A stretch of DNA of 64,000 nucleotides. Source: Phoenix dactylifera (Eukaryota; Streptophyta; Magnoliopsida; Arecales; Arecaceae). Where the stretch lies: contig NC_052395.1 of NCBI RefSeq assembly GCF_009389715.1, positions 18,449,528-18,513,527 on the forward strand, written 5' to 3'. This document shows positions 1 through 64,000 of this stretch, piece after piece. The notes under the pieces are model-generated. The model searched no databases. It worked only from the letters and a program-made list of their open reading frames with translations, and had not been told where the DNA came from. A program made the translations under genes and the position numbers. Each line of letters begins with the position of its first letter. Position 1 is the first letter of the stretch.

Positions 1-83
1 ACGCCCCATCAATATAATAATTGCCAACGTTTTTATCTAGTGCCGGCAATATAGAATCGGCAAAAATCTTTTTTATTGTAGTG
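1..83. mobile_element. Terminal end of a CACTA-type DNA transposon
   Basis: The first 83 bases end in TTTTTTATTGTAGTG, whose reverse complement begins CACTACAATAAAAAA, the terminal inverted repeat style of plant CACTA (En/Spm) elements. The sequence before it has the gccaacg/gccggca/atcggcaaa half-hairpins that also fill the subterminal regions of the two complete CACTA elements further on. The other end lies outside the window, so length and target duplication cannot be given. Confidence 0.7.
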
Positions 84-1029
84 AATCCATTTCAGTGCCA
101 TTTTTTATATGAAACGCAAGTTAAATTTTCCAAATTTTCAGCCCAAGCAAGTTACTGGATTTGTTTTAGTATATTTTATATCAAAATATGAAAATACAAA
201 TAGAATATGAAACACTGGAGTTTTTATTCGTTACCCATCCAAAATCCTCCTATTTCTAGCATTCCCACACATCTCCACATCCCCAACATTTCCAATTCCC
301 ATCATGCCTCATGTATTAAGGAGGTTTTGTTGACTGCCCCTCCTAGTACCCAATACCAACATGCAAATAATAGATGATCATAAGTCAAATAACCATTGAT
401 TTATTATTATTATTAATTCAATCTAATTGTATATGATAGTAATAAATCATAGATTTAGGACTCCAATTGTGTCCATGTATATTTGTGTTCTTAAAAATTA
501 CTATAACAAAATATATAGAGAGATATATATCATGTTTAGATTGGATGATTGAGGTTTTAAATCATGATGTAAGTTGTTGGATATGATATACTCTAAATTA
601 TTTTCAAATAAAAAATCATATGCTTTGAAAACTCCAAACCTATGTATAAACTGGTTCAGAAAATTATATTATTTCATGTTATAACTGTTCAATTTTTGAC
701 CAGTGGTTGCAAGCTAGAGATATCCAAACTACATGATTTTTGGTACATAAGCACTTTACAAATATTAAATCAAATGGATGTCAAAATAGACCTATCCAAT
801 TTTTTGACCATTTGATGCATAGTTTAGAAATCTCAAAATCATATAATTTTTGTAGTGCAAACATTTTAAAGATAATAGACCATACCTAACAACTTAGATC
901 ATTAATGTTAGGTCTGCATCATCCAATTCAAATCTAAAGTTGATCGGGTCTGAGTGGACATCTATTTATCATATGCATGCTTGCGTACAATATACATGCA
1001 TTCAAGATTTACTGGGTAGTGGTCAAGTC
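84..1029. other. AT-rich intergenic DNA, no gene seen
   Basis: No convincing open frame, RNA gene or repeat was found here. The stretch is AT-rich and separates the CACTA end from the hAT element; its last eight bases (GTCAAGTC, 1022-1029) are the left target duplication of that hAT element. Confidence 0.6.
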
Positions 1030-1215
1030 TAGGGGTGGCAAAATATGACCCGACCCGCCAACCCGACCCGTGTTCGACCCGCCATAAACAGGTTTGGGTT
1101 TGACCTAAACGGGTTCGGGTCATAAACAGGTCGACCCGTTTAACCTGTTTATTAATTGAGTCGGATACGGATTTTAGATGTCTGACCCGTTTAACCCGTG
1201 TAACCTATTTAACTG
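1030..1215. repeat. hAT 5' subterminal repeats
   Basis: Clustered copies of GACCCGTTTAACCTGTTT-type words follow the left inverted repeat. They mirror the array at the other end and are the usual place for hAT transposase binding. Confidence 0.8.
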
Positions 1216-1239
1216 TTGGGCTGATAGATAAGGGCCACA

Positions 1240-2746
1240 ATCCACAAAGCCCAGGGCCGACCCAACTCCCCGCCTCAGCCCATTTTCTTTGCCTCGGCCC
1301 AACTCCCCGCTCGGCCCAATCTCAACGCGAGGGCCACCAGCCGTCCACTGGCTTCACTGCTCCACGCATCCACCATACACGACTTTAGATGGATCTTTTA
1401 ATTGAGACTTCTCCCGTTCTCCGTTGTTAGGGTGAGGACTGAGGAGTGAGGACTTAGGGTTTGTGCACCGGCGCCCGCCCGAGCTCTATTCCCTCCCTCA
1501 GCGTCCCTCTCGAGTGTCTCCCCTCTAGTCTCCTCTCCAGCTTTCCTCCGGAGTCCGGACTCTTCGCCTCCCAAGCCCTCTCCTCCGGACCTTCGCCCTC
1601 TCCTCCCCCGTGCCAACAACTTTGGCCTCCCCGTCGACGGCGACCGCGGCGGCTCGACGGGTCTTGGGATTTTTTTGGCTCCCGTCGCCTTCCCTCTCCC
1701 TCTTCCGTGCGTGCGAGGTCGGATCCTCTGCTCCACCGAGGTAAGAAAGATCCATCTTTTCTTCTTTCTTCCCTTGATCTTTCCTCTTTTCTTCTCAAAT
1801 CTGATACGGATTCATCCCTTCCTTCGTTTATTTCTTCGATTTCTAAGTTTTTTTTGTTGTTCTCTTTTCTATTGTGTTCTAGGTCATCGGTCGATGCAGG
1901 CTTTATAAGCGATTCATTTCGGTATAATTTCTGGTTTTATTTTCTGGGTGAAGTTGATGATTTCAGTATTTATTTTTTGTTCTTCCGACATTGTCTCTCC
2001 TAGAACCTAGATGCTGATATCTATTTTTTTTTCCCTTTTTTGTGGGCTTTCGACTATAATATGATGTTAGGGTTTGGGCCCTTTGGGGTTTACTTCATGT
2101 GGCAGAATATTTATGTTGTATGCGTGATTGCGTGGTTGTGATTTTCAGTCATTTTAGTTAATTGGAATTTGTTGCTTAGCAGTTAGCAATGCATTCCTGT
2201 TTTGTTACAGGAGCTTGTGACCGAGTTTCAGGGCACATCCAAAGAAGGTAACAGATGAGAAAGCCTTTTGTTTTTCTGTCATCTGGATTAAGCAGCAGTG
2301 TATTGATGAATCTTTATGAGGGTTTTTTTTTATTGCATATCTACAGTCATGTTTATTGCACATATCCTCCTTAATATACTTATATTGGTCAGTTCACAAA
2401 CATTGTGAACTATGCTGCTGTTGATCTTTATGTGTCCTTCCAGGCATGCCATGAAAATGTTCTTGCAGTGCTTCATGGAAGAACAGCTTTCACCTCCTTC
2501 TTATCTGCACCAAACACCTGAAACATAACAAGTTCAGTTTAATCATAATGTACCAATAGTTCTTTGCATAACACACCAATCATTATTCCTCCTGACCCAC
2601 TATCTCATTCAATTTTCTTTGACAATTATCTGAGAACTGTTGTGTCATTTGAATCGGCTGCTTTCCAAATTATGTTTCCGTTCTCTTTTCAAATTATTTT
2701 CTTTCTAAATTGGTATTCTGATATAATTTTAAATTATATGATATAG
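1240..2746 (+). promoter_or_regulatory. GC-rich promoter/leader region of the hAT transposase gene
   Basis: This stretch leads from the left end to the transposase start. It is GC- and CT-rich (1240-1740), then T-rich. GAGGTAAG at about 1738-1745 looks like a splice donor at the end of a CT-rich leader exon, so a leader intron of up to about 1 kb is plausible. Several overlapping open frames on both strands at 1398-2003 are low-complexity Ser/Pro/Arg/Gly-rich translations without recognisable domains, and I do not treat them as genes. Confidence 0.45.
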
Positions 2747-4956
2747 ATGGATAATCAGTTCGTGAATATAGAGTTAGAGAGTGATGGTGATAGGGCAAAT
2801 GAATCGACGCCCTTAGGTTCTAATACAGTTGTATGCGACTCCACACATGGAAAACGTAAAAGAAAGTTGACTTCTCCTGTTTATCAATATTTTCATATAA
2901 ATGAAGCAACTGAAAAATGCAGGTGTATAAAGTGTGGTACAGAATATTCATTTGGTGGTAAGGCTGGGACCGGAAATCTGAAACGTCATATAGAGAATTG
3001 CAGAAAGAACCGTGACATAGGACAAATGATCTTATCACAAGCTCAAGGGTCCATATCAATGTATTCTACTAAGTTTAATCCTGACAAATTTCGTGAATTG
3101 CTAACACTTGCAATTATTAAGCATGATCTACCATTCCAGTTTGTTGAGTATGAAGGCATTAGATCTTTATTTGCTTATGTTTCTGAGGAGGCCAAGTTAG
3201 TATCAAGGAATACCGTAAAGGCTGATTTGTTGAAATTATATAAAAAGGAGAAGAAAAAATTAGTATTGTGGCTTCATTCAATTCCATCTAGAATAAGTTT
3301 AACTTCGAATTTGTGGACCTCCATTACTACCGATGGATATTTATGTTTAACTGCCCATTTTATTGATGATGAATGGGTGTTACAAAAGAAAGTTCTTAAC
3401 TTTCGCTTCATGCCTCCTCCACATAATGGCATATCTTTATGTGAAATAATTTACAGTTTGTTGATTGATTGGGGGATTGAAAAGAAATTGTATTGCATGA
3501 CTTTAGATAATGCATCGGTAAATGATGTTTTTGTTAACATGCTAAAGATCCAACTTAATTTGAATAATGCACTTTACTCAGATGGTGAGTTCTTTCATGT
3601 CCGATGTTGTGCTCATATTCTTAACTTAATTGATAAAGGAGATAGATGAACCCATCTCTAAAGTTTGTGAAAGTATTAAATATGTGAGAGGTTCACAAGT
3701 TCGGAAACAAAAATTTTTGGAATGTGTTAGACAAGTTTCTTTGGACAGTAAAAAAGGCTTAAGGCAAGATGTTCCTACAAGATGGAATTCAACTTTTTTG
3801 ATGCTGGATAGTGCTCTCTTTTACCGTCGTGCTTTTCTTCATTTGAAATTAAGTGACTCTAATTACAAGCATTGTCCATCTGAAGAGGAGTGGGGTAAAG
3901 TTAAGAAGATTAGCAAGTTGTTGAGTGTATTCTATGATGCTACTTTAGTATTCTCCGGAGCTAAATATCCTACATCAAACTTATATTTTCCTTAAGTTTT
4001 CTTGATTGAGCTTACTTTAAGGCAAGAGATTCAGAGTGCAGATGCTTTCATACAAAGAATGACACGGCAGATGTATCAAAAATTTGAAAAGTATTGGTCG
4101 AATCATAGCTTAATCTTGGCCATGGCAGTTATTTTGGATCCTCGGTACAAATTTCAGTTTGTGGATTACTGTTATAAGAAGTTGAATGGGTATGGTTCTA
4201 CTGAGAGCATGCACATCCGTGATTGTATGTTTTCTCTCTTTAATCAGTATATGCTTGGTTCTTCTAAAACTCCAATTGCTAGCACATCAACTCATGGATA
4301 TGTAGAGACCGGTACTTCTTCTGAAACTTCCGAAGCATTTAGAAAAGCAGATGCTTTTAAGGTAATATAATTTTTTTTTAATCTAAAATAAATGTATTGT
4401 ACTTGTATATGGTATTGTTTCTTATAAATAACTCATTCCATTTTTTCAATAATGTAGGATTTTGATACATTTGAAAGATTTGATTTTGTGACTACTGCCC
4501 AGAAGTCTCAATTGGAATTATATTTGGATGAGCCTAGAGTTGATAGGATGTCCAATTTGGATATCCTTGATTTTTAGAAAACCAAACAGTCTTATTATCC
4601 TCAACTTTCTCTTATGGCACGTGATATTTTAACTATTCCAATATCTACGGTCGCCTCTGAATCTGCTTTTAGTATCGGTGGGCGAGTACTTGATAAGTAT
4701 CGTAGTGCTCTTAAACTGGATATTGCTGAGGCCTTGATTTGTACTCGAGATTGGGTGTTTGAAAAGAAAGGTATATGATTTCTCAATTATATTTCTATTA
4801 TTTTTTGAATGAATTTATTATTAATTATTGCAATATTTCAATGTAGATGTTGAGGAGGCCGAGTTAGATGAGATTGTAGAAGATGTCATAAACTCAAGTT
4901 CCTACAATGAAACTCAATCAACTCAATGCTCGGCCAATGTTGAATCCAATTCGTAG
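2747..4956 (+). pseudogene. hAT transposase, BED finger to dimerisation domain, broken
   Basis: The enzyme would cut and rejoin the hAT element by binding its ends. The first open part (from ATG 2747) has an acidic N-terminus and a BED zinc finger around residues 58-85 (C-x2-C, then H-x4-C). The middle carries the typical LTSNLWTS and HVRCCAHILNL segments of plant hAT transposases. A frameshift near 3640 moves the frame, and a TAA follows at about 3993. Exons continue to 4361 (donor GTAATA), then 4458-4770 and 4847-4956 with clean GT-AG junctions. The 4458-4770 exon holds a TAG at about 4576 and the C-terminal dimerisation motif STVASESAFS. At least one frameshift and two stops leave it non-functional; the splice sites are preserved. 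It belongs to the group often called ricesleeper-like. Confidence 0.9.
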
Positions 4957-6744
4957 TGAGATGAATCATGATCATGGATACTACTTTTTGGTTTTGGTTT
5001 AAATATGGATGTTGTTATAGTTTGGGACTTTTTTTAGTTTTGCTTTGACTATGGATACTCCTTTTTTGATTTTTTTGTTGTCATTGGACTTATGCAGTTA
5101 TGGACCTTATGGCCAATGTGGTTTCCTTTGATATTTATAGCTATTTGGTAGTTTCTTTTGCTAGATTCTATGCAATGCTGTTTTTATTTTTATTCAATAA
5201 TAGTCTAACTCTTCTTGGGGTAAGTTTTCTGAATTTCTTGAAAGTGGAAGATCTGACCTGTACCAAACCAAAAGTGAAGAGATTGTAAGTTTTTCAGACA
5301 TTGCAGTGTGGTGAGTTAGTACCTTTCTTGTATGCTTGTATGCTCAGCATGTTGTGGAGGTAAAAAATGTTGATGCTTGTATGCATAAGTTTCAGAAATA
5401 TATAGTACTTATCAAAACCAATTTTCTGTTAGATGTCTGCAGCAGCATTTGCCAAAGGGCTTCTTGATTTGGAGGGTCAGTTAACTCCAATTCTGGTTCG
5501 TTTTCAGTTTTTTTTTTTTTTTTTTTGTATTTTTCATTGTAAATTATTGATAATAGTTTATTAGTTTTACTTTTATCTATCTTATGTGTATCGGCTCATT
5601 GCAGATTATTACTCTGCTGATGATCTTGTGGTGAAGCGAAGATCAACTTCATGAATGCAAATGAACAAATACTTTGATATTAGCACGCTCCGAGTAAAAT
5701 TTCTTTCATTTGTTAAATTCATATTAATACGCCTTTTCTCATAATCATGCCCAACTCTTTTTTTTACATGTTTTATTTCTGAGTTATTTTTCCTAAAATT
5801 TTGCAGCAATTAGTTACTTGTTATCTGTTTTGTTAATGACAGGAATACTTGGAATTAGGATCAATCTCAAGAAGCTCAGGACAGCAGAGGAAAAAATTAT
5901 TAACTCCATCTGATTTGGGTTTAACAAGTCACCGGAAGCACCATCAAGTAAAACATTGGCATTCATACTACGAATCTAGAAGCTTTTCAATAGAGTTGAT
6001 GCAGCTTAGTTCTTTAGATGATTGACAGGCTTGAGTTTTTGATCAGTGAAAGCGATTGTCTAATTTGTGCTGATGTGGGTGTTTTTTTCCACCTTATTTT
6101 TCAGATTAGGACATCTGTTGCCGCTATCTTTGCATTGTGGAAGCCTCATACAGCTAAAAACTAAAATCAGCAAGCAGCCAAGCATATTGATACAACAAAA
6201 GCTAGTATGACCATCTTCCTGCATCTGGAGTGTTTGATGCAAACCATTCATTCTTCAGACAGTGGCCAACTACATGACTTTGTTTCTGTTCTCTTTCTAT
6301 AATATTTTATCACATGAACCATCATTAGGTGGAAAGCTTTTTGTTGTGAACTTATAAGTAATGCATACCAGCAGCTAAGGATTTCGTATTTCAATTGATT
6401 TGCTTGTATGTGTAGGATCCGTATATGAAAATTTTGAAAAATCTAAGTTATGTGGTCTTCCGATTGATTCTTTAAGCCTCCGCGTCTTAGATTGTCTGCA
6501 ACAATTGCCTATAGAATTTTCAAGAGGTATGAATCGGGAAAAATATTATCATGTAAGCAGATTTGTGTATTTGTGCTTTGTCTAGAGCTGGAAAACATAA
6601 GGAAATATTAATGAAAAAATGGATCCTGATCATGCTGATATTGAGAAGTGATTGTTAAATTGCATGATGTCAAACCTTCATTTAATTTCTTGGAAGAAAA
6701 TGCAGACAGCAATCCTACTTGATGTGCTTTCAGGGTTTTTATCA
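4957..6744 (+). other. Non-transposase cargo of the hAT element
   Basis: This interior lies between the transposase stop and the 3' subterminal repeats and is longer than expected for hAT 3' flanking DNA. It contains a recognisable captured exon (separate entry) and at least one further exon-like block, 6416-6552, open and bounded by TAG before and GTAAGC after, whose translation (CGLPIDSLSLRVLDCLQQLP inside) I cannot assign. A T-tract lies at 5511-5526. No complete gene is visible. Confidence 0.45.
5433..5495 (+). pseudogene. Captured exon resembling PPIP5K/VIP inositol pyrophosphate kinase
   Basis: Twenty-one codons, preceded by a TTAG acceptor and followed by a GTTCG donor, read [19 protein letters not shown] in their core. 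From memory of the family this matches a conserved segment of the C-terminal phosphatase-like half of plant VIP/VIH (PPIP5K) proteins. That enzyme makes inositol pyrophosphates used in phosphate sensing. Only this exon is recognisable, and the following sequence does not continue the protein. It lies inside the hAT element downstream of the transposase, so it is best read as a genomic fragment captured with its intron borders. Recognition rests on a short match. Confidence 0.6.
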
Positions 6745-7148
6745 GATTCAACGGGTCAGGTTTAAACAGGTTAAACAAGTTTGGTTGGGCATGTTAAACG
6801 GATTTGGTTGGGCAGGTTAAACAGGTTTGGTTGGGCAAGTTAAACGGGTCAGGTTAGGTAGGTTAAACGGGTCGGGTTGGGCAGGTTAAACAGGTCTAAA
6901 CAGGTTAAACGGGTCAGGTTGGGCAAACAGGTTAAACAGGTCGGGTCGGGTTGGGTAAACAGGTTACCTATTTATTAAACAGGTTAAACAGGTCGGGTCA
7001 GGTTACCTATTTAATAAACAGGTCAGGTTCAGGTTGTAAATTCTGACCTGTTTAATAAACAGGTCGGGTTCAGGTTTATGATTTTCTGACCCGACAACCA
7101 TGTGACCCGATCCGTTTATGACCCGACCCGATCCGATTGCCACCCCTA
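6745..7148. repeat. hAT 3' subterminal repeats
   Basis: About 400 bases made almost wholly of AGGTTAAACGGGTCAGGTT-like words in direct array, ending in the right inverted repeat. It is the counterpart of 1030-1215 and about twice as long. Confidence 0.85.
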
Positions 7149-8047
7149 GCCAAGTCTTCGAATCAACACAACTCGGTTAAAACTTCAGTCTGACTTTTTA
7201 AATTTTTAAGCTACGATGCAGAGTCCGATATATGTTTCAGTCACTAACGCTATATCGGAAGTGAGATTCAAACTTACCAAAAGTCCAGAGATAAAAAAAT
7301 GCTCACAGTGGCTCTCTGTCTTATTGAAACCTGAAAAATGACGCAGGAGAGATATATACAAAATTCCATTTAAATATAGAAATTATTTGTTCCGCTCATT
7401 TCTTTTGAGGATAACAGCGATTAAGACATCGCATATCACTTTCTGACGTCGTTTGCAGGATCTTGTACTTGTATCAAGCTGGAGGATCTCGTTCTGGAAA
7501 AAAAAAAATTTATAGTAACACTGCCTTTCGGGGAATAGCTCAACATAGCATGCAGCGTCCAGCAGTGGCTCCACGTACACTCCGTAGTTCACTGTTGTAG
7601 ATGCCATCCAAGTACTTCCGTCCTCTCTTGCATCAGAAGCAGCTGTATTAACAGCAGGAATTAATGGCATCAGAAAGTTCCTGGAAGCCGGAATGATGAA
7701 TCATCAAGCCTTTTCTCACACAGGCTGATGAAGATCCAACACAACTCACCGTGCATTCATCAATTCCCTCCAATTAGTTTTATCCAAGAAATATTGATTG
7801 GTTTACCAGCAGAACGTTGCATGTATGGGTGATGTCGTCAAATGGCAACAAGCGGAAAACCTTTGTCGCCACATGAATTTTTGCTCCAGATGTCCGCCCT
7901 CAGCCGGTTCGCCCCAGGGTTCCTCGGCCGCACATCAGGGCCTCCGGCCGGAAGCTTCAGCGGCGGAGAGGATTAGGAGCCCGCCGGCAGCCAACCACCA
8001 TGGTGTCCAGCATTGCCGGCATTTTTTTTACCATCTTGGTCTCAAAG
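7149..8047. other. Host DNA between the hAT and gypsy elements; unassigned open frames
   Basis: This is the left part of the pre-insertion host locus; after removal of the nest it continues at 49344. Minus-strand 7383-7670 is open for 95 codons (YGVYVEPLLDAACYVELFPE in its middle), and the same frame stays open at least 30 bases further upstream. It has coding character but I do not recognise the family. A GC-rich stretch at 7890-8010 is partly open on both strands with no clear domain. These could be remnants of a host gene or chance. The last five bases (CAAAG) are the gypsy target duplication. Confidence 0.3.
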
Positions 8048-8771
8048 TGTTGCTGGAAATTGGACCCGAAAGTGACCGCGGATTGAGGAGAAGAAGCTCC
8101 GGCTGGCGTGGCGGCGGATGGATGTCTCCGGCGGACCTGCAAGAAGCCAGTGGCTGGGGTTTCCGGCGTCGGCCCTCCGATGCTTAAGTGAGAGAGGGGC
8201 TTTTAATGGGAAAAAGTAATGGAGAGGAATAATATGAGGATGTATTGGCTGGGGCCGGAGGAGAGATCCCCTACCCAAAACTCTCCCCCCTTTTTATTAG
8301 GGGGTGCAGCGGTTACCTGTAATCGGGCATGATTGCGTGAATCAATGAGCTACCATAACGACCCGAGATTTCGGGCAGCTGGCGATCCGTTGAGATCGGG
8401 TGCATTCAAATATTGACAGCCGTTGAGGCGGAGATCGCGGGATTTGATCCCGAATATGGAGGGCTTGATTTTCGGTGTGGTAGGGAGGTCTGCTTCTCCC
8501 TTTGACTGGGTCTGCCCTGGTCATGAGGTCGACCGAGCTCAACTCTACTGAGACTATGCCTGCAACGGCCATGCTGAGATCGAGGTCGTGGGCTCTGTGG
8601 TTGTCAATACCGAGACTGGGCACTTTGTGATCGGGCGTTCTGTGATCGGGCGCCCTGAGGTCGGGCGCTCTGAGGTCGGAACTGCCAAGAGCATGTTTGT
8701 CATCGTTGCGTTCACTATTGAGTGCCAGCAGTTTGACCATGCGCTTTGGGTGATCCATTTTTTCCCCAATA
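8048..8771 (-). repeat. Gypsy 3' LTR
   Basis: This is the 724-bp partner of 48624-49338. Because the element lies on the minus strand, this copy is the 3' LTR. It contains a short internal array of GATCGGGCG/GAGGTCGGGCGCTCT words (about 8628-8680). Its TATA counterpart (about 8284-8292) has been altered by an extra T, and its last bases read CAATA instead of CAACA. Confidence 0.93.
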
Positions 8772-8786
8772 CTACCCTCCGACTTT
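8772..8786 (-). promoter_or_regulatory. Candidate gypsy polypurine tract
   Basis: Immediately outside the 3' LTR, the minus strand is purine-rich (GTCGGAGGGTAGTA). This is where the plus-strand primer of reverse transcription must lie. It is weakly purine-pure, in keeping with the element's age. Confidence 0.5.
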
Positions 8787-9115
8787 CGAGTTCGAGCTGT
8801 TTATGAGCTCGGGCGAAGGAAGTAATTACCTTTATCATGCTGATGAGATCAGGCAGATTTGAATTGTTTTGTCGTTTCGAACGCTTTAGGGCATCTTCAA
8901 TGATAACATGAGCAGGTGACTTTTTGCTTTTTGAGGTGATTTCGAGCTGTGGATTCATGATGAGACTGTAGTATTCGACGGGATGCCGCTTCGATTCTGC
9001 CTTTAAGGCGACGATCCGATGTTGATACACTGGTTTGAATTCTGAGGTCAGCATGTGGCGCGATTTGGACGGGGGGCGCGGCTTGGTCTTGTCGATTTGA
9101 ACCATCGGAAGGGTC

Positions 9116-9123
9116 TATATAAA
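9116..9123 (+). promoter_or_regulatory. TATA box of the antisense gene in the gypsy element
   Basis: TATATAAA stands in a GGTC-TATATAAA-CCCTGG context about 280 bases before the ATG at 9397, on the strand opposite to the retrotransposon genes. It is a strong plant TATA match and suggests the antisense gene had its own promoter. Confidence 0.6.
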
Positions 9124-9396
9124 CCCTGGTCCGGCCCTAAAAGCCTTCATTTGGCCGCCGTTGTTCTTGTCTTCTTCTTCTTTCGCTTTCTTCTTCTCCC
9201 ATACTTTATTTAGCTTTCTAAGGCGGCGCTTCGAGGTGCTTTCCGGTGATCTCCTTAATCCCTCACTTCCGGCCGTCAACGCTTTCGGTGAAACCCACAG
9301 TAGGTCTCTTACCCATGTTTGCTCGGAGGGCTATCGCTTTTCTTTTTCTTCCTCTCCTTCCTTCTTCTTTATCTTTTCTATTTGGTGAGCACGGCA

Positions 9397-11775
9397 ATGT
9401 CGGGTGGTGCTTCATCTTCTGGTAGGGACCTTTCCCATAGGAAGGGGGTCGTACTGGAGATGGGCCATGGCCCAGATGGAATCAGGTCAAACTTGACCGA
9501 GGAGGAATTGGACCTGATCCGAGCTCGATTTTTCTCTCAATGCGGGTTTTGCCTTGAGCCTGCGAGGTCGGAAGATCGGATTACGAGACCTCCTCTGGGT
9601 CGGATTGGAGTGTACATAGAAACACTCTGGGCCGGCCTGCGATTCCCTCTGCACGAGTTTGTGAACGAGCACTTGGCGGCGTACCAGCTCGTCCCAGTGC
9701 AGCTCGCTCTGAACTCGCGGAGGACCATCATCGGCTTTTTATCACTTTGCCTCGCACACGAGATACCGACCTCGGTAAATGTCTTCCGTTGGTGTTTCAT
9801 GTTGAAATCTAACCCCACGGATGGAGAATGGTTTTACCTTGCTCTTCGGGGTGGTAGGCCGTTTTTCCGAAGTGCTCCTTCCTCCATTCGTAGGTGGAAG
9901 GAGAAATTTTTCTTCCTCTCCTCCAAGCGCACGTGGGAGTTCGACCCATCATGACCGCTGCCCAATCTCAAGGCCATCAACAGGCCCCCCAAGCTTTCGG
10001 TGAGTGAGCAGAAGATTCTCGACGCTCTTCGCAGCCTCGAGGGGGACATTCTTCTGAACAACCTCCTGAGCGAGGAGGCTCTGGTGAATGTTGGCCTGAG
10101 CTCGGTGCGCCCTATGGGTAAGGGTGGTCGTACTGCTCCTCTTCTATTCTGTCGCCTTAATATTTCTTTTCCTCTTTATTTCCTCAGTCGATCTGGAGAC
10201 TTTGCTTGGCTTTAGCTTTTCTCTTTTTTTCCAGAAGTCTCGAGGATGGTGTCCAGTAACAGCGCTCTTCTTGCCCGGTATAACAAGAGGGTGGCTGAGG
10301 CTGGTGGAGCTCGTCTAGTTCCGAGGAAGAAGCCCAAGACCGCTTTGACTTTTGCTCCCATGGAAGTCGAAGATCCTGAGGCTGAAATCCCTCAGCTTGT
10401 TCGAAAGAACAGCAGAAAGGAGGCAGGGGAGCCTGGACCAGAGGAGGCTCCCCCCACTGAGCGTGCCACTTCTGTTGAGCACGCAATTTCTGCCAAGGTC
10501 GCGGAGGAGCCATCTCGTGCTTGCCCAACCTCGGGCTCTTCTAGGACTTGCAAGGTCATCCGTCTGCGGCGCTCGGGACCCGAGGCGGGGAGCGGCCTAG
10601 GGGTCACGAGCTCTTCTCGAGCTTCTTTGCCGGGTCCTTCGGGGCCCAATGTTCCGAACTCCTCGAGGGTTGAAGATCGCCCCGAGAGAAAGTTTTATTG
10701 CCCTGAGTGGGCGATCTTCGAGGACGACTCCGTGCTTCATAATAGTGAAGTCGCTCACCAAGTCATTCGCTGCGCACTGTTTTCGGCTGATCGTGCCGCG
10801 ATCAACGCCGTCAGGGTCAGCGAGTTTGTTGATCAGGCCTTCTGCTCGGCCATCCGGATAAGTTTTTTTTTTTTTTTTTTTGCTACTGCTCATTTATTCT
10901 CATACCTTGCTGGGTTTTTAATCTTGGTTGACCTTTACTTGTTCTTGTTACAACACCTTCATGATATTGATGTGTTAATCTCTACGGTAGCTGACTATCA
11001 GGCTCGGGCTCGGAGGAGCCAGAGAGGGGAGGAGGTCGCGGTGAAGAAGCTCGCCGAGGGCGGGGCCAGGTGGAAAGAATCAACCGTGAAGGTGGAAGCT
11101 CTTGAATCCGAGCTCAAGCTTATGGCTGAGCGTTTTTAGGAGGAGGAGGCTTCGCACTCCCTTGCCAGGTCAACCCTTCATGCTGCCGAGGCCCGCTTGG
11201 CCGATGCCCAGTCTGAGCTCTTGGGCCTTAAATATGAAGCAGGAGTTCTCCGGCTGAGGATCGAGCAGCTCGAGGATCGAAAGAAGAGGGCAACGGAGCG
11301 AGCCCAGAACGCGGAGCAGATCTTCTGTGAATTGGCCGAGTTTCGAGACTTGATGGAGGAGGAGGCAGTTGACGGGCTTATTCGCGGCTTCGAGGATTGC
11401 CGGTCCCAAATTTGGAAGCTTTGCCCTAAGCTCGACCTCAGCGGTCTCCAATCTCGTCTAGGGGTTGCCGAGGATGACAATGCGCTCGGGAGCCCTAAGG
11501 ATGAGGGCATTCTTGACAACGTGCGCAAGAGTCCTATAGCCAAGACCGAGCGTGCTGTTGTCGAGGCCGAGGCCGGGACAGCTGAACAAGTTGCCCGTGA
11601 GGACCCCTCTGGAGAAGTGACTCTCGAGTCTGCTCTCGAGATCACACATGAAGCCACTCCCGAGGTCGCGCCTGAGGCCGCTTCTAAGGTTACCCATGAA
11701 GCTGCTCCCGAGATCGCACCTGAGACCGCTTCCGAGGTCGCCCCCGAAGTCGGCTCTGCTCCAAAGGCAGCTTGA
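9397..11775 (+). pseudogene. Antisense accessory gene of the gypsy element (Transposase_28-like, coiled coil)
   Basis: This gene runs opposite to gag-pol, between integrase and the 3' LTR, a position known for accessory antisense genes in Tat-lineage elements. From ATG 9397 the first exon encodes a domain like the 'putative gypsy-type transposon' family (PF04195): GLRFPLHEFVNEHLAAY and RTIIGFLSLCLAHEIPTSV around residues 70-125. A TGA at 9952-9954 interrupts it, but the same frame continues to a GTAAGG donor at 10118. The second exon (10235 to about 10859) is Ser/Pro-rich with a basic PRKKPK stretch. The donor near 10859 and the next acceptor look damaged. The last part is a long coiled coil, broken by TAG at 11137-11139 and ending in degenerate Glu/Val/Ala/Pro repeats (EITHEATPEVAPEAASKV type). 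Function unknown; now decayed. Confidence 0.8.
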
Positions 11776-12439
11776 TTCTCTTTTTCTTTTTCTCCTGCTT
11801 GTATCTTTTCAGTGAGGTTGGCCGCCAGAAGCATTGTATGGGCCAACCTCAGTTTTTGTATTTAGCCTTAGGGCTTTGTCATCAATGAAAGCGATGTGTT
11901 TTTCAATTTTGTTGTGCTTCTAAACTTGCTTCTGCTTGCTTTCTCAATGGGCCCTTGTCTTCGACGGCTTGGGTTTGGACCTCGCGCATTATCGGCTCTC
12001 TCAAGTGATTCTGATGTTTTTGAAGGATTCCCCGCTAAGTCATCATGCTCGGAGTTTTGAAGAGCTTCGCTAGATCTGGAGGCTTGGACTCAGTTGTAGT
12101 GTGAGTCGAGGCTAGGTTGATGTTCGGCCGTTGAAACTTGAGTGCTTCTTGACTTGTAGTTTTTGCCTTAGGTATTTTAGTCTATGGCTCTGATTCCATT
12201 CATTAGATAGGACTCGAGTTCACCTTGAACCTGGTTGAAACATCCGAACTCGGTCGGGCATCCCGAGCTTGGTCGGGGCATCCCGATATCACTAGATTCT
12301 CCTTGAGGACTTGAATCATCTCAGGATCCTGGGGTTCACAAGCAAATTATCATCAGAAGAAGCGTTAAATAATTAAGAGGAAACCAGGAGAAATGTCTTA
12401 TTAGCAATGTTCTCAAACACCGGAGACCCCTAGAAGGTT
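11776..12439. other. Spacer between the antisense gene and the gypsy integrase
   Basis: This holds the 3' flank of the antisense gene and the tail of pol, where the two genes converge. No further gene or clear repeat is seen; many GAGCTCGG/CTCGG words are typical of this element. Confidence 0.5.
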
Positions 12440-14684
12440 TTACTGATAATACATTCGAAGGTTCTTGGAGTGCCAGCTTCGGGGAATGGGGGTCCCATCA
12501 AGAGACTTTAACTTGTATACTCTGGGTCGTTGGACTCGAGCAATTCGATACGGTCCTTTCCAGTTTGGGGCAAGCTTCCTTTTCTTGGTAGGTTGAGAAG
12601 CCTTAGCTTTCCTTAGGACGAGGTCTCGTTCTTTGAAGAGCTTGACTTTCACCCTGGAATTGTAGTATTGTGCTGCCTTCTGTTGATATCTTGCCATGCG
12701 AATTCGAGCGGCTTCCTTTGTTTCTTCAAGGAGATCTAGATTATTTCTAAGTCGCGACAAGTTGGAAGTTGTGTCGTAGTTCTCTACTCTTGGCGATGGG
12801 AGCCCGATCTCTAGAGGGATAACTGCTTCTGTCTCGTAGGCCAAATTGAAGGGAGTTTCGCTAGTTGGGATTCGGAACATTGTTCTATAGGTCCAGAGGA
12901 TGTTGTAAAGGTCTTCGACCCATTGTCCTTTGGATCGATCGAGCCTGGCCTTGAGTTTATGAAGGATGGTCCGATTTGTCACCTCTGTTTCTCCATTCGC
13001 CTGTGGGTGAGCGACCGACGTGAAACGGTGGTCAATGTCGAGCTCGGAGTAGAATTTTCTGAAGCGACTATTGTCAAACTGACGGCTGTTGTCGGATATG
13101 AGGACGCGGAGGAGTCCAAACCTGCAAATTATCGATTTTCAGATGAAATCTCGCACTTTCAGCTCGGAGATTTGGGCCACTAGTTCAGCTTCGACTCACT
13201 TGGTGAAGTAGTCGATGGAGATGATGAGAAACTTTCTCTATCCCGTGGCTTGAAAAAATGGCCCCAAGATGTCGATCGCCCATTAGGCAAATGGCCAAGG
13301 GGCGCTGATCGAGGTCAGTGGGACCGAAGGTTGGCGCTGAATGTTGGTGTTTCGCTGACATCGATCGCACCTTTGGACGAAGTCTGCAGAGTCTTTCTGA
13401 AGTATAAGCCAGTAATATCCTTGGCGTAGAATCTTGTAGGCCAGTGTCCAACTTCCTAGGTGGTTCCCACAGATCTCTTCATGGACTTCTCGCATGGCAT
13501 AATCCGCTTTCGAAGGATGGAGGCATCTGAGGAGAGGAGAGGTGAAGGACCTGAGATAGAGCTTGCCTTCGTACAAGAGGTATCGAAAAGCCTGACGCTT
13601 GATTCGGCGGGCCTCGAGCTCATCGTTGGGAAGGATTTCATTCTGCAGATAGTTGACGAACGCATCCATCCAGCTTGGTTCAGCTTCAATGCAGAGGATC
13701 GGCTCGGGCTTCTCAATGCTCGGTATTTTAAGGTACTCGAGCGTTGTGGTCCTTGGGAGCTCGCTCATGCAGGATGTCGCCAACTTTGATAGCAAGTCAG
13801 CCCTTGTGTTTTCCACCCTGGGGATATGCTGGATGTCGAAGGTGCTTAGCATGGAGGTGATGTCTCGCACCTTCTGGAGGTATTTTTGCATCGACGGCTC
13901 TCTTGCTTCAAAATCTCCCAAGATCTGACTCACGACCAGTTGGGAGTCACTGAGGACTTTCAGCTTTTCGACCTTGAGGTCCTTCACCAACTTGAGCCCG
14001 ACGACGAGCGCCTCTTATTCCATCTCGTTGTTTGAGGCAGGAAATTCGAAGCATAATGCTTGATCCGCGACCACCCCATCTGGGCTTGTGAGAATGAGGC
14101 CAGCACCACTACCCCCCGAGGTCGAGGAGCCGTCGACAGGTAAGATCCATGGCTGCTCTGGGGTGTCCCCTTTTGGTGTGAGTTCGGTCTCGGGGTCATC
14201 CGGCAGGGTGCATTCCACAACGAACTCGGCTAGCACTTGTGCTTTGATTGCCGGTCTTGGGCGGTACTCGAGGTCGAATTCTCCGAGCTCGACCACCCAC
14301 CTCGCAATTCTCCCCGCCCGATTCGACCGTTGCAAGACTTGCTTTATGGGTTCGTCGGTTAACACGGCCACGGTATGGGCCTGGAAGTAAGGTTGGAGTC
14401 TCCGGGCCAAAATGAGTAGTGCATAGACTGTTTTTTCCAGCTTGGAGTATCAGGTCTCGGCATCCCTCAGAACTCGGCTGGTGTAGTATATTGGTCTCTA
14501 AGACTTGTCATCTTCTCGAACTAGGACCAAGCTCACGGCTACCGGGGAGACGGCCAAATATAGATAGAGGAGCTCACCCTACTGAGGCTTTGTGAGCAAT
14601 GGAGGGGAGGCAAGGTGGCGCCTGAGCTCTTCGAAAGCTTGTTGGCATTCTTCGGTCCATGCAAAATTCTTCGGCCGCTTAAAA
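12440..14684 (-). pseudogene. Gypsy pol, 3' part: RNase H and integrase
   Basis: Read on the minus strand from 14684, it continues the reverse transcriptase/RNase H connection (TEECQQAFEELRRHLASPPL type). An RNase H domain follows (14410-13700) with ILPVDGSSTSGGSGAG and LKVLSDSQLVVSQILG. The HHCC zinc finger of integrase is at about 13440-13330 (H..H, then CDRCQR). The catalytic core (13283-12982) is poorly open but keeps a second-Asp segment (ISDNS) and an HPQANGETE segment with the Glu. The C-terminal part (12982-12440) is open for 180 codons and ends in RSWHSKNLRMYYQ. In-frame stops, including one in the NNEME segment at about 14015, make it inactive. It was severed from the 5' half by the SIRE insertion. 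Confidence 0.9.
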
Positions 14685-14689
14685 ACCTT

Positions 14690-14775
14690 TGTTGCCAAAG
14701 TTGACAAGCCAAGAGGGGGGGGGGGGTGAATTGGTTTCTCTTAATTTTTACTATATTACTTATGTCAATTGATGA
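14690..14775 (-). repeat. SIRE 3' LTR, outer fragment
   Basis: These 86 bases match the start of the intact LTR at 43838 (GTTGACAAGCCAAGAGGGG, a G-run, then GTGAATTGG). The match stops at CAATTGATGA where the CACTA element begins and resumes at 25511 with TGAGTTAGTGG. A run of about 12 Gs at 14717-14728 is close to the similar run in the other LTR. Confidence 0.95.
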
Positions 14776-14900
14776 CACTACAACAAATGTTGGTTTTTCC
14801 GACTAACTTTTCCCGACGCTAGAAGAAAGCGTCGGTAAAGTTTGGCTCAGCGCCAACCTTTCCCGACGCTTTGGGTTAGCGTTGGAAAAGCGAAACAAAC

Positions 14901-15138
14901 AACGACGCTCTAAAGCGTCGTTATAAGTTTGAGAAACAACGACGCTTATAAGCGTCGTTAGAAAACTTAAAACCCCAACACCTCGCTCGATCGGCCCCCT
15001 CTTCTCATTTCCTATCTGCAACGACGCTCTAAAGCGTCGTTATAAGTTTAAGAAACAACGACGCTTATAAGCGTCGTTAGAAAACTTAAAACCCCAACAC
15101 CTCGCTCGATCGGCCCCCTCTCCTCATTTCCTATCTGC
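14901..15138. repeat. Tandem 119-bp duplication in the CACTA 5' subterminal region
   Basis: Two adjacent units, 14901-15019 and 15020-15138, are nearly identical. Each carries two palindromic blocks (AACGACGCTCTAAAGCGTCG and the perfect 22-base palindrome around GACGCTTATAAGCGTC) followed by AACACCTCGCTCGATCGG and a CT-rich tail. A third partial copy of the tail follows to about 15171. Confidence 0.85.
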
Positions 15139-15545
15139 GAGCCCTAGCCCCTCTCCTCATTTCCTATCTGCGAGCGCGCCGACTTCCCCGCTGCCGTCGG
15201 CCTCTCCTTCTGAGGTAAGCCCTAGCTCGATCGGCCCCCTCTCCTTCTGAGCCCTAATCTCACCTCCATCCCTAGCCCCGATTGGCGATCGAAGACTCCG
15301 TTACTCCGCCGCCGTCGACCTTGCCGTCGTCTGAGGTAAGCCTCCTACTCCTCCTTCTCTTCCTTCTCCTCCTCCTCCTCCTCCTCCTCCTCTTTGTTTT
15401 CTTCTTGTCTTTAACTCTCGCCCGGCCCCGTCTCCTCATCCTCTGCCGGTCGACGCCCTAGCTGCGCGCCGACATCTCACCTCCATCCCGAGCGAGCCGT
15501 AGCTACTCCGCCGCCGTCGACATCGCCGTCGTCTGAGGTAAGTGA
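15139..15545 (+). promoter_or_regulatory. Triplicated leader exon/donor units of the CACTA element
   Basis: Three GC-rich units end in the same splice-donor context: TTCTGAGGTAAG near 15208-15219, GTCTGAGGTAAG near 15329-15340 and again near 15531-15542. The last two are preceded by near-identical CGCCGCCGTCGAC words. A (CTC)n tract lies at 15363-15392. They look like duplicated non-coding first exons, probably part of the element's promoter/leader. Confidence 0.5.
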
Positions 15546-17783
15546 TCCTCATACTCTCCGTAAAGAAATTTTCGGGTAAATAATTCCAGTTTTCATGTTA
15601 CTAGCAGAAATTCATTGCTATTTGTATGGTATTTCTGATGATTCTGTCATAATAATGGAGTCTATTTCATTCCTTAGCATCAGGTGGTCTATTTTATCTA
15701 ATTATTTCATTGACAGTCTGATTTGCGTCATTATTGCTGTTTATATTTCTTGACAATTAATCTTGAAGATAGCATTTGCATAGTATTCCTTGCTTTTGTT
15801 TATTACTTTTATTTGCTTTATTTGAAAGCAAAATCCTTGCTACCAAATGCTCCAAAAGTTTTACAATAATAATAATAGTAATAATAAAGGGTTTCATTGT
15901 ACATGTTGCTCAGTCTTGTCATTTTTTCTTGGATTACAACATAAGCAATACCTCAAGGATTCTTAGATTTATTTCTAAGCTCAAACCCAGTTCATATTGT
16001 TCAGGCTTCTAGGTCTTCGGCCCAAGCTCGGTGCTGCGGTCTTTTATTGAGTCAAGGGGCCGCCATATGGAGAAGTCTTCTGGTCTTTAAATAGACTCCT
16101 CTGTTTTGGATTTTGAGAGAAAAAAATTGAAGTACAGCAGGAAGATATATAAACATAGAGGAGCCATCTAGTGTTTTTTGGCTGTTAGTGACCAGATTTG
16201 ATCTGGCTAGAATTTGATTACAAACTTATGTGACACCAAACAGGTCATGGTAATGACTTTAGACTTCATTTTGTAAGTTTGATCAAAATGACGTTTTGGA
16301 TTCTAACCAAAACCTAGCGTTTATAAAGGCGGGCTGAGCCGATAGGATGAACAGGAGCAGCAATATAGGTGGCAATAATCTTATGATTAAATATTTTAAA
16401 TTTTATATTTGAAGATAAATATACTTGTATTTTTGATGGTTGCACTCATCTAATTTCTTTTTTTAATTGAAAGCTAAGAAGAGTTAGGTAAGCTAGGTAA
16501 AGTGAGTGCATTTATTATACTGGTTGAACATCTAGTTTGTCAAAATGTGAACATTCCACTGGATTTTCCTTATAATTGTAGAGATTTGCATGATTATGAA
16601 AAATCCTAAATAGGTTACCTTAGGTTAGGTTGAGTCAGGATAAAAGTAATACCACTTTACTCTCATAAGTTTCTTGTTTTGTAATGCCTGATAGTCATGA
16701 GACAATTCAGTTTTCGAATACAAGTTAATGTTAAATAGTATTTCATAAATTACATATGAAACATTTAGCTATATTTTAACATAAGCATTGTGTGTCAAGT
16801 GAGAAGCACGTCTGATTTGCTTGATTTAATAGATGGAGACAGACTTGTATCTTTCGAATTTATAATACTTTAGTGTAAACAACTTTAACTCCCCTATCTC
16901 TAGCGTTTGATCATCATCATTGCATAACTAATATCTAATTACAATATCTTATTAATGGAGAGGTAGATTTTTCTTTTTTCCCCTGAATCTCTTCTTTCTC
17001 ATTATTACAATATCTATTTATCCATGCAATAATTTCAATAAGTTCTGTGAAATATTTGATGTCACCATCAATTAGCTATGTAGCAGCTCATTGCATAGGA
17101 TGTTGATAACTTCCACTCAATCATTCCTTTGATTCCCCTAAAAAGTAATTTGCTTATTTCAATGTTTTGTTTATCTCGAACCATCACATATAATTTGATA
17201 ATTAACACAATTTATTTTTTAAGAGAGGATAATTATCACAAATTATGCTTCTGCATACCTATATGCATGCTTGTTTCTCTTTAAGACACATATGATAAAA
17301 ATTTGTAAAATTATCATCAATAAGTTAAGCAGTTGAACCAGTGTGGAAGAAATTAATGTTCAGATCAGCTCAACTGATGTCATGGTTGTTCCTCTTTTAT
17401 CAGTGCATGTCAATGTCTAGACTAGTTCAAAAATAGTGATAAGTCAGTGCTTCAGCCCCAAACAAGAAAGCCTAGAACAATTTGATTCTATCTATGATTT
17501 AACCTCTGATACAGACATCGGTTTACTATAGAGACTATAGAGAGACGTAATCTTTTGAATAGTCGTACTGATCTCAATGTTAATTCTTCCCTCCTGGTGA
17601 ACACCTAATTATTCCGGATTTTCAGATATCGTAACTTTTTTGCTTATATTGTTGATTGAGTTCTTTATTATGTGTGACTGCATTAACAAAATATTACAAG
17701 GATAATAATCATAACAGGAGTATTAAAATTTAGAAAACACATATCCAAGTTATAGACAAATGCAGCTTAATCCTTGAACCAAC
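15546..17783. other. CACTA interior without recognised gene
   Basis: About 2.2 kb of AT-rich DNA. Open frames are short and no domain is recognised. It may be leader intron or captured intronic DNA, since it ends at the intron side of the PSI1-like exon (minus strand), whose donor lies at 17784/17783. Confidence 0.4.
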
Positions 17784-18014
17784 CTTTTGTCAGCAGCAGC
17801 AATGCAAAGAAGCTCATTGGTATCTGCCGAAATCAGTTGTCTTACTCCATCAGACTGCAAAATCTCTTCTTTTAAGAATTTGATGTTCTCGTCTGAAAGT
17901 GACCTCCATAAATTAGCACCTTTGGCAATTGTATTTGCAACTTCAAATGCCAGTATTGAAATTTTATTTCCTCGAGATGTAATTCCAGAGATAAATCCAC
18001 TGCCAGCATTCAAG
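17784..18014 (-). pseudogene. Captured PSI1-like (DUF3475) exon, part 1
   Basis: On the minus strand this piece is fully open and reads NKISILAFEVANTIAKGANL and then LISADTNELLCIAAADKR before a GTTGGT donor. These are hallmark segments of the DUF3475 region of plant PSK SIMULATOR 1-like proteins, which act in growth signalling. The preceding codons (ETLGSSMSNLN) lie across the inner CACTA element at 20845-20875, so the host exon was captured first and then split. The retained exon-intron border shows capture of genomic DNA rather than of a processed transcript. Start and end of the protein are missing. Confidence 0.8.
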
Positions 18015-18059
18015 CACTACAACAATAAAGGATTTTGGCGACTCTATATTGCCGACGCT

Positions 18060-18200
18060 ACAAAAAAGCGTCGGCAAATTTTTTTCTTGCAACGGTAACT
18101 GCCGACGCTTGTGGAGAGCGTTGGTAAAAAAACGTTCCGCCGACGCTTTTAAGCGTCGGCGTAGGAAAAAAATACGACGACGCTTATAAGCGTCGTCGGA
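18060..18200. repeat. 5' subterminal palindromes of the inner CACTA
   Basis: Imperfect and perfect inverted repeats follow one another: GACGCTACAAAAAAGCGTC, GACGCTTTTAAGCGTC and the perfect GACGACGCTTATAAGCGTCG block at about 18176-18197. Confidence 0.85.
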
Positions 18201-18300
18201 CTTCACTCCTCCCCTCCACAAAACCCCATCGACCCCCTCCCTCCATAGCCCACAGTCCGGTTCTTGAGCTCCAAGAGCCGACCTCCCAAAGATTTCACGG

Positions 18301-18682
18301 ATGGAGGTGGGCTGCCTTCTTCTCTTTCGAACCCTCTCCTCTCCTCTCATTCGCCCTCCTCTCTGTCGCCATTCCTGGCCAGTCCCGTCCTCGCCTCTCC
18401 TTAGAGCCTCCTCTTCCCCTCCGCCTATTCCCTCTCCTCCCTCGGCTTATCCTCAGGTACGCAGCCGTACCCTCCTCTCTTCTCCTCTCTCATCTCTCTT
18501 CTTCTATAACTTGGTTTCTTTGGTGCGAAGGGGGCTTACAGAGGCCCGAAACCCCGGCGGGATTTGGTAGGCGACTGGGTCTCCAACAACGATGGGTTCG
18601 TCCGGAGCTTGCCCATCTTCGTGGGCGGCCTCTCCTTGCTCGCTGTCCTCCTTAACCGCGCCTTCTCCGGCATCGCCCCCGA
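18301..18682 (+). pseudogene. Captured CCB4-like gene fragment
   Basis: Two exon-like pieces are visible. ATG 18301 opens a Ser/Pro/Leu-rich, transit-peptide-like exon ending at a CAG/GTACGC donor (18456). From about 18531 the next piece reads YRGPKPRRDLVGDWVSNND and then RSLPIFVGGLSLLAVLLNR. From memory this matches plant CCB4, a chloroplast protein needed to attach haem c' to cytochrome b6. The similarity stops after GIAP near 18682, where unrelated sequence takes over. The captured part covers only the N-terminus and first membrane segment, so it is not a functional gene; it shows gene capture by the inner CACTA element. Confidence 0.7.
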
Positions 18683-20492
18683 GTTCTTGAACGACGACGG
18701 CGACGAGACGAGGGTTCTGAGCTCCACCGCCCCATCCTCCACTCCCTTCCTTCATCGCCGTCTTTTTTCTAGAATCGAATCAAAGCTGCACACGGTCTCT
18801 CTTGGCCTCTCTTTCCCCATCTGTTCTTGTTGTAAGTACTCCAGCTCTAATTTCCCTTCCCCTAGTCGCCACGCTTGATTTTTCTCTCGATCTGTTTGCA
18901 ATGGAAAGAAAACCTGATGCTCGTTTCCTTCTAATCTCAGGGTTTCTCTCTCTCCTTCGGAGGGAAATTACATGTGCCGAATTGTGGTTTTCGTTCGTTC
19001 GGGAGTGATTTCTCTGGAGATGGTTCCGTCTATCATCCGGAAAGGTATATCTTCCAATTGATGCTTCTATGGTTCCTTTTTTTTTCACTTTTCCTTGTAT
19101 TTGTGGTATTTTGGCACATGGAAAATTTGTAATCTTGTCAGTGTTTCTGTTCTTGGTTTTTGCTTATTGGAATTAGGGTTTGTTTTTGGTTCTTTTTGTT
19201 CTTGAACCATTTCGTATATGTTGTATATTGATGCAGTGCACATATTTTAGGGCACGAAAGCAACCATTACCTCGCATTCTTTTCTTTATCATGTTCTTGA
19301 TGGTTGGTATATCTTTTCCCCTCTGTTCTTGTTTTTTTCTGAATAAAATAAACGTGTTAATTGTCCCCATATGGTGGCCTTCATATCTCAAGCTTAGTAA
19401 TTAGGGTGGCACTACTTGTAGAGTCAGAATTTGATAAATAAGGTGGGTGAAAAGAGTTTTAAGTGAGTGCATTTTCAAATCAATACTGCATTTTCAGGAA
19501 GTGAGTATCAGGAAATCCTTCCCATTTTTTGCAGTGAGTGGAAGCAGTGATGTGGTGAACTTAAGAAGCAAGAGGAAAGGGGTGTTCTGTTGATGTTAAA
19601 GAATTTTGACTTCAGTGCTGTTAAGTTGATTCCCATCATGTGTGATTTTTTTTTCTTTCTAACAGTTCAAATGATTTTTCTTATAATACCAAATTTGCCT
19701 GGCCAATGATGCAACCTTTAACTGTTGTCTGTGTAAACTTATTTCAGGGTGTTGGTTTGAGAGGGTTGACTAGCAAAAGGCATATGAAGATACTATTGAG
19801 ATGGATGAGGGAGAGGCAGAAGCTGCGGTTAATCTGTAATCATGATGGATCTCACAAGCAATTCCTCTATACTACCTGGTTTACCAATTCCAAAACCATG
19901 CCCCCGAGGCCGAGAAAGGGAACTTCAGAGCCATGACTGAATAGAATTTGAAGAAAGTTCCTATGCAGGCTCTCCAAATCAGTTTTATGATAATTGCAAT
20001 TGATCATCCTTTCAGCATGTACAACTTGATTTGCAGTATCAGAAAATATTATTGCTGCTGCCGTATCCATCAAATGGCCAAGTTAAATTATTGGTAGAGG
20101 ATGATTTCTGTACATCCTTTTTTTTTGCTTGTTCAGAATAATTTAAATCTTGTTCTCTACATAGAAAGTCATCAGAAGGACTCTTTCATTACCTTTTGAT
20201 TTTCTCAAAGTACGTTGAAGATGACTCTCCAAACAGGTATTTTCAGTTCAGTAGGCAGATCTTAGAAAGCCTAGGCTTTGGCTCTTCCACCAAAAGAAAA
20301 AAAAGAAAATGTCACATCTCTAACATTGTGTGGGATGCTGTGATGAAGCTGAAGACACCAAGGCAGTATATTTGAGACAACAGATATCCTGATGCTTGTT
20401 TATGAGTATCTTGTATTACTTCGTGCTTCTATATAGAACCAATTGTTAGTAGAAAGATAATGCATCCAATTGTTTGTCATCTTTTTAAAATC
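18683..20492. other. Inner CACTA interior, no recognised gene
   Basis: The sequence is CT-rich to about 19010 and then AT-rich. A few open frames of 60-100 codons occur, none with a recognisable domain. The CT-rich part could be a second captured leader; nothing more can be supported. Confidence 0.4.
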
Positions 20493-20830
20493 ACGAATTT
20501 TTTTTTTAAAAAAATTATATTCTAACGACGCTTTAAAGCGTCGTTAAAATCACGAAATTTTTTTTTAAAAAAATAATATTCTAACGACGCTTTAAAGCGT
20601 CGTTAAAATCACGAATTTTTTTTTAAAAAAAAATAATATTCTAACGACGCTTTAAATTTTAACGACGCTTTAAAGCGTCGCTAATTTCCGACGCTTTTGA
20701 AAGCGTCGGAAAATATTTTTTCCACTGTAGCATAGGCGACGCTTTACCGACGCTTAGGAAAGCGTCGGGATGGTTTTTACCGATGCTTAAAAGCGTCGCT
20801 AAAGGCCAAAAAAAGCGTCGCTAATGCCCA
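20493..20830. repeat. 3' subterminal palindrome array of the inner CACTA
   Basis: Three successive units of about 58 bases each combine an AAATTTTTTTTTAAAAAAA hairpin with ACGACGCTTTAAAGCGTCGT, followed by several GACGCTTnnAAGCGTC palindromes up to the terminal repeat. It is the densest palindrome cluster in the window. Confidence 0.88.
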
Positions 20831-20844
20831 ATTTTCTTATAGTG

Positions 20845-20875
20845 AAGTTTGACATGCTACTTCCAAGGGTTTCTT
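20845..20875 (-). pseudogene. Captured PSI1-like exon, part 2
   Basis: Read on the minus strand, these bases encode ETLGSSMSN in frame with the LNAGSGF start of the piece at 17784-18014 once the inner CACTA and its AAG duplication are removed. PSI1-like proteins have a DTLGSSM-type motif at this place. The sequence further upstream on the minus strand (an open frame to 21069) does not look like PSI1. Confidence 0.65.
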
Positions 20876-23078
20876 GTCATTATTTTCTGCCAAATGTTGG
20901 AATTACTGAAACCCTGGAACCACCTTTTGCATGGTTGTTGGACTTCAAAGGGTTTGAACCTGTGAAAGCTTAATAGTTTGGTTTCGGCTCTGGCTTTGTG
21001 TTTAAACCTTGCTTTTGCTTGTACTTGTGCTGATGAATTTGAAGTGAATATAAACCTTGGTTCAACCATCTAATTTGGGTTACATCTTCAAGCATAGGCA
21101 GAAGCAGACATAATACTGGAATACTTATTTCTGAAGTCATTACTTTCTATGTTCCTGCTAATAATGTACAAGGTGCTGGAAGGACATTCAACTTTGTTTG
21201 ATTAATTTATGGAGGGTGTCTGCCTGAATTCTCTAGTTGATCATGAAATGACATTATTATTGCACAAAAATCTCTAGAAAACTTTAGGAGGCAGAGAAGT
21301 GTGTGTGTATGTACATACATACATACATAAAGAAGTGTTGGGTTGGGTACATACATACATACACAAAGAGGTGTTGGGTTGGGTTAGAAATATATGTTAG
21401 GATTATCAATACCAGGTAAGCTGTGCAAGGCAGAAATGATCATGGAAGCAGTATTATGATTTTTCACTTCTTTAAGTCATAGCCTTATGTAAAACTCCTT
21501 GGGCCACGGACCTGAAATCCCTCATTGAAAATATGCAAAGCTATGATGGAGGTAGCTTGACATCAAGAGTAGATGGCAAACAAGTATTGATAAAGAAGAT
21601 AATCCGTATTCAGGGAATGTGCACTGCCTTCCAGATGTTAGAAAATCTATACAGCCTTATTACTACTAGTAAATGAGTCCCATTATTCATTCATCTTTTA
21701 CTGCTATACACTTATATCCGTTGCTATGTATTAAATATGACAAGTGAAGGCATTTTTCTCTATCAAGAGTTGCTTCCATGCTGTGAAAATACTATTCAGA
21801 TTTTACATTTGGATTCTGGAGGCGATTGGATTATTAGTGTGATATTCAAACTGTGCCAGGCGTTGAATTTTGCAACATAGTATGGCATGTAGGAAGCAAT
21901 ACATGTTACATGACCGGGTAGCTGAAATTGGTTTGGAGCTTGTGACTTATTTCATGCTATAGTTGTCTAAGAGCAATTCAGTAGGCAGGGATAGCATCAG
22001 ATTTGGTGATGTTGTTCTGTGCTTTTTTTTTCATGGATGTTTTTACTTTATGTGCATATCTTCGTAGTAATCTGGCTTGAAGTTTGAGCAGCCAGCAAGT
22101 TCATCTATAAATTGTCGTAAAGCATGGATTTGGATTGGGATTGCTGGTGCATCATCGAGGAGCTGCCATGAACTTAAAGAGTTACCTAGAAAACTTTAAA
22201 AATCCAGGCTGCGATTCTTGCTGCTACTTTGAAAGTGGTGTCATCACACTACTCCCAAATCATACCACTTTACCAGTAAGGCTACTCTGAATTTGGACTT
22301 GTATCTCCTATTATTAGTCTTCTTCTTGAAGATAATTAAGTCAGCATTTATAAAGTTTGTCTACACTCAATCTGAAAAATAAATAAATATAAACAAGAAA
22401 GAGAACAGGGATTTTGATAATGGATTTGTGGGTGAACCACATGTTTTAGCAAATCTAATAGTTATGCTGCATCATATATAAACATTACTCACGCATAGAT
22501 TGTTCAGAAACCCTGGTATATTATGTTTGTCCCATACATATGTGCAATGAGTTCTGGTTTCATCGCATATTAGTTCTCCCACAAATCAACAGCTTTAAGT
22601 GTGTTTCCTATCTTCACCTCTAAATGTTTTTTGGCATCAGATTCATAGCTCCTGTTTGCAATTAGAACTCCATATCTTACTATTCTGTATCAGGATAATG
22701 CTCGTGTGTTTGCATTGACAGTCGGTCTCTGCTCCAAGTAAGGTTTGCATGCGACATTTAAATTTTTCAAACTTCCAACAGGTGCTTAGTGACTCATTAT
22801 TGTTGCAGGCTGGGGAACTGGTCATGTATTTAAAATCTGTTGCTTTAAGAGCTAATATTTGGACCAGCTTAGATGATCATGTAGAAGTAATGTACTTTTA
22901 ATATTTATTAATTGTGAGAGAATAAGGAGTTTGGTGCGGGAATACAATATAATTGAGAAGACTATCTTAAATATTCTCAATTCAGAAGAGGATGGTGGCA
23001 GTTATAAGAATATTAAAAGTAATGTACTTTTAATATTTAACTAATATTGATTCTTTTTTGTGCATACTAGATTACAAT
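20876..23078. other. CACTA interior upstream of the PF03004-like gene
   Basis: About 2.2 kb of AT-rich DNA with no recognised gene. A GTACATACATAC microsatellite lies at about 21311-21365 in two blocks separated by a short GTTGGGTTGGG-containing piece. The end of the stretch is the presumed promoter/leader of the gene beginning at 23079; a duplicated TTAAAAGTAATGTACTTTTAATATTTA-like word (22888-22910 and 23013-23038) lies there. Confidence 0.4.
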
Positions 23079-24814
23079 ATGCCGCGAGAAAAACGTTTCA
23101 GAAATATTGAGTTTCAGCACACATCCGTGGGATCTACTTCTGATCGTTCCCAGCAGCCCGATGAGCCCCATACTCAGTCCGGGTCCCAGTCTGAGCATGC
23201 CCCACCTGCTGATCGTCCAGACACGGATGATATGGACGTCCTGGGTAATTTGATTTATAGTTTTTATATTAATTTCTCTTACAATCTAACTATTTTAAAT
23301 CATTTACCTTTAATGGACTTGTTATTTTATAGATGGACTGGGGAGAGTGAGGAGAACACGAGGGCCCACTCGAGCACGGGACGTATGGAGCCTACCTGAG
23401 GATGAGAAGATTGTCGTCCATTGCAACGAACTGGGGCAGCCCATCAAGAATGCTGCTAGCATTTTATCCACTTTTTTAAGATCAGTTGCGCGGAAGGGAC
23501 AATTGTGTCTGCTCAACTATACGAAATGGAATGAAATGCTTCCTTCGTATAAGATTGAGCTTCTTAGAATTGTTGAGGTAAAGAATTGAAGTTGCTTACT
23601 ATTTTCAATTATTTTTTGATTTAACATTGATATAATATTTTTGACTTTGATGTAGACAAAGTTTGTCCTTCCTGCAAATAGCCATGATTGGGTGCTGAAG
23701 TCCATCAACCGCAAATGGAAAGAATATAAGGCAAAGCTAAAGGCGGATTGGAAGCACGAGGGCATGACTGAAGAGGAGGTGGCCCGTGTTTGTCCTCCAG
23801 ATGTAATCTCTCATCAGTGGAGGGAGCTTGTCCACTACTGGTTTTCCGAGAGAGCTCAGGTTGTGTATATTTTTTCAATACCTTAGATTATATTTAATAT
23901 TATTATAGATTAGAAATTTATACATTGTATAAATTACATTGTTTATTGTTTTTCGGAGAAGACATATTCCAATATTGGTAGAGCTGCTCGAGCATCGCAG
24001 ACTGTTCCTCACACTTCAGGCTCCATGAGTTATGCGAGGCGTAGAGCTGAATTCGTAAGTTTTTTTGAAACTCTTTAAATTTATCTTAAATTATTCTATC
24101 ATATAGCATGTATACTCGGTAAATATACTTTTTGTTGTAGGTGGATGATAATGGGAGGGAGCCTGGTAGGGTGGAGTTTTATAGGATGACTCACACCCAC
24201 CGAGATGGCAGCTTTGTCCGGGAAGAGTCAAGAGATATAGTTGTATGTATTCATCTTTGACTTGTGCTGTATTTTTTTTTGGTTCTATTATTCGCATACA
24301 TTAATTTGATTTTTTTTGAGAGATATAGGATAGGGCAACAAATCTTATTTCAGAGCGCATCGGGGGGTCATCATCATCCGACGCAAACAATCATATTGAA
24401 GCTCAAGTGCTTACTGAATTGATGGGCCCAGAGCGTTATGGTCGAGTGCGGGGTTACGGCGTTGGAGTTACCCCCACTCAGTTGTCTTCAGTGGGCACAT
24501 ATATAAGAAATGCCAGAGAAGGTAGTAACACTGCAGAAGTTCGTCATCTTCAAGCAACTATTGAAGAGCTGAAGCAAAACCAAGCAAATTTGCAGTCTCA
24601 GCTTACGAATATTACATCCATGTTACAACGATTTCTACCTTCTCAGGTAATTAACTTTATTATATTTCAATACTTTACATATTATCAATTATGATATATG
24701 AGTTAATGTATCACATTATTCCTAACTTTTATGTTTTCTCTTTTTTTTTTGTAGATTCCTGATTCTTCAAACGCTTGTAGACATGATGATGATGGAGCTG
24801 AATCCCATCCCTGA
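23079..24814 (+). CDS. Seven-exon PF03004-like plant transposase-family protein of the CACTA element
   Basis: Exons 23079-23244, 23333-23577, 23656-23859, 23959-24054, 24141-24242, 24329-24646 and 24755-24814 join into 1,191 bases, exactly 397 codons with the final TGA. Nearly all junctions are canonical GT-AG; the acceptor at 23958 (CGGAG) is weakest. The protein starts with a Ser/Gln/Pro-rich tail. Its middle (WNEMLPSYKIELLRIVE, DWVLKSINRKWKEYKAKLK) is typical of the Transposase_24 family (PF03004), the Ptta/En/Spm accessory protein. A predicted coiled coil (EVRHLQATIEELKQNQANLQ) lies near the C-terminus. In CACTA elements such proteins are thought to bind subterminal repeats; here the abundant palindromes would be the natural target. 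It is open throughout, unlike every other transposon gene in the window. No catalytic partner is present. Confidence 0.8.
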
Positions 24815-25094
24815 TGCATTCTAGATTATCTTTTATGAGTTTGATATGTATATGTTTCTTATTTTTCAGAGTACATTGTAATTTACTTTTTCAGAGTACA
24901 TTGTAATTTGTATGGCAGCTTTTCTGATACATGAGTTAAAAACATGGAGTTTTAATCAGATATATCAATATTCATATTTTGAATGATCTGAATATTTGTG
25001 TCAATGTATCAATGTAATACAGGTTCATATTGTTATAATATATGTTTTGTAATTTGTATTTTATAATACTGATTATTATTTTATTTTTTTAAAA

Positions 25095-25510
25095 AAAAGA
25101 CAATTCCCGACGCTTTTAAGCGTTGGTAAAAAAGGTCGTGCTACCACCGGCAAAAAAAGGTCTAATTCCCGACGCTTCAAAAGCATCAGCAATTGAGCAA
25201 TTTCCGACGCTTAAAAGCGTCGGGGAAAAGTTAATGCCGACGTTATTACAAGCGTCGGTAAATCAGGAATTGCCGACGCAAAAAAGCGTCGGGGAAAACG
25301 CCCTGTCGGTTTATCGCCGACACTATATAAGCGTCGGTAAATCCATGTTTTTGCTGACGCTTTACTCCAGCGTCGGCAAAAACTTTTGCCACACCGCTAT
25401 AACCGACGCTTTGCCGGCGCTTGGCTTTGCGTCGGGGGTATTTTAGCCGACGCTAATTAGCGTCGCCAAAGCTCCACGAAAGCGTCGGGATAGGTCCTTT
25501 TCCTGTAGTG
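25095..25510. repeat. 3' subterminal palindromes of the outer CACTA
   Basis: About a dozen GCCGACGC..AGCGTCGG inverted repeats with differing loops (for example GACGCTTAAAAGCGTC, GACGCAAAAAAGCGTC) fill the last 400 bases before the TGTAGTG end. Confidence 0.88.
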
Positions 25511-26936
25511 TGAGTTAGTGGAATTTAACAAAGCACAATACAAATACACAAGAAGTATAGTAGTTCGGTGCTCTCCTAAGCACCTACGTCCACTCCCCAA
25601 GCGACCCCTTGGAAATTCACTATAATCCCGCGGATTACAGTTGGATTATTTTCCGGGCTCACAATCCGAAAACCTTTACACTTTGGTTTTCCGGGATCAC
25701 CAAAAACCTATATTGGTTTTACGGGCTCACCAAAGAACCTATGTTGGTTTTTCGGGCTCACCAACGAACCTTTACAATTGATTTTACGGGTTCACCAATA
25801 AACCTACACCGTTGGTTTTGCGGGCTTACCAACAAACCTTTACAAGGTGATTAATAAAAGAAGTAAGAAGATTTAAGCTCCTAGATGAGCAAATATAACA
25901 ATATAATCTACAAAGAAGAGTTTAGAGAATAGTTATCGCTTGATGAGACTTCTCTCGTCTTTGTCAAGGATGCTTCACTCGTCAAGGATGCTTCACTCTT
26001 CAAGGGTGGATGGAGCTCTTAATGACTCTTGGAATCTGCTCAACCACTTTCTTTTTACTTTTGAATGAAGCACTTGGATGAAGAAGATTAGGGCACTTGT
26101 CTTTCTTGTGTACTCTTTGATATTTTGCAAAAGGATGTTTTCTCTGATGAATAGTGTCACTTTAAATAGTTTCCTTCATCCATTGGACAAGCCCCAATGG
26201 TTAGAATTCAAAAACTAGCCGTTATTCACTGTTGGAAGGACAAAAAGTACTTCTGCAGAACTAGCCGTTATGCTTCTGCCCGTGCTTGGGTCGACTCAAC
26301 TTTTACTGGGGTCGACCCAACTTTCACTTGGGTCGACTCAACCTTTCCTTGGGTCGACCCTCTCAGAACCACAGAACCTTGTATTTCAGCCTTCCTTCAC
26401 TTGGGTCGACTCAACATCTTTTTGGGTCGACTCAAGGTTCAGTTGGATCGACTCAACTTCCACTTGGGTCGACCCTCTCAGGGTTTCTAGAGAACCTAAT
26501 TTTGAATGTCATTGCCTTTGGGTCGACCCTCTCAGTGTTTGGGTCGACTCAAGTTTGGGTCGACTCAACTTCCTCTTGGGTCGACCCTCTCAATGTTTCC
26601 AGAGAACTATTTTCTTGAGGCTTGAGAGGCTTGAGATTTGGGTCGACTCATCCTTTTCTTGGGTCGACCCAACTACTGTTCATCCGTGCCATTTTTGCAG
26701 AAGTGTGCCAGATGCTTTCTTGATGTGCCGGGGTCGACCCAATCAACCTTGGGGTCGACTCAATCCACACTTTGCTGCAACTCAAGGTTAGATTCATCCA
26801 TATAAACAATGAAATGCATCTTTATCTTATTATACGAATATACTGAGAGTAACAGACTTATAAATGAAGTATCGAATTAACTTGTAACATACTCTTGATT
26901 ATTGTATTAATCATCAAAATACCACTATCATCCTCA
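25511..26936 (-). repeat. SIRE 3' LTR, main fragment
   Basis: It continues the LTR begun at 14690 after the TGA duplication and ends TCATCCTCA. It aligns with 43921-45329 nearly end to end. One visible length difference is an extra copy of a CGTCAAGGATGCTTCACTC word at about 25976-25996. Confidence 0.95.
26283..26765. repeat. GTCGAC motif array in the SIRE 3' LTR
   Basis: About sixteen copies of TGGGTCGACTCAAC or GGGTCGACCCTCTCAG, each with the palindromic core GTCGAC, spaced irregularly at about 15-60 bases. The same array lies in the other LTR at 44681-45155. Confidence 0.9.
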
Positions 26937-26952
26937 ATCTCCCCCTTTTTGA
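26937..26952 (-). promoter_or_regulatory. SIRE polypurine tract
   Basis: Directly next to the 3' LTR, the minus strand reads AAAAAGGGGGAGAT before the LTR's first TG, an almost pure purine run in the right place to prime plus-strand synthesis. Confidence 0.8.
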
Positions 26953-27731
26953 TGATTACAAAATATAGAGTATGAGCATATTGATACTTATCTTAAAATT
27001 AGTTTTAAAAGGGATCAAGTTGCTGAATTTCAGCTTTTCAAATTTGAGAGTGAAGTCTCCCCCTATTTCATCCAAATGTTTCCAATTTGACTTTTTGAAT
27101 TACTCCCCCTTTCTTTTATATTTCATTAAAGATGAAACTTCAAAAATTTGAGATAAAGCATGAGTTTCAGATTATGTATCGAGGTGGAAAAGGTATGTGC
27201 CAAATTCTGAAATTCTATGTGCCAAATTCTGAAATTCAATATAAATTTTAGATTTGATCATTTTCATTGTTACAAATTGCTCCCCCTTAAATGTATATGC
27301 TTTTCTTTTATAATTTTCAACTTGTTTGACAACTTATTTCTCTTTCCTTACTCAACTTATTTCTCTTTCCTTACTTCTCCCCCTTTTTGTTATCATCAAA
27401 TAGGTGCATGGGAATAGACACAATAATTAACAAACATTTAAACTTCATTGATCAAAAAGGAACATTTTAGTACAATAATGCCAAAACAAAAATAAATACA
27501 ATGTTCCTCAATCAAAGTTCAAAATACATGACCAACACAAAATATATACGAGAACTAGATACATATCCTAGGCTCTAATCAGAAATGCTAATATCAGCCT
27601 AGGGGATATCTAATGGCTGTGATCTAGTCCTCATCCTCCTAGCATAAGTGGCGAGGGGAGGTCGAGCCTGATGAGACTGAGTCTGGCGTGGAGCACGGTG
27701 AGCTGGATGACTCTGTGCCGAAATCTCTGAC
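26953..27731. other. SIRE untranslated region between the third gene and the LTR
   Basis: T-rich on the plus strand, with repeated CTCCCCCTTTTTG words resembling further polypurine runs (26938, 27057, 27101, 27281, 27380). Two short tandem duplications are seen: GTGCCAAATTCTGAAATTC at 27196-27235, and a 22-base unit around TTATTTCTCTTTCCTTAC at about 27327-27373. No gene. Confidence 0.55.
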
Positions 27732-28907
27732 TCAGCTGCCTGTGGCACAGATGGTCCATGAACCTCTCTCTCTCCGTAGAGCTCCTATCTGCTCTCTAAG
27801 ATCACTGATCTCAGCAATCATGATATCGAGTCTGCTCGTCAGCCCATCAGTGATAGTCCTCGCCTGAGCTAACATAAGCTCAGTCATCCTACTCCAAAAC
27901 TCATCTGTGTCTCCCGCAGGAACAGATGACGAAGGTCCAGCCTCTGAAGGTGCAGTAGGATGATCCGTATGCTCCTCATCCTCAGGGATAGGGTCTCCAA
28001 TATCTGGTGCATCACCCTCTGGTGCATCACCGTGAATCCCTACTCCAGCACGTACCCACTGCCCGTTCACCTTCTCATAGCCCATGCGAATAAGTGATCG
28101 TGCAGTGTATGTGTCGGTGAAAAGTAGATGCCTGGAGATCTCTCCCTCGACAGATATATCGTGCTGTCGGAAGATCAAGGTGAGTATCATACCATAAGGC
28201 AGGGAGACTCTGGAGTTGCATATTACCTTCCTCATCTGTCTCAGTATCATGGCCGGGAGATTCAGGAGAATGCCCTGAATAATATGCTCCATAACAACCA
28301 GATCTCGCTCCGAAATGAGATCAAATCTCCCGTTCTTCGAAAACAAAATCCGACCAATGAAGTTGTGCAACAACCTCATTTCTATTGAAAGAGAGCTTGC
28401 TATTACATTTTTCGAGTAGTCGAAGTCTTCATTCTCAAGAATCAACTGCAAGGCTCTCAATTTATTTTCTGGCTTTTCTGGAGTTGCTCCTTCGCAGGGG
28501 AGATGAAGCAACTCACTCAAACTCTCTTCGGAAACTCGAACCCTAACTCCTCAAACTTCCGATATAAGCCCTTCCATCCCAGTTTTGAGGAAGGCATAGA
28601 ACTTACGGACTAATCCCGGGTAGATCACCACATCTAGGGAGCAGAGATACTCCCATCCTTGCCTTCGGATCCATTCCCCCAAACGGAACCCTTCTTGATC
28701 CTAGAACTCGGAATGGATCCTTCTCCCCGTTGTAACCGGTCTTCCCGCAAACTTTGCAAGTTGTACTGAAGGGGAGGGAGGAGGAGGTGGCTCTACACGT
28801 GTCTCACCTTGTGGAGACACTGTAGATGGCTCTGTAGCTTTCCTATCCGCACGTGTGATCCGTGAGACTCTCCCGGATCGCTTGGCTACGGCTCTCTTGG
28901 GTCCCAT
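27732..28907 (-). pseudogene. SIRE third gene (after pol), two in-frame stops
   Basis: One reading frame runs from ATG 28907 (MGPKRAVAKRSGRVSR) to 27732, broken by stops near 28701 and about 28560 but otherwise in register (about 390 codons). After a basic Ser/Pro-rich N-terminus comes a globular part (WEYLCSLDVVIYPGLVRKFY, later SEESLSELLHLP) that resembles the 'putative plant transposon protein' domain found in many plant retroelement third genes. The C-terminal part is acidic and Pro-rich and ends in a short coiled coil (LTSRLDIMIAEISDLREQIG). SIRE-lineage elements carry an extra gene at this position, often called envelope-like; I see no signal peptide or membrane segment here, so an envelope role is not supported. 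Function unknown. Confidence 0.75.
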
Positions 28908-29044
28908 TTCTCCAAGATCTTGAAGTAATCTACTGTTTGGAGATGATTGGAGGAGATTTGAGAGTGGGGAATAGGGTTTTCGGAAGAGGACAAAGTGAAA
29001 ACAGTGCCCTAGATAGCTCACGGGTCCTCCTTTTAACAGTGGGG

Positions 29045-29105
29045 TCCCGACGTTGGGTCGACTCAACGTTGGGTCGAGCCTATTCTGGGTTGGGTCGACC
29101 CAAGT
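29045..29105. repeat. GTCGAC motif cluster upstream of the SIRE third gene
   Basis: Three GTTGGGTCGACTCAAC/GGGTCGAGCC/GGGTCGACCC words occur within 60 bases, about 140 bases before the third gene's ATG on the minus strand. They match the LTR motif array. Confidence 0.75.
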
Positions 29106-29294
29106 TCAGAAATTTTTCCTTTCTCTTCCTTTTTCCTTCTAAAAATTTTTCTTGCTTCCAATCCTTACAAATTCTTTCTGGGACAATGATACATGAGTAA
29201 GGAATCTATAGATGACAAGTTTGACTCATGTTTCATGGGTTTTTAGAAATGGGAGGAGTGTATCATGAGACTGCTTGCTTCCTTTTATATCTCT

Positions 29295-32115
29295 TTAATA
29301 AAAATGATCACATATGCCTAATTCCCTCCTAAGCGTGCAAAATCTATCTTCACTCAAAGGTTTTGTGAATATGTCAGCTAATTGTTTCTCAGTACATACA
29401 TGCTCAATACATATGTTTCCATTTTGCACATGATCTCTAATAAAATGATATCTTATTTCAATGTGTTTGGCTTTAGAATGCTGAACCAGATTTTTAGTAA
29501 GGTTGATGGCACTAGTATTATCACACTTTATAGGAATGTTATCTAGCTTAACTCCATAGTCCTCTAGTTGTTGCTTAAGCCATAGTACTTGAGCACAACA
29601 ACTGCCGGCAGCTATATATTCAGCTTCAGCTGTCGACAGTGCCACTGAATTCTGCTTTTTGCTAAACCATAATACTAAGTTATTTCATAAAAATTGACAT
29701 GTTCCACTAGTGCTCTTCCTATCTAATTTGCATCCAGCAAAATCAGCATCTGAGTATGCAAGCAAATCTAGACAGGAGTCTCTCGAGTACTATAATCCTA
29801 TGTTTGTAGTTCCTCTTAAATATCTAAGGATTCTTTTAACAGCACTTAAATGTGACTCCTTAGGATCTGATTGGTATCTAGCACATATTCCTACACTAAA
29901 CACGATGTCTGGTCTACTAGTAGTAAGGTAGAGCAAGAATCCAATTAATCCTCTATAAAGCTTAATATCAATATTCTTTCCTTTCTCATCTTTGTCTAGC
30001 TTACTAGTAGGATTCATTGTAGTGCCTACTCCCTTGTGATTTTCATTCCCAAACTTCTTTCGTATTTCCTTTGTATACTTAGTTTGATGAATGAAGATAC
30101 CTTCCTTAGTTTGTTTGATTTGTAATCCTAGAAAGAAACTTAGTTCTCCTATCAAACTCATCTCGAATTCTTCGTGCATTAAATCAGCAAACTCTTTGCA
30201 AAGATTATCATTTGTGGCACCAAAGATTATGTCATCTACATATATTTGTACCACTAGCAGATTTTCGTCCTTTCTTTTGAGAAAAAGTATTTTATCTACA
30301 TTTGCTCTACTGAAGTCATTATTTAGTAGAAATTTGCTTAATCGATCATACCAAGCCCTAGGTGCTTGCTTCAATCCATATAATGCCTTATGTAGTCTAA
30401 ACACATGATTTGGCAATTCATAATTCTCAAAACCAGGAGGTTGCTCTACATATACTTCTTCTTCTATAAAACCGTTTAAGAATGCACTTTTTACATCCAT
30501 TTGATACAATTTGAAATCCATGAAACATGCAAAGGCTAGAAGCAATCTAATAGCCTCTAATCTAGCTACAGGAGCAAATGTTTCATCAAAATCTATCCCT
30601 TCTTCTTGATTGTATCCCTTAGCTACAAGTCTAGCTTTATTTCTTATAACTAACCCATTTTCATCTAATTTATTTCTAAAGATCCATTTTGTTCCAATTA
30701 CAGAATTATGCTTTGGTCTTTCAATTAATGTCCATACATTACTTCTTTTGAATTGATTTAATTCTTCTTGCATGGCATTTATCCAATTGGTATCTTTTTC
30801 AGCTTCTTCATAAGTCTTAGGTTCTAACTGTGAAACAAAAGCAAGATAATCATTTAAATTTCTAAGAGAGGATCGAGTTCTTACCCCTTGAGATGGATCA
30901 CCAATGATTAAGTCTTTAGGGTGTCCATATGCATACCTCCATTTCTTTGGCAAGTTTTGAGATTGTGGTGGCACGCAATCATTTCCCTTATCTTGAATTG
31001 GCACGTCATCAAGATTTAACTTTTCAAAGTTAATAATTCCTGCATCATCATCAAGAATATTTTCTTTCCTAGCAGACTCACTATCAGACTCATCAAATAT
31101 GATATTAACTGACTCTTCGACTACAAGAGTTCTTTTATTGAACACTCTGTATACCCTGCTAGATGTGGAGTATCCTAAGAAGATACCTTCATCTGACTTG
31201 GCATCAAATTTACTTAGATCCTCCTTGCCATTGTTTAAAATAAAACATCTACATCCAAATACTCTAAGATATTTAGCGGTTGGTTTCTTATTCTTCCAAA
31301 GTTCATAAGGAGTTTTCTTGGTCATAGGTCGTATTAAAACCCGATTTAGAATATGGCAAGCAGTGCTTATAGCTTCAGCCCAAAAGTACTTTGGAAGATT
31401 TGACTCGCACAACATCGTGCGTGCCATTTTTGCCAAGGTCCTGTTTTTTCTTTTAACAACCCCATTTTGTTGAGGCGTTCTAGGTGCTGAAAATTGATGT
31501 GAGATACCGTTTTCATTACAAAATTCTTCAAAGTGTTGATTTTCAAATTCAGTTCCATGATCACTTCGAATTGCTATTAAGGTGAGCTTCTTTTTATTTA
31601 TGATATAATTATAATATTTCAAGAATTCTGAAAATGCTTCATTCTTATGTGCCAAAAATGAAACCCATGTATATCTTGAAAAATCATCTACTATAACTAG
31701 TCCATACTTCTTCCCTCCTAGACTCGCAGTTCTAGTGGGTCCAAATAGATCCATATGTATGAGTTCAAAAGGCCTAGTTGTTGATACTATATTCTTTGAT
31801 TTGAAGGATGATTTTGTTTGTTTTCCTAATGAGCATGGTCCATAAATTTTGTCCTTTTCAAAGATCAATTTTGGCACATCTTTTATTAATTCCTTCTTGA
31901 CTAGTTTTGATATTAATTCCATACTAGCATGTCCTAGTCTACGATGCCAAAGCCAACTTGTTTCATTTTTCTTTTCTTCATTAGTAATTAAACATAATCC
32001 ATTTTTCTTGCCTAATTCATGAAGATCTACCATGTAAATATTTCTTTGCCTTTGTCCTATAAGTACAATGCTATTATCTTTAGGATTTGTGATTATGCAT
32101 ACTGATGCTTCAAAT
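29295..32115 (-). pseudogene. SIRE pol: integrase, reverse transcriptase and RNase H (inactivated)
   Basis: A 747-codon open stretch (32033-29790) covers the integrase zinc finger, core and most of reverse transcriptase; RNase H continues at 29645-29295 after two stops in about 29650-29780. The GAG-preintegrase region shows [17 protein letters not shown], but the first Cys of the expected C-x2-C is Tyr (IYGPC). The core has the Asp residues in HMDLFGP and RSDHGTEFE, yet the catalytic Glu is Lys ([11 protein letters not shown]). RT keeps [13 protein letters not shown] and the catalytic [10 protein letters not shown]. RNase H shows ALSTAEAEYIAA and the KHIEIRYHFIRDHV end. The integrase defects and stops mean this copy cannot complete a cycle. 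Codons before 32033 continue in frame to the junction with the inner copia. Confidence 0.92.
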
Positions 32116-33264
32116 TGTTAGATGTATGCCCTAGAAGCCAATCTGGCTGACACATTGTTAATTCTAGGGACATAATTTTGTACTTGACTATTTATTATTG
32201 AATAAATAAAAGGTATCTTTTCATTCATATTAATTATGTGTCTATGAATCGTCCAAGAAATTAATAAGATGATGATGCATATTCTCAAGAGTTGAGAATT
32301 TGAGCCATGTATCATTGGTGATTAATTTCTAAATGCTCCTGATCAATGGATCATCACGAGGACGGTGATCGATCCGATCAGTGCAAAGATCACTTTTCTT
32401 CTGGATGGACGAGACTTGAGTCCACAGTGTAGGGACACTGAAGTGATAGTGCAGGTGCTTGTTAGAGAACAAGGGTACTGAGTGTGACCAAGACAAGAAG
32501 TTACTTGGACGTCTATCCACTCGTCAGTGACTTGCTTGATGTTGCAGTAGTATGACTGGTCCTTTGACATGCGGTGCTTCGGCTACTCACAGTGAGGTTA
32601 TTGTAGTTTGACTACACGTATACATGGTCTCTAGTCATATGGGTCCTTGTAGTGTAGATTGGCTGCAGTAAGTTCACTGTAGGAGTAGGGTATGCACTTA
32701 CATAGAATCTATCGACCTTGATAGAAGAGGAGTGATCCTATGTGATTTGTTAGACTGAGTTCTAAGACCTTGGCCAGGGCAGTAATAGAAAGTGGAGAAA
32801 GAGTTTTCCACTATCGAACTCGAGTCAAATAAATCTTGACATATGACAGACGAAGGGGTTTGACGAGTTATCCATGACCACCGTCCTGTAGGGATCCACG
32901 ATAGTAGGACTGTATCACACGATAACTGCACCTAGAGGTTCATCATTCTATTCAGATGGGTAGCCACTACATACTGCTAGGTGTCACTGGTGGATGGTGG
33001 AACTCATAGGGATTATCTCGATGATCGATAAGCCCTAATGAGTAGAGTTGGAATCGTTCCGACCCATTGAAAGGAGTTTTCAATGATATTGTGATAGAGA
33101 TCACAATATATCTCACTACCAGTCAGAGTAGAACCTATGGGGTCACACACACTAGAGGCATTGACCGATCCGATGGTTGAATCGTGATTAGGAATCACAA
33201 GTAATCAATTTGATTGATAATAAGCTGAAGAAGGAACAAAGAGAATTAATTAATTGGACTTAAA

Positions 33265-33695
33265 ACAAGAGTCCTACTTGGAGTAGGATTCCTAGAGTCC
33301 TAATTGGATTAGGACTAGGAATCCTACTTGGACTGAGATTCCTACTTGGACTGGGATTCCTACTTGGACTGGAAATCCTATTTGGAGTAGGACTAGGATT
33401 CCTACTTGGAGTAGGATTCCTACAATCCTAATTAGATTAGGAGTTTTGAATTAAATTTGGATTCCTACTTGGAGTAGGATTCCTAGAGTCCTAATCGGAT
33501 TAGGACTTCGAATTCAAATTAGAGTCCTAATTGGATTAGGACTAGAATTAAACAAGTCCTAATTGGATTAGAATTTCTTAAGTCCTAATTAATTATTAAT
33601 CTAATGAATCAACATGACTCCTAATTGGATTAGGATTGAAGAGTTCAATTGAGTCATGGTTCATTCAAGTTCTAATTGGATTAGGACTAGCATAG
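33265..33695. repeat. Near-palindromic TCCTAATTGGATTAGGA array in the 5' LTR
   Basis: At least fifteen 17-22 base words of the two types AGTCCTAATTGGATTAGGAC and TCCTACTTGGAGTAGGATTC follow each other. The same array is at about 40730-41155 in the 3' LTR. It lies just upstream of the LTR TATA box. Confidence 0.85.
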
Positions 33696-33750
33696 ATTGA
33701 ACCCAATTGATTCATGATTTGGACTAAACCAAATAGGAGCCCTAGATGCC

Positions 33751-33760
33751 TTTATAAGGC
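33751..33760 (+). promoter_or_regulatory. TATA box of the Angela-like LTR
   Basis: CTTTATAAGG lies 50 bases upstream of the CT-rich segment with a CACGTG motif. The 3' LTR has the same signal at 41214-41223. Transcription would be expected to begin about 30 bases downstream. Confidence 0.6.
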
Positions 33761-34352
33761 TTTGAAAGGAGGTGCCCTAATGATAAGTGAAGCCCTCCTC
33801 CTCTCCATCACGTGGCCACCCTCCTCTCCTCTCTTTTCAGCCACCAACAACAAAGGGAAGAAAAGGATCTTGGTGGCCTCCTTCTTCCTCCACCGTTTGG
33901 TTCCAACGCAAGGAAGAAAAAGAAGGCTGCAGGGCTTCGTTCCTCTTCTTCTCTTCATCCTTCTTCTTCCTCCTCCCAAGCACAATCAAGGATTGATTGA
34001 AAGGGAGGATATCAGCCATCAAAGCTATCTCTGCAAGGGAGCTAGCACCCCGGGGAGATAGAAAGCTTGGATCGGTTTTCTGCTTCGTGTGGATACCCGT
34101 AGAGGCCGGGCACTTGAATGGCTTCAAGCGAACCTTCATCCTAAACCACGAACTTCAGTTTGCGGTGATCATCTACCCGCACAAGGTGAAGATCTGATCT
34201 TCTAATGTTTTAAAAAGTTTTTAATCCTTATCTATCTACGAACGGTCTTGAAACAACGTTCATACGATGAACGGTTGATCCCGCGCATGCCTCTTCCGCT
34301 GCATCTGAATTTTTTTTTAAAATTCAGCGGCATGATCGAGGTATTCTAACAG

Positions 34353-34364
34353 TGGTATCAGAGC
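34353..34364 (+). promoter_or_regulatory. Primer-binding site, initiator tRNA-Met type (Angela-like)
   Basis: TGGTATCAGAGC begins one base after the 5' LTR. It is complementary to the 3' end of plant initiator tRNA-Met, the usual copia primer. Confidence 0.95.
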
Positions 34365-35978
34365 CTAGGCTTCGTAGATTAAGGTAAGGATTAATTATTA
34401 GTAGGCTTATTAGATCTGAAAATTGAAAGATTTTGCATGCTGAAAATTTTCTGCATGCAGATTTTTTCTGGGGTGCTGATTTTTGCATGCTGATTTTTAT
34501 GTGATAAGATGATGATTCTAATTGCATTGTTAATGAGATTACAAAGTTTAGAATCATGATTAGCATGATCAGCAACCTATGTCATGAGATAATCAGTTAG
34601 TTTTCAGATCTGAAAATTATAATTGCTGCATGTGGTGATGATCATAGGATTCAAACCCTTTTGGTATCAAATGTAATGACCTGCGATGCGATCTGTGATG
34701 TCATGTAATTTTTCTGATGCTTGCATGCATCTTATTTGATGTTTTGAGAGGCCTGCGTGCCTCCTAAAAGGAGATGTAATTTATTATTATTTTTATTTTA
34801 TATCTGGTTGTATTTCTGTGATGTGATGTACGTCAACGATCAAGTTGAAGACAAGGTATGAGATGAACAGGTGATCTAAGCAGTTGATGGCGATTGGATC
34901 AAGAGTTGATCAAGGATCGAATCAAGGAGGCTTGGAACCAATTCAAGAGTTGAAGACCAGTTGATCGATTGACGTGCATGTGCTTGTAATACGACCTAAC
35001 TAGAATCCATGATCATCACCTATTTAAAGTTTAGCTTTAATTATTGCCGCGATTATAACTGCCTGTGATGTGCCGTTTGCATGTGATGTGAATGAGAGTC
35101 GGGTAGATAGGTTTACATGTGATGTAGCAAACCCAATTGAGACCTAGATTAAAACCTCCTTAATCAAGTCGAGAGTGAACCGACATGAGCAAGTCATATT
35201 AGATTAATTGATCTAATTGGTGTCTAGGAAAGCATGAAAGGTGGTTACTTAATTAGGACCTTACTCTCTGAGTAAGGGGAGGCTTCCACCTGCTTACCTG
35301 GCCAATTGTTTGATTACCCCTTATGAAGAGCTCAAGTTGCAAACACTAAGACATGATTAACCAATATTAAGTCTATAGGTCTTCCACCGTAGTAGAGCTG
35401 CTAAGGCCTTTCTGATGTTGATTTGTCTCGGCTGGATACAGTGGTCAAGTTGCATCGGGGGGCTGGACCTCTCTATAGATATGAGATGTTGTAGGGTAAA
35501 GGTGGGGTTGGGCACCAATAACTGTTAGGTGAGGACCTAATGACGACTTTATTCCTACGGTTATACGGTGGGTCTGACTTAACTAAGAAATGGGACCAAT
35601 AACTGTTAGGTGAGGTTTCCATGGCTTAGAGACCAAGTAGCACTGCAACATGCTTGAGAAGCATTGTACAAGAGTTGTACATTCATTAATCTATGTGTCA
35701 CCAATAACTGTTAGGTGAGGTGGCATGTAAATCGATGGGACCGCAGTACCCACTAGAAACCCTAGTCGTGTGGGATTTCCGTTTTCCTACCAGGGGAGTG
35801 TAAGAAATTCGAGAAAATAGTGGGAGTTACATTTGTCCTAAAAAGACCTTAGAACAGATTAGGATCAAGTACAAAAGTCTAACTAGAATCTTTACTCTCT
35901 AAGGATTATAAAGTCAGCTTCTAGACTCTTAACTTATATCCTATAGAACAACCGTTTGAGCAAACCCAATTATAAAGA
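34365..35978 (+). other. Angela-like untranslated leader with repeated 21-mer
   Basis: About 1.6 kb between primer site and gag without an open frame. Three copies of a 21-base word containing CCAATAACTGTTAGGTGAGG lie at about 35515, 35596 and 35702, spaced 80-105 bases. Such leaders normally hold dimerisation/packaging signals; no direct evidence for function here. Confidence 0.6.
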
Positions 35979-38900
35979 TTGGCTCAGCAAATTTCAAAAA
36001 TAGTTTTGAATTATGAGAAATTCGGGTATATGCTAGACCATGGAATCCCCATGTTACCAATCCGTCCGATCACTGATCAGCGTAAGACGCTTGTTAAGTG
36101 GACGAACAATGACAATAAAGTTAGGTGCTGCACAATGGCATCCATGTCTAATGAATTATAATGCCAGCATGAGAACATGAAGACTGCCAGGAACATATTA
36201 AATCACCTGCAAGAGTTGTATGGCGATCAGAGTCGCGCAGCATGTTTTGAAGTGTCCAAGAGGCTCTTCAAGGCAAAAGATGCGCGATGGACAGTCTGTC
36301 CATGATCATGGTTTGACCATGATAAAGGACTTAAAGAAGCTTGAGAAGCTCGGCATGACCATGCACAAGGAACTGCAAACGGATTTAATCCCGTAATATC
36401 TTCTAGCTTCATATGAATAGTTTATAGTAAACTACTATATGAACAAGGTTGTATGCACTAAAATAGAATTGTTAAATAAATTGGTAACTAACTTAGGGAC
36501 CTTGAAGACGTTCAAGGGGCATCGTTTTCGCTGTCAAGTTGGTTTCTACTTTCAAGAGAGAGTCTATTTGGAAGAAGAAGAAGCCTGCGAAGAAGCAGAA
36601 GACTAAGAAAACACCAAGTAAGGAAGTTCCAAGAAAAAGGCCAATTGCAAGGAAAAGTGTTTCCATTGCATCATGGACGGCCATTGGAAGAGGAACTGTC
36701 CTACATACATGGGAAGCATAAAGAACATGAAGGGTGACAGACCTTCAGAAGGTTTGTCAGATATGCTCAGGATACTTAGGGACTGTTACCTATTGCTAGC
36801 AGAAATTTGATTTCTGTATTTTATTTAGCACAGAAAGATTTTTATTTGAAAATTAAATTGATTCAACATGGTTTTATGATTGACAGTCTCTATCACATAC
36901 ATATGGATGTATCTGTGAATATATCTGAGCAAACAGTGAATACCATAGGATCTAATAGATCCAAAAATGAGATAAATCTAAAGTATTTATGGCACCTCAG
37001 GCTTGGCCATATAGGAGAAGACAAAATAAACAAATTGGAGAAACATGAGCTTTGGGCTCATTGACTTTCGAGTCATATTTGATTTGTGAATTCTGCCTTC
37101 AAGGAAAGATGGCCAAGTTATTCTTTGTAGGACACAGGGAGGTCCACTGAAATACTTATCCTAGTACACACTGATGTGTGTGGCCCATTCGATGTGCAGG
37201 CTAGGGGTTATAATTTTTTACTTCATTTACCGATGATTACTCACGGTATGGATATGTGTATGAGACACAAATATAAAACTTTTGAAAGGTTCAAAAAGCT
37301 TAGATATGAAGTAGAAAAATAAGCACAAAACTCATTAAGGTTCTTCGATCAGATCGAGAAAGTGAATACCTTAATGGAGAGTTCCGTGATTATCTCAAGA
37401 AGAATGGTATAGTTTCATAATAGACTCCTCCTGGAACACCTCAACTCAATGGAGTGTCAGAGAGGAGGAATCGGACCCTATTAATATGGTCCAGTCCATG
37501 ATGAGCTTCACTGATTTACCCTTGTTTCCTTAGATAGATGCCCTATTTTTAGCTATTTACTTGTTGAATAGAGTTTCCTCTAAAGTCCATTCCTACCGCA
37601 CCATATGAGATATGACATGGTAAGAAACCAAGATTTGGGGATGTCCGGCCCACGTCAAGAGACTACAGGCAGACAAACTAGAGGCTAGGACCATAAGTGC
37701 TCGTTTTATAGGATATCCTAAAGAGTCATTAGGATACAATTTTTTCATCTCAGAGGATCACAATGTGTTTGTGAGCCGTCACGCCATCTTCTTGGAAAAA
37801 CCAGTTTATCCTTGATAGAGGCAGTGGGAGGAAAATTGAGCTTGAAGAGAAAGTCTCTGAAAAGCAACGAGTCATGGATCCTATCGAACCCATTCATACA
37901 GAGCCAGTACACGATGTCCCTCGACCACCTCGTAGATCAAGTAGGGTCTCCCATCCTCCCGATAGATACTTAGGTATACTAGAAGAGGATACCGAGGAAA
38001 TGTTCCTAGTGGGAGATAGGGATCACACGCAGGATTCCAAAACCTACGACGAGGCGATATCTGATATCGATTCCGAGAAATAATTGGAGTTAGACTCCAT
38101 GCATTCCAACCAAGTTTGGACCTTAGTAGATCCACCAGAAGGTATTGTACCTATTGGATGCAAATGGATCTACAAAAGGAAGATAGGTTCGGATGGAGAG
38201 GTAGAGACCTATAAGGCAAAGCTTGTGACGAAAGGGTATAGTCAGCGCGAGGGCATTGACTATCAGGAGACCTTTTCACCTGTAGCCATGCTGAAATCCA
38301 TCCGAACATTGCTTGCCATTGCAGCATTTTATGATTATGAAATCTGGCAGATGGATGTGAAAACAGCTTTCCTGAATGGATATCTTGATGAAGACATCTA
38401 TATGGAACAGCCTTTGGGTTTCACTTTCAGTGATGGAGATCACAAGGTCTGCAAGCTGCAAAAGTCCATCTATAGACTAAAGCAAGCATCTCGGAGTTGG
38501 AACACTCGTTTCGATGATGCAATCAAAACGTTTGATTTCATCAAAAACGAAGAGGAACCATGTGTTTACAAAAGGGTTAGTGGGAGTGCTGTTGTATTTC
38601 TCGTACTTTACGTGGACGACATCCTCCTGATAGGGAATGATATTCCCATGCTAACCTCGGTCAAGGTCAGGTTGTCAAAAAGGTTCTCCATGAAAGACCT
38701 TGGGGAAGCATCCTATATTTTGGGAATAAAGGTCTATAGAGATAGATCTAAAAGGATGCTTGGCCTATCACAGAAGATGTACATAGAGGAAGTGCTGAAA
38801 AGGTTCAGCATGGAAAACTCTAAAAGGGGTCTCTTACCCCTAAGACATGGAATTAATCTCTCCAAGAAGATGTGCCCCAACACATCTGAAGAGATTCAAC

Positions 38901-39564
38901 GCATGAGCAAGATCCCCTATGCATCAGCAATAGGGAGCCTCATGTATGCCATGCTATGTACATGACTTGATATAGTACATGCTGTGAGTGTCATGAGCAT
39001 ATGTCAATCAGATCCAGGCAAAAAGCACTGGATAGCTGTGAAGAACAGTCTTAAGTACTTGAGAAGAACTAAAGACATGTTCTTGGTCTTTGGGAGAAGA
39101 TCAGAGTTGAAGGTAGAAGGATGCACACATATTGATGATAGAAAGTCTACATCAAGATATGTGCAATGGTGGTTCAGTAAGTTGGAAGAGTTCCAAACAA
39201 CCAATCATTATAGATTCTACCTTAGAAGCTGAATGTTAAGCCGTATCTTAGGGTGCAGTGGAAACCTTCTAGTTAAAAGTTCATTGCAAAGTTAGGTGTA
39301 ATGTCATTAGATGTCATAACACTTTACTGCGATAACATTGGCACCATAGCACTAGCTATGGAGCCAAGGTCTCATCAGAAGTCCAAGCACATAGAGCGGC
39401 GCTTCCACCTCATACGCGACTATATTGAGAAGAAATATGTAGAGGTGCAAAGAGTAGACTCCGCGGATAACATGGCAGACCCGTTCACTAAGCAGCTAAG
39501 TCAGCAAAAGACTGAAGCCCACCTTGAGAAGATGGGGCTTAGATATATGACTGATTGGCTTTAG
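35979..39564 (+). pseudogene. Angela-like copia gag-pol, degraded
   Basis: Gag remnants (35979-36410) are followed by a Lys-rich stretch and a zinc knuckle CFHCIMDGHWKRNC at about 36659-36700 (C-x2-C-x4-H-x4-C). Protease is not recognisable between about 36700 and 36790. The preintegrase LWHLRLGHIGEDKI is at 36987, and the integrase core 37080-37560 is full of stops and shifts. RT at 38084-38965 is open for 293 codons, with IWQMDVKTAFLNGYL and YVDDILLIG, then stops (TGA at 38963-38965). RNase H 38984-39564 shows KHIERRFHLIRDYIEK and DPFTKQ but is frameshifted. Overall it is much more decayed than 0.8% LTR divergence would produce. Confidence 0.9.
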
Positions 39565-39565
39565 T

Positions 39566-39578
39566 GCAAGTGGGAGAT
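39566..39578 (+). promoter_or_regulatory. Polypurine tract of the Angela-like element
   Basis: GCAAGTGGGAGAT directly precedes the 3' LTR, the form seen in many plant copia elements. Confidence 0.8.
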
Positions 39579-41814
39579 TGTTAGATGTATGCCCTAGAAG
39601 CCAATCTGGCTGACACATTGTTAATTCTAGGGACATAATTTTGTACTTGACTATTTATTATTGAATAAATAAAAGGCATCTTTTCATTCATATTAATTAT
39701 GTGTCTATGAATCATCCAAGAAATTAATAAGATGATGATGCATATTCTCAAGAGTTGAGAATTTGAGCCATGTATCATTGGTGATTAATTTCTAAATGCT
39801 CCTGATCAATGGATCATCACGAGGACGGTGATCGATCCGATCAGTGCACAGATCACTTTTCTTCTGGATGGACGAGACTTGAGTCCACAGTGTAGGGACA
39901 CTGAAGTGATAGTGCAGGTGCTTGTTAGAGAACAAGGGTACTGAGCGTGACCAAGACAAGAAGTTACTTGGACGTCTATCTACTCGTCAGTGACTTGCTT
40001 GATGTTGCAGTAGTATGACTGGTCCTTTGACCTGCGGTGCTTCGGCTACTCACAGTGAGGTTATTGTAGTTTGACTACACGTATACATGGTCTCTAGTCA
40101 TATGGGTCCTTGTAGTGTAGATTGGCTGCAGTAAGTTCACTGTAGGAGTAGGGTATGCACTTACATGGAATCTATCGACCTTGATAGAAGAGGAGTGATC
40201 CTATGTGATTTGTTAGACTGAGTTCTAAGACCTTGGCCAGGGCAGTAATAGAAAGTGGAGAAAGAGTTTTCCACTATCGAACTCGAGTCAAATAAATCTT
40301 GACATATGACAGACGAAGGGGTTTGACGAGTTATCCATGACCACCGTCCTGTAGGGATCCACGATAGTAGGACTGTATCACACGATAACTGCACCTAGAG
40401 GTTCATCATTCTATTCTGCTGGGTAGTCACTACATACTGCTAGGTGTCACTGGTGGATGGTGGAACTCATAGGGATTATCTCGATGATCGATAAGCCCTA
40501 ATGAGTAGAGTTGGAATCGTTCCGACCCATTGAAAGGAGTTTTCAATGATATTGTGATAGAGATCACAATATATCTCACTACCAGTCAGAGTAGAACCTA
40601 TGGGGTCACACACGCTAGAGGCATTGACCGATCCGATGGTTGAATCGTGATTAGGAATCACAAGTAATCAATTTGATTGATAATAAGCTGAAGAAGGAAC
40701 AAAGAGAATTAATTAATTGGACTTAAAACAAGAGTCCTACTTGGAGTAGGATTCCTAGAGTCCTAATTGGATTAGGACTAGAAATCCTACTTGGACTGAG
40801 ATTCCTACTTGGACTGGGATTCCTACTTGGACTGGGAATCCTATTTGGAGTAGGACTAGGATTCCTACTTGGAGTAGGATTCCTACAATCCTAATTAGAT
40901 TAGGAGTTTTGAATTAAATTTGGATTCCTACTTGGAGTAGGATTCCTAGAGTCCTAATCGGATTAGGACTTCGAATTCAAATTAGAGTCCTAATTGGATT
41001 AGGACTAGAATTAAACAAGTCCTAATTGGATTAGAATTTCTTAAGTCCTAATTAATTATTAATCTAATGAATCAACATGACTCCTACTTGGATTAGGATT
41101 GAAGAGTTCAATTGAGTCATGGTTCATTCAAGTTCTAATTGGATTAGGACTAGCATAGATTGAACCCAATTGATTCATGATTTGGACTAAACCAAATAGG
41201 AGCCCTAGATGCCTTTATAAGGCTTTGAAAGGAGGTGCCCTAATGATAAGTGAAGCCCTCCTCCTCTCCATCACGTGGCCACCCTCCTCTCCTCTCTTTT
41301 CAGCCACCAACAACAAAGGGAAGAAAAGGATCTTGGTGGCCTCCTTCTTCCTCCACCGTTTGGTTCCAACGCAAGGAAGAAAAAGAAGGCTGCAGGGCTT
41401 CGTTCCTCTTCTTCTCTTCATCCTTCTTCTTCCTCCTCCCAAGCACAATTAAGGATTGATTGAAAGGGAGGATATCAGCCATCAAAGCTATCTCTGCAAG
41501 GGAGCTAGCACCCCGGGGAGATAGAAAGCTTGGATCGGTTTTCTGCTTCGTGTGGATACCCGTAGAGGCCGGGCACTTGAACGGCTTCAAGCGAACCTTC
41601 ATCCTAAACCACGAACTTCAGTTTGCGGTGATCATCTACCTGCACAAGGTGAAGATCTGATCTTCTAATGTTTTAAAAAGTTTTTAATCCTTATCTATCT
41701 ACGAACGGTCTTGAAACAACGTTCATACGATGAACGGTTGATCCCGCGCATGCCTCTTCCGCTGCATCTGAATTTTTTTTTAAAATTCAGCGGCATGATC
41801 GGGGTATTCTAACA
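39579..41814 (+). repeat. Angela-like copia 3' LTR
   Basis: Same length as the 5' LTR. Differences seen by eye are scattered, mostly single transitions, plus a small cluster at about 40416-40428. Confidence 0.96.
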
Positions 41815-43774
41815 CAAATGTGACTTTAAACCCTTTATCACAAAATTGACTTATGCTAAGTAGGTTATGTTTCAAACCATTAACTAATAAGACATTTTCT
41901 ATGAAGGTAGATGGAGTAATGAAAATTTTACCCTTTCCAATGATATATCCTTTTCCATTGTCTCCATAGGTTACTACTCCACCCTTCTTAGATTCTAAGG
42001 TGACAAATTGGTCTACGTCACCGGTCATGTGTCTTGAACAGCCGCTATCTAGATACCATCGTTTATCCACTTTATTTGCTGCAAGACACCCCTGCAATCA
42101 AGATCAAGAATGAGCTTTAGGTACCCAAACTATGTTGGGTCCTTTAGGGTTAGTACTTGATGTTCCTTTTGGAACCCAAACTTTCTTGAATTTAAATTTA
42201 TGATTATTACTCAATTTGTTTTGACTGGACTTTCTATAGTTACATTCATATGCTTTATGTCCTAATTTATTGCAGCAATGACAAGTAATATTTTTATTTT
42301 TAGCTTTTACAAAAATGTTCTTTAAGTATTTTTGTTTCCTATTTGTTTTATATCCTAATTCAGCCTTATCATATACAGCTTTTTGACTATCAAGAATCAT
42401 ATTTAATTTGGTTGAACTAAGTGTAAACTTATCTACTAAGGATTTATATTTTTCAGCATCTTCTTTTAACTTGACATTTTCAGCAATTAGATTCTTGGTT
42501 TCATTTGTGAGTTTCCTACTTAATGTTTCATAGTTATGAGATAGTTTTAATTTATCTTTGATAAGAGATTGATTTTCTTCTTTTAGAAATTTATTTTTAT
42601 TGATTAGTTTTTTATGTTCTTCCATGAGTTCTGAAAATGCATCATGTAATTCATCAACAGTAAAATCACATTCAAGTTCAGAATCTATCTCATCGTCATT
42701 GGCCATATAGCATATTTGGGCCGTCTCTTGATGATCTTCCTCTTCCGAACTTGACTCCTCACTTTCACTCCATTCAGCCATGAAGTTCTTCTTTTTAAGT
42801 TTTCTTGCCATCCACTTTAATTCCGGACAATCTATCTTATAATGCCCGAGTTTGTTACACTCATAACAAATAGGTGTTTCTTTTTTCTTTTCTTTGTCCT
42901 TACCCTTTTCTTTGCTTGAGCTACGTTTGAAGAAGGGTTTCTTTTTATGAAATCTATTCTTACCTCTCATAAATTTTCTGAATTTTCTTCCAAGCATAGC
43001 CATTCCTTCTTCATCAAATTCATCATCATCATTAGAATCTTCCGACTCAGTTTGTTGTTTTGGAGTGGGAGACTTTAGGGCAATGGTCTTTCTTCTCTTG
43101 ACCTCATCTTCTGAATTTTGCCTCATGGTCAACTCATGGGTCATGAGTGATCCTAGAAGTTTCTCTAATTGCAGTGTATTGAGGTCCTTTGCTTCCTGAA
43201 TTGCAGTTACCTTGGCCTTCCAAACTCTTGGTAGAGATCTGAGAATTTTTCGCACCAATTCAGAATTAGTATAAGACTTTCCTAAACTCTTTAGCTCATT
43301 TATAATTTCAGTAAAATGAGTAAACATATCAGTTATGGACTCAGTGGATTCCATTTTAAACAATTCATACTTATGTACTAATATGTTTATTTTTGACTCC
43401 TTAACTTGATTAGTTCCTTCATGTGTGACCTCAAGTTTGTCCCAAATTTTTTTTATAGAGATGCATGTAGATATTCTATTGAATTCACTTACATCTAATG
43501 AACAGTAAAGTACATTAATCGCTTTAGCATTTAATTGTGCTAATCTTCTATCACTTTCATTCTAATTCATTTCTGGTTTGGGTATGATAGTGCCCTCTAT
43601 ACTAATTGTGGGTGTGTGAGGTCCTCTAGTTATAATATACCACAATTCATAGTCTAGAGCTTGAATGAATATCCTCATCCTAGCTTTCCAGTATGTGTAA
43701 TTTGTGCCATTAAATAGAGGAGGTCTATTTGTGGATTGCCCCTCACTCATAGAACATCCCACTTGGGTTGTCAT
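41815..43774 (-). pseudogene. SIRE gag and protease
   Basis: From ATG 43774 the gag begins with FNGTNYTYWKARMRIFIQAL, typical of copia gag, and stops at about 43562 (one in-frame stop) before continuing openly from about 43380 to 42104. The capsid-like part (ITDMFTHFTEIINELKSLGK) is followed by two zinc knuckles, CYECNKLGHYKIDC and CHCCNKLGHKAYEC, with a long Lys/Glu coiled coil between them. After stops near 42104 comes protease with the DSG active site in WYLDSGCSRHMTGD (about 42050). The frame leads into the CAAAT junction of the inner copia and resumes at 32115. The two-knuckle gag supports SIRE assignment. Confidence 0.9.
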
Positions 43775-43823
43775 GATCTTTAACTCTTGATTGTGAGATC
43801 AATAAATACTATTGGAGCACCTT

Positions 43824-43835
43824 GCTCTGATACCA
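43824..43835 (-). promoter_or_regulatory. Primer-binding site of the SIRE element
   Basis: On the minus strand TGGTATCAGAGC follows the 5' LTR after two bases; complementary to initiator tRNA-Met. Confidence 0.95.
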
Positions 43836-43837
43836 CT

Positions 43838-45329
43838 TGTTGCCCAAGTTGACAAGCCAAGAGGGGAGGGGGGGGTGAATTGGTTTCTCTTAATTTTTAC
43901 TATATTACTTATATCAATTGATGAGTTAGTGGAATTTAACAAAGCACAATACAAACACACAAGAAGTATAGTGGTTCGGTGCTCTCCTAAGCACCTACGT
44001 CCACTCCCCAAGCGACCTCTTGGAAATTCACTATAATTCCGCGGATTACAGTTGGATTGTTTTCCGGGCTCACAATCCAAAAATCTTTACACTTTGGTTT
44101 TCCGGGATCACCAAAAACCTATGTTGGTTTTACGGGCTCACCAACGAACCTATGTTGGTTTTTCGGGCTCACCAACGAACCTTTACAATTGGTTTTACGG
44201 GTTCACCAATAAACCTACACCGTTGGTTTTGCGGGCTTACCAACAAACCTTTACAAGGTGATTAATAAAAGAAGTAAGAAGATTTAAGCTCCTAGATGAG
44301 CAAATATAACAATATAATCTACAAAGAAGAGTTTAGAGAATAGTTATCGCTTGATGAGACTTCTCTCTTCTTTGTCAAGGATGCTTCACTCTTTAAGGAT
44401 GGATGGAGCTCTTAATGACTCTTGGAATCTGCTCAACCACTTTCTTTTTACTCTTGAATGAAGCACTTGGATGAAGAAGATTAGGGCACTTGTCTTTCTT
44501 GTGTACTCTTTGATATTTTGCAAAAGAATGTTTTCTCTGATGAATAGTGCCACTTTAAATAGTTTTCTTCATCCATTGGACAAGCCCCAATGGTTAGAAT
44601 TCAAAAATTAGCCGTTACTCACTGTTGGAAAGACAAAAAGTACTTCTGCAGAACTAGCCGTTATGCTTCTGCCCGTGCTTGGGTCGACTCAACTTTTACT
44701 GGGGTCGACTCAACTTTCACTTGGGTTGACTCAACCTTTCCTTGGGTCGACCCTCTCAGAACCACAGAACCTTGTATTTCAGCCTTCCTTCACTTGGGTC
44801 GACTCAACATCTTTTTGGGTCGACTCAAGGTTCAGTTGGGTCGACTCAACTTCCACTTGGGTCGACCCTCTCAGGATTTCCAGAGAACCTAATTTTGAAT
44901 GTCATTGCCTTTGGGTCGACCCTCTCAGTGTTTGGGTCGACTCAAGTTTGGGTCGACTCAACTTCCTCTTGGGTCGACCCTCTCAGTGTTTTCAGAGAAC
45001 TGTTTTCTTGAGGCTTGAGAGGCTTGAGGTTTGGGTCGACTCATCCTTTTCTTGGGTCGACCCAACTACTGTTCATCCGTGCCATTTTTGCAGAAGTATG
45101 CCAGATGCTTTCTTGATGTGCCGGGGTCGACCCAATCAACCTTGGGGTCGACTCAATCCACACTTTGCTGCAACTCAAGGTTAGATTCATCCATATAAAC
45201 AATGAAATGCATCTTTATCTTATTATACGAATATACTGAGAGTAACAGACTTATAAATGAAGTATCGAATTAACTTGTAACATACTCTTGATTATTGTAT
45301 TAATCATCAAAATACCACTATCATCCTCA
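43838..45329 (-). repeat. SIRE 5' LTR
   Basis: The 1,492-bp intact LTR. Read on the minus strand it starts TGAGGATGATAG. A TATA-like CTATTTAAAG (minus strand) lies at 44553-44562. Confidence 0.95.
44681..45155. repeat. GTCGAC motif array in the SIRE 5' LTR
   Basis: Sixteen TGGGTCGACTCAA / GGGTCGACCC words, one altered to GTTGAC. On the transcribed (minus) strand the array lies upstream of the TATA-like signal at 44562, i.e. in U3, the enhancer position. Confidence 0.88.
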
Positions 45330-45334
45330 ACCTT

Positions 45335-46065
45335 GAAGAACGGGAGGCACCATTCTGCTGACTTGGAGACAAACTTTTCTAGGGTCGCAACCTGCCCAGC
45401 GAGCTGCTGCACTTCTTTGACCGTCCTCGGTGATGTCATCTCCTGCAGTGCTCGAATCTTTTTCGGATTGGCTTCGATTCCACGTTGGGTTACCACGAAC
45501 CCGAGGAATTTGCCCGAGGTAACTCCGAAGGTGCACTTCATGGGATTGAGCTTCATCCGATAATTCCGAAGGGTCGAGAATGCTTCGCCGAGGTCGGCTA
45601 TGTGACATTCGGTAGTCTGGCTTTTTACCAACATGTCGTCTACATAAATCTCCATATTCCGACCTATCTGGTTTTTGAAGACCTTGTTAACCAACCTCTG
45701 GTAGGTAGCTCCAGCATTTTTCAACCCAAAGGGCATTACCTTGTAGTAGTAAAAGCCCTTGTCGGTGATGAATGTCGTCTTCTCCTATCCTCGGGTGCCA
45801 TCCGAATCTGATTGTATCCCAAGAAAGCTTCCATGAAGGTCAGCAGCTAGTGTTCCGAGGTGGAATCGACGAGCTGGTCGATCCTAGGGAGGAAAAAACT
45901 ATCCTTTGGACAGGCTTTGTTCAGGTCGGTGTAGTCCATGCACATGCGCCATTTCCCATTTGCTTTTTTTACGAGGACTACATTACCGAGCTAATTTGGG
46001 TAGGAGACTTCTCAGATGAAGCCGGCTTTGAGGAGTTTGTCGACCTCCTCGGCCACTACTCGCTA
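45335..46065 (-). pseudogene. Gypsy reverse transcriptase, 5' part
   Basis: Minus strand 45736-45335 is open and shows MPFGLKNAGATYQRLVNKVF, the catalytic EIYVDDMLVKS and the FLGFVV motif, then runs into the SIRE insertion at ..CLPFFKV. The segment 45737-46065 has the fingers region in broken form, with several stops and shifts. It continues in 14684-12440. Confidence 0.9.
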
Positions 46066-47115
46066 TCATTTGGGTGCGAAGCTCCGTTTCTTCTGCCTCA
46101 CGGGCTTGTAGATTGGTTTTACCTGGAGTTGGTGGACCATGACCTCGGGATCTATTCCCGGCATATCAGTGGGTGACCAGGCGAAGATGTCCGCGTTGGA
46201 TCGGAGGAACTCGATCAAGCGATCCCATTCGCGAGGGCACAGGCCAGAGCCGATCTGTACGGACTGCCCCAGACAGTCTTTTCCCAAGAGGATTTGAATG
46301 AGGAGCTCGCAAGGTTCTACCCGTTCTCTCTTAGGCTCATCTCGTACCTCCAAGGTTTTGATTGGCAGAGCCTGGTCTGATACTTGGGCTGACGCATCAG
46401 TTGGTTGTTCTGCTCGGCTTGGTGTCTCGATTGGTTGCTTTGCTTCGAGGGTCACCGTGTAACATTGCTTGGCTATCATCTGATCCCCTCGAACTTCGCC
46501 AACTCCTCGCTCGGTAGAAAACCGCACGAGCAGATGGTAAGTCGAGACTACGGCTCGGAAGGCATTAAGTTCCGGCCGGTCGAGGATAGCGTTGTATACT
46601 GAAAGCAGGCGGACTACAAGAAAGTCCGTTCTCACAGTGCTTTCTCGAGGAGCGAGCCTGGCCATAATGGGTAAGTTAATTACACCTTCAATCGAGACTG
46701 AATCTCCGATAAATTCGACCAACGGAGTATTTATTCTTCGGAGCTGGCCCTTTGTCATTCCCATTTTTTGGAAAGCATTATAATATAAAAGGTTCGCCGA
46801 GCTTTCATTATCAACTAAAATGCGTTTTACATCGAATTTATTTATGACCATAGAAACGACCACAACGTCATCATGGAGAATTTTAACTCCTTTTAGGTCC
46901 TCGTCCGAGAGCGAGATGGCTTCAAATGTGTGTTGACACTTCAGAGGGACTTTCCTCTCGATCAGTTCTTCAGCTGAGCTCCTTTCGGTTGGGCTTTCTC
47001 CTATGGGGTTGATGGTGCCAGCGATGGGCCTGTTGTCGTTTTGACCTTCAGTCGGTGTAGTATTCTCCGCTGGTCTTCCTTCGTCATGCCGGTTCCGCAT
47101 GAACCGGTTAAGCAC
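46066..47115 (-). pseudogene. Gypsy aspartic protease region
   Basis: About 350 open codons. The start continues gag (NRFMRNRHDEGRP), then a retropepsin-like fold: VKRILVDNESSANLLYYNAF near residue 100 where DGGSS-type active sites are usual. The Asp is kept but the following Gly residues are changed (Asn, Glu), so protease activity is doubtful. The later motif AILDRPELNAF matches the ILGRP segment. The end (SRPPKR-like basic stretch and VKQKKRSFAPK type) leads to reverse transcriptase. Confidence 0.8.
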
Positions 47116-48404
47116 CCCTCGGTGAATGAGTGCTTCGATCTCATCTCAGAGTTGGAAGCACTCCTCGGTGTCATGGTCGTGGTCTCGGTGGAAGCGACAG
47201 TACTTCCTAAAGCGTTGCCGAGCTTCAGAGACTCGCATCAGTGGTGGCAGTTGGAGATAGCCTTGGCCTTCTATCTTCATGAGAATCTCGGATCGAGTAG
47301 CAATGAGGGGAGTGTAGTTTTCGTACCTCCTTGGGGGTGTTCTCTGCCGAGGTGTTGATCTCGGTCGAGGGTGCGGTCTCGGGCGAGGAGGACTCCTCAG
47401 TCGAGGCATGTTTTTCTTTCGGCGAGGTGACCGGCTCCTCGGGCGACCGTGTTCTTCGTGATGTCTCTTTTGCCCTTTTGCGGATTTTTCGGCGGTATCT
47501 CATCGAGAAGCCATGGCCTCCTCGGCCTTTGCATACTTCCGAGCTCGGGCTAGCATCTCCATAAAGTCGGTGGAGAAATTCTTCTCGAGGAAGAAGAGGA
47601 ACCTGCAGGACCGAGCTCCTGTTTTCAGCGCAGACATGGCGATCAACTGATCAAGCTCACGGACCTCCCAGGTTGCGGCAGTGAAACGGTCGATGTAGTC
47701 CTTGAGGGACTCTCCTTCTTTTTGCTTGATGTTGAGAAGAGAATTCGATGTTCGTCGCTGGCGTCGGCTGGCGGCAAAATTGGCAGCAAACTGCCTACCT
47801 AATTGCTCGAAGGATGACACGGTTCTCGGCTTTAGACCAGAGAACCAAAGTCGATCCATTCCTCGAAGAGTTGCAAGAAAAGCCTTGCAGAGCATGGCCT
47901 CCGAGGATCTCTGCAGCACCATGAGGGCTCGGTAACTTTTCAAGTGGTCCAGGGGTCGATAGTCCCATTGTAGGACTCTATTTGAGGCATTTTGAACCTG
48001 GGTAGGACCGGTTCGTCCTCAATCTGGCGAGAGAAAGGTGACTTGGTGGTAAACTCAAGGTCGCCCTCTCACCTTTCCCTCTGGTCCTGGAGAGCTTCGA
48101 TCTGCCGCTTGAGTTTCTCGACCTTCTTGTCGAGTTCTCCGCCTTGGGAGATCACCACGATGGTCTGCTTCGGTATCGACTGACCTAGGGTCGATTCGGC
48201 TTTGGAAGGCTGCAGTCTTTTGTCCTGGTTCCTCCCTAGTGGCTCTCTTCGGGGGGAGGCCCGGGTTGAACTCGGGTGACAGTGCTGTCCTCCATTGTTG
48301 ACCCTCGAGGAGTCATGGAGGTCTCGACCTTGGGACACAGGTCCATCTGGAAGGAGCGTCGATGGAACATTATCCTGCGGAGGCGGCGCGGGAGGGGCCT
48401 CCAC
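47116..48404 (-). pseudogene. Gypsy gag
   Basis: The N-terminal part (48404-48069) is Pro/Ser-rich followed by a short coiled coil (ELDKKVEKLKRQIEALQDQR). The retrotransposon-gag capsid domain is at 47943-47500 (KAFLATLRGMDRLWFSGLKP, LLNIKQKEGESLKDYIDRF). Downstream an Arg/Pro-rich region and a knuckle-like CRFHRDHDHDTEECFQL (about 47200-47150) complete gag. Shifts near 47990-48060 and 47410-47500 break the frame. Confidence 0.88.
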
Positions 48405-48606
48405 ATGTTGCAGGCCTTGGACTGCTGCAGCCAGGGCCTAGACTTGCTGCACCAGCGTGTTGAATTGCTCTGGCTGGATCTGAGAAAGTGGATCCGCCGG
48501 AGGCCTTAGTGGCAAGTTCTGGACAGAGTGGCCAGGACTTAGTGCGCGATGTCGAGAGGTATTAGAAGCTCCTCTGCTCCTTAATCTCATGGTCACGACT
48601 CGGTCC

Positions 48607-48623
48607 CTTCCTCTAGCGCCAAC
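48607..48623 (-). promoter_or_regulatory. Candidate gypsy primer-binding site
   Basis: The minus strand just after the 5' LTR reads GTTGGCGCTAGAGGAAG. TGGCGC-type primer sites are usual in plant gypsy elements; the tRNA species cannot be named from this alone. Confidence 0.6.
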
Positions 48624-49338
48624 TGTTGCTGGAAATTGGACTCGGAGGTGACCGCGGATCGAGGAGGAGGAGCTCCAGCTGGCATTACAGCGGACGGCTG
48701 TCTTCGGCGGACCTACAAGAAGCCAGTGGCTGGGAATTTCAGCGCCGGCCCTCCGATGCTTAAGTCAGAGAGGGGCTTTTGATGGAAAAAAGTAATGGAG
48801 AGGAATGATATGAGGATGTATTGCCTGGGGCTGAAGGAGAGATCCCCTGCCCAGAACTCTCCCCCTTTTTATAGGGGGTGCAGCGGTTACCTGTGATCGG
48901 ATGTGATTGCGTGAATCAATGAGTTACCATAACGACCCAAGATTTCGGGCTAGCTGGCGATCAATTGAGATCGGCTGCATTCAAATATTGACAACCGTTG
49001 AGGTGGATATGGAGGGCTTGATTTTCAGTGTGGTGGGGAGGTCTGCTTCTCCCTTTGACTGGATCTGCCCTACTCATGAGGTCAGCCGAGCTCAACTCTG
49101 CCGAGACTGTACCTGCAACGGCCATGCCGAGATCGAGGTTGTGGGCTCTGTGGTTGCGATGCCGAGACTGGGCGATCTGTGATCGGGCGCCCTGAGGTCA
49201 GGCACTCTAAGGTTGGGCGCTTTGAGGTCAGGCGCTCTAAGGTCGGAACTGCCAAGTGCATGTTTGCCGTCGTTGCGTTCACCATTGAGTGCCGGCGGTT
49301 TAACCACGCGCTTTGGGTGATCCATTTTTTCCCCAACA
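48624..49338 (-). repeat. Gypsy 5' LTR
   Basis: 715 bp, partner of 8048-8771. It holds a minus-strand TATA signal (48865-48873) and the GAGGTCAGGCGCTCT-type word array at about 49175-49245. Confidence 0.93.
48865..48873 (-). promoter_or_regulatory. TATA box of the gypsy 5' LTR
   Basis: TATAAAAAG on the minus strand inside CCC-TATAAAAAG-GGGGAG. In the 3' LTR the same place reads TAATAAAAAG. Confidence 0.7.
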
Positions 49339-49343
49339 CAAAG

Positions 49344-49481
49344 AAACCCCTTATCTCGGAGAAGGATAAGAAGAGGTTTTGAAAAGCCGTGCTCGCACAC
49401 GTACTCTCCTTCTAATTGAATTCACTATATCACCCCTTCCCTCCTCTCCGGTGCGCTGCACCTTTTATTAGGTTGCCTACT
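49344..49481. other. Host DNA between gypsy and the solo LTR
   Basis: These 138 bases continue the host locus interrupted at 8047. No gene recognised. The last five bases are the CTACT target duplication of the solo LTR. Confidence 0.6.
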
Positions 49482-50166
49482 TGTAATAATTCAAATCTTT
49501 TGGGCTCGTCGGCCAGTCCAGAGTGGCCAGGCCCAGCCTGACCCTAACTAGCCTAGCCTAGAGGCTTGTGGGCCATCCCGAATAGGTTAGGCCCAAAGTT
49601 GTCCTGACCCGTGCTCGGCACATGGGGGAATTGGGAAAGAAGGCTCTAGTTAGGAGTCTTCTACCTCCCGGATTCCAGCAAAAAAGAAGATTTCTCGAGG
49701 GCAGTCCGAGTTCGAATCGAACTCAAAGATCTTGCCTATTTAATTTTCCTCCTCCTTTGATTTCCTCCATCTAAATCGTTGAGAATTACTGTGATTGGAC
49801 CTCTTCTTCGAGTCTCCTCCTCGATTCATCGTCAAAATCTCGTTGAACCGAGGTGAGAGCTCTTCGCCTTCTTCTCTTTTTTTTCTCATTTTAGAGTTGT
49901 TACCACGTTGATTTGAGCCGGCATATCACCGGAATTTGATCAGAAATAGGAGAGCCCTGTTTCGGCTTCTTCTTTCGAGTTTCGCCGTCGCCGGCCGCCG
50001 ATTAGGCCGGCTTGTGCTGGCCCTAGGGATCTTTGTCATCATGCGACTATGGGTTAGGAAGATAGCCATGGTTCAGTCCGAATTTGATCTGATCTTCTTC
50101 CGCTTTTCTTTTCTTCTTCGTGCCAACCAACCACCATCATTGCCGGAGCTCGACCACCTTGGGATG

Positions 50167-50189
50167 CCCCCCCCCCCCCCCCCCCCCCC
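50167..50189. repeat. Poly-C run
   Basis: More than twenty consecutive Cs inside the solo LTR; the exact length is assembly-sensitive. Confidence 0.8.
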
Positions 50190-51593
50190 GCGATCTGAGA
50201 AGAAGCGGGTGAGATTGGGCTCTCCCCTATTTTGGAGAAGAAGAAGAGAGCCCTCTCTTTTCTTTCTCTCTCTTATTTCTCTCTCTTTGCATGGCTTTAT
50301 GGACTCAACAGGAGGGTCCCAGTGTTCTCATTGTAGACTCGAGTTGACCCAGTAGAGGGCTCTAGACTAGTGTCGCTGTGACCACCCATCACGCTAGCCT
50401 TATCCCGACCATTGCCGAGTATCATTGGACTCTATGACATGAATTTTTACTGTGTTACCTGTATTATGGCCTGATTCTTGTTTCATGATTTAACTTGTTG
50501 GACTGGCAAGAGCGGATCGACCCGGATCGTCGGACACTACTACCTAGTCGACCCTGTCCATTATGTACCTGACTGTTGTCAGCCACTATTGGACTCATAA
50601 TTGATAACCCTGATTTATTTTTTTGATATGATATGTATTTTTTGATCAGATGGATTGAGTTATGCTATATGACTGACTCAACTAATTAGGTGTTGCCATC
50701 TAGTTGGCCTCAACTATTGTCAGCCACCATTGGACTCATAATTGATAACCCTGATCTATTTTTTTGATCTGATATATATTTTTTGATCAGATAGATTGAG
50801 TTATGCTGTACTGACTGACTCAAGTAATTAGGTGTTGCCATCTAGTTGGCCTCGTATGTCTTCTTATACGAATCTATTTTCATGGTCGTCCCTGATTTTG
50901 TATGAAGCTATAGTCATCTGGGAAGAAAAAAGCCCACTAAGATCTTGTGCTCTTTTATCTCTCTTTCTATTTCTTTCTCTTGGTACTTTCTCTCTCTAGC
51001 TTGATCCAAAAAAAAATTAGTTAAAGAGACTCAGAGGGTAGTCCTAGATTACTACATGATGGTGGACCGTTTAGTGGATCAGTAGAGGATTCTGGGTTGT
51101 CGGATATCTTGGATAATTTTTGGCGTTGATTTGGTTCTGTAGAAAAATAATCTTTTAAGAAAGAGAACATTGAGCAGGGTTCTGCGCACCCTGGTTCATA
51201 AATCGCGTAGTTTGTCTGGATTGTTAGCAAAGAGGTAAGAATTCCTATACACCAACCTAAATAATTTAGATATTTTTATACCTATATATGTATAATATGC
51301 TAATGATCTAGATAAGTAAGAAGCAAGAATAGTTTTATGATGGTTTCTGTATCAATCATATTTTGATCGTATATGCTTATGATTGATAGTATGATGGATG
51401 TATATATGAGCATAACTTATACTTGCATAATCGGACTAATGGATGTGGTACTCTAGACTAACCATATTATATTGATTGCCCCGTCGCGGGTGGAAAACGT
51501 GACCGTGGTTAGTCTAAAGCCGGGAATAAAAAAGAATTGATGTGTGGATATGAACTTGATTGGATAAATAAGAACTTTGGGCTTATCTTGTTA

Positions 51594-51848
51594 CTATGGC
51601 AGGCTCCGTCACAAGTTGGAAATGTGATACTTTGGCAGGCTCCGTCACAGGTTGGAAATGTGAAACTATAGCAAGCCCCATCATACTCTAGAAACGTAAA
51701 ACTATAGCAGGCCCTGTCACAGGCTAAAAATGTTAAACTATAGCAGGACCCATCATAGGTTGGAAATATGAAATTGTAGTAAGCCTCGTCACCGGCTGGA
51801 AATGTGATACCTTAGCAAGCTCCATCACAGGCTGGAAATGTGACTGAA
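51594..51848. repeat. Seven-unit minisatellite in the solo LTR
   Basis: Degenerate units of about 36 bases, consensus GCAGGCTCCGTCACAGGTTGG followed by AAATGTGAAACTATA, repeated about seven times with C-to-T/G-to-A differences between units. Confidence 0.85.
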
Positions 51849-52431
51849 ATTTGGCCCAAAGTCGAAAAGATAATTGATCTGAATCAAGTTAAAAATGAAT
51901 AGAATAAAAAGCATTGAAAATACTATTGAAGATTTATGAGATATCGTATGATATATCACCCTTGAGTGGCTGGATTTCTATTGATATTTGATATATATAC
52001 TTATACTGATTATTTGAGAATTTTTGATAGTCAGTTTGTGATTTCATAATATGGGCAACGATTTCTTGCTATTTTCAAACTTATATTATTATTGTATTCG
52101 TGTGGATGTGTGGGAATTCTTACTGAGCTGTAAAGCTTACAACCTTTTTCTCTTTCTTTTTTTCAAAGTTGTATGTTGTATAGTATATAACTATAGTTGA
52201 GATGACAGGTGGAGAAGATGATTAGATAGAGCATCACGAATATTAGTTGAATGATCAAATTTTATAATTACACCAACTTTGTTGTTTGGTATGAATTGAG
52301 ATCATTGTTCAATGATATTGAGATTGTAATAAATTTTCAGGCCTAACATACTCTCTAGAGCTTTGTCCTATGAAATGTGCGACTGTATCGCATGCCGGAT
52401 CCGCATACTAGGTTCAAGGCATGACACTACT

Positions 52432-52903
52432 ACCATCGTAACTTATATTATTCATGTCATTCCCCTAATAATGGTTAAAGCAACCACAAATTTGACTAGT
52501 CCAATCGTTTCTCAGTGGCCCACGGTTTGAGCATTGCGGTTCTCGCATCGTATGATCCCCAGTTAATCCCATTTTCTTCATAATTCTTAAACTTGTTACA
52601 TCATCAAGGACTATATTAATCGACAAGCTATCTGCTAAGTAAATTATTATGTCGTGAGGCTTGCTTTCAATGCAGATATAATTGATCTGAACGAATCACC
52701 CAAAAGATAACAGGGTTAGGCTCGTCCTTCTTCAAGCTCAGGACGGATGAGTACCTATTGCCACGCACGCAAGAGCATCTCGGCAGCCTCCTAGGATGCC
52801 ATCTCCCAATCCCCTCCAATCTATTATTCTAACTGCAGTCTTGCTGTGCTATAATCCTCTTGCCCTTAAACTCCATGCTAACCTTCCACCCCCTTCCTCC
52901 ACC
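52432..52903 (+). promoter_or_regulatory. Upstream region of the CNGC4-type gene
   Basis: Only about 470 bases separate the solo LTR from the preferred ATG. No sure TATA box is seen. An in-frame ATG at 52796 would add 36 residues rich in Leu/Pro; I treat it as leader. The retroelement nest and solo LTR thus sit directly in what would be the gene's promoter. Confidence 0.45.
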
Positions 52904-55900
52904 ATGGCCGCCGAAGAACCCCCCTACACCTCTTACGTCCACATGGAGGATGGAGAATCCGATGAGGAGAGCAGCTCGCATGCACCGAGGAATGGCGACA
53001 ACCATTCCCACGGAGGCCGCCGCCGCCGCAAGGGGAGCTGGTCGTTGGGCGGCGTGGTTGACCCTCAGTCGCGTTGGGTCCAGGAGTGGAACCGTGCATT
53101 CCTCCTTGTGTGCACAGCAGGGCTCGTCGTCGACCCCCTCTTCTTCTACCCCTTGTCCATCAGCGGCGCCCGCATGTGCCTCTTCGTCGACGGCTGGTTT
53201 GCGATCACCGTGACAGCGCTCAGGTGCATGACTGATGCTGTGCTCGTCTGGAATATGTGGATGAGGCTCAAGACATCCTACCGCATGGGACGGTTGCGTG
53301 GCGCGGAGGAAGGTCGGGCTCCCATGAGCCCTCGGGCAGTAGCACTCGACTACTTGAAATCCAAGAAGGGCTTCTTTTTCGATCTCTTCATCATTTTCCC
53401 GGTGCCTCAGGTGAAATTTCTCTTTCGAGATATCCTCATCAATTATTGTTCTTTGTGTTGTTATCATCGTTGTCGCTGTCCCCGTCGTCGTCTACCACCT
53501 GCGACAATTTATCAGCCATATAAAATATGGTATGATTCTGTGGTTGTATTGCATAACCAATTAGGTGGTTTTTCTTCATAGCAACAACCACTTCTATAAA
53601 ACTAGAGAGTTCATTTTTTTCTTCATGAAAAACAAATGATTTTGGACTGAATGAGCCAGAAGAATACAGATTTTCTTAGCTATTAGCTACTCCAAGGTTC
53701 CAAGTTAGGTCGTATTAGCTATCACTTTTGCGTGGTTCTATTGATTTTTGTGACTACAAAGTCTTCGAATGTATACCTAAAGAGACTTTAATGAAGGTTA
53801 AATATCAATTTACAGTATAGCATGACCAGAGGAAACACCATTCTCCAATCATTCTTGTGGACGGTTCACCCCTGCCTTCAGGCAAACCTCAAGGAAAACA
53901 GCACTTACATCAAGCCTCGGTGAAGACCACAAAGCTTGAGTACTAGTGCATGCATGTTCCCACTTTCATGATCTCTACCGCTTGCAAACTTCTAGACATT
54001 TATCAGCAGTTTGAAAAACTCATGATCTCGTTTGGCTACGGATTGTTCATGAAATTAGGGGAAACAGATCTAAGCAATCAAAAACAATTATGTTCTCTCC
54101 AAGAGAAGGGAATTTCTCCAACCAATCCTCGCATCTATGTGATTAGAGGCCATTTTCTTTTCCTGCACCATTGAGATGTGGACATTAGATTCGCTATCAC
54201 TTTTACAAGCAGTAGCATGTGTAAATCTCGACCACCTTAGGGTACTAGTGTTGTCCTCTGCATGAAGTTCTGTAACTGAATGCATCCATTGCTGCAGGTT
54301 GTTTTGTGGGTGGCAGCCCCTGTCCTCATATGCAGGGGATTGACGACCATGGTGATGACTGTCTTCTTGGTTATGTTCCTCTTCCAGTACCTACCAAAGA
54401 TATACCACTGCATCAGCTTCTTGCGCCGCTTGCAGAACTCATCAGGCTACATATTTGGGACTATTTGGTGGGGAATTGCTATCAACTTGATAGCCTACTT
54501 TGTTGCTGCACATGTGAGTATTGTTTCAGCAATGAAATAGTTTATACCAAACCAAACTCCTTGATCAGCATCAAAGGGAATAAGCAACAAATTTATGAGC
54601 ATCAATAGAAAATTTTGTTACATACAGTTCCTAAGATGCCCTACTTGCCAACATGGTCAACTCGATTATGTTCGATATTATGTTGTACTAAAGTTTCTAA
54701 TAGATGAATATTATCATGAACCATTGGATAAAGTCTATAAACTCGCAGTTCTGAAACCTTCTCTGATTGCCTTATTTTTTTAATAGCAATGATTAGCAAC
54801 AAACATCATATATCTATGACAAGAGTGTTACCTAATAAGTGTCTCCTAACTCCTGCCAAAGGTTCTACTACTAACCATTTCACATTCAGAGCATCACCCT
54901 CCCATTTCGATGAGAAATATGAGCATATTTCTTATTCTTTGTGAACGACAGGCTATAGGCGCTTGCTGGTATTTGCTTGGGATCCAGAGAGCTGCAAATT
55001 GCCTTAATGAGCAATGCATTGCAACAAAGGGGTGTGGTCTGAAGGCAGTGGGATGTGCTAATCCTATATACTATGGAATTACAACGGCAAGTAGAGATGG
55101 GGAGATATTGTCTTGGGCTAACAATGCCAATGCAAGGGAAGTGTGTCTTGACAGCCAAGATAAATTCGATTATGGGACTTATAAGTGGACAGTCCTCCTG
55201 ATTACAAACTCAAGCCGACTGGAGAAGATACTCCTCCCCATCTTCTGGGGCCTGATGAATCTAACGTAAGCAACGCTTGAAATTACTAAACCTACTTGGG
55301 GCTCACCATTCTTTTTTGTTTGCTTGGTGCTCTCAATAGATAATCAAATTGCATTGATTCATATGCTATCGCTAATTGGTTTATAAATTGTGATCTGAAT
55401 TACCAGAAGGGAAGAAAAGTCCTCATCTGATTATGCTTTATAACCAATACTGCAGTTATCACCTTTGAGCTCATCGATATCGCATAGCAAAATTACATCT
55501 TGCATAACAAAATTTAAATCTATGAATTGTTTCTCTTGATTCTTTCTTCTTTCTTTGACACTTTGTACTATAAAACATGATGATCCTGCCATCATCCTTC
55601 ATTCTCAGAGTAGTCTGAAAAGTGGTTTAACGTACCATTTTGCCTGGAGTACCAGTGGAAATAACCTTTCAACAGACATTGAATCCATAGATACTTTCCT
55701 CATGTTTACGCTTCCCATGTAGTATACAAGATCCCTTAAAAGATCCCTGAAACTATTTCTTAGTTATATTATATGAAATTTCCTGCTATGTCAAACGTAA
55801 GGAAATCTAATAAATGTTATCTAGAACTTCTGACAATCATCATATTGGAATCCAGCACCTTTGGCGGGGGTCTCGAGAGCACAACCGAATGGCATGAAAT

Positions 55901-58900
55901 TCTCTTCAACATCATTGTTATAACAGCTGGGCTCCTTCTGGTCACAATGTTAATTGGAAACATCAAGGTAAAGGATATGATGATTCCAGATGCTAACATC
56001 AAATATAGCAGGATCGAACTTGTTAATGTCGAAGCTTTGTGGCGCTGTAGGTGTTCTTGCACTCAGCAACATCAAAGAAGCAGGCGTTGCACCTAAAGAT
56101 GAGGAGTTTGGACTGGTGGATGAGAAAGCGGCAGCTGCCCAAGGGGATCAGACACAGGGTGCGCCAGTACGAGCGGCAGCGATGGGCAGCAATGAGAGGG
56201 GTTGATGAATGCAAGATGATCCAAGACCTCCCCGAGGGCTTGAGGAAGGAAATCAAGTACCACCTCTGCCTTGATCTCGTCCGACAGGTACTCAAGCTGG
56301 CTGCTTTTCCTAGATTTCTTGCAAAACATAGTATGGTGCGCAGGGGTATTGGAGTTCCGATGTCAGGACTCAAAAGATGGTGTTTCTAACCAGGGGCGGC
56401 CCAATGCATTTGGGGGCCTAGGGCGAACTCACTAAATGAGGCCTTTTTTAAAATAATAATAATAATAATAATAAATTTTTAATAAGTATAAAATACTTTC
56501 ATATCCACATTCATATTTTCTATTAGACATTTGAATATAAAAATTATATTACCAAACAAAACAATTAAGATAATTACTACAAACAAATTAAAATATAAAA
56601 GAGAAAAAATAGAAGAGAAAAATTGTAACAAAATTATAGAAATTGCAATAAAATTAGGGAAATTAAACACTGGATGTCGAAAATATAATCAAACAACAAA
56701 AGGAGGGTTAGAAGGATCACACCATATGCTGTGCAGCTTGTGCTAGTGCTACAGTGCCACTAGGCCCACTACCCACAGACCACAGTCCACAGTCCCACTG
56801 AGTCACTGTCAGTGTCACTCTCAGTGAGACGGACGGGAGGGCTGAGGGGACGGCCGGGCCCGCCGGGGTGACGGGTCACGGACTCACGGGACAACGGGAG
56901 CCGGGGCCGGGGAGGGAGGCGAGGAGGTCACGCTCACGCCGTCTGTCGTCACGGCCTCACGCCTCACGGGAGCCGGGGCCGGGGGCGGGCGAGGAGCGGA
57001 GGAGGTCACGGGCTCACGGCTCACGGGAGTGACGGACTGACGGCACAGGCCGCGGGCGGGGTCCGGGGACTGGGAGGCGCTCAGGCGGAGGAGACGACCT
57101 CGCCGGCTCGCTGGATTGAGCCGGACGGGCCGACGGGCGACGGGGTCACGGCCTCACGAGAGCCGGGGGCCCGAGAGGCGGGAGCGAGGCAAGGAGCCGA
57201 GGAGGTCGCGGGCGGCGGGACCGCCTGGATGCCGGGGAGGCGGGGACGGTCGCGGGATGCCGGGGCCCGAGGAGGCGGGGAGGCGGACTGGCGGAGGCGC
57301 GGCCACGCGGGGGGAGGCGAGGAGGAGACGAGTAGACGACCCAGGCGGCAGCCGGCAGGCAGTCACACCTTCACCTTCACGGAACAGTCGAACAGAGACA
57401 CAGAGTAGAAGAGGATTGAGGAAATAGGAATGAGGAGCAGAGGAGGAGTGGAGGAGGAGTGGAGCAGGAGCAGGATGAAGATTTTAAAGAGAGCCAGAGG
57501 GCAGAGAGGAATGATGGGCGATGGCATCATGGCCGATGGGAGAGGAGGAGTGGACAGTGGAGCACCCGGCGACCCGCGTCTTGTCGAGGTAGCCGTTGGC
57601 TCCTGCCATCCTGCGGGCTGCGGCCTTACCCTCTGATGTAGTCTGTAGCTAGCTACTAGCTAGGAGCGGGAGATGGGAGGGTAGAGGCGTAGAGCGTAGG
57701 TGCCGTCGCGGGGCCTTCTCTCGAGCCGGGGCCTTGGGCGACCGCCTAGGTCGCCTAAGGCTTGGGCCGCCCCTGTTTCTAACACTTCTAGGGAATCATG
57801 GTGCCTGGGTTTGGTTGGGACACAGATCCACTCAAAGGTGTTTGATCCGGACCAAGTTTTCTGATCCTGGAGATGTGGTTTAGTAGGTAGTTTAAGAAAA
57901 ATTTAGAACCATATTGTAGTGAAAAGCAGCTCATGACAGCCACTGTATACTATCTGGATCTGATAAACACTACATGCATAGATCAAATACTAAGCCCGGA
58001 TCACTGTAGTTTCTGAGAGGGATGGAAAGGAATGCATCCATGGCTTTGAATGGATCCCATGGGCCCAATGGCAAATAGGAAGATCGAAAAGGCTAGTTCA
58101 ATTCACAGATGACCAGTCATTGGAGACTTCAAAGTCAAAAAAACAAAGTCGACATACGCCTGGGCGGCCCATCTTCAATTGACTCTAATTACTTGGCGGG
58201 TGTTTGTAAAAGATCGATTGAGCTGAAGTCCGAAGTCCAACAATAAAATTTTTAGGCCCTTCGTTTCGGTTAGAAGATGACATATACTTCTTTTATGCAT
58301 CCTTGCAGGTTCCGTTGTTTCAACACATGGATGAGCTGGTCCTGGAGAACATATGTGACAGGGTGAAGTCATTGATCTTTCCCAAAGGAGAAACTGTAAG
58401 CCAACTTTAATCCAAGAAAAAACTCTCTCTTGCTCTTGTTCTAGGCTCTCGATGACTCTGCCTGCCAACTTGACTTAGATTACCAGAGAAGGTGACCCTG
58501 TACAAAGAATGCTATTTATAGTCAGGGGACACCTGCAGAGCAGCCAAGCTCTCCGAAATGGCATCATGAGCTGCTGCATGTTGGGCCCCGGAAACTTCAG
58601 CGGCGACGAGCTCTTGTCATGGTGCCTTCGACGACCGTTCATCGAGCGGCTGCCTCCTTCTTCCTCGACCTTGGTGACCCTCGAGACCACCGAAGCATTC
58701 AGTCTGGAAGCCGGCGACGTGAAGTACGTCACGCAGAACTTCAGGTACACGTTTGCCAACGAGAAGGTGAAAAGGAGCGCAAGATACTACTCCCCTGGAT
58801 GGAGGACGTGGGCAGCGGTGGCGATTCAGCTAGCGTGGAGGAGGTACAAGCTCCGGCTAACACTCGCTTCTCTTTCGTTTATACGTCCCAGGAGGCCTGC

Positions 58901-58991
58901 TTCGCGTTGTTCCTCGCCTGGCGAGGAAAGGCTTCGGCATTACGCTGCTCTCTTGACCTCTCCCAAACCCAACCAAGACGCTCTCCCGTGA
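52904..58991 (+). CDS. CNGC4: Cyclic nucleotide-gated ion channel, CNGC4 type
   Basis: A plasma-membrane cation channel subunit; CNGC4 works with CNGC2 in calcium signalling, immunity and development. Exons 52904-53410, 54298-54513, 54952-55265, 55856-55967, 56051-56287, 58309-58395 and 58479-58991 join without a break to 661 codons plus stop; phases agree and all borders are GT-AG. The start sits in ACCATGGCC. S1 (about 65-86), S2 (93-120), S3 (156-175), S5 (220-250, YIFGTIWWGIAINLIAYFV) and S6 (365-385, AGLLLVTMLIGNIK) are clear. The pore reads NLTTFGGGLESTTEW, one residue longer than the FGNLEST I remember for CNGC4. The C-linker is followed by the nucleotide-binding cassette GPGNFSGDELLSW (about 527-539) and an IQ motif IQLAWRRYKLRL (about 608-620) for calmodulin. 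Intron 5 holds a hAT insertion. Confidence 0.93.
56391..57775. mobile_element. Non-autonomous hAT element in CNGC4 intron 5
   Basis: It starts CAGGGGCGGCCCAATG and ends CTTGGGCCGCCCCTG, inverse repeats of each other. TTTCTAAC flanks it on both sides (56383-56390, 57776-57783), a perfect 8-bp duplication. The 1.4 kb include an AT-rich part (56440-56700) and a very GC-rich core (56820-57400) of CACGGGAGCCGGGG-like repeats. No transposase. GC-rich open frames in it are low-complexity. Confidence 0.93.
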
Positions 58992-60198
58992 TGAAAAGGA
59001 TCCCATATTACTGCTTCGGAGGCCCAGCACAAGTTCATGGGATTGTAGGTTTTGGAGTTACTTCATAGGCTTCCTCAAGGGGATGTGATGTTGATGCTTT
59101 TATTTGGAGCTTGGGGGCTTGAGCAAATGTAAGATCGAAAATCTTGGTGACCACTTATGTGAGGTAACATGAATTCAATTATTTCTTATAGTATATACAT
59201 ATAATCATAACTATAATTAAAATTAATTATAATACAATCATATTGCGTCTGATGCCTCTAGCCTGCTTGAATTGTCTATCTTATACATGGAGAGAATTCC
59301 AGAGTGTTCATTCTCTTCAATTGAATGTGTAGTGGTTTTTTTCGCATGAAATCAGGGTGAGAAAGGAAACAAAACCTGCTTTGATGTGATAATTTCTTTT
59401 TAATAGTTAGGGAAATAAATGGTCGAACTATGTTTCAATCAGCATGGATATGGTGTATTCGCAGCGTAGCATCATAAGAATGGATTTAAAACATCAGTCG
59501 AAAATCTTCAATTTGATGATTTGATGAGCTTTATAGGGATATGCATTTGTTGGTGAAAAATGTGCTAGACTTTACTATTGTAATTCCTAAATTCTGGAAA
59601 CAACTACTTATCATATGCATGTATTAAATTCAAAAGTTTATTAAAAATAATTGGATGGATTGAAGCAAGCTAGGATGGGTTGGATTAATTTGTAGCATAG
59701 TAAAATTTAAATGTTATGTAATTTGATAGGATTGTATTTCGATGCATATATCCTTGTATTTCTGCTCGGCCTGGTATCTCCTCCAAACTAAACATGTACC
59801 CGATTTACGTCTAGCCTATAACCAATCTGAGTCCGGCCTATATATGGCAACCAAAATTTGGCATTGGGACATTTTGACAGGCTACCAAATCCATGTATAA
59901 AGCCCAATTAGACCTACCATAGCATAACTTATACCAATTGGACCTTGAGAAATTAAACTATCCTAATCATCGGTCATCTTTAACCTACCACATTCGATCA
60001 TTCCACAAATTTTACTTGTTTTCCTTTCCATATTCTCCAATTAACTACAAAATCCCAAGCTTAGAAAGTACATGGTCCATTAATACTATTATCCCTGTTA
60101 TGTCAATGCTACATTTAGTTTTGACATAAACTATAACCATAACATAATTTTTCCATATAAACCATCCGCCGAGCTTGGTCAACGAAATCCACCTTTAA
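58992..60198. other. CNGC4 3' flank and intergenic DNA
   Basis: It contains the gene's 3' untranslated region (length not determinable) and AT-rich intergenic DNA. No gene, RNA or repeat recognised. Confidence 0.5.
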
Positions 60199-60938
60199 GG
60201 CCCTATTTGGGAAAGCTTTTGAAGGGCCAAAGAGCACTTTCTGGTCTTCCAAAAGCACTTTTAGATGAAATAAGAGAGTTTGGTAAAAATGTCGGCAAGC
60301 TATTTTAGCTTTTTCAAAATGCTGAAGCTCCAAAAATGGAGCTTTCCGAAAAAAGCACTTTTAGGCTCGGTCGAAAAGCTATTTTTTTACCAAAATATCC
60401 ATAATAAAATATAACAATTATACAAAATATCCCTTTAATAATTATTTAACCAATTTTATCAAATAGCTAGAAAATTTGTTATATTATGAGAAATTAATTT
60501 ATGCTAATAATTATAATATTTTATATATTTATTATTGTATTATACTATATATAGTACTATACTATATATAATATTATATTGCATTATATCGTAATATATT
60601 AATATGTTATGTTGAATAATTTAATATTATATTAATTTATTTATAGTATACAATATTATATTATTATATTATAATAATATTATATTACATTACAATAATA
60701 TTATACTATATCATATATTTATGTATTAATATATATTATATTTTATTATGCTCTGTTGTATAATACTCTGCATTGTCCTTTATAGTCATTTTATCATACT
60801 AAAAGTATTTTGTTAGTTTGTTTACAAACACATGTTAAAGTGAAACAATACTTTAAAATTATAGTTACCAAACAGCAAACAACTTTTTATAAAATCTCTA
60901 CTTGAGAAAGTTCTGTCAACAGCTCCTCCAAACGGGGC
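60199..60938. mobile_element. Tourist-like (PIF/Harbinger) MITE
   Basis: Starts GGCCCTATTTGG and ends CCAAACGGGGC, an imperfect inverted repeat, with TAA on both sides (60196-60198, 60939-60941), the 3-bp duplication usual for this superfamily. The centre is extremely AT-rich (60400-60750, ATATTATA words). About 740 bp, no coding. Confidence 0.75.
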
Positions 60939-61038
60939 TAAGACCCTATTAAATCATTGAACTTGGTATTCCTCTCGTGCTCACACTCAAAACTGCATTA
61001 ATCGTAACATCAAAATTCATGAACACTCCTATAACAAC

Positions 61039-61870
61039 CAGTGCCAGCTCGAGCCTTAGGCGACTGAGGCGGTCGCCTAAGGCCCCCGGCCCAGGGAAGG
61101 CCCCCATCGGAAGATGCTGCAGCTATACAAACACTCATTCCTTCCATTCTCGTCTTCCCCCCTTCGTCTTCCACTCTTATCTTTCATCCCTTCTCTTGTT
61201 TGGTTTTGGTCTTGGTTTTCCTTCCCTCATATTACTCCTGATCCAGCTGGGCCATCGGGAAGAAAGATAGGGGGATCGGAGATGGATTTCTTGGAGGGTG
61301 GAGATTCTTTTAATTTTCTCCTCTCGGTTTCTTCTCCCCTCTTGGGTGGTAGAGAGAGAAAAGGAGCTAGAGGGAGTTGAATGGCTGCTGTGCTGTGATG
61401 TTGCAGTTGCTGCTTGGGTACTCACTTGAAGGGGAGATGGTGGGATGGGACTTTTATTTATTGGATGGAGTGAATTTTCCATAATGCCCCTACTTTCTCT
61501 TATAGAGAGGTTCAATTTTTTTATTACCTTGACAATGAAGTGCCATGAGATAACCATTTCCTAATCGGCTTTTGCTTGACATGGTAAACACTATTGTCGA
61601 GCATTATTTTAGTTAATTAATCAGTTTCATGGCCCTTCTTTTCGAGCAATTACTTTTATTTACTTTCATTTAAAAATTATATTAAATTTAAAAAGTTATT
61701 TACCTATTTTTATTAAATTTATATATCTTTGTTGAAATAGTATACTAGCTATCTATTTCTATATCATTTTTTTAAATATTTTATATTTATTAAAAAATTT
61801 TATTATTAAAAAAAAGAGGCCTCATTCATTGGATTTGCCTTAGGTCCCCAAATGTATTGGGCCGCCCCTG
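61039..61870. mobile_element. Second non-autonomous hAT element of the CNGC4-intron family
   Basis: Bounded by a perfect ATAACAAC duplication (61031-61038, 61871-61878). It ends ATGTATTGGGCCGCCCCTG; its start (CAGTGCCAGCTCGAGCC) is diverged from CAGGGGCGGCCCAAGCC. The shared GGCGACTGAGGCGGTCGCC and CCTAAGGCCCC words tie it to 56391-57775. 832 bp; no gene. Confidence 0.85.
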
Positions 61871-61878
61871 ATAACAAC

Positions 61879-62577
61879 CAAGTTGCGCTCATGGTCCAGA
61901 TCATAAATAAAACATTTTGTTGAAACCTCAAAATTAATGTGGAAAAAAGAAATTTTTTGAGACTAATTTCTTTTAAATAATGTTGTAAGCAATTCATTTA
62001 TGTTACCTACATTAAATACATAAACAGAATGTACCACTAAAAATCCCATCTTCCCAGCCACCTAATAAAATTCACCCTCAATAAAAGGAAAATCCTACAA
62101 CAAAATTTTGACGTGTCCACTTGGTTGTGATTTCGCACTGGTGGCCCAATAACAATTTCCTTTTAGGTGCACCCATAAGACGAGCAAGTAACTGGGTTGG
62201 TTTGAGATGCGAACTCAGGATTTGTAAAATAAATTGCTGAAATTTTGAGAGATAAGACCACTCAGCACTCAAACCCCTATCCTCCCGCTTAGGTGGGGAG
62301 AAGGGGAGGGATGGCGTGACCGACACTTGGAAGCAATGACACCAGAAATTACCTTAACGCAAATTACTTTTAAAGAGGGAAAAAAAGAGAAAAAGACCGA
62401 ACAAGGGCTAGCCTAGAATTCATGCTAAAAAAGTAAAAAAAAAAAAAAAAAAAAGTTTTAGCAAAAGCAGTTTAGTAAATTTCCGTACAACTAATTAACT
62501 TTAGTTTTGGTTTTTTTTTTTATAGCTTATAAAAATTTGTTGCTCTTTTTGCACAACTTACGTGTAAGCCATCACAT
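61879..62577. other. Intergenic DNA, no gene seen
   Basis: AT-rich with an A-run at about 62436-62454. Nothing else can be supported. Confidence 0.5.
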
Positions 62578-63245
62578 CTGGGGTAGCCCAAGTCTTAGGC
62601 GACCTAGGTGGTCGCCCAAGGTCCTAGCCTGAAGGAAGGCCCCCGTCAGACCGCGACTCCTAGCCTTCCAGCTCCCACTCCTAGCTACAATGTACGTAGA
62701 GCCTCTACAAGACGCCTGAGGCAGGGTTGCAGGAGCCAACGGCTACCTCGACAAGACACCTGAGCCACTGAAGGTGAGTCGCCGCGACGCTATCCCGTGA
62801 TTTCCGTCCCAATCCCATCAGCCATCGGCCATCGGTCATCATCCCTTTCTTTAAAATCCTCATCCTCCTCCTCCACTCCTCTTCAATCCGATCTGCAGCT
62901 GAGCTCCTCTTCTATTGTTCTACATGCTGCAAGTCCGCAACTTCGGCTTCATCGGCCCAAGCCTTTAAAGTTTAAAATCCTCTTCGTCGGCGAGGTCATC
63001 TCGTGATCTCCTCTGCCTCCCCGCCTCCCTGGCATCCCGCAAGGCCGCGACCTCCTCGCCTCCCTCCCGGCTGCCTGCAAGTCTGCAACTTTGGCTTCAC
63101 CGGCCCAAGCCTTTAAAGTTTAAAATCCTCTTCGCCGCGCCAGCGAGCCGACGAGGTCGTCTCATCCGCCTCCCCAGTGTCCCCGCCTCCCCGGCATCCC
63201 GCGACCTCCTCGCCTCCCTCCCGGCTCCCATCCGGCTGTCCCCTG
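62578..63245. mobile_element. Third, diverged member of the same hAT family
   Basis: Begins CTGGGGTAGCCCAAG and ends GGCTGTCCCCTG, with CATCACAT / ACTCACAT (6 of 8 matching) on the two sides. GTCTTAGGCGACCTAGG, GGTCGCCCAAGG and GGAGCCAACGGCTACCTCGA match the reverse complement of the 56391-57775 element, so it lies in opposite orientation. An internal direct repeat of about 70 bases (62927-62996 and 63075-63143) surrounds CCCAAGCCTTTAAAGTTTAA. Confidence 0.7.
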
Positions 63246-64000
63246 ACTCACATCTGTTAGACTACGTACTCTCTCTCAATGGACATTGGACAAGAAAGAT
63301 GTTTAATGAAATGCCTATGAAAATCGGTCCTGCTGTAGGGCCACTTGCAGTTGATTGTATCAGCCTAAACCAGTAAACCGTATGTTATTTCTTTTTGTCT
63401 TTTTGACAAAGGATGGGAAAGTCCATTGGATTCATTGCATTTATGATTTATATAAGAATATGAGATGAAGAATGATAGAAAAGGAAAGACAAACAAAGTT
63501 AAAATCAAAGCTGGTTGATGTCTAAGCGTGATGGTTTAATTTCTTGGTTTGCTTGGAAAACTTCAAAGCTGCATTTTGGTTGCACAACATTTTGAGGTTC
63601 AGAATGGTAGATGTCAGCCCAAGCCCAACCAAGATCATGAGGTTGGGCTCCACATAATTAACAGTTTACCTTGCACCATAATGTGGTAAATGGTAATATA
63701 GGTATACCATGTAGATCAGTTCACATGGGGGGTCTGGAAACCAGTAGTCAGGTGAACCACATGGTGTTGTTGCATGTGGGATCATGGTTTATTCATGCAA
63801 GATTCTTTAATTCTTGGGATTACTTCGTTGCCATTAGCCAATGTTGACATAGAGGCTATTCATTAACATTTCACAAGACTCAATATATTGTGCAGGCTGT
63901 CAGTATCTCTTCTTTACTTTGACAACATCATTGCCATATACATATCCAACCTACCTAAAGAAAAGAAAAAATCCTAACCATTTTTATGAACAAACTTAGG
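63246..64000. other. Intergenic DNA to the window end
   Basis: No open frame of note, RNA gene or repeat boundary was recognised. Confidence 0.5.

What the first reader, a model, noticed from the sequence alone, without database searches (positions are those of the whole stretch)
8043..49343. Four-level transposon nest resolved to the base by five target duplications
Gypsy (CAAAG) contains SIRE copia (ACCTT), which contains both a CACTA (TGA) that contains another CACTA (AAG), and an Angela-like copia (CAAAT). Each duplication is perfect, and each removal rejoins an interrupted LTR, reading frame or exon. This makes the locus a clean stratigraphic record.
Basis: seen in the sequence. Interest (0 to 1): 0.8.

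Follow-up and report, generated by a model that had tools for sequence, protein, structure and literature searches.

The report
Nested palm transposons carrying gene fragments
A stretch of what is almost certainly the date palm genome holds five mobile elements inserted one inside another, and the two innermost carry copied pieces of two host genes; nests like this are common in plants, but this one can be read base by base.

Summary
All five target duplications are exact at the stated places. Four of the five insertions were also tested against relatives without the insert. In 7 of 7 fetched SIRE copies (picked from 40 listed places as LTR pairs) the Angela-like and CACTA sites are uninterrupted, with one copy of each duplication. 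One related gypsy upstream has exactly the predicted 237 nt across the SIRE site. The host gene behind the interrupted exon has a single AAG where the inner CACTA sits. LTR divergence follows the nesting order: gypsy 0.122, SIRE 0.022, Angela-like 0.008. The gypsy's own insertion rests on its LTRs and duplication alone.

The interrupted exon is a captured fragment of a PSK SIMULATOR 1 gene (close kin on C18). The inner CACTA carries exons 1-2 of CCB4 (C1), and a 501-nt part of it is 99-100% identical in 7 other places. The public gene model LOC120110671 looks like a copy of this element (inference). Nesting to 8 layers and CACTA gene capture are both published for wheat (PMC4290129): a well resolved member of a known kind.

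The parts
8043..49343 (-). Tat/Retand-type gypsy with CAAAG duplications; element 8048-49338, 10,646 nt of its own after subtracting insert plus one duplication
   Evidence: domains
8048..8771 (-). gypsy LTR, 3' in element orientation
48624..49338 (-). gypsy LTR, 5' in element orientation; likely primer-binding site beside it
9304..11772 (+). extra ORF region on the opposite strand of the gypsy (four ORF pieces in one frame, Transposase_28 in 9304-9951)
14685..45334 (-). SIRE-type copia with ACCTT duplications; element 14690-45329, between RT and RNase H of the gypsy
14690..26936 (-). SIRE LTR, 3' in element orientation, interrupted by the outer CACTA at 14776-25510
43838..45329 (-). SIRE LTR, 5' in element orientation, uninterrupted; internal control for the CACTA site
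14773..25513 (+). outer CACTA with TGA duplications; element 14776-25510
18012..20847 (+). inner CACTA with AAG duplications; element 18015-20844
17680..18014 (-). captured PSK SIMULATOR 1 fragment, downstream part (exon residues 87-163 at 18013-17783, then intron)
20845..20873 (-). captured PSK SIMULATOR 1 fragment, upstream 29 nt, on the other side of the inner CACTA
18259..18681 (+). captured CCB4 fragment, exons 1-2 with intron (residues 1-52 at 18301-18456, 52-102 at 18528-18680)
32111..41819 (+). Angela-like copia with CAAAT duplications; element 32116-41814, LTRs 32116-34351 and 39579-41814

Best explanation
Five successive insertions on contig C4 of an inferred date palm genome: a Tat/Retand gypsy, then a SIRE-type copia into its RT-RNase H region, then, in unresolved order, an Angela-like copia into the SIRE pol and a gene-carrying CACTA into a SIRE LTR, and after that CACTA a second gene-carrying CACTA into the captured exon of the first. 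Shown: the junctions, continuity of the hosts at four of the five sites, genes matching the captured fragments elsewhere, nesting order. Inferred: the LTR elements arrived by reverse transcription and integrase (5-nt duplications), the CACTAs by cut-and-paste with transposase supplied in trans (3-nt duplications, no complete transposase found in either), and the gene fragments were captured as genomic DNA, introns included, before these copies landed here.
For: Exact duplications; uninterrupted SIRE copies, 7 of 7 fetched; gypsy relative with 237 nt, and the four gypsy pieces tested (RT, RNase H, second RNase H with H2C2, integrase C-terminal part) in one phase; gene on C18 spans the inner site; LTR divergence in nesting order, also outside CG/CHG sites 0.070, 0.0185, 0.0045; family-wide CACTA ends; CGACGC/GCGTCG, 48 of 54 in the window lie in the two CACTAs; matching genes at C18 and C1.
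Against: The two ends of the outer CACTA agree only over the first 7 bases. No empty site for the gypsy. Only one relative was tested across the SIRE site. The SIRE copies were picked as likely complete. The gag-side ORFs of the gypsy (46069-47145, 47503-48018) lie in another frame than RT (coordinates). LTR dating assumes no gene conversion. No long reads were seen.
Confidence: 0.96

Rival explanations
1. Assembly chimera: the junctions join unrelated repeat reads, and the duplications arise by chance.
For: Repeat-rich region in an assembly of 2391 contigs.
Against: Five perfect duplications at element ends; base-exact continuity in 7 of 7 fetched SIRE copies, in one gypsy relative and in a host gene.
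Confidence: 0.02
2. The interrupted PSK SIMULATOR exon is a remnant of a resident gene, not captured: the CACTA landed beside or in it.
For: The fragment is 98% identical to the gene and keeps intron sequence. The right end of a CACTA around the C30 copy was not among the 40 scored.
Against: The whole outer CACTA, fragment included, lies between two TGA copies inside an LTR whose partner lacks it; the gene is on C18; the C30 copy shares the downstream breakpoint and 3 differences from C18 and lies 5.6 kb from a left end of the same CACTA family in the same orientation.
Confidence: 0.03
3. Outer and 'inner' CACTA are one rearranged element rather than two insertions.
For: Similar subterminal motifs in both.
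Against: AAG duplication and continuity of the host gene with a 3-nt overlap; each has its own set of copies ending at the same base; a 501-nt internal stretch of the inner one is 99-100% identical in 7 other places.
Confidence: 0.01

Closest known systems
Nested transposon clusters of grass genomes (wheat chromosome 3B, PMC4290129)
   Same: Insertions inside insertions, LTR and CACTA elements, reconstructable layers
   Different: Wheat 3B: 30,199 nested insertions with up to 8 layers (passages); this nest has 4 layers and lies in a palm
Gene-carrying CACTA elements: soybean Tgm-Express1 (PMC1947982), wheat CACTA-captured genes (PMC4290129), Chenopodium CACTAs (PMC8978399)
   Same: Host gene fragments inside CACTA ends; in Tgm-Express1 they are retained as exons and introns (abstract)
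   Different: Here one gene-carrying CACTA has cut the captured exon of another; matching genes and breakpoints are read to the base. I did not search whether such a case is in print
Tat/Retand gypsy and SIRE copia lineages (REXdb, PMC6317226)
   Same: Domain order (Retand) and extra ORFs as described in passages
   Different: No departure noticed in the features tested

Membership tests
Ty3/gypsy, Tat/Retand | Second RNase H between RNase H and integrase | tested here: met
   RT_RNaseH (14018-14449), RVT_3 then Integrase_H2C2 (13286-14014); criterion from PMC6317226 passages
Ty3/gypsy, Tat/Retand | Transposase_28 (reported for 23% of Retand elements) | tested here: met
   9304-9951 + strand, opposite to pol
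Ty1/copia, SIRE | Copia order gag, protease region, integrase, RT | tested here: met
Ty1/copia, SIRE | Extra ORF downstream of pol | tested here: met
   27735-28550 with Transposase_32 (47.3 bits, cut-off 45); that this domain marks SIRE is not shown
Ty1/copia, SIRE | Position in a reference phylogeny | not tested
   no reference set at hand
Ty1/copia, Angela | Copia RT, LTRs and 5-nt duplication | tested here: met
   RVT_2; LTRs. Not specific to this copia lineage
Ty1/copia, Angela | Position in a reference phylogeny | not tested
CACTA (outer and inner) | CACTA...TAGTG ends and 3-nt duplication | tested here: met
CACTA (outer and inner) | Terminal inverted repeats beyond CACTA | tested here: inconclusive
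   first 7 bases agree in the outer (under 15 of 30), first 5 in the inner (20 of 30 in all)
CACTA (outer and inner) | Subterminal repeats | tested here: met
CACTA (outer and inner) | Own complete transposase gene (autonomy) | tested here: not met
   outer: two weak Transposase_24 pieces below the cut-off; inner: none up to E 0.1
Gene-carrying (Pack-type) CACTA | Host gene fragment inside the ends, gene present elsewhere in the genome | tested here: met

The most novel reading that the evidence does not exclude
The inner CACTA family is a recently active vehicle that spreads the first two exons of CCB4, start codon included, and at least one copy yields a spliced chimeric transcript and protein (LOC120110671) that acts on the donor gene, by small RNA or by competing for plastid import.
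Probability: 0.08. Interest if true: 0.6.

Novelty: new member of a known kind. Interest (0 to 1): 0.35.

Why it matters
It gives a base-exact order for two LTR retrotransposon arrivals and two gene-carrying CACTAs on top of an older gypsy in a palm, with genes matching both captures identified, so breakpoints and later changes can be read directly. It also suggests that a public gene model, LOC120110671, is a transposon copy.

Tried and rejected
A fifth, outer level was looked for: the left flank of the gypsy found only itself (1 of 1 candidate; the tool warns that this does not prove rarity); the right flank was not searched. A terminal-repeat filter of 15 of 30 missed the outer CACTA; family-wide end matches settled it. 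Solved-structure search placed the gypsy RT piece (8 sequences) but not the RNase H piece (0). Twenty 10-kb stretches were fetched (four beside the window, one round a listed SIRE match, fifteen scattered); the gypsy relative was found in two of the four neighbours. Whole-genome searches did not complete: P0121, window 45330-45830 (133, 135, 136, 139), 20344-20844 (126, 130), 20845-21400 (81, 83, 85), 41820-42420 (16, 24), 17700-18014 (71). So the extent of the C30 copy, a second test of the SIRE site in the gypsy and the inner right end are open. In one search the file for L009 held all seven loci; each was redone alone.
Full report
Source. The window is G000:C4:18449528-18513527 of a 773-Mb assembly. 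Contig C1 has 40,814,151 bases and C4 33,281,721. Proteins named Phoenix dactylifera lie on contigs of just these lengths: P0099 and P0242 on the first, P0241 on the second. That it is date palm is an inference, a strong one.

Observation. Gypsy 8048-49338 (CAAAG), SIRE-type 14690-45329 (ACCTT), outer CACTA 14776-25510 (TGA), inner CACTA 18015-20844 (AAG), Angela-like 32116-41814 (CAAAT); all five duplications are perfect. Gypsy and SIRE run on the minus strand, the Angela-like element on the plus strand (domains; sequence beside the LTRs; that these are primer-binding sites is recalled).

Test of each host, without rebuilding any retroelement. (a) Outer CACTA in SIRE: 14689-14775 and 25511-26937 match 43837-45330 of the partner LTR with a 3-base overlap; 60+60 nt of flanks equal that LTR but for a few substitutions; in 14 of 14 LTRs of the 7 fetched copies the two sides overlap by the same 3 bases. 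(b) Angela-like in SIRE: in 7 of 7 copies the matches ending at 32115 and starting at 41815 overlap by 5 bases. The 7 were picked out of 40 listed places as LTR hits 8-9 kb apart. Pol_BBD ends upstream of the site and the GAG-pre-integrase domain starts downstream; 114 of the 120 listed homologues hold both domains, though the list does not give their order. (c) SIRE in gypsy: RT ends upstream, RNase H follows downstream, and the four pieces tested from RT to the integrase C-terminal part lie in one phase; the gag-side ORFs lie in another. In a relative at C4:18436038-18440837, some 9-13 kb before the window, the distance between the RT and RNase H pieces is 237 nt, which is also the window's value with one ACCTT (my arithmetic on the coordinates). 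This is one relative; the piece beside the site has 39 further listed matches, 79-91% identical (40 of 1743 candidates scored), but the other side did not complete. (d) Inner CACTA: 20845-20873 and 17680-18014 abut on the C18 gene with the 3-base AAG overlap. (e) Gypsy: the left flank found only itself, so LTRs and duplication alone support this boundary.

Order. LTR divergence (K2P) is 0.122 +- 0.015, 0.022 +- 0.004 and 0.008 +- 0.002 for gypsy, SIRE (larger LTR part) and Angela-like; outside CG and CHG contexts 0.070, 0.0185, 0.0045 (JC). At 1.3e-8 per site and year (a grass rate, recalled) this is 4.7, 0.8 and 0.3 million years; palms are thought to be slower (recalled), so true ages may be larger. 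The order agrees with the nest. Nesting does not order the outer CACTA against the Angela-like element.

The CACTAs. CGACGC or GCGTCG occurs 54 times in the window, 27 in the outer element's own sequence and 21 in the inner, nearly all near the ends. The right end of the outer element stops at its last or last-but-one base in 40 of 59 listed matches (40 of 623 candidates scored), the left end starts at base 1 or 2 in 39 of 57 (40 of 322), the inner left end at base 1 in 37 of 49 (40 of 546); each count includes the window itself. The inner right end did not complete. No complete transposase was found in either.

First captured gene. Frame scans of the outer element found DUF3475 at the inner insertion site. 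The segment is 96% identical to residues 87-163 of oil palm PSK SIMULATOR 1 (P0121) and 86% to a date palm paralogue (P0125). The genome holds the gene at C18:4855360-4855694 (98%), a further copy at C30 (99%) and a paralogue at C128 (86%). On C18 the exon is followed by the next exons, so it is the donor or its closest kin. The DUF668 half was not found in the element at E 0.001. The window and C30 share the downstream breakpoint and three differences from C18; C30 holds more of the upstream part and a 157-nt insert. A left end of the same CACTA family lies at C30:977123 in the same orientation. So one capture with at least two descendants is likely; a right end on C30 was not seen.

Second captured gene. 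In the inner element 18259-18681 matches C1:36021923-36022345 over 423 nt with 7 mismatches and no gaps. It encodes residues 1-102 of date palm CCB4 with the intron kept. The C1 match begins at base 245 of the left-end query, while 21 of the 49 listed matches stop at 244, and it ends at 18681. Some copies with the fragment lack about 66 nt across that left breakpoint (matches 1-217 then 284-501). Of 23 matches to 18515-19015, 19 contain the CCB4 part (C1 and the window among them) and 8 (the window among them) span all 501 bases at 99-100%. Near identity points to recent mobility. P0241 (LOC120110671, contig of C4's length) matches the inner element in three blocks at 96-100%, residues 1-152 and 154-174 of 174, so I infer that the model is built on a copy of this element. 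C4 holds three such places, the window's among them; the protein differs from the window by a few residues. No expression was tested.

Orientation. The PSK SIMULATOR fragment reads on the minus strand and CCB4 on the plus strand, so no same-strand fusion of the two is expected here.

What is known. Wheat 3B: 30,199 nested insertions, up to 8 layers, 145 CACTA-captured gene copies (PMC4290129, passages). Tgm-Express1 of soybean carries five gene fragments that are spliced (PMC1947982, abstract and outline). Chenopodium CACTAs with captured fragments (PMC8978399, passages). Retand criteria from PMC6317226 (passages). A search for date palm with CACTA gave 9 papers, of which I saw 8 titles and abstract starts; none of these speaks of captured genes.

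Verdict. Ordinary in kind, unusually well documented. The stratigraphy claim holds. The added interest is a gene-carrying CACTA that has cut the captured exon of another, with a matching gene found for each.

Noticed in passing
window 53075-58978; L017 6755-9997, L019 1-1161: Region with an ORF weakly matching a cyclic-nucleotide-binding domain (58479-58988) recurs 16-18 kb downstream in collinear pieces at 73-83% identity, suggesting a tandem gene duplicate.
   Followed up: partly
window 2747-3646: 300-aa ORF with a BED zinc finger, possibly from a hAT-like transposase.
   Followed up: no
L018 6511-10000 and L016 1-1310: A second gypsy of the same type 9-13 kb before the window, 46-71% identical in protein pieces.
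   Followed up: partly
window 18661-19015; C12:7400333-7400685: Sequence after the CCB4 fragment is 96% identical to a place on C12 that lacks most of the CCB4 part; perhaps a second donor within the inner CACTA.
   Followed up: no
window 17609-17682: 74-nt stretch beside the PSK SIMULATOR breakpoint recurs at 96-100% in 26 of 39 listed matches, several of them a few kb from ends of the outer CACTA family.
   Followed up: no
L037 467-623: 157-nt insert in the C30 copy of the captured fragment, absent from the window and from C18.
   Followed up: no
L013 8973-9903: Stretch 93% identical to window 37759-38675 (Angela-like RT region) directly beside a SIRE LTR.
   Followed up: no
L011 and L013: Two of the seven SIRE copies lack the part matching window 42094-42688, in gag.
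   Followed up: no
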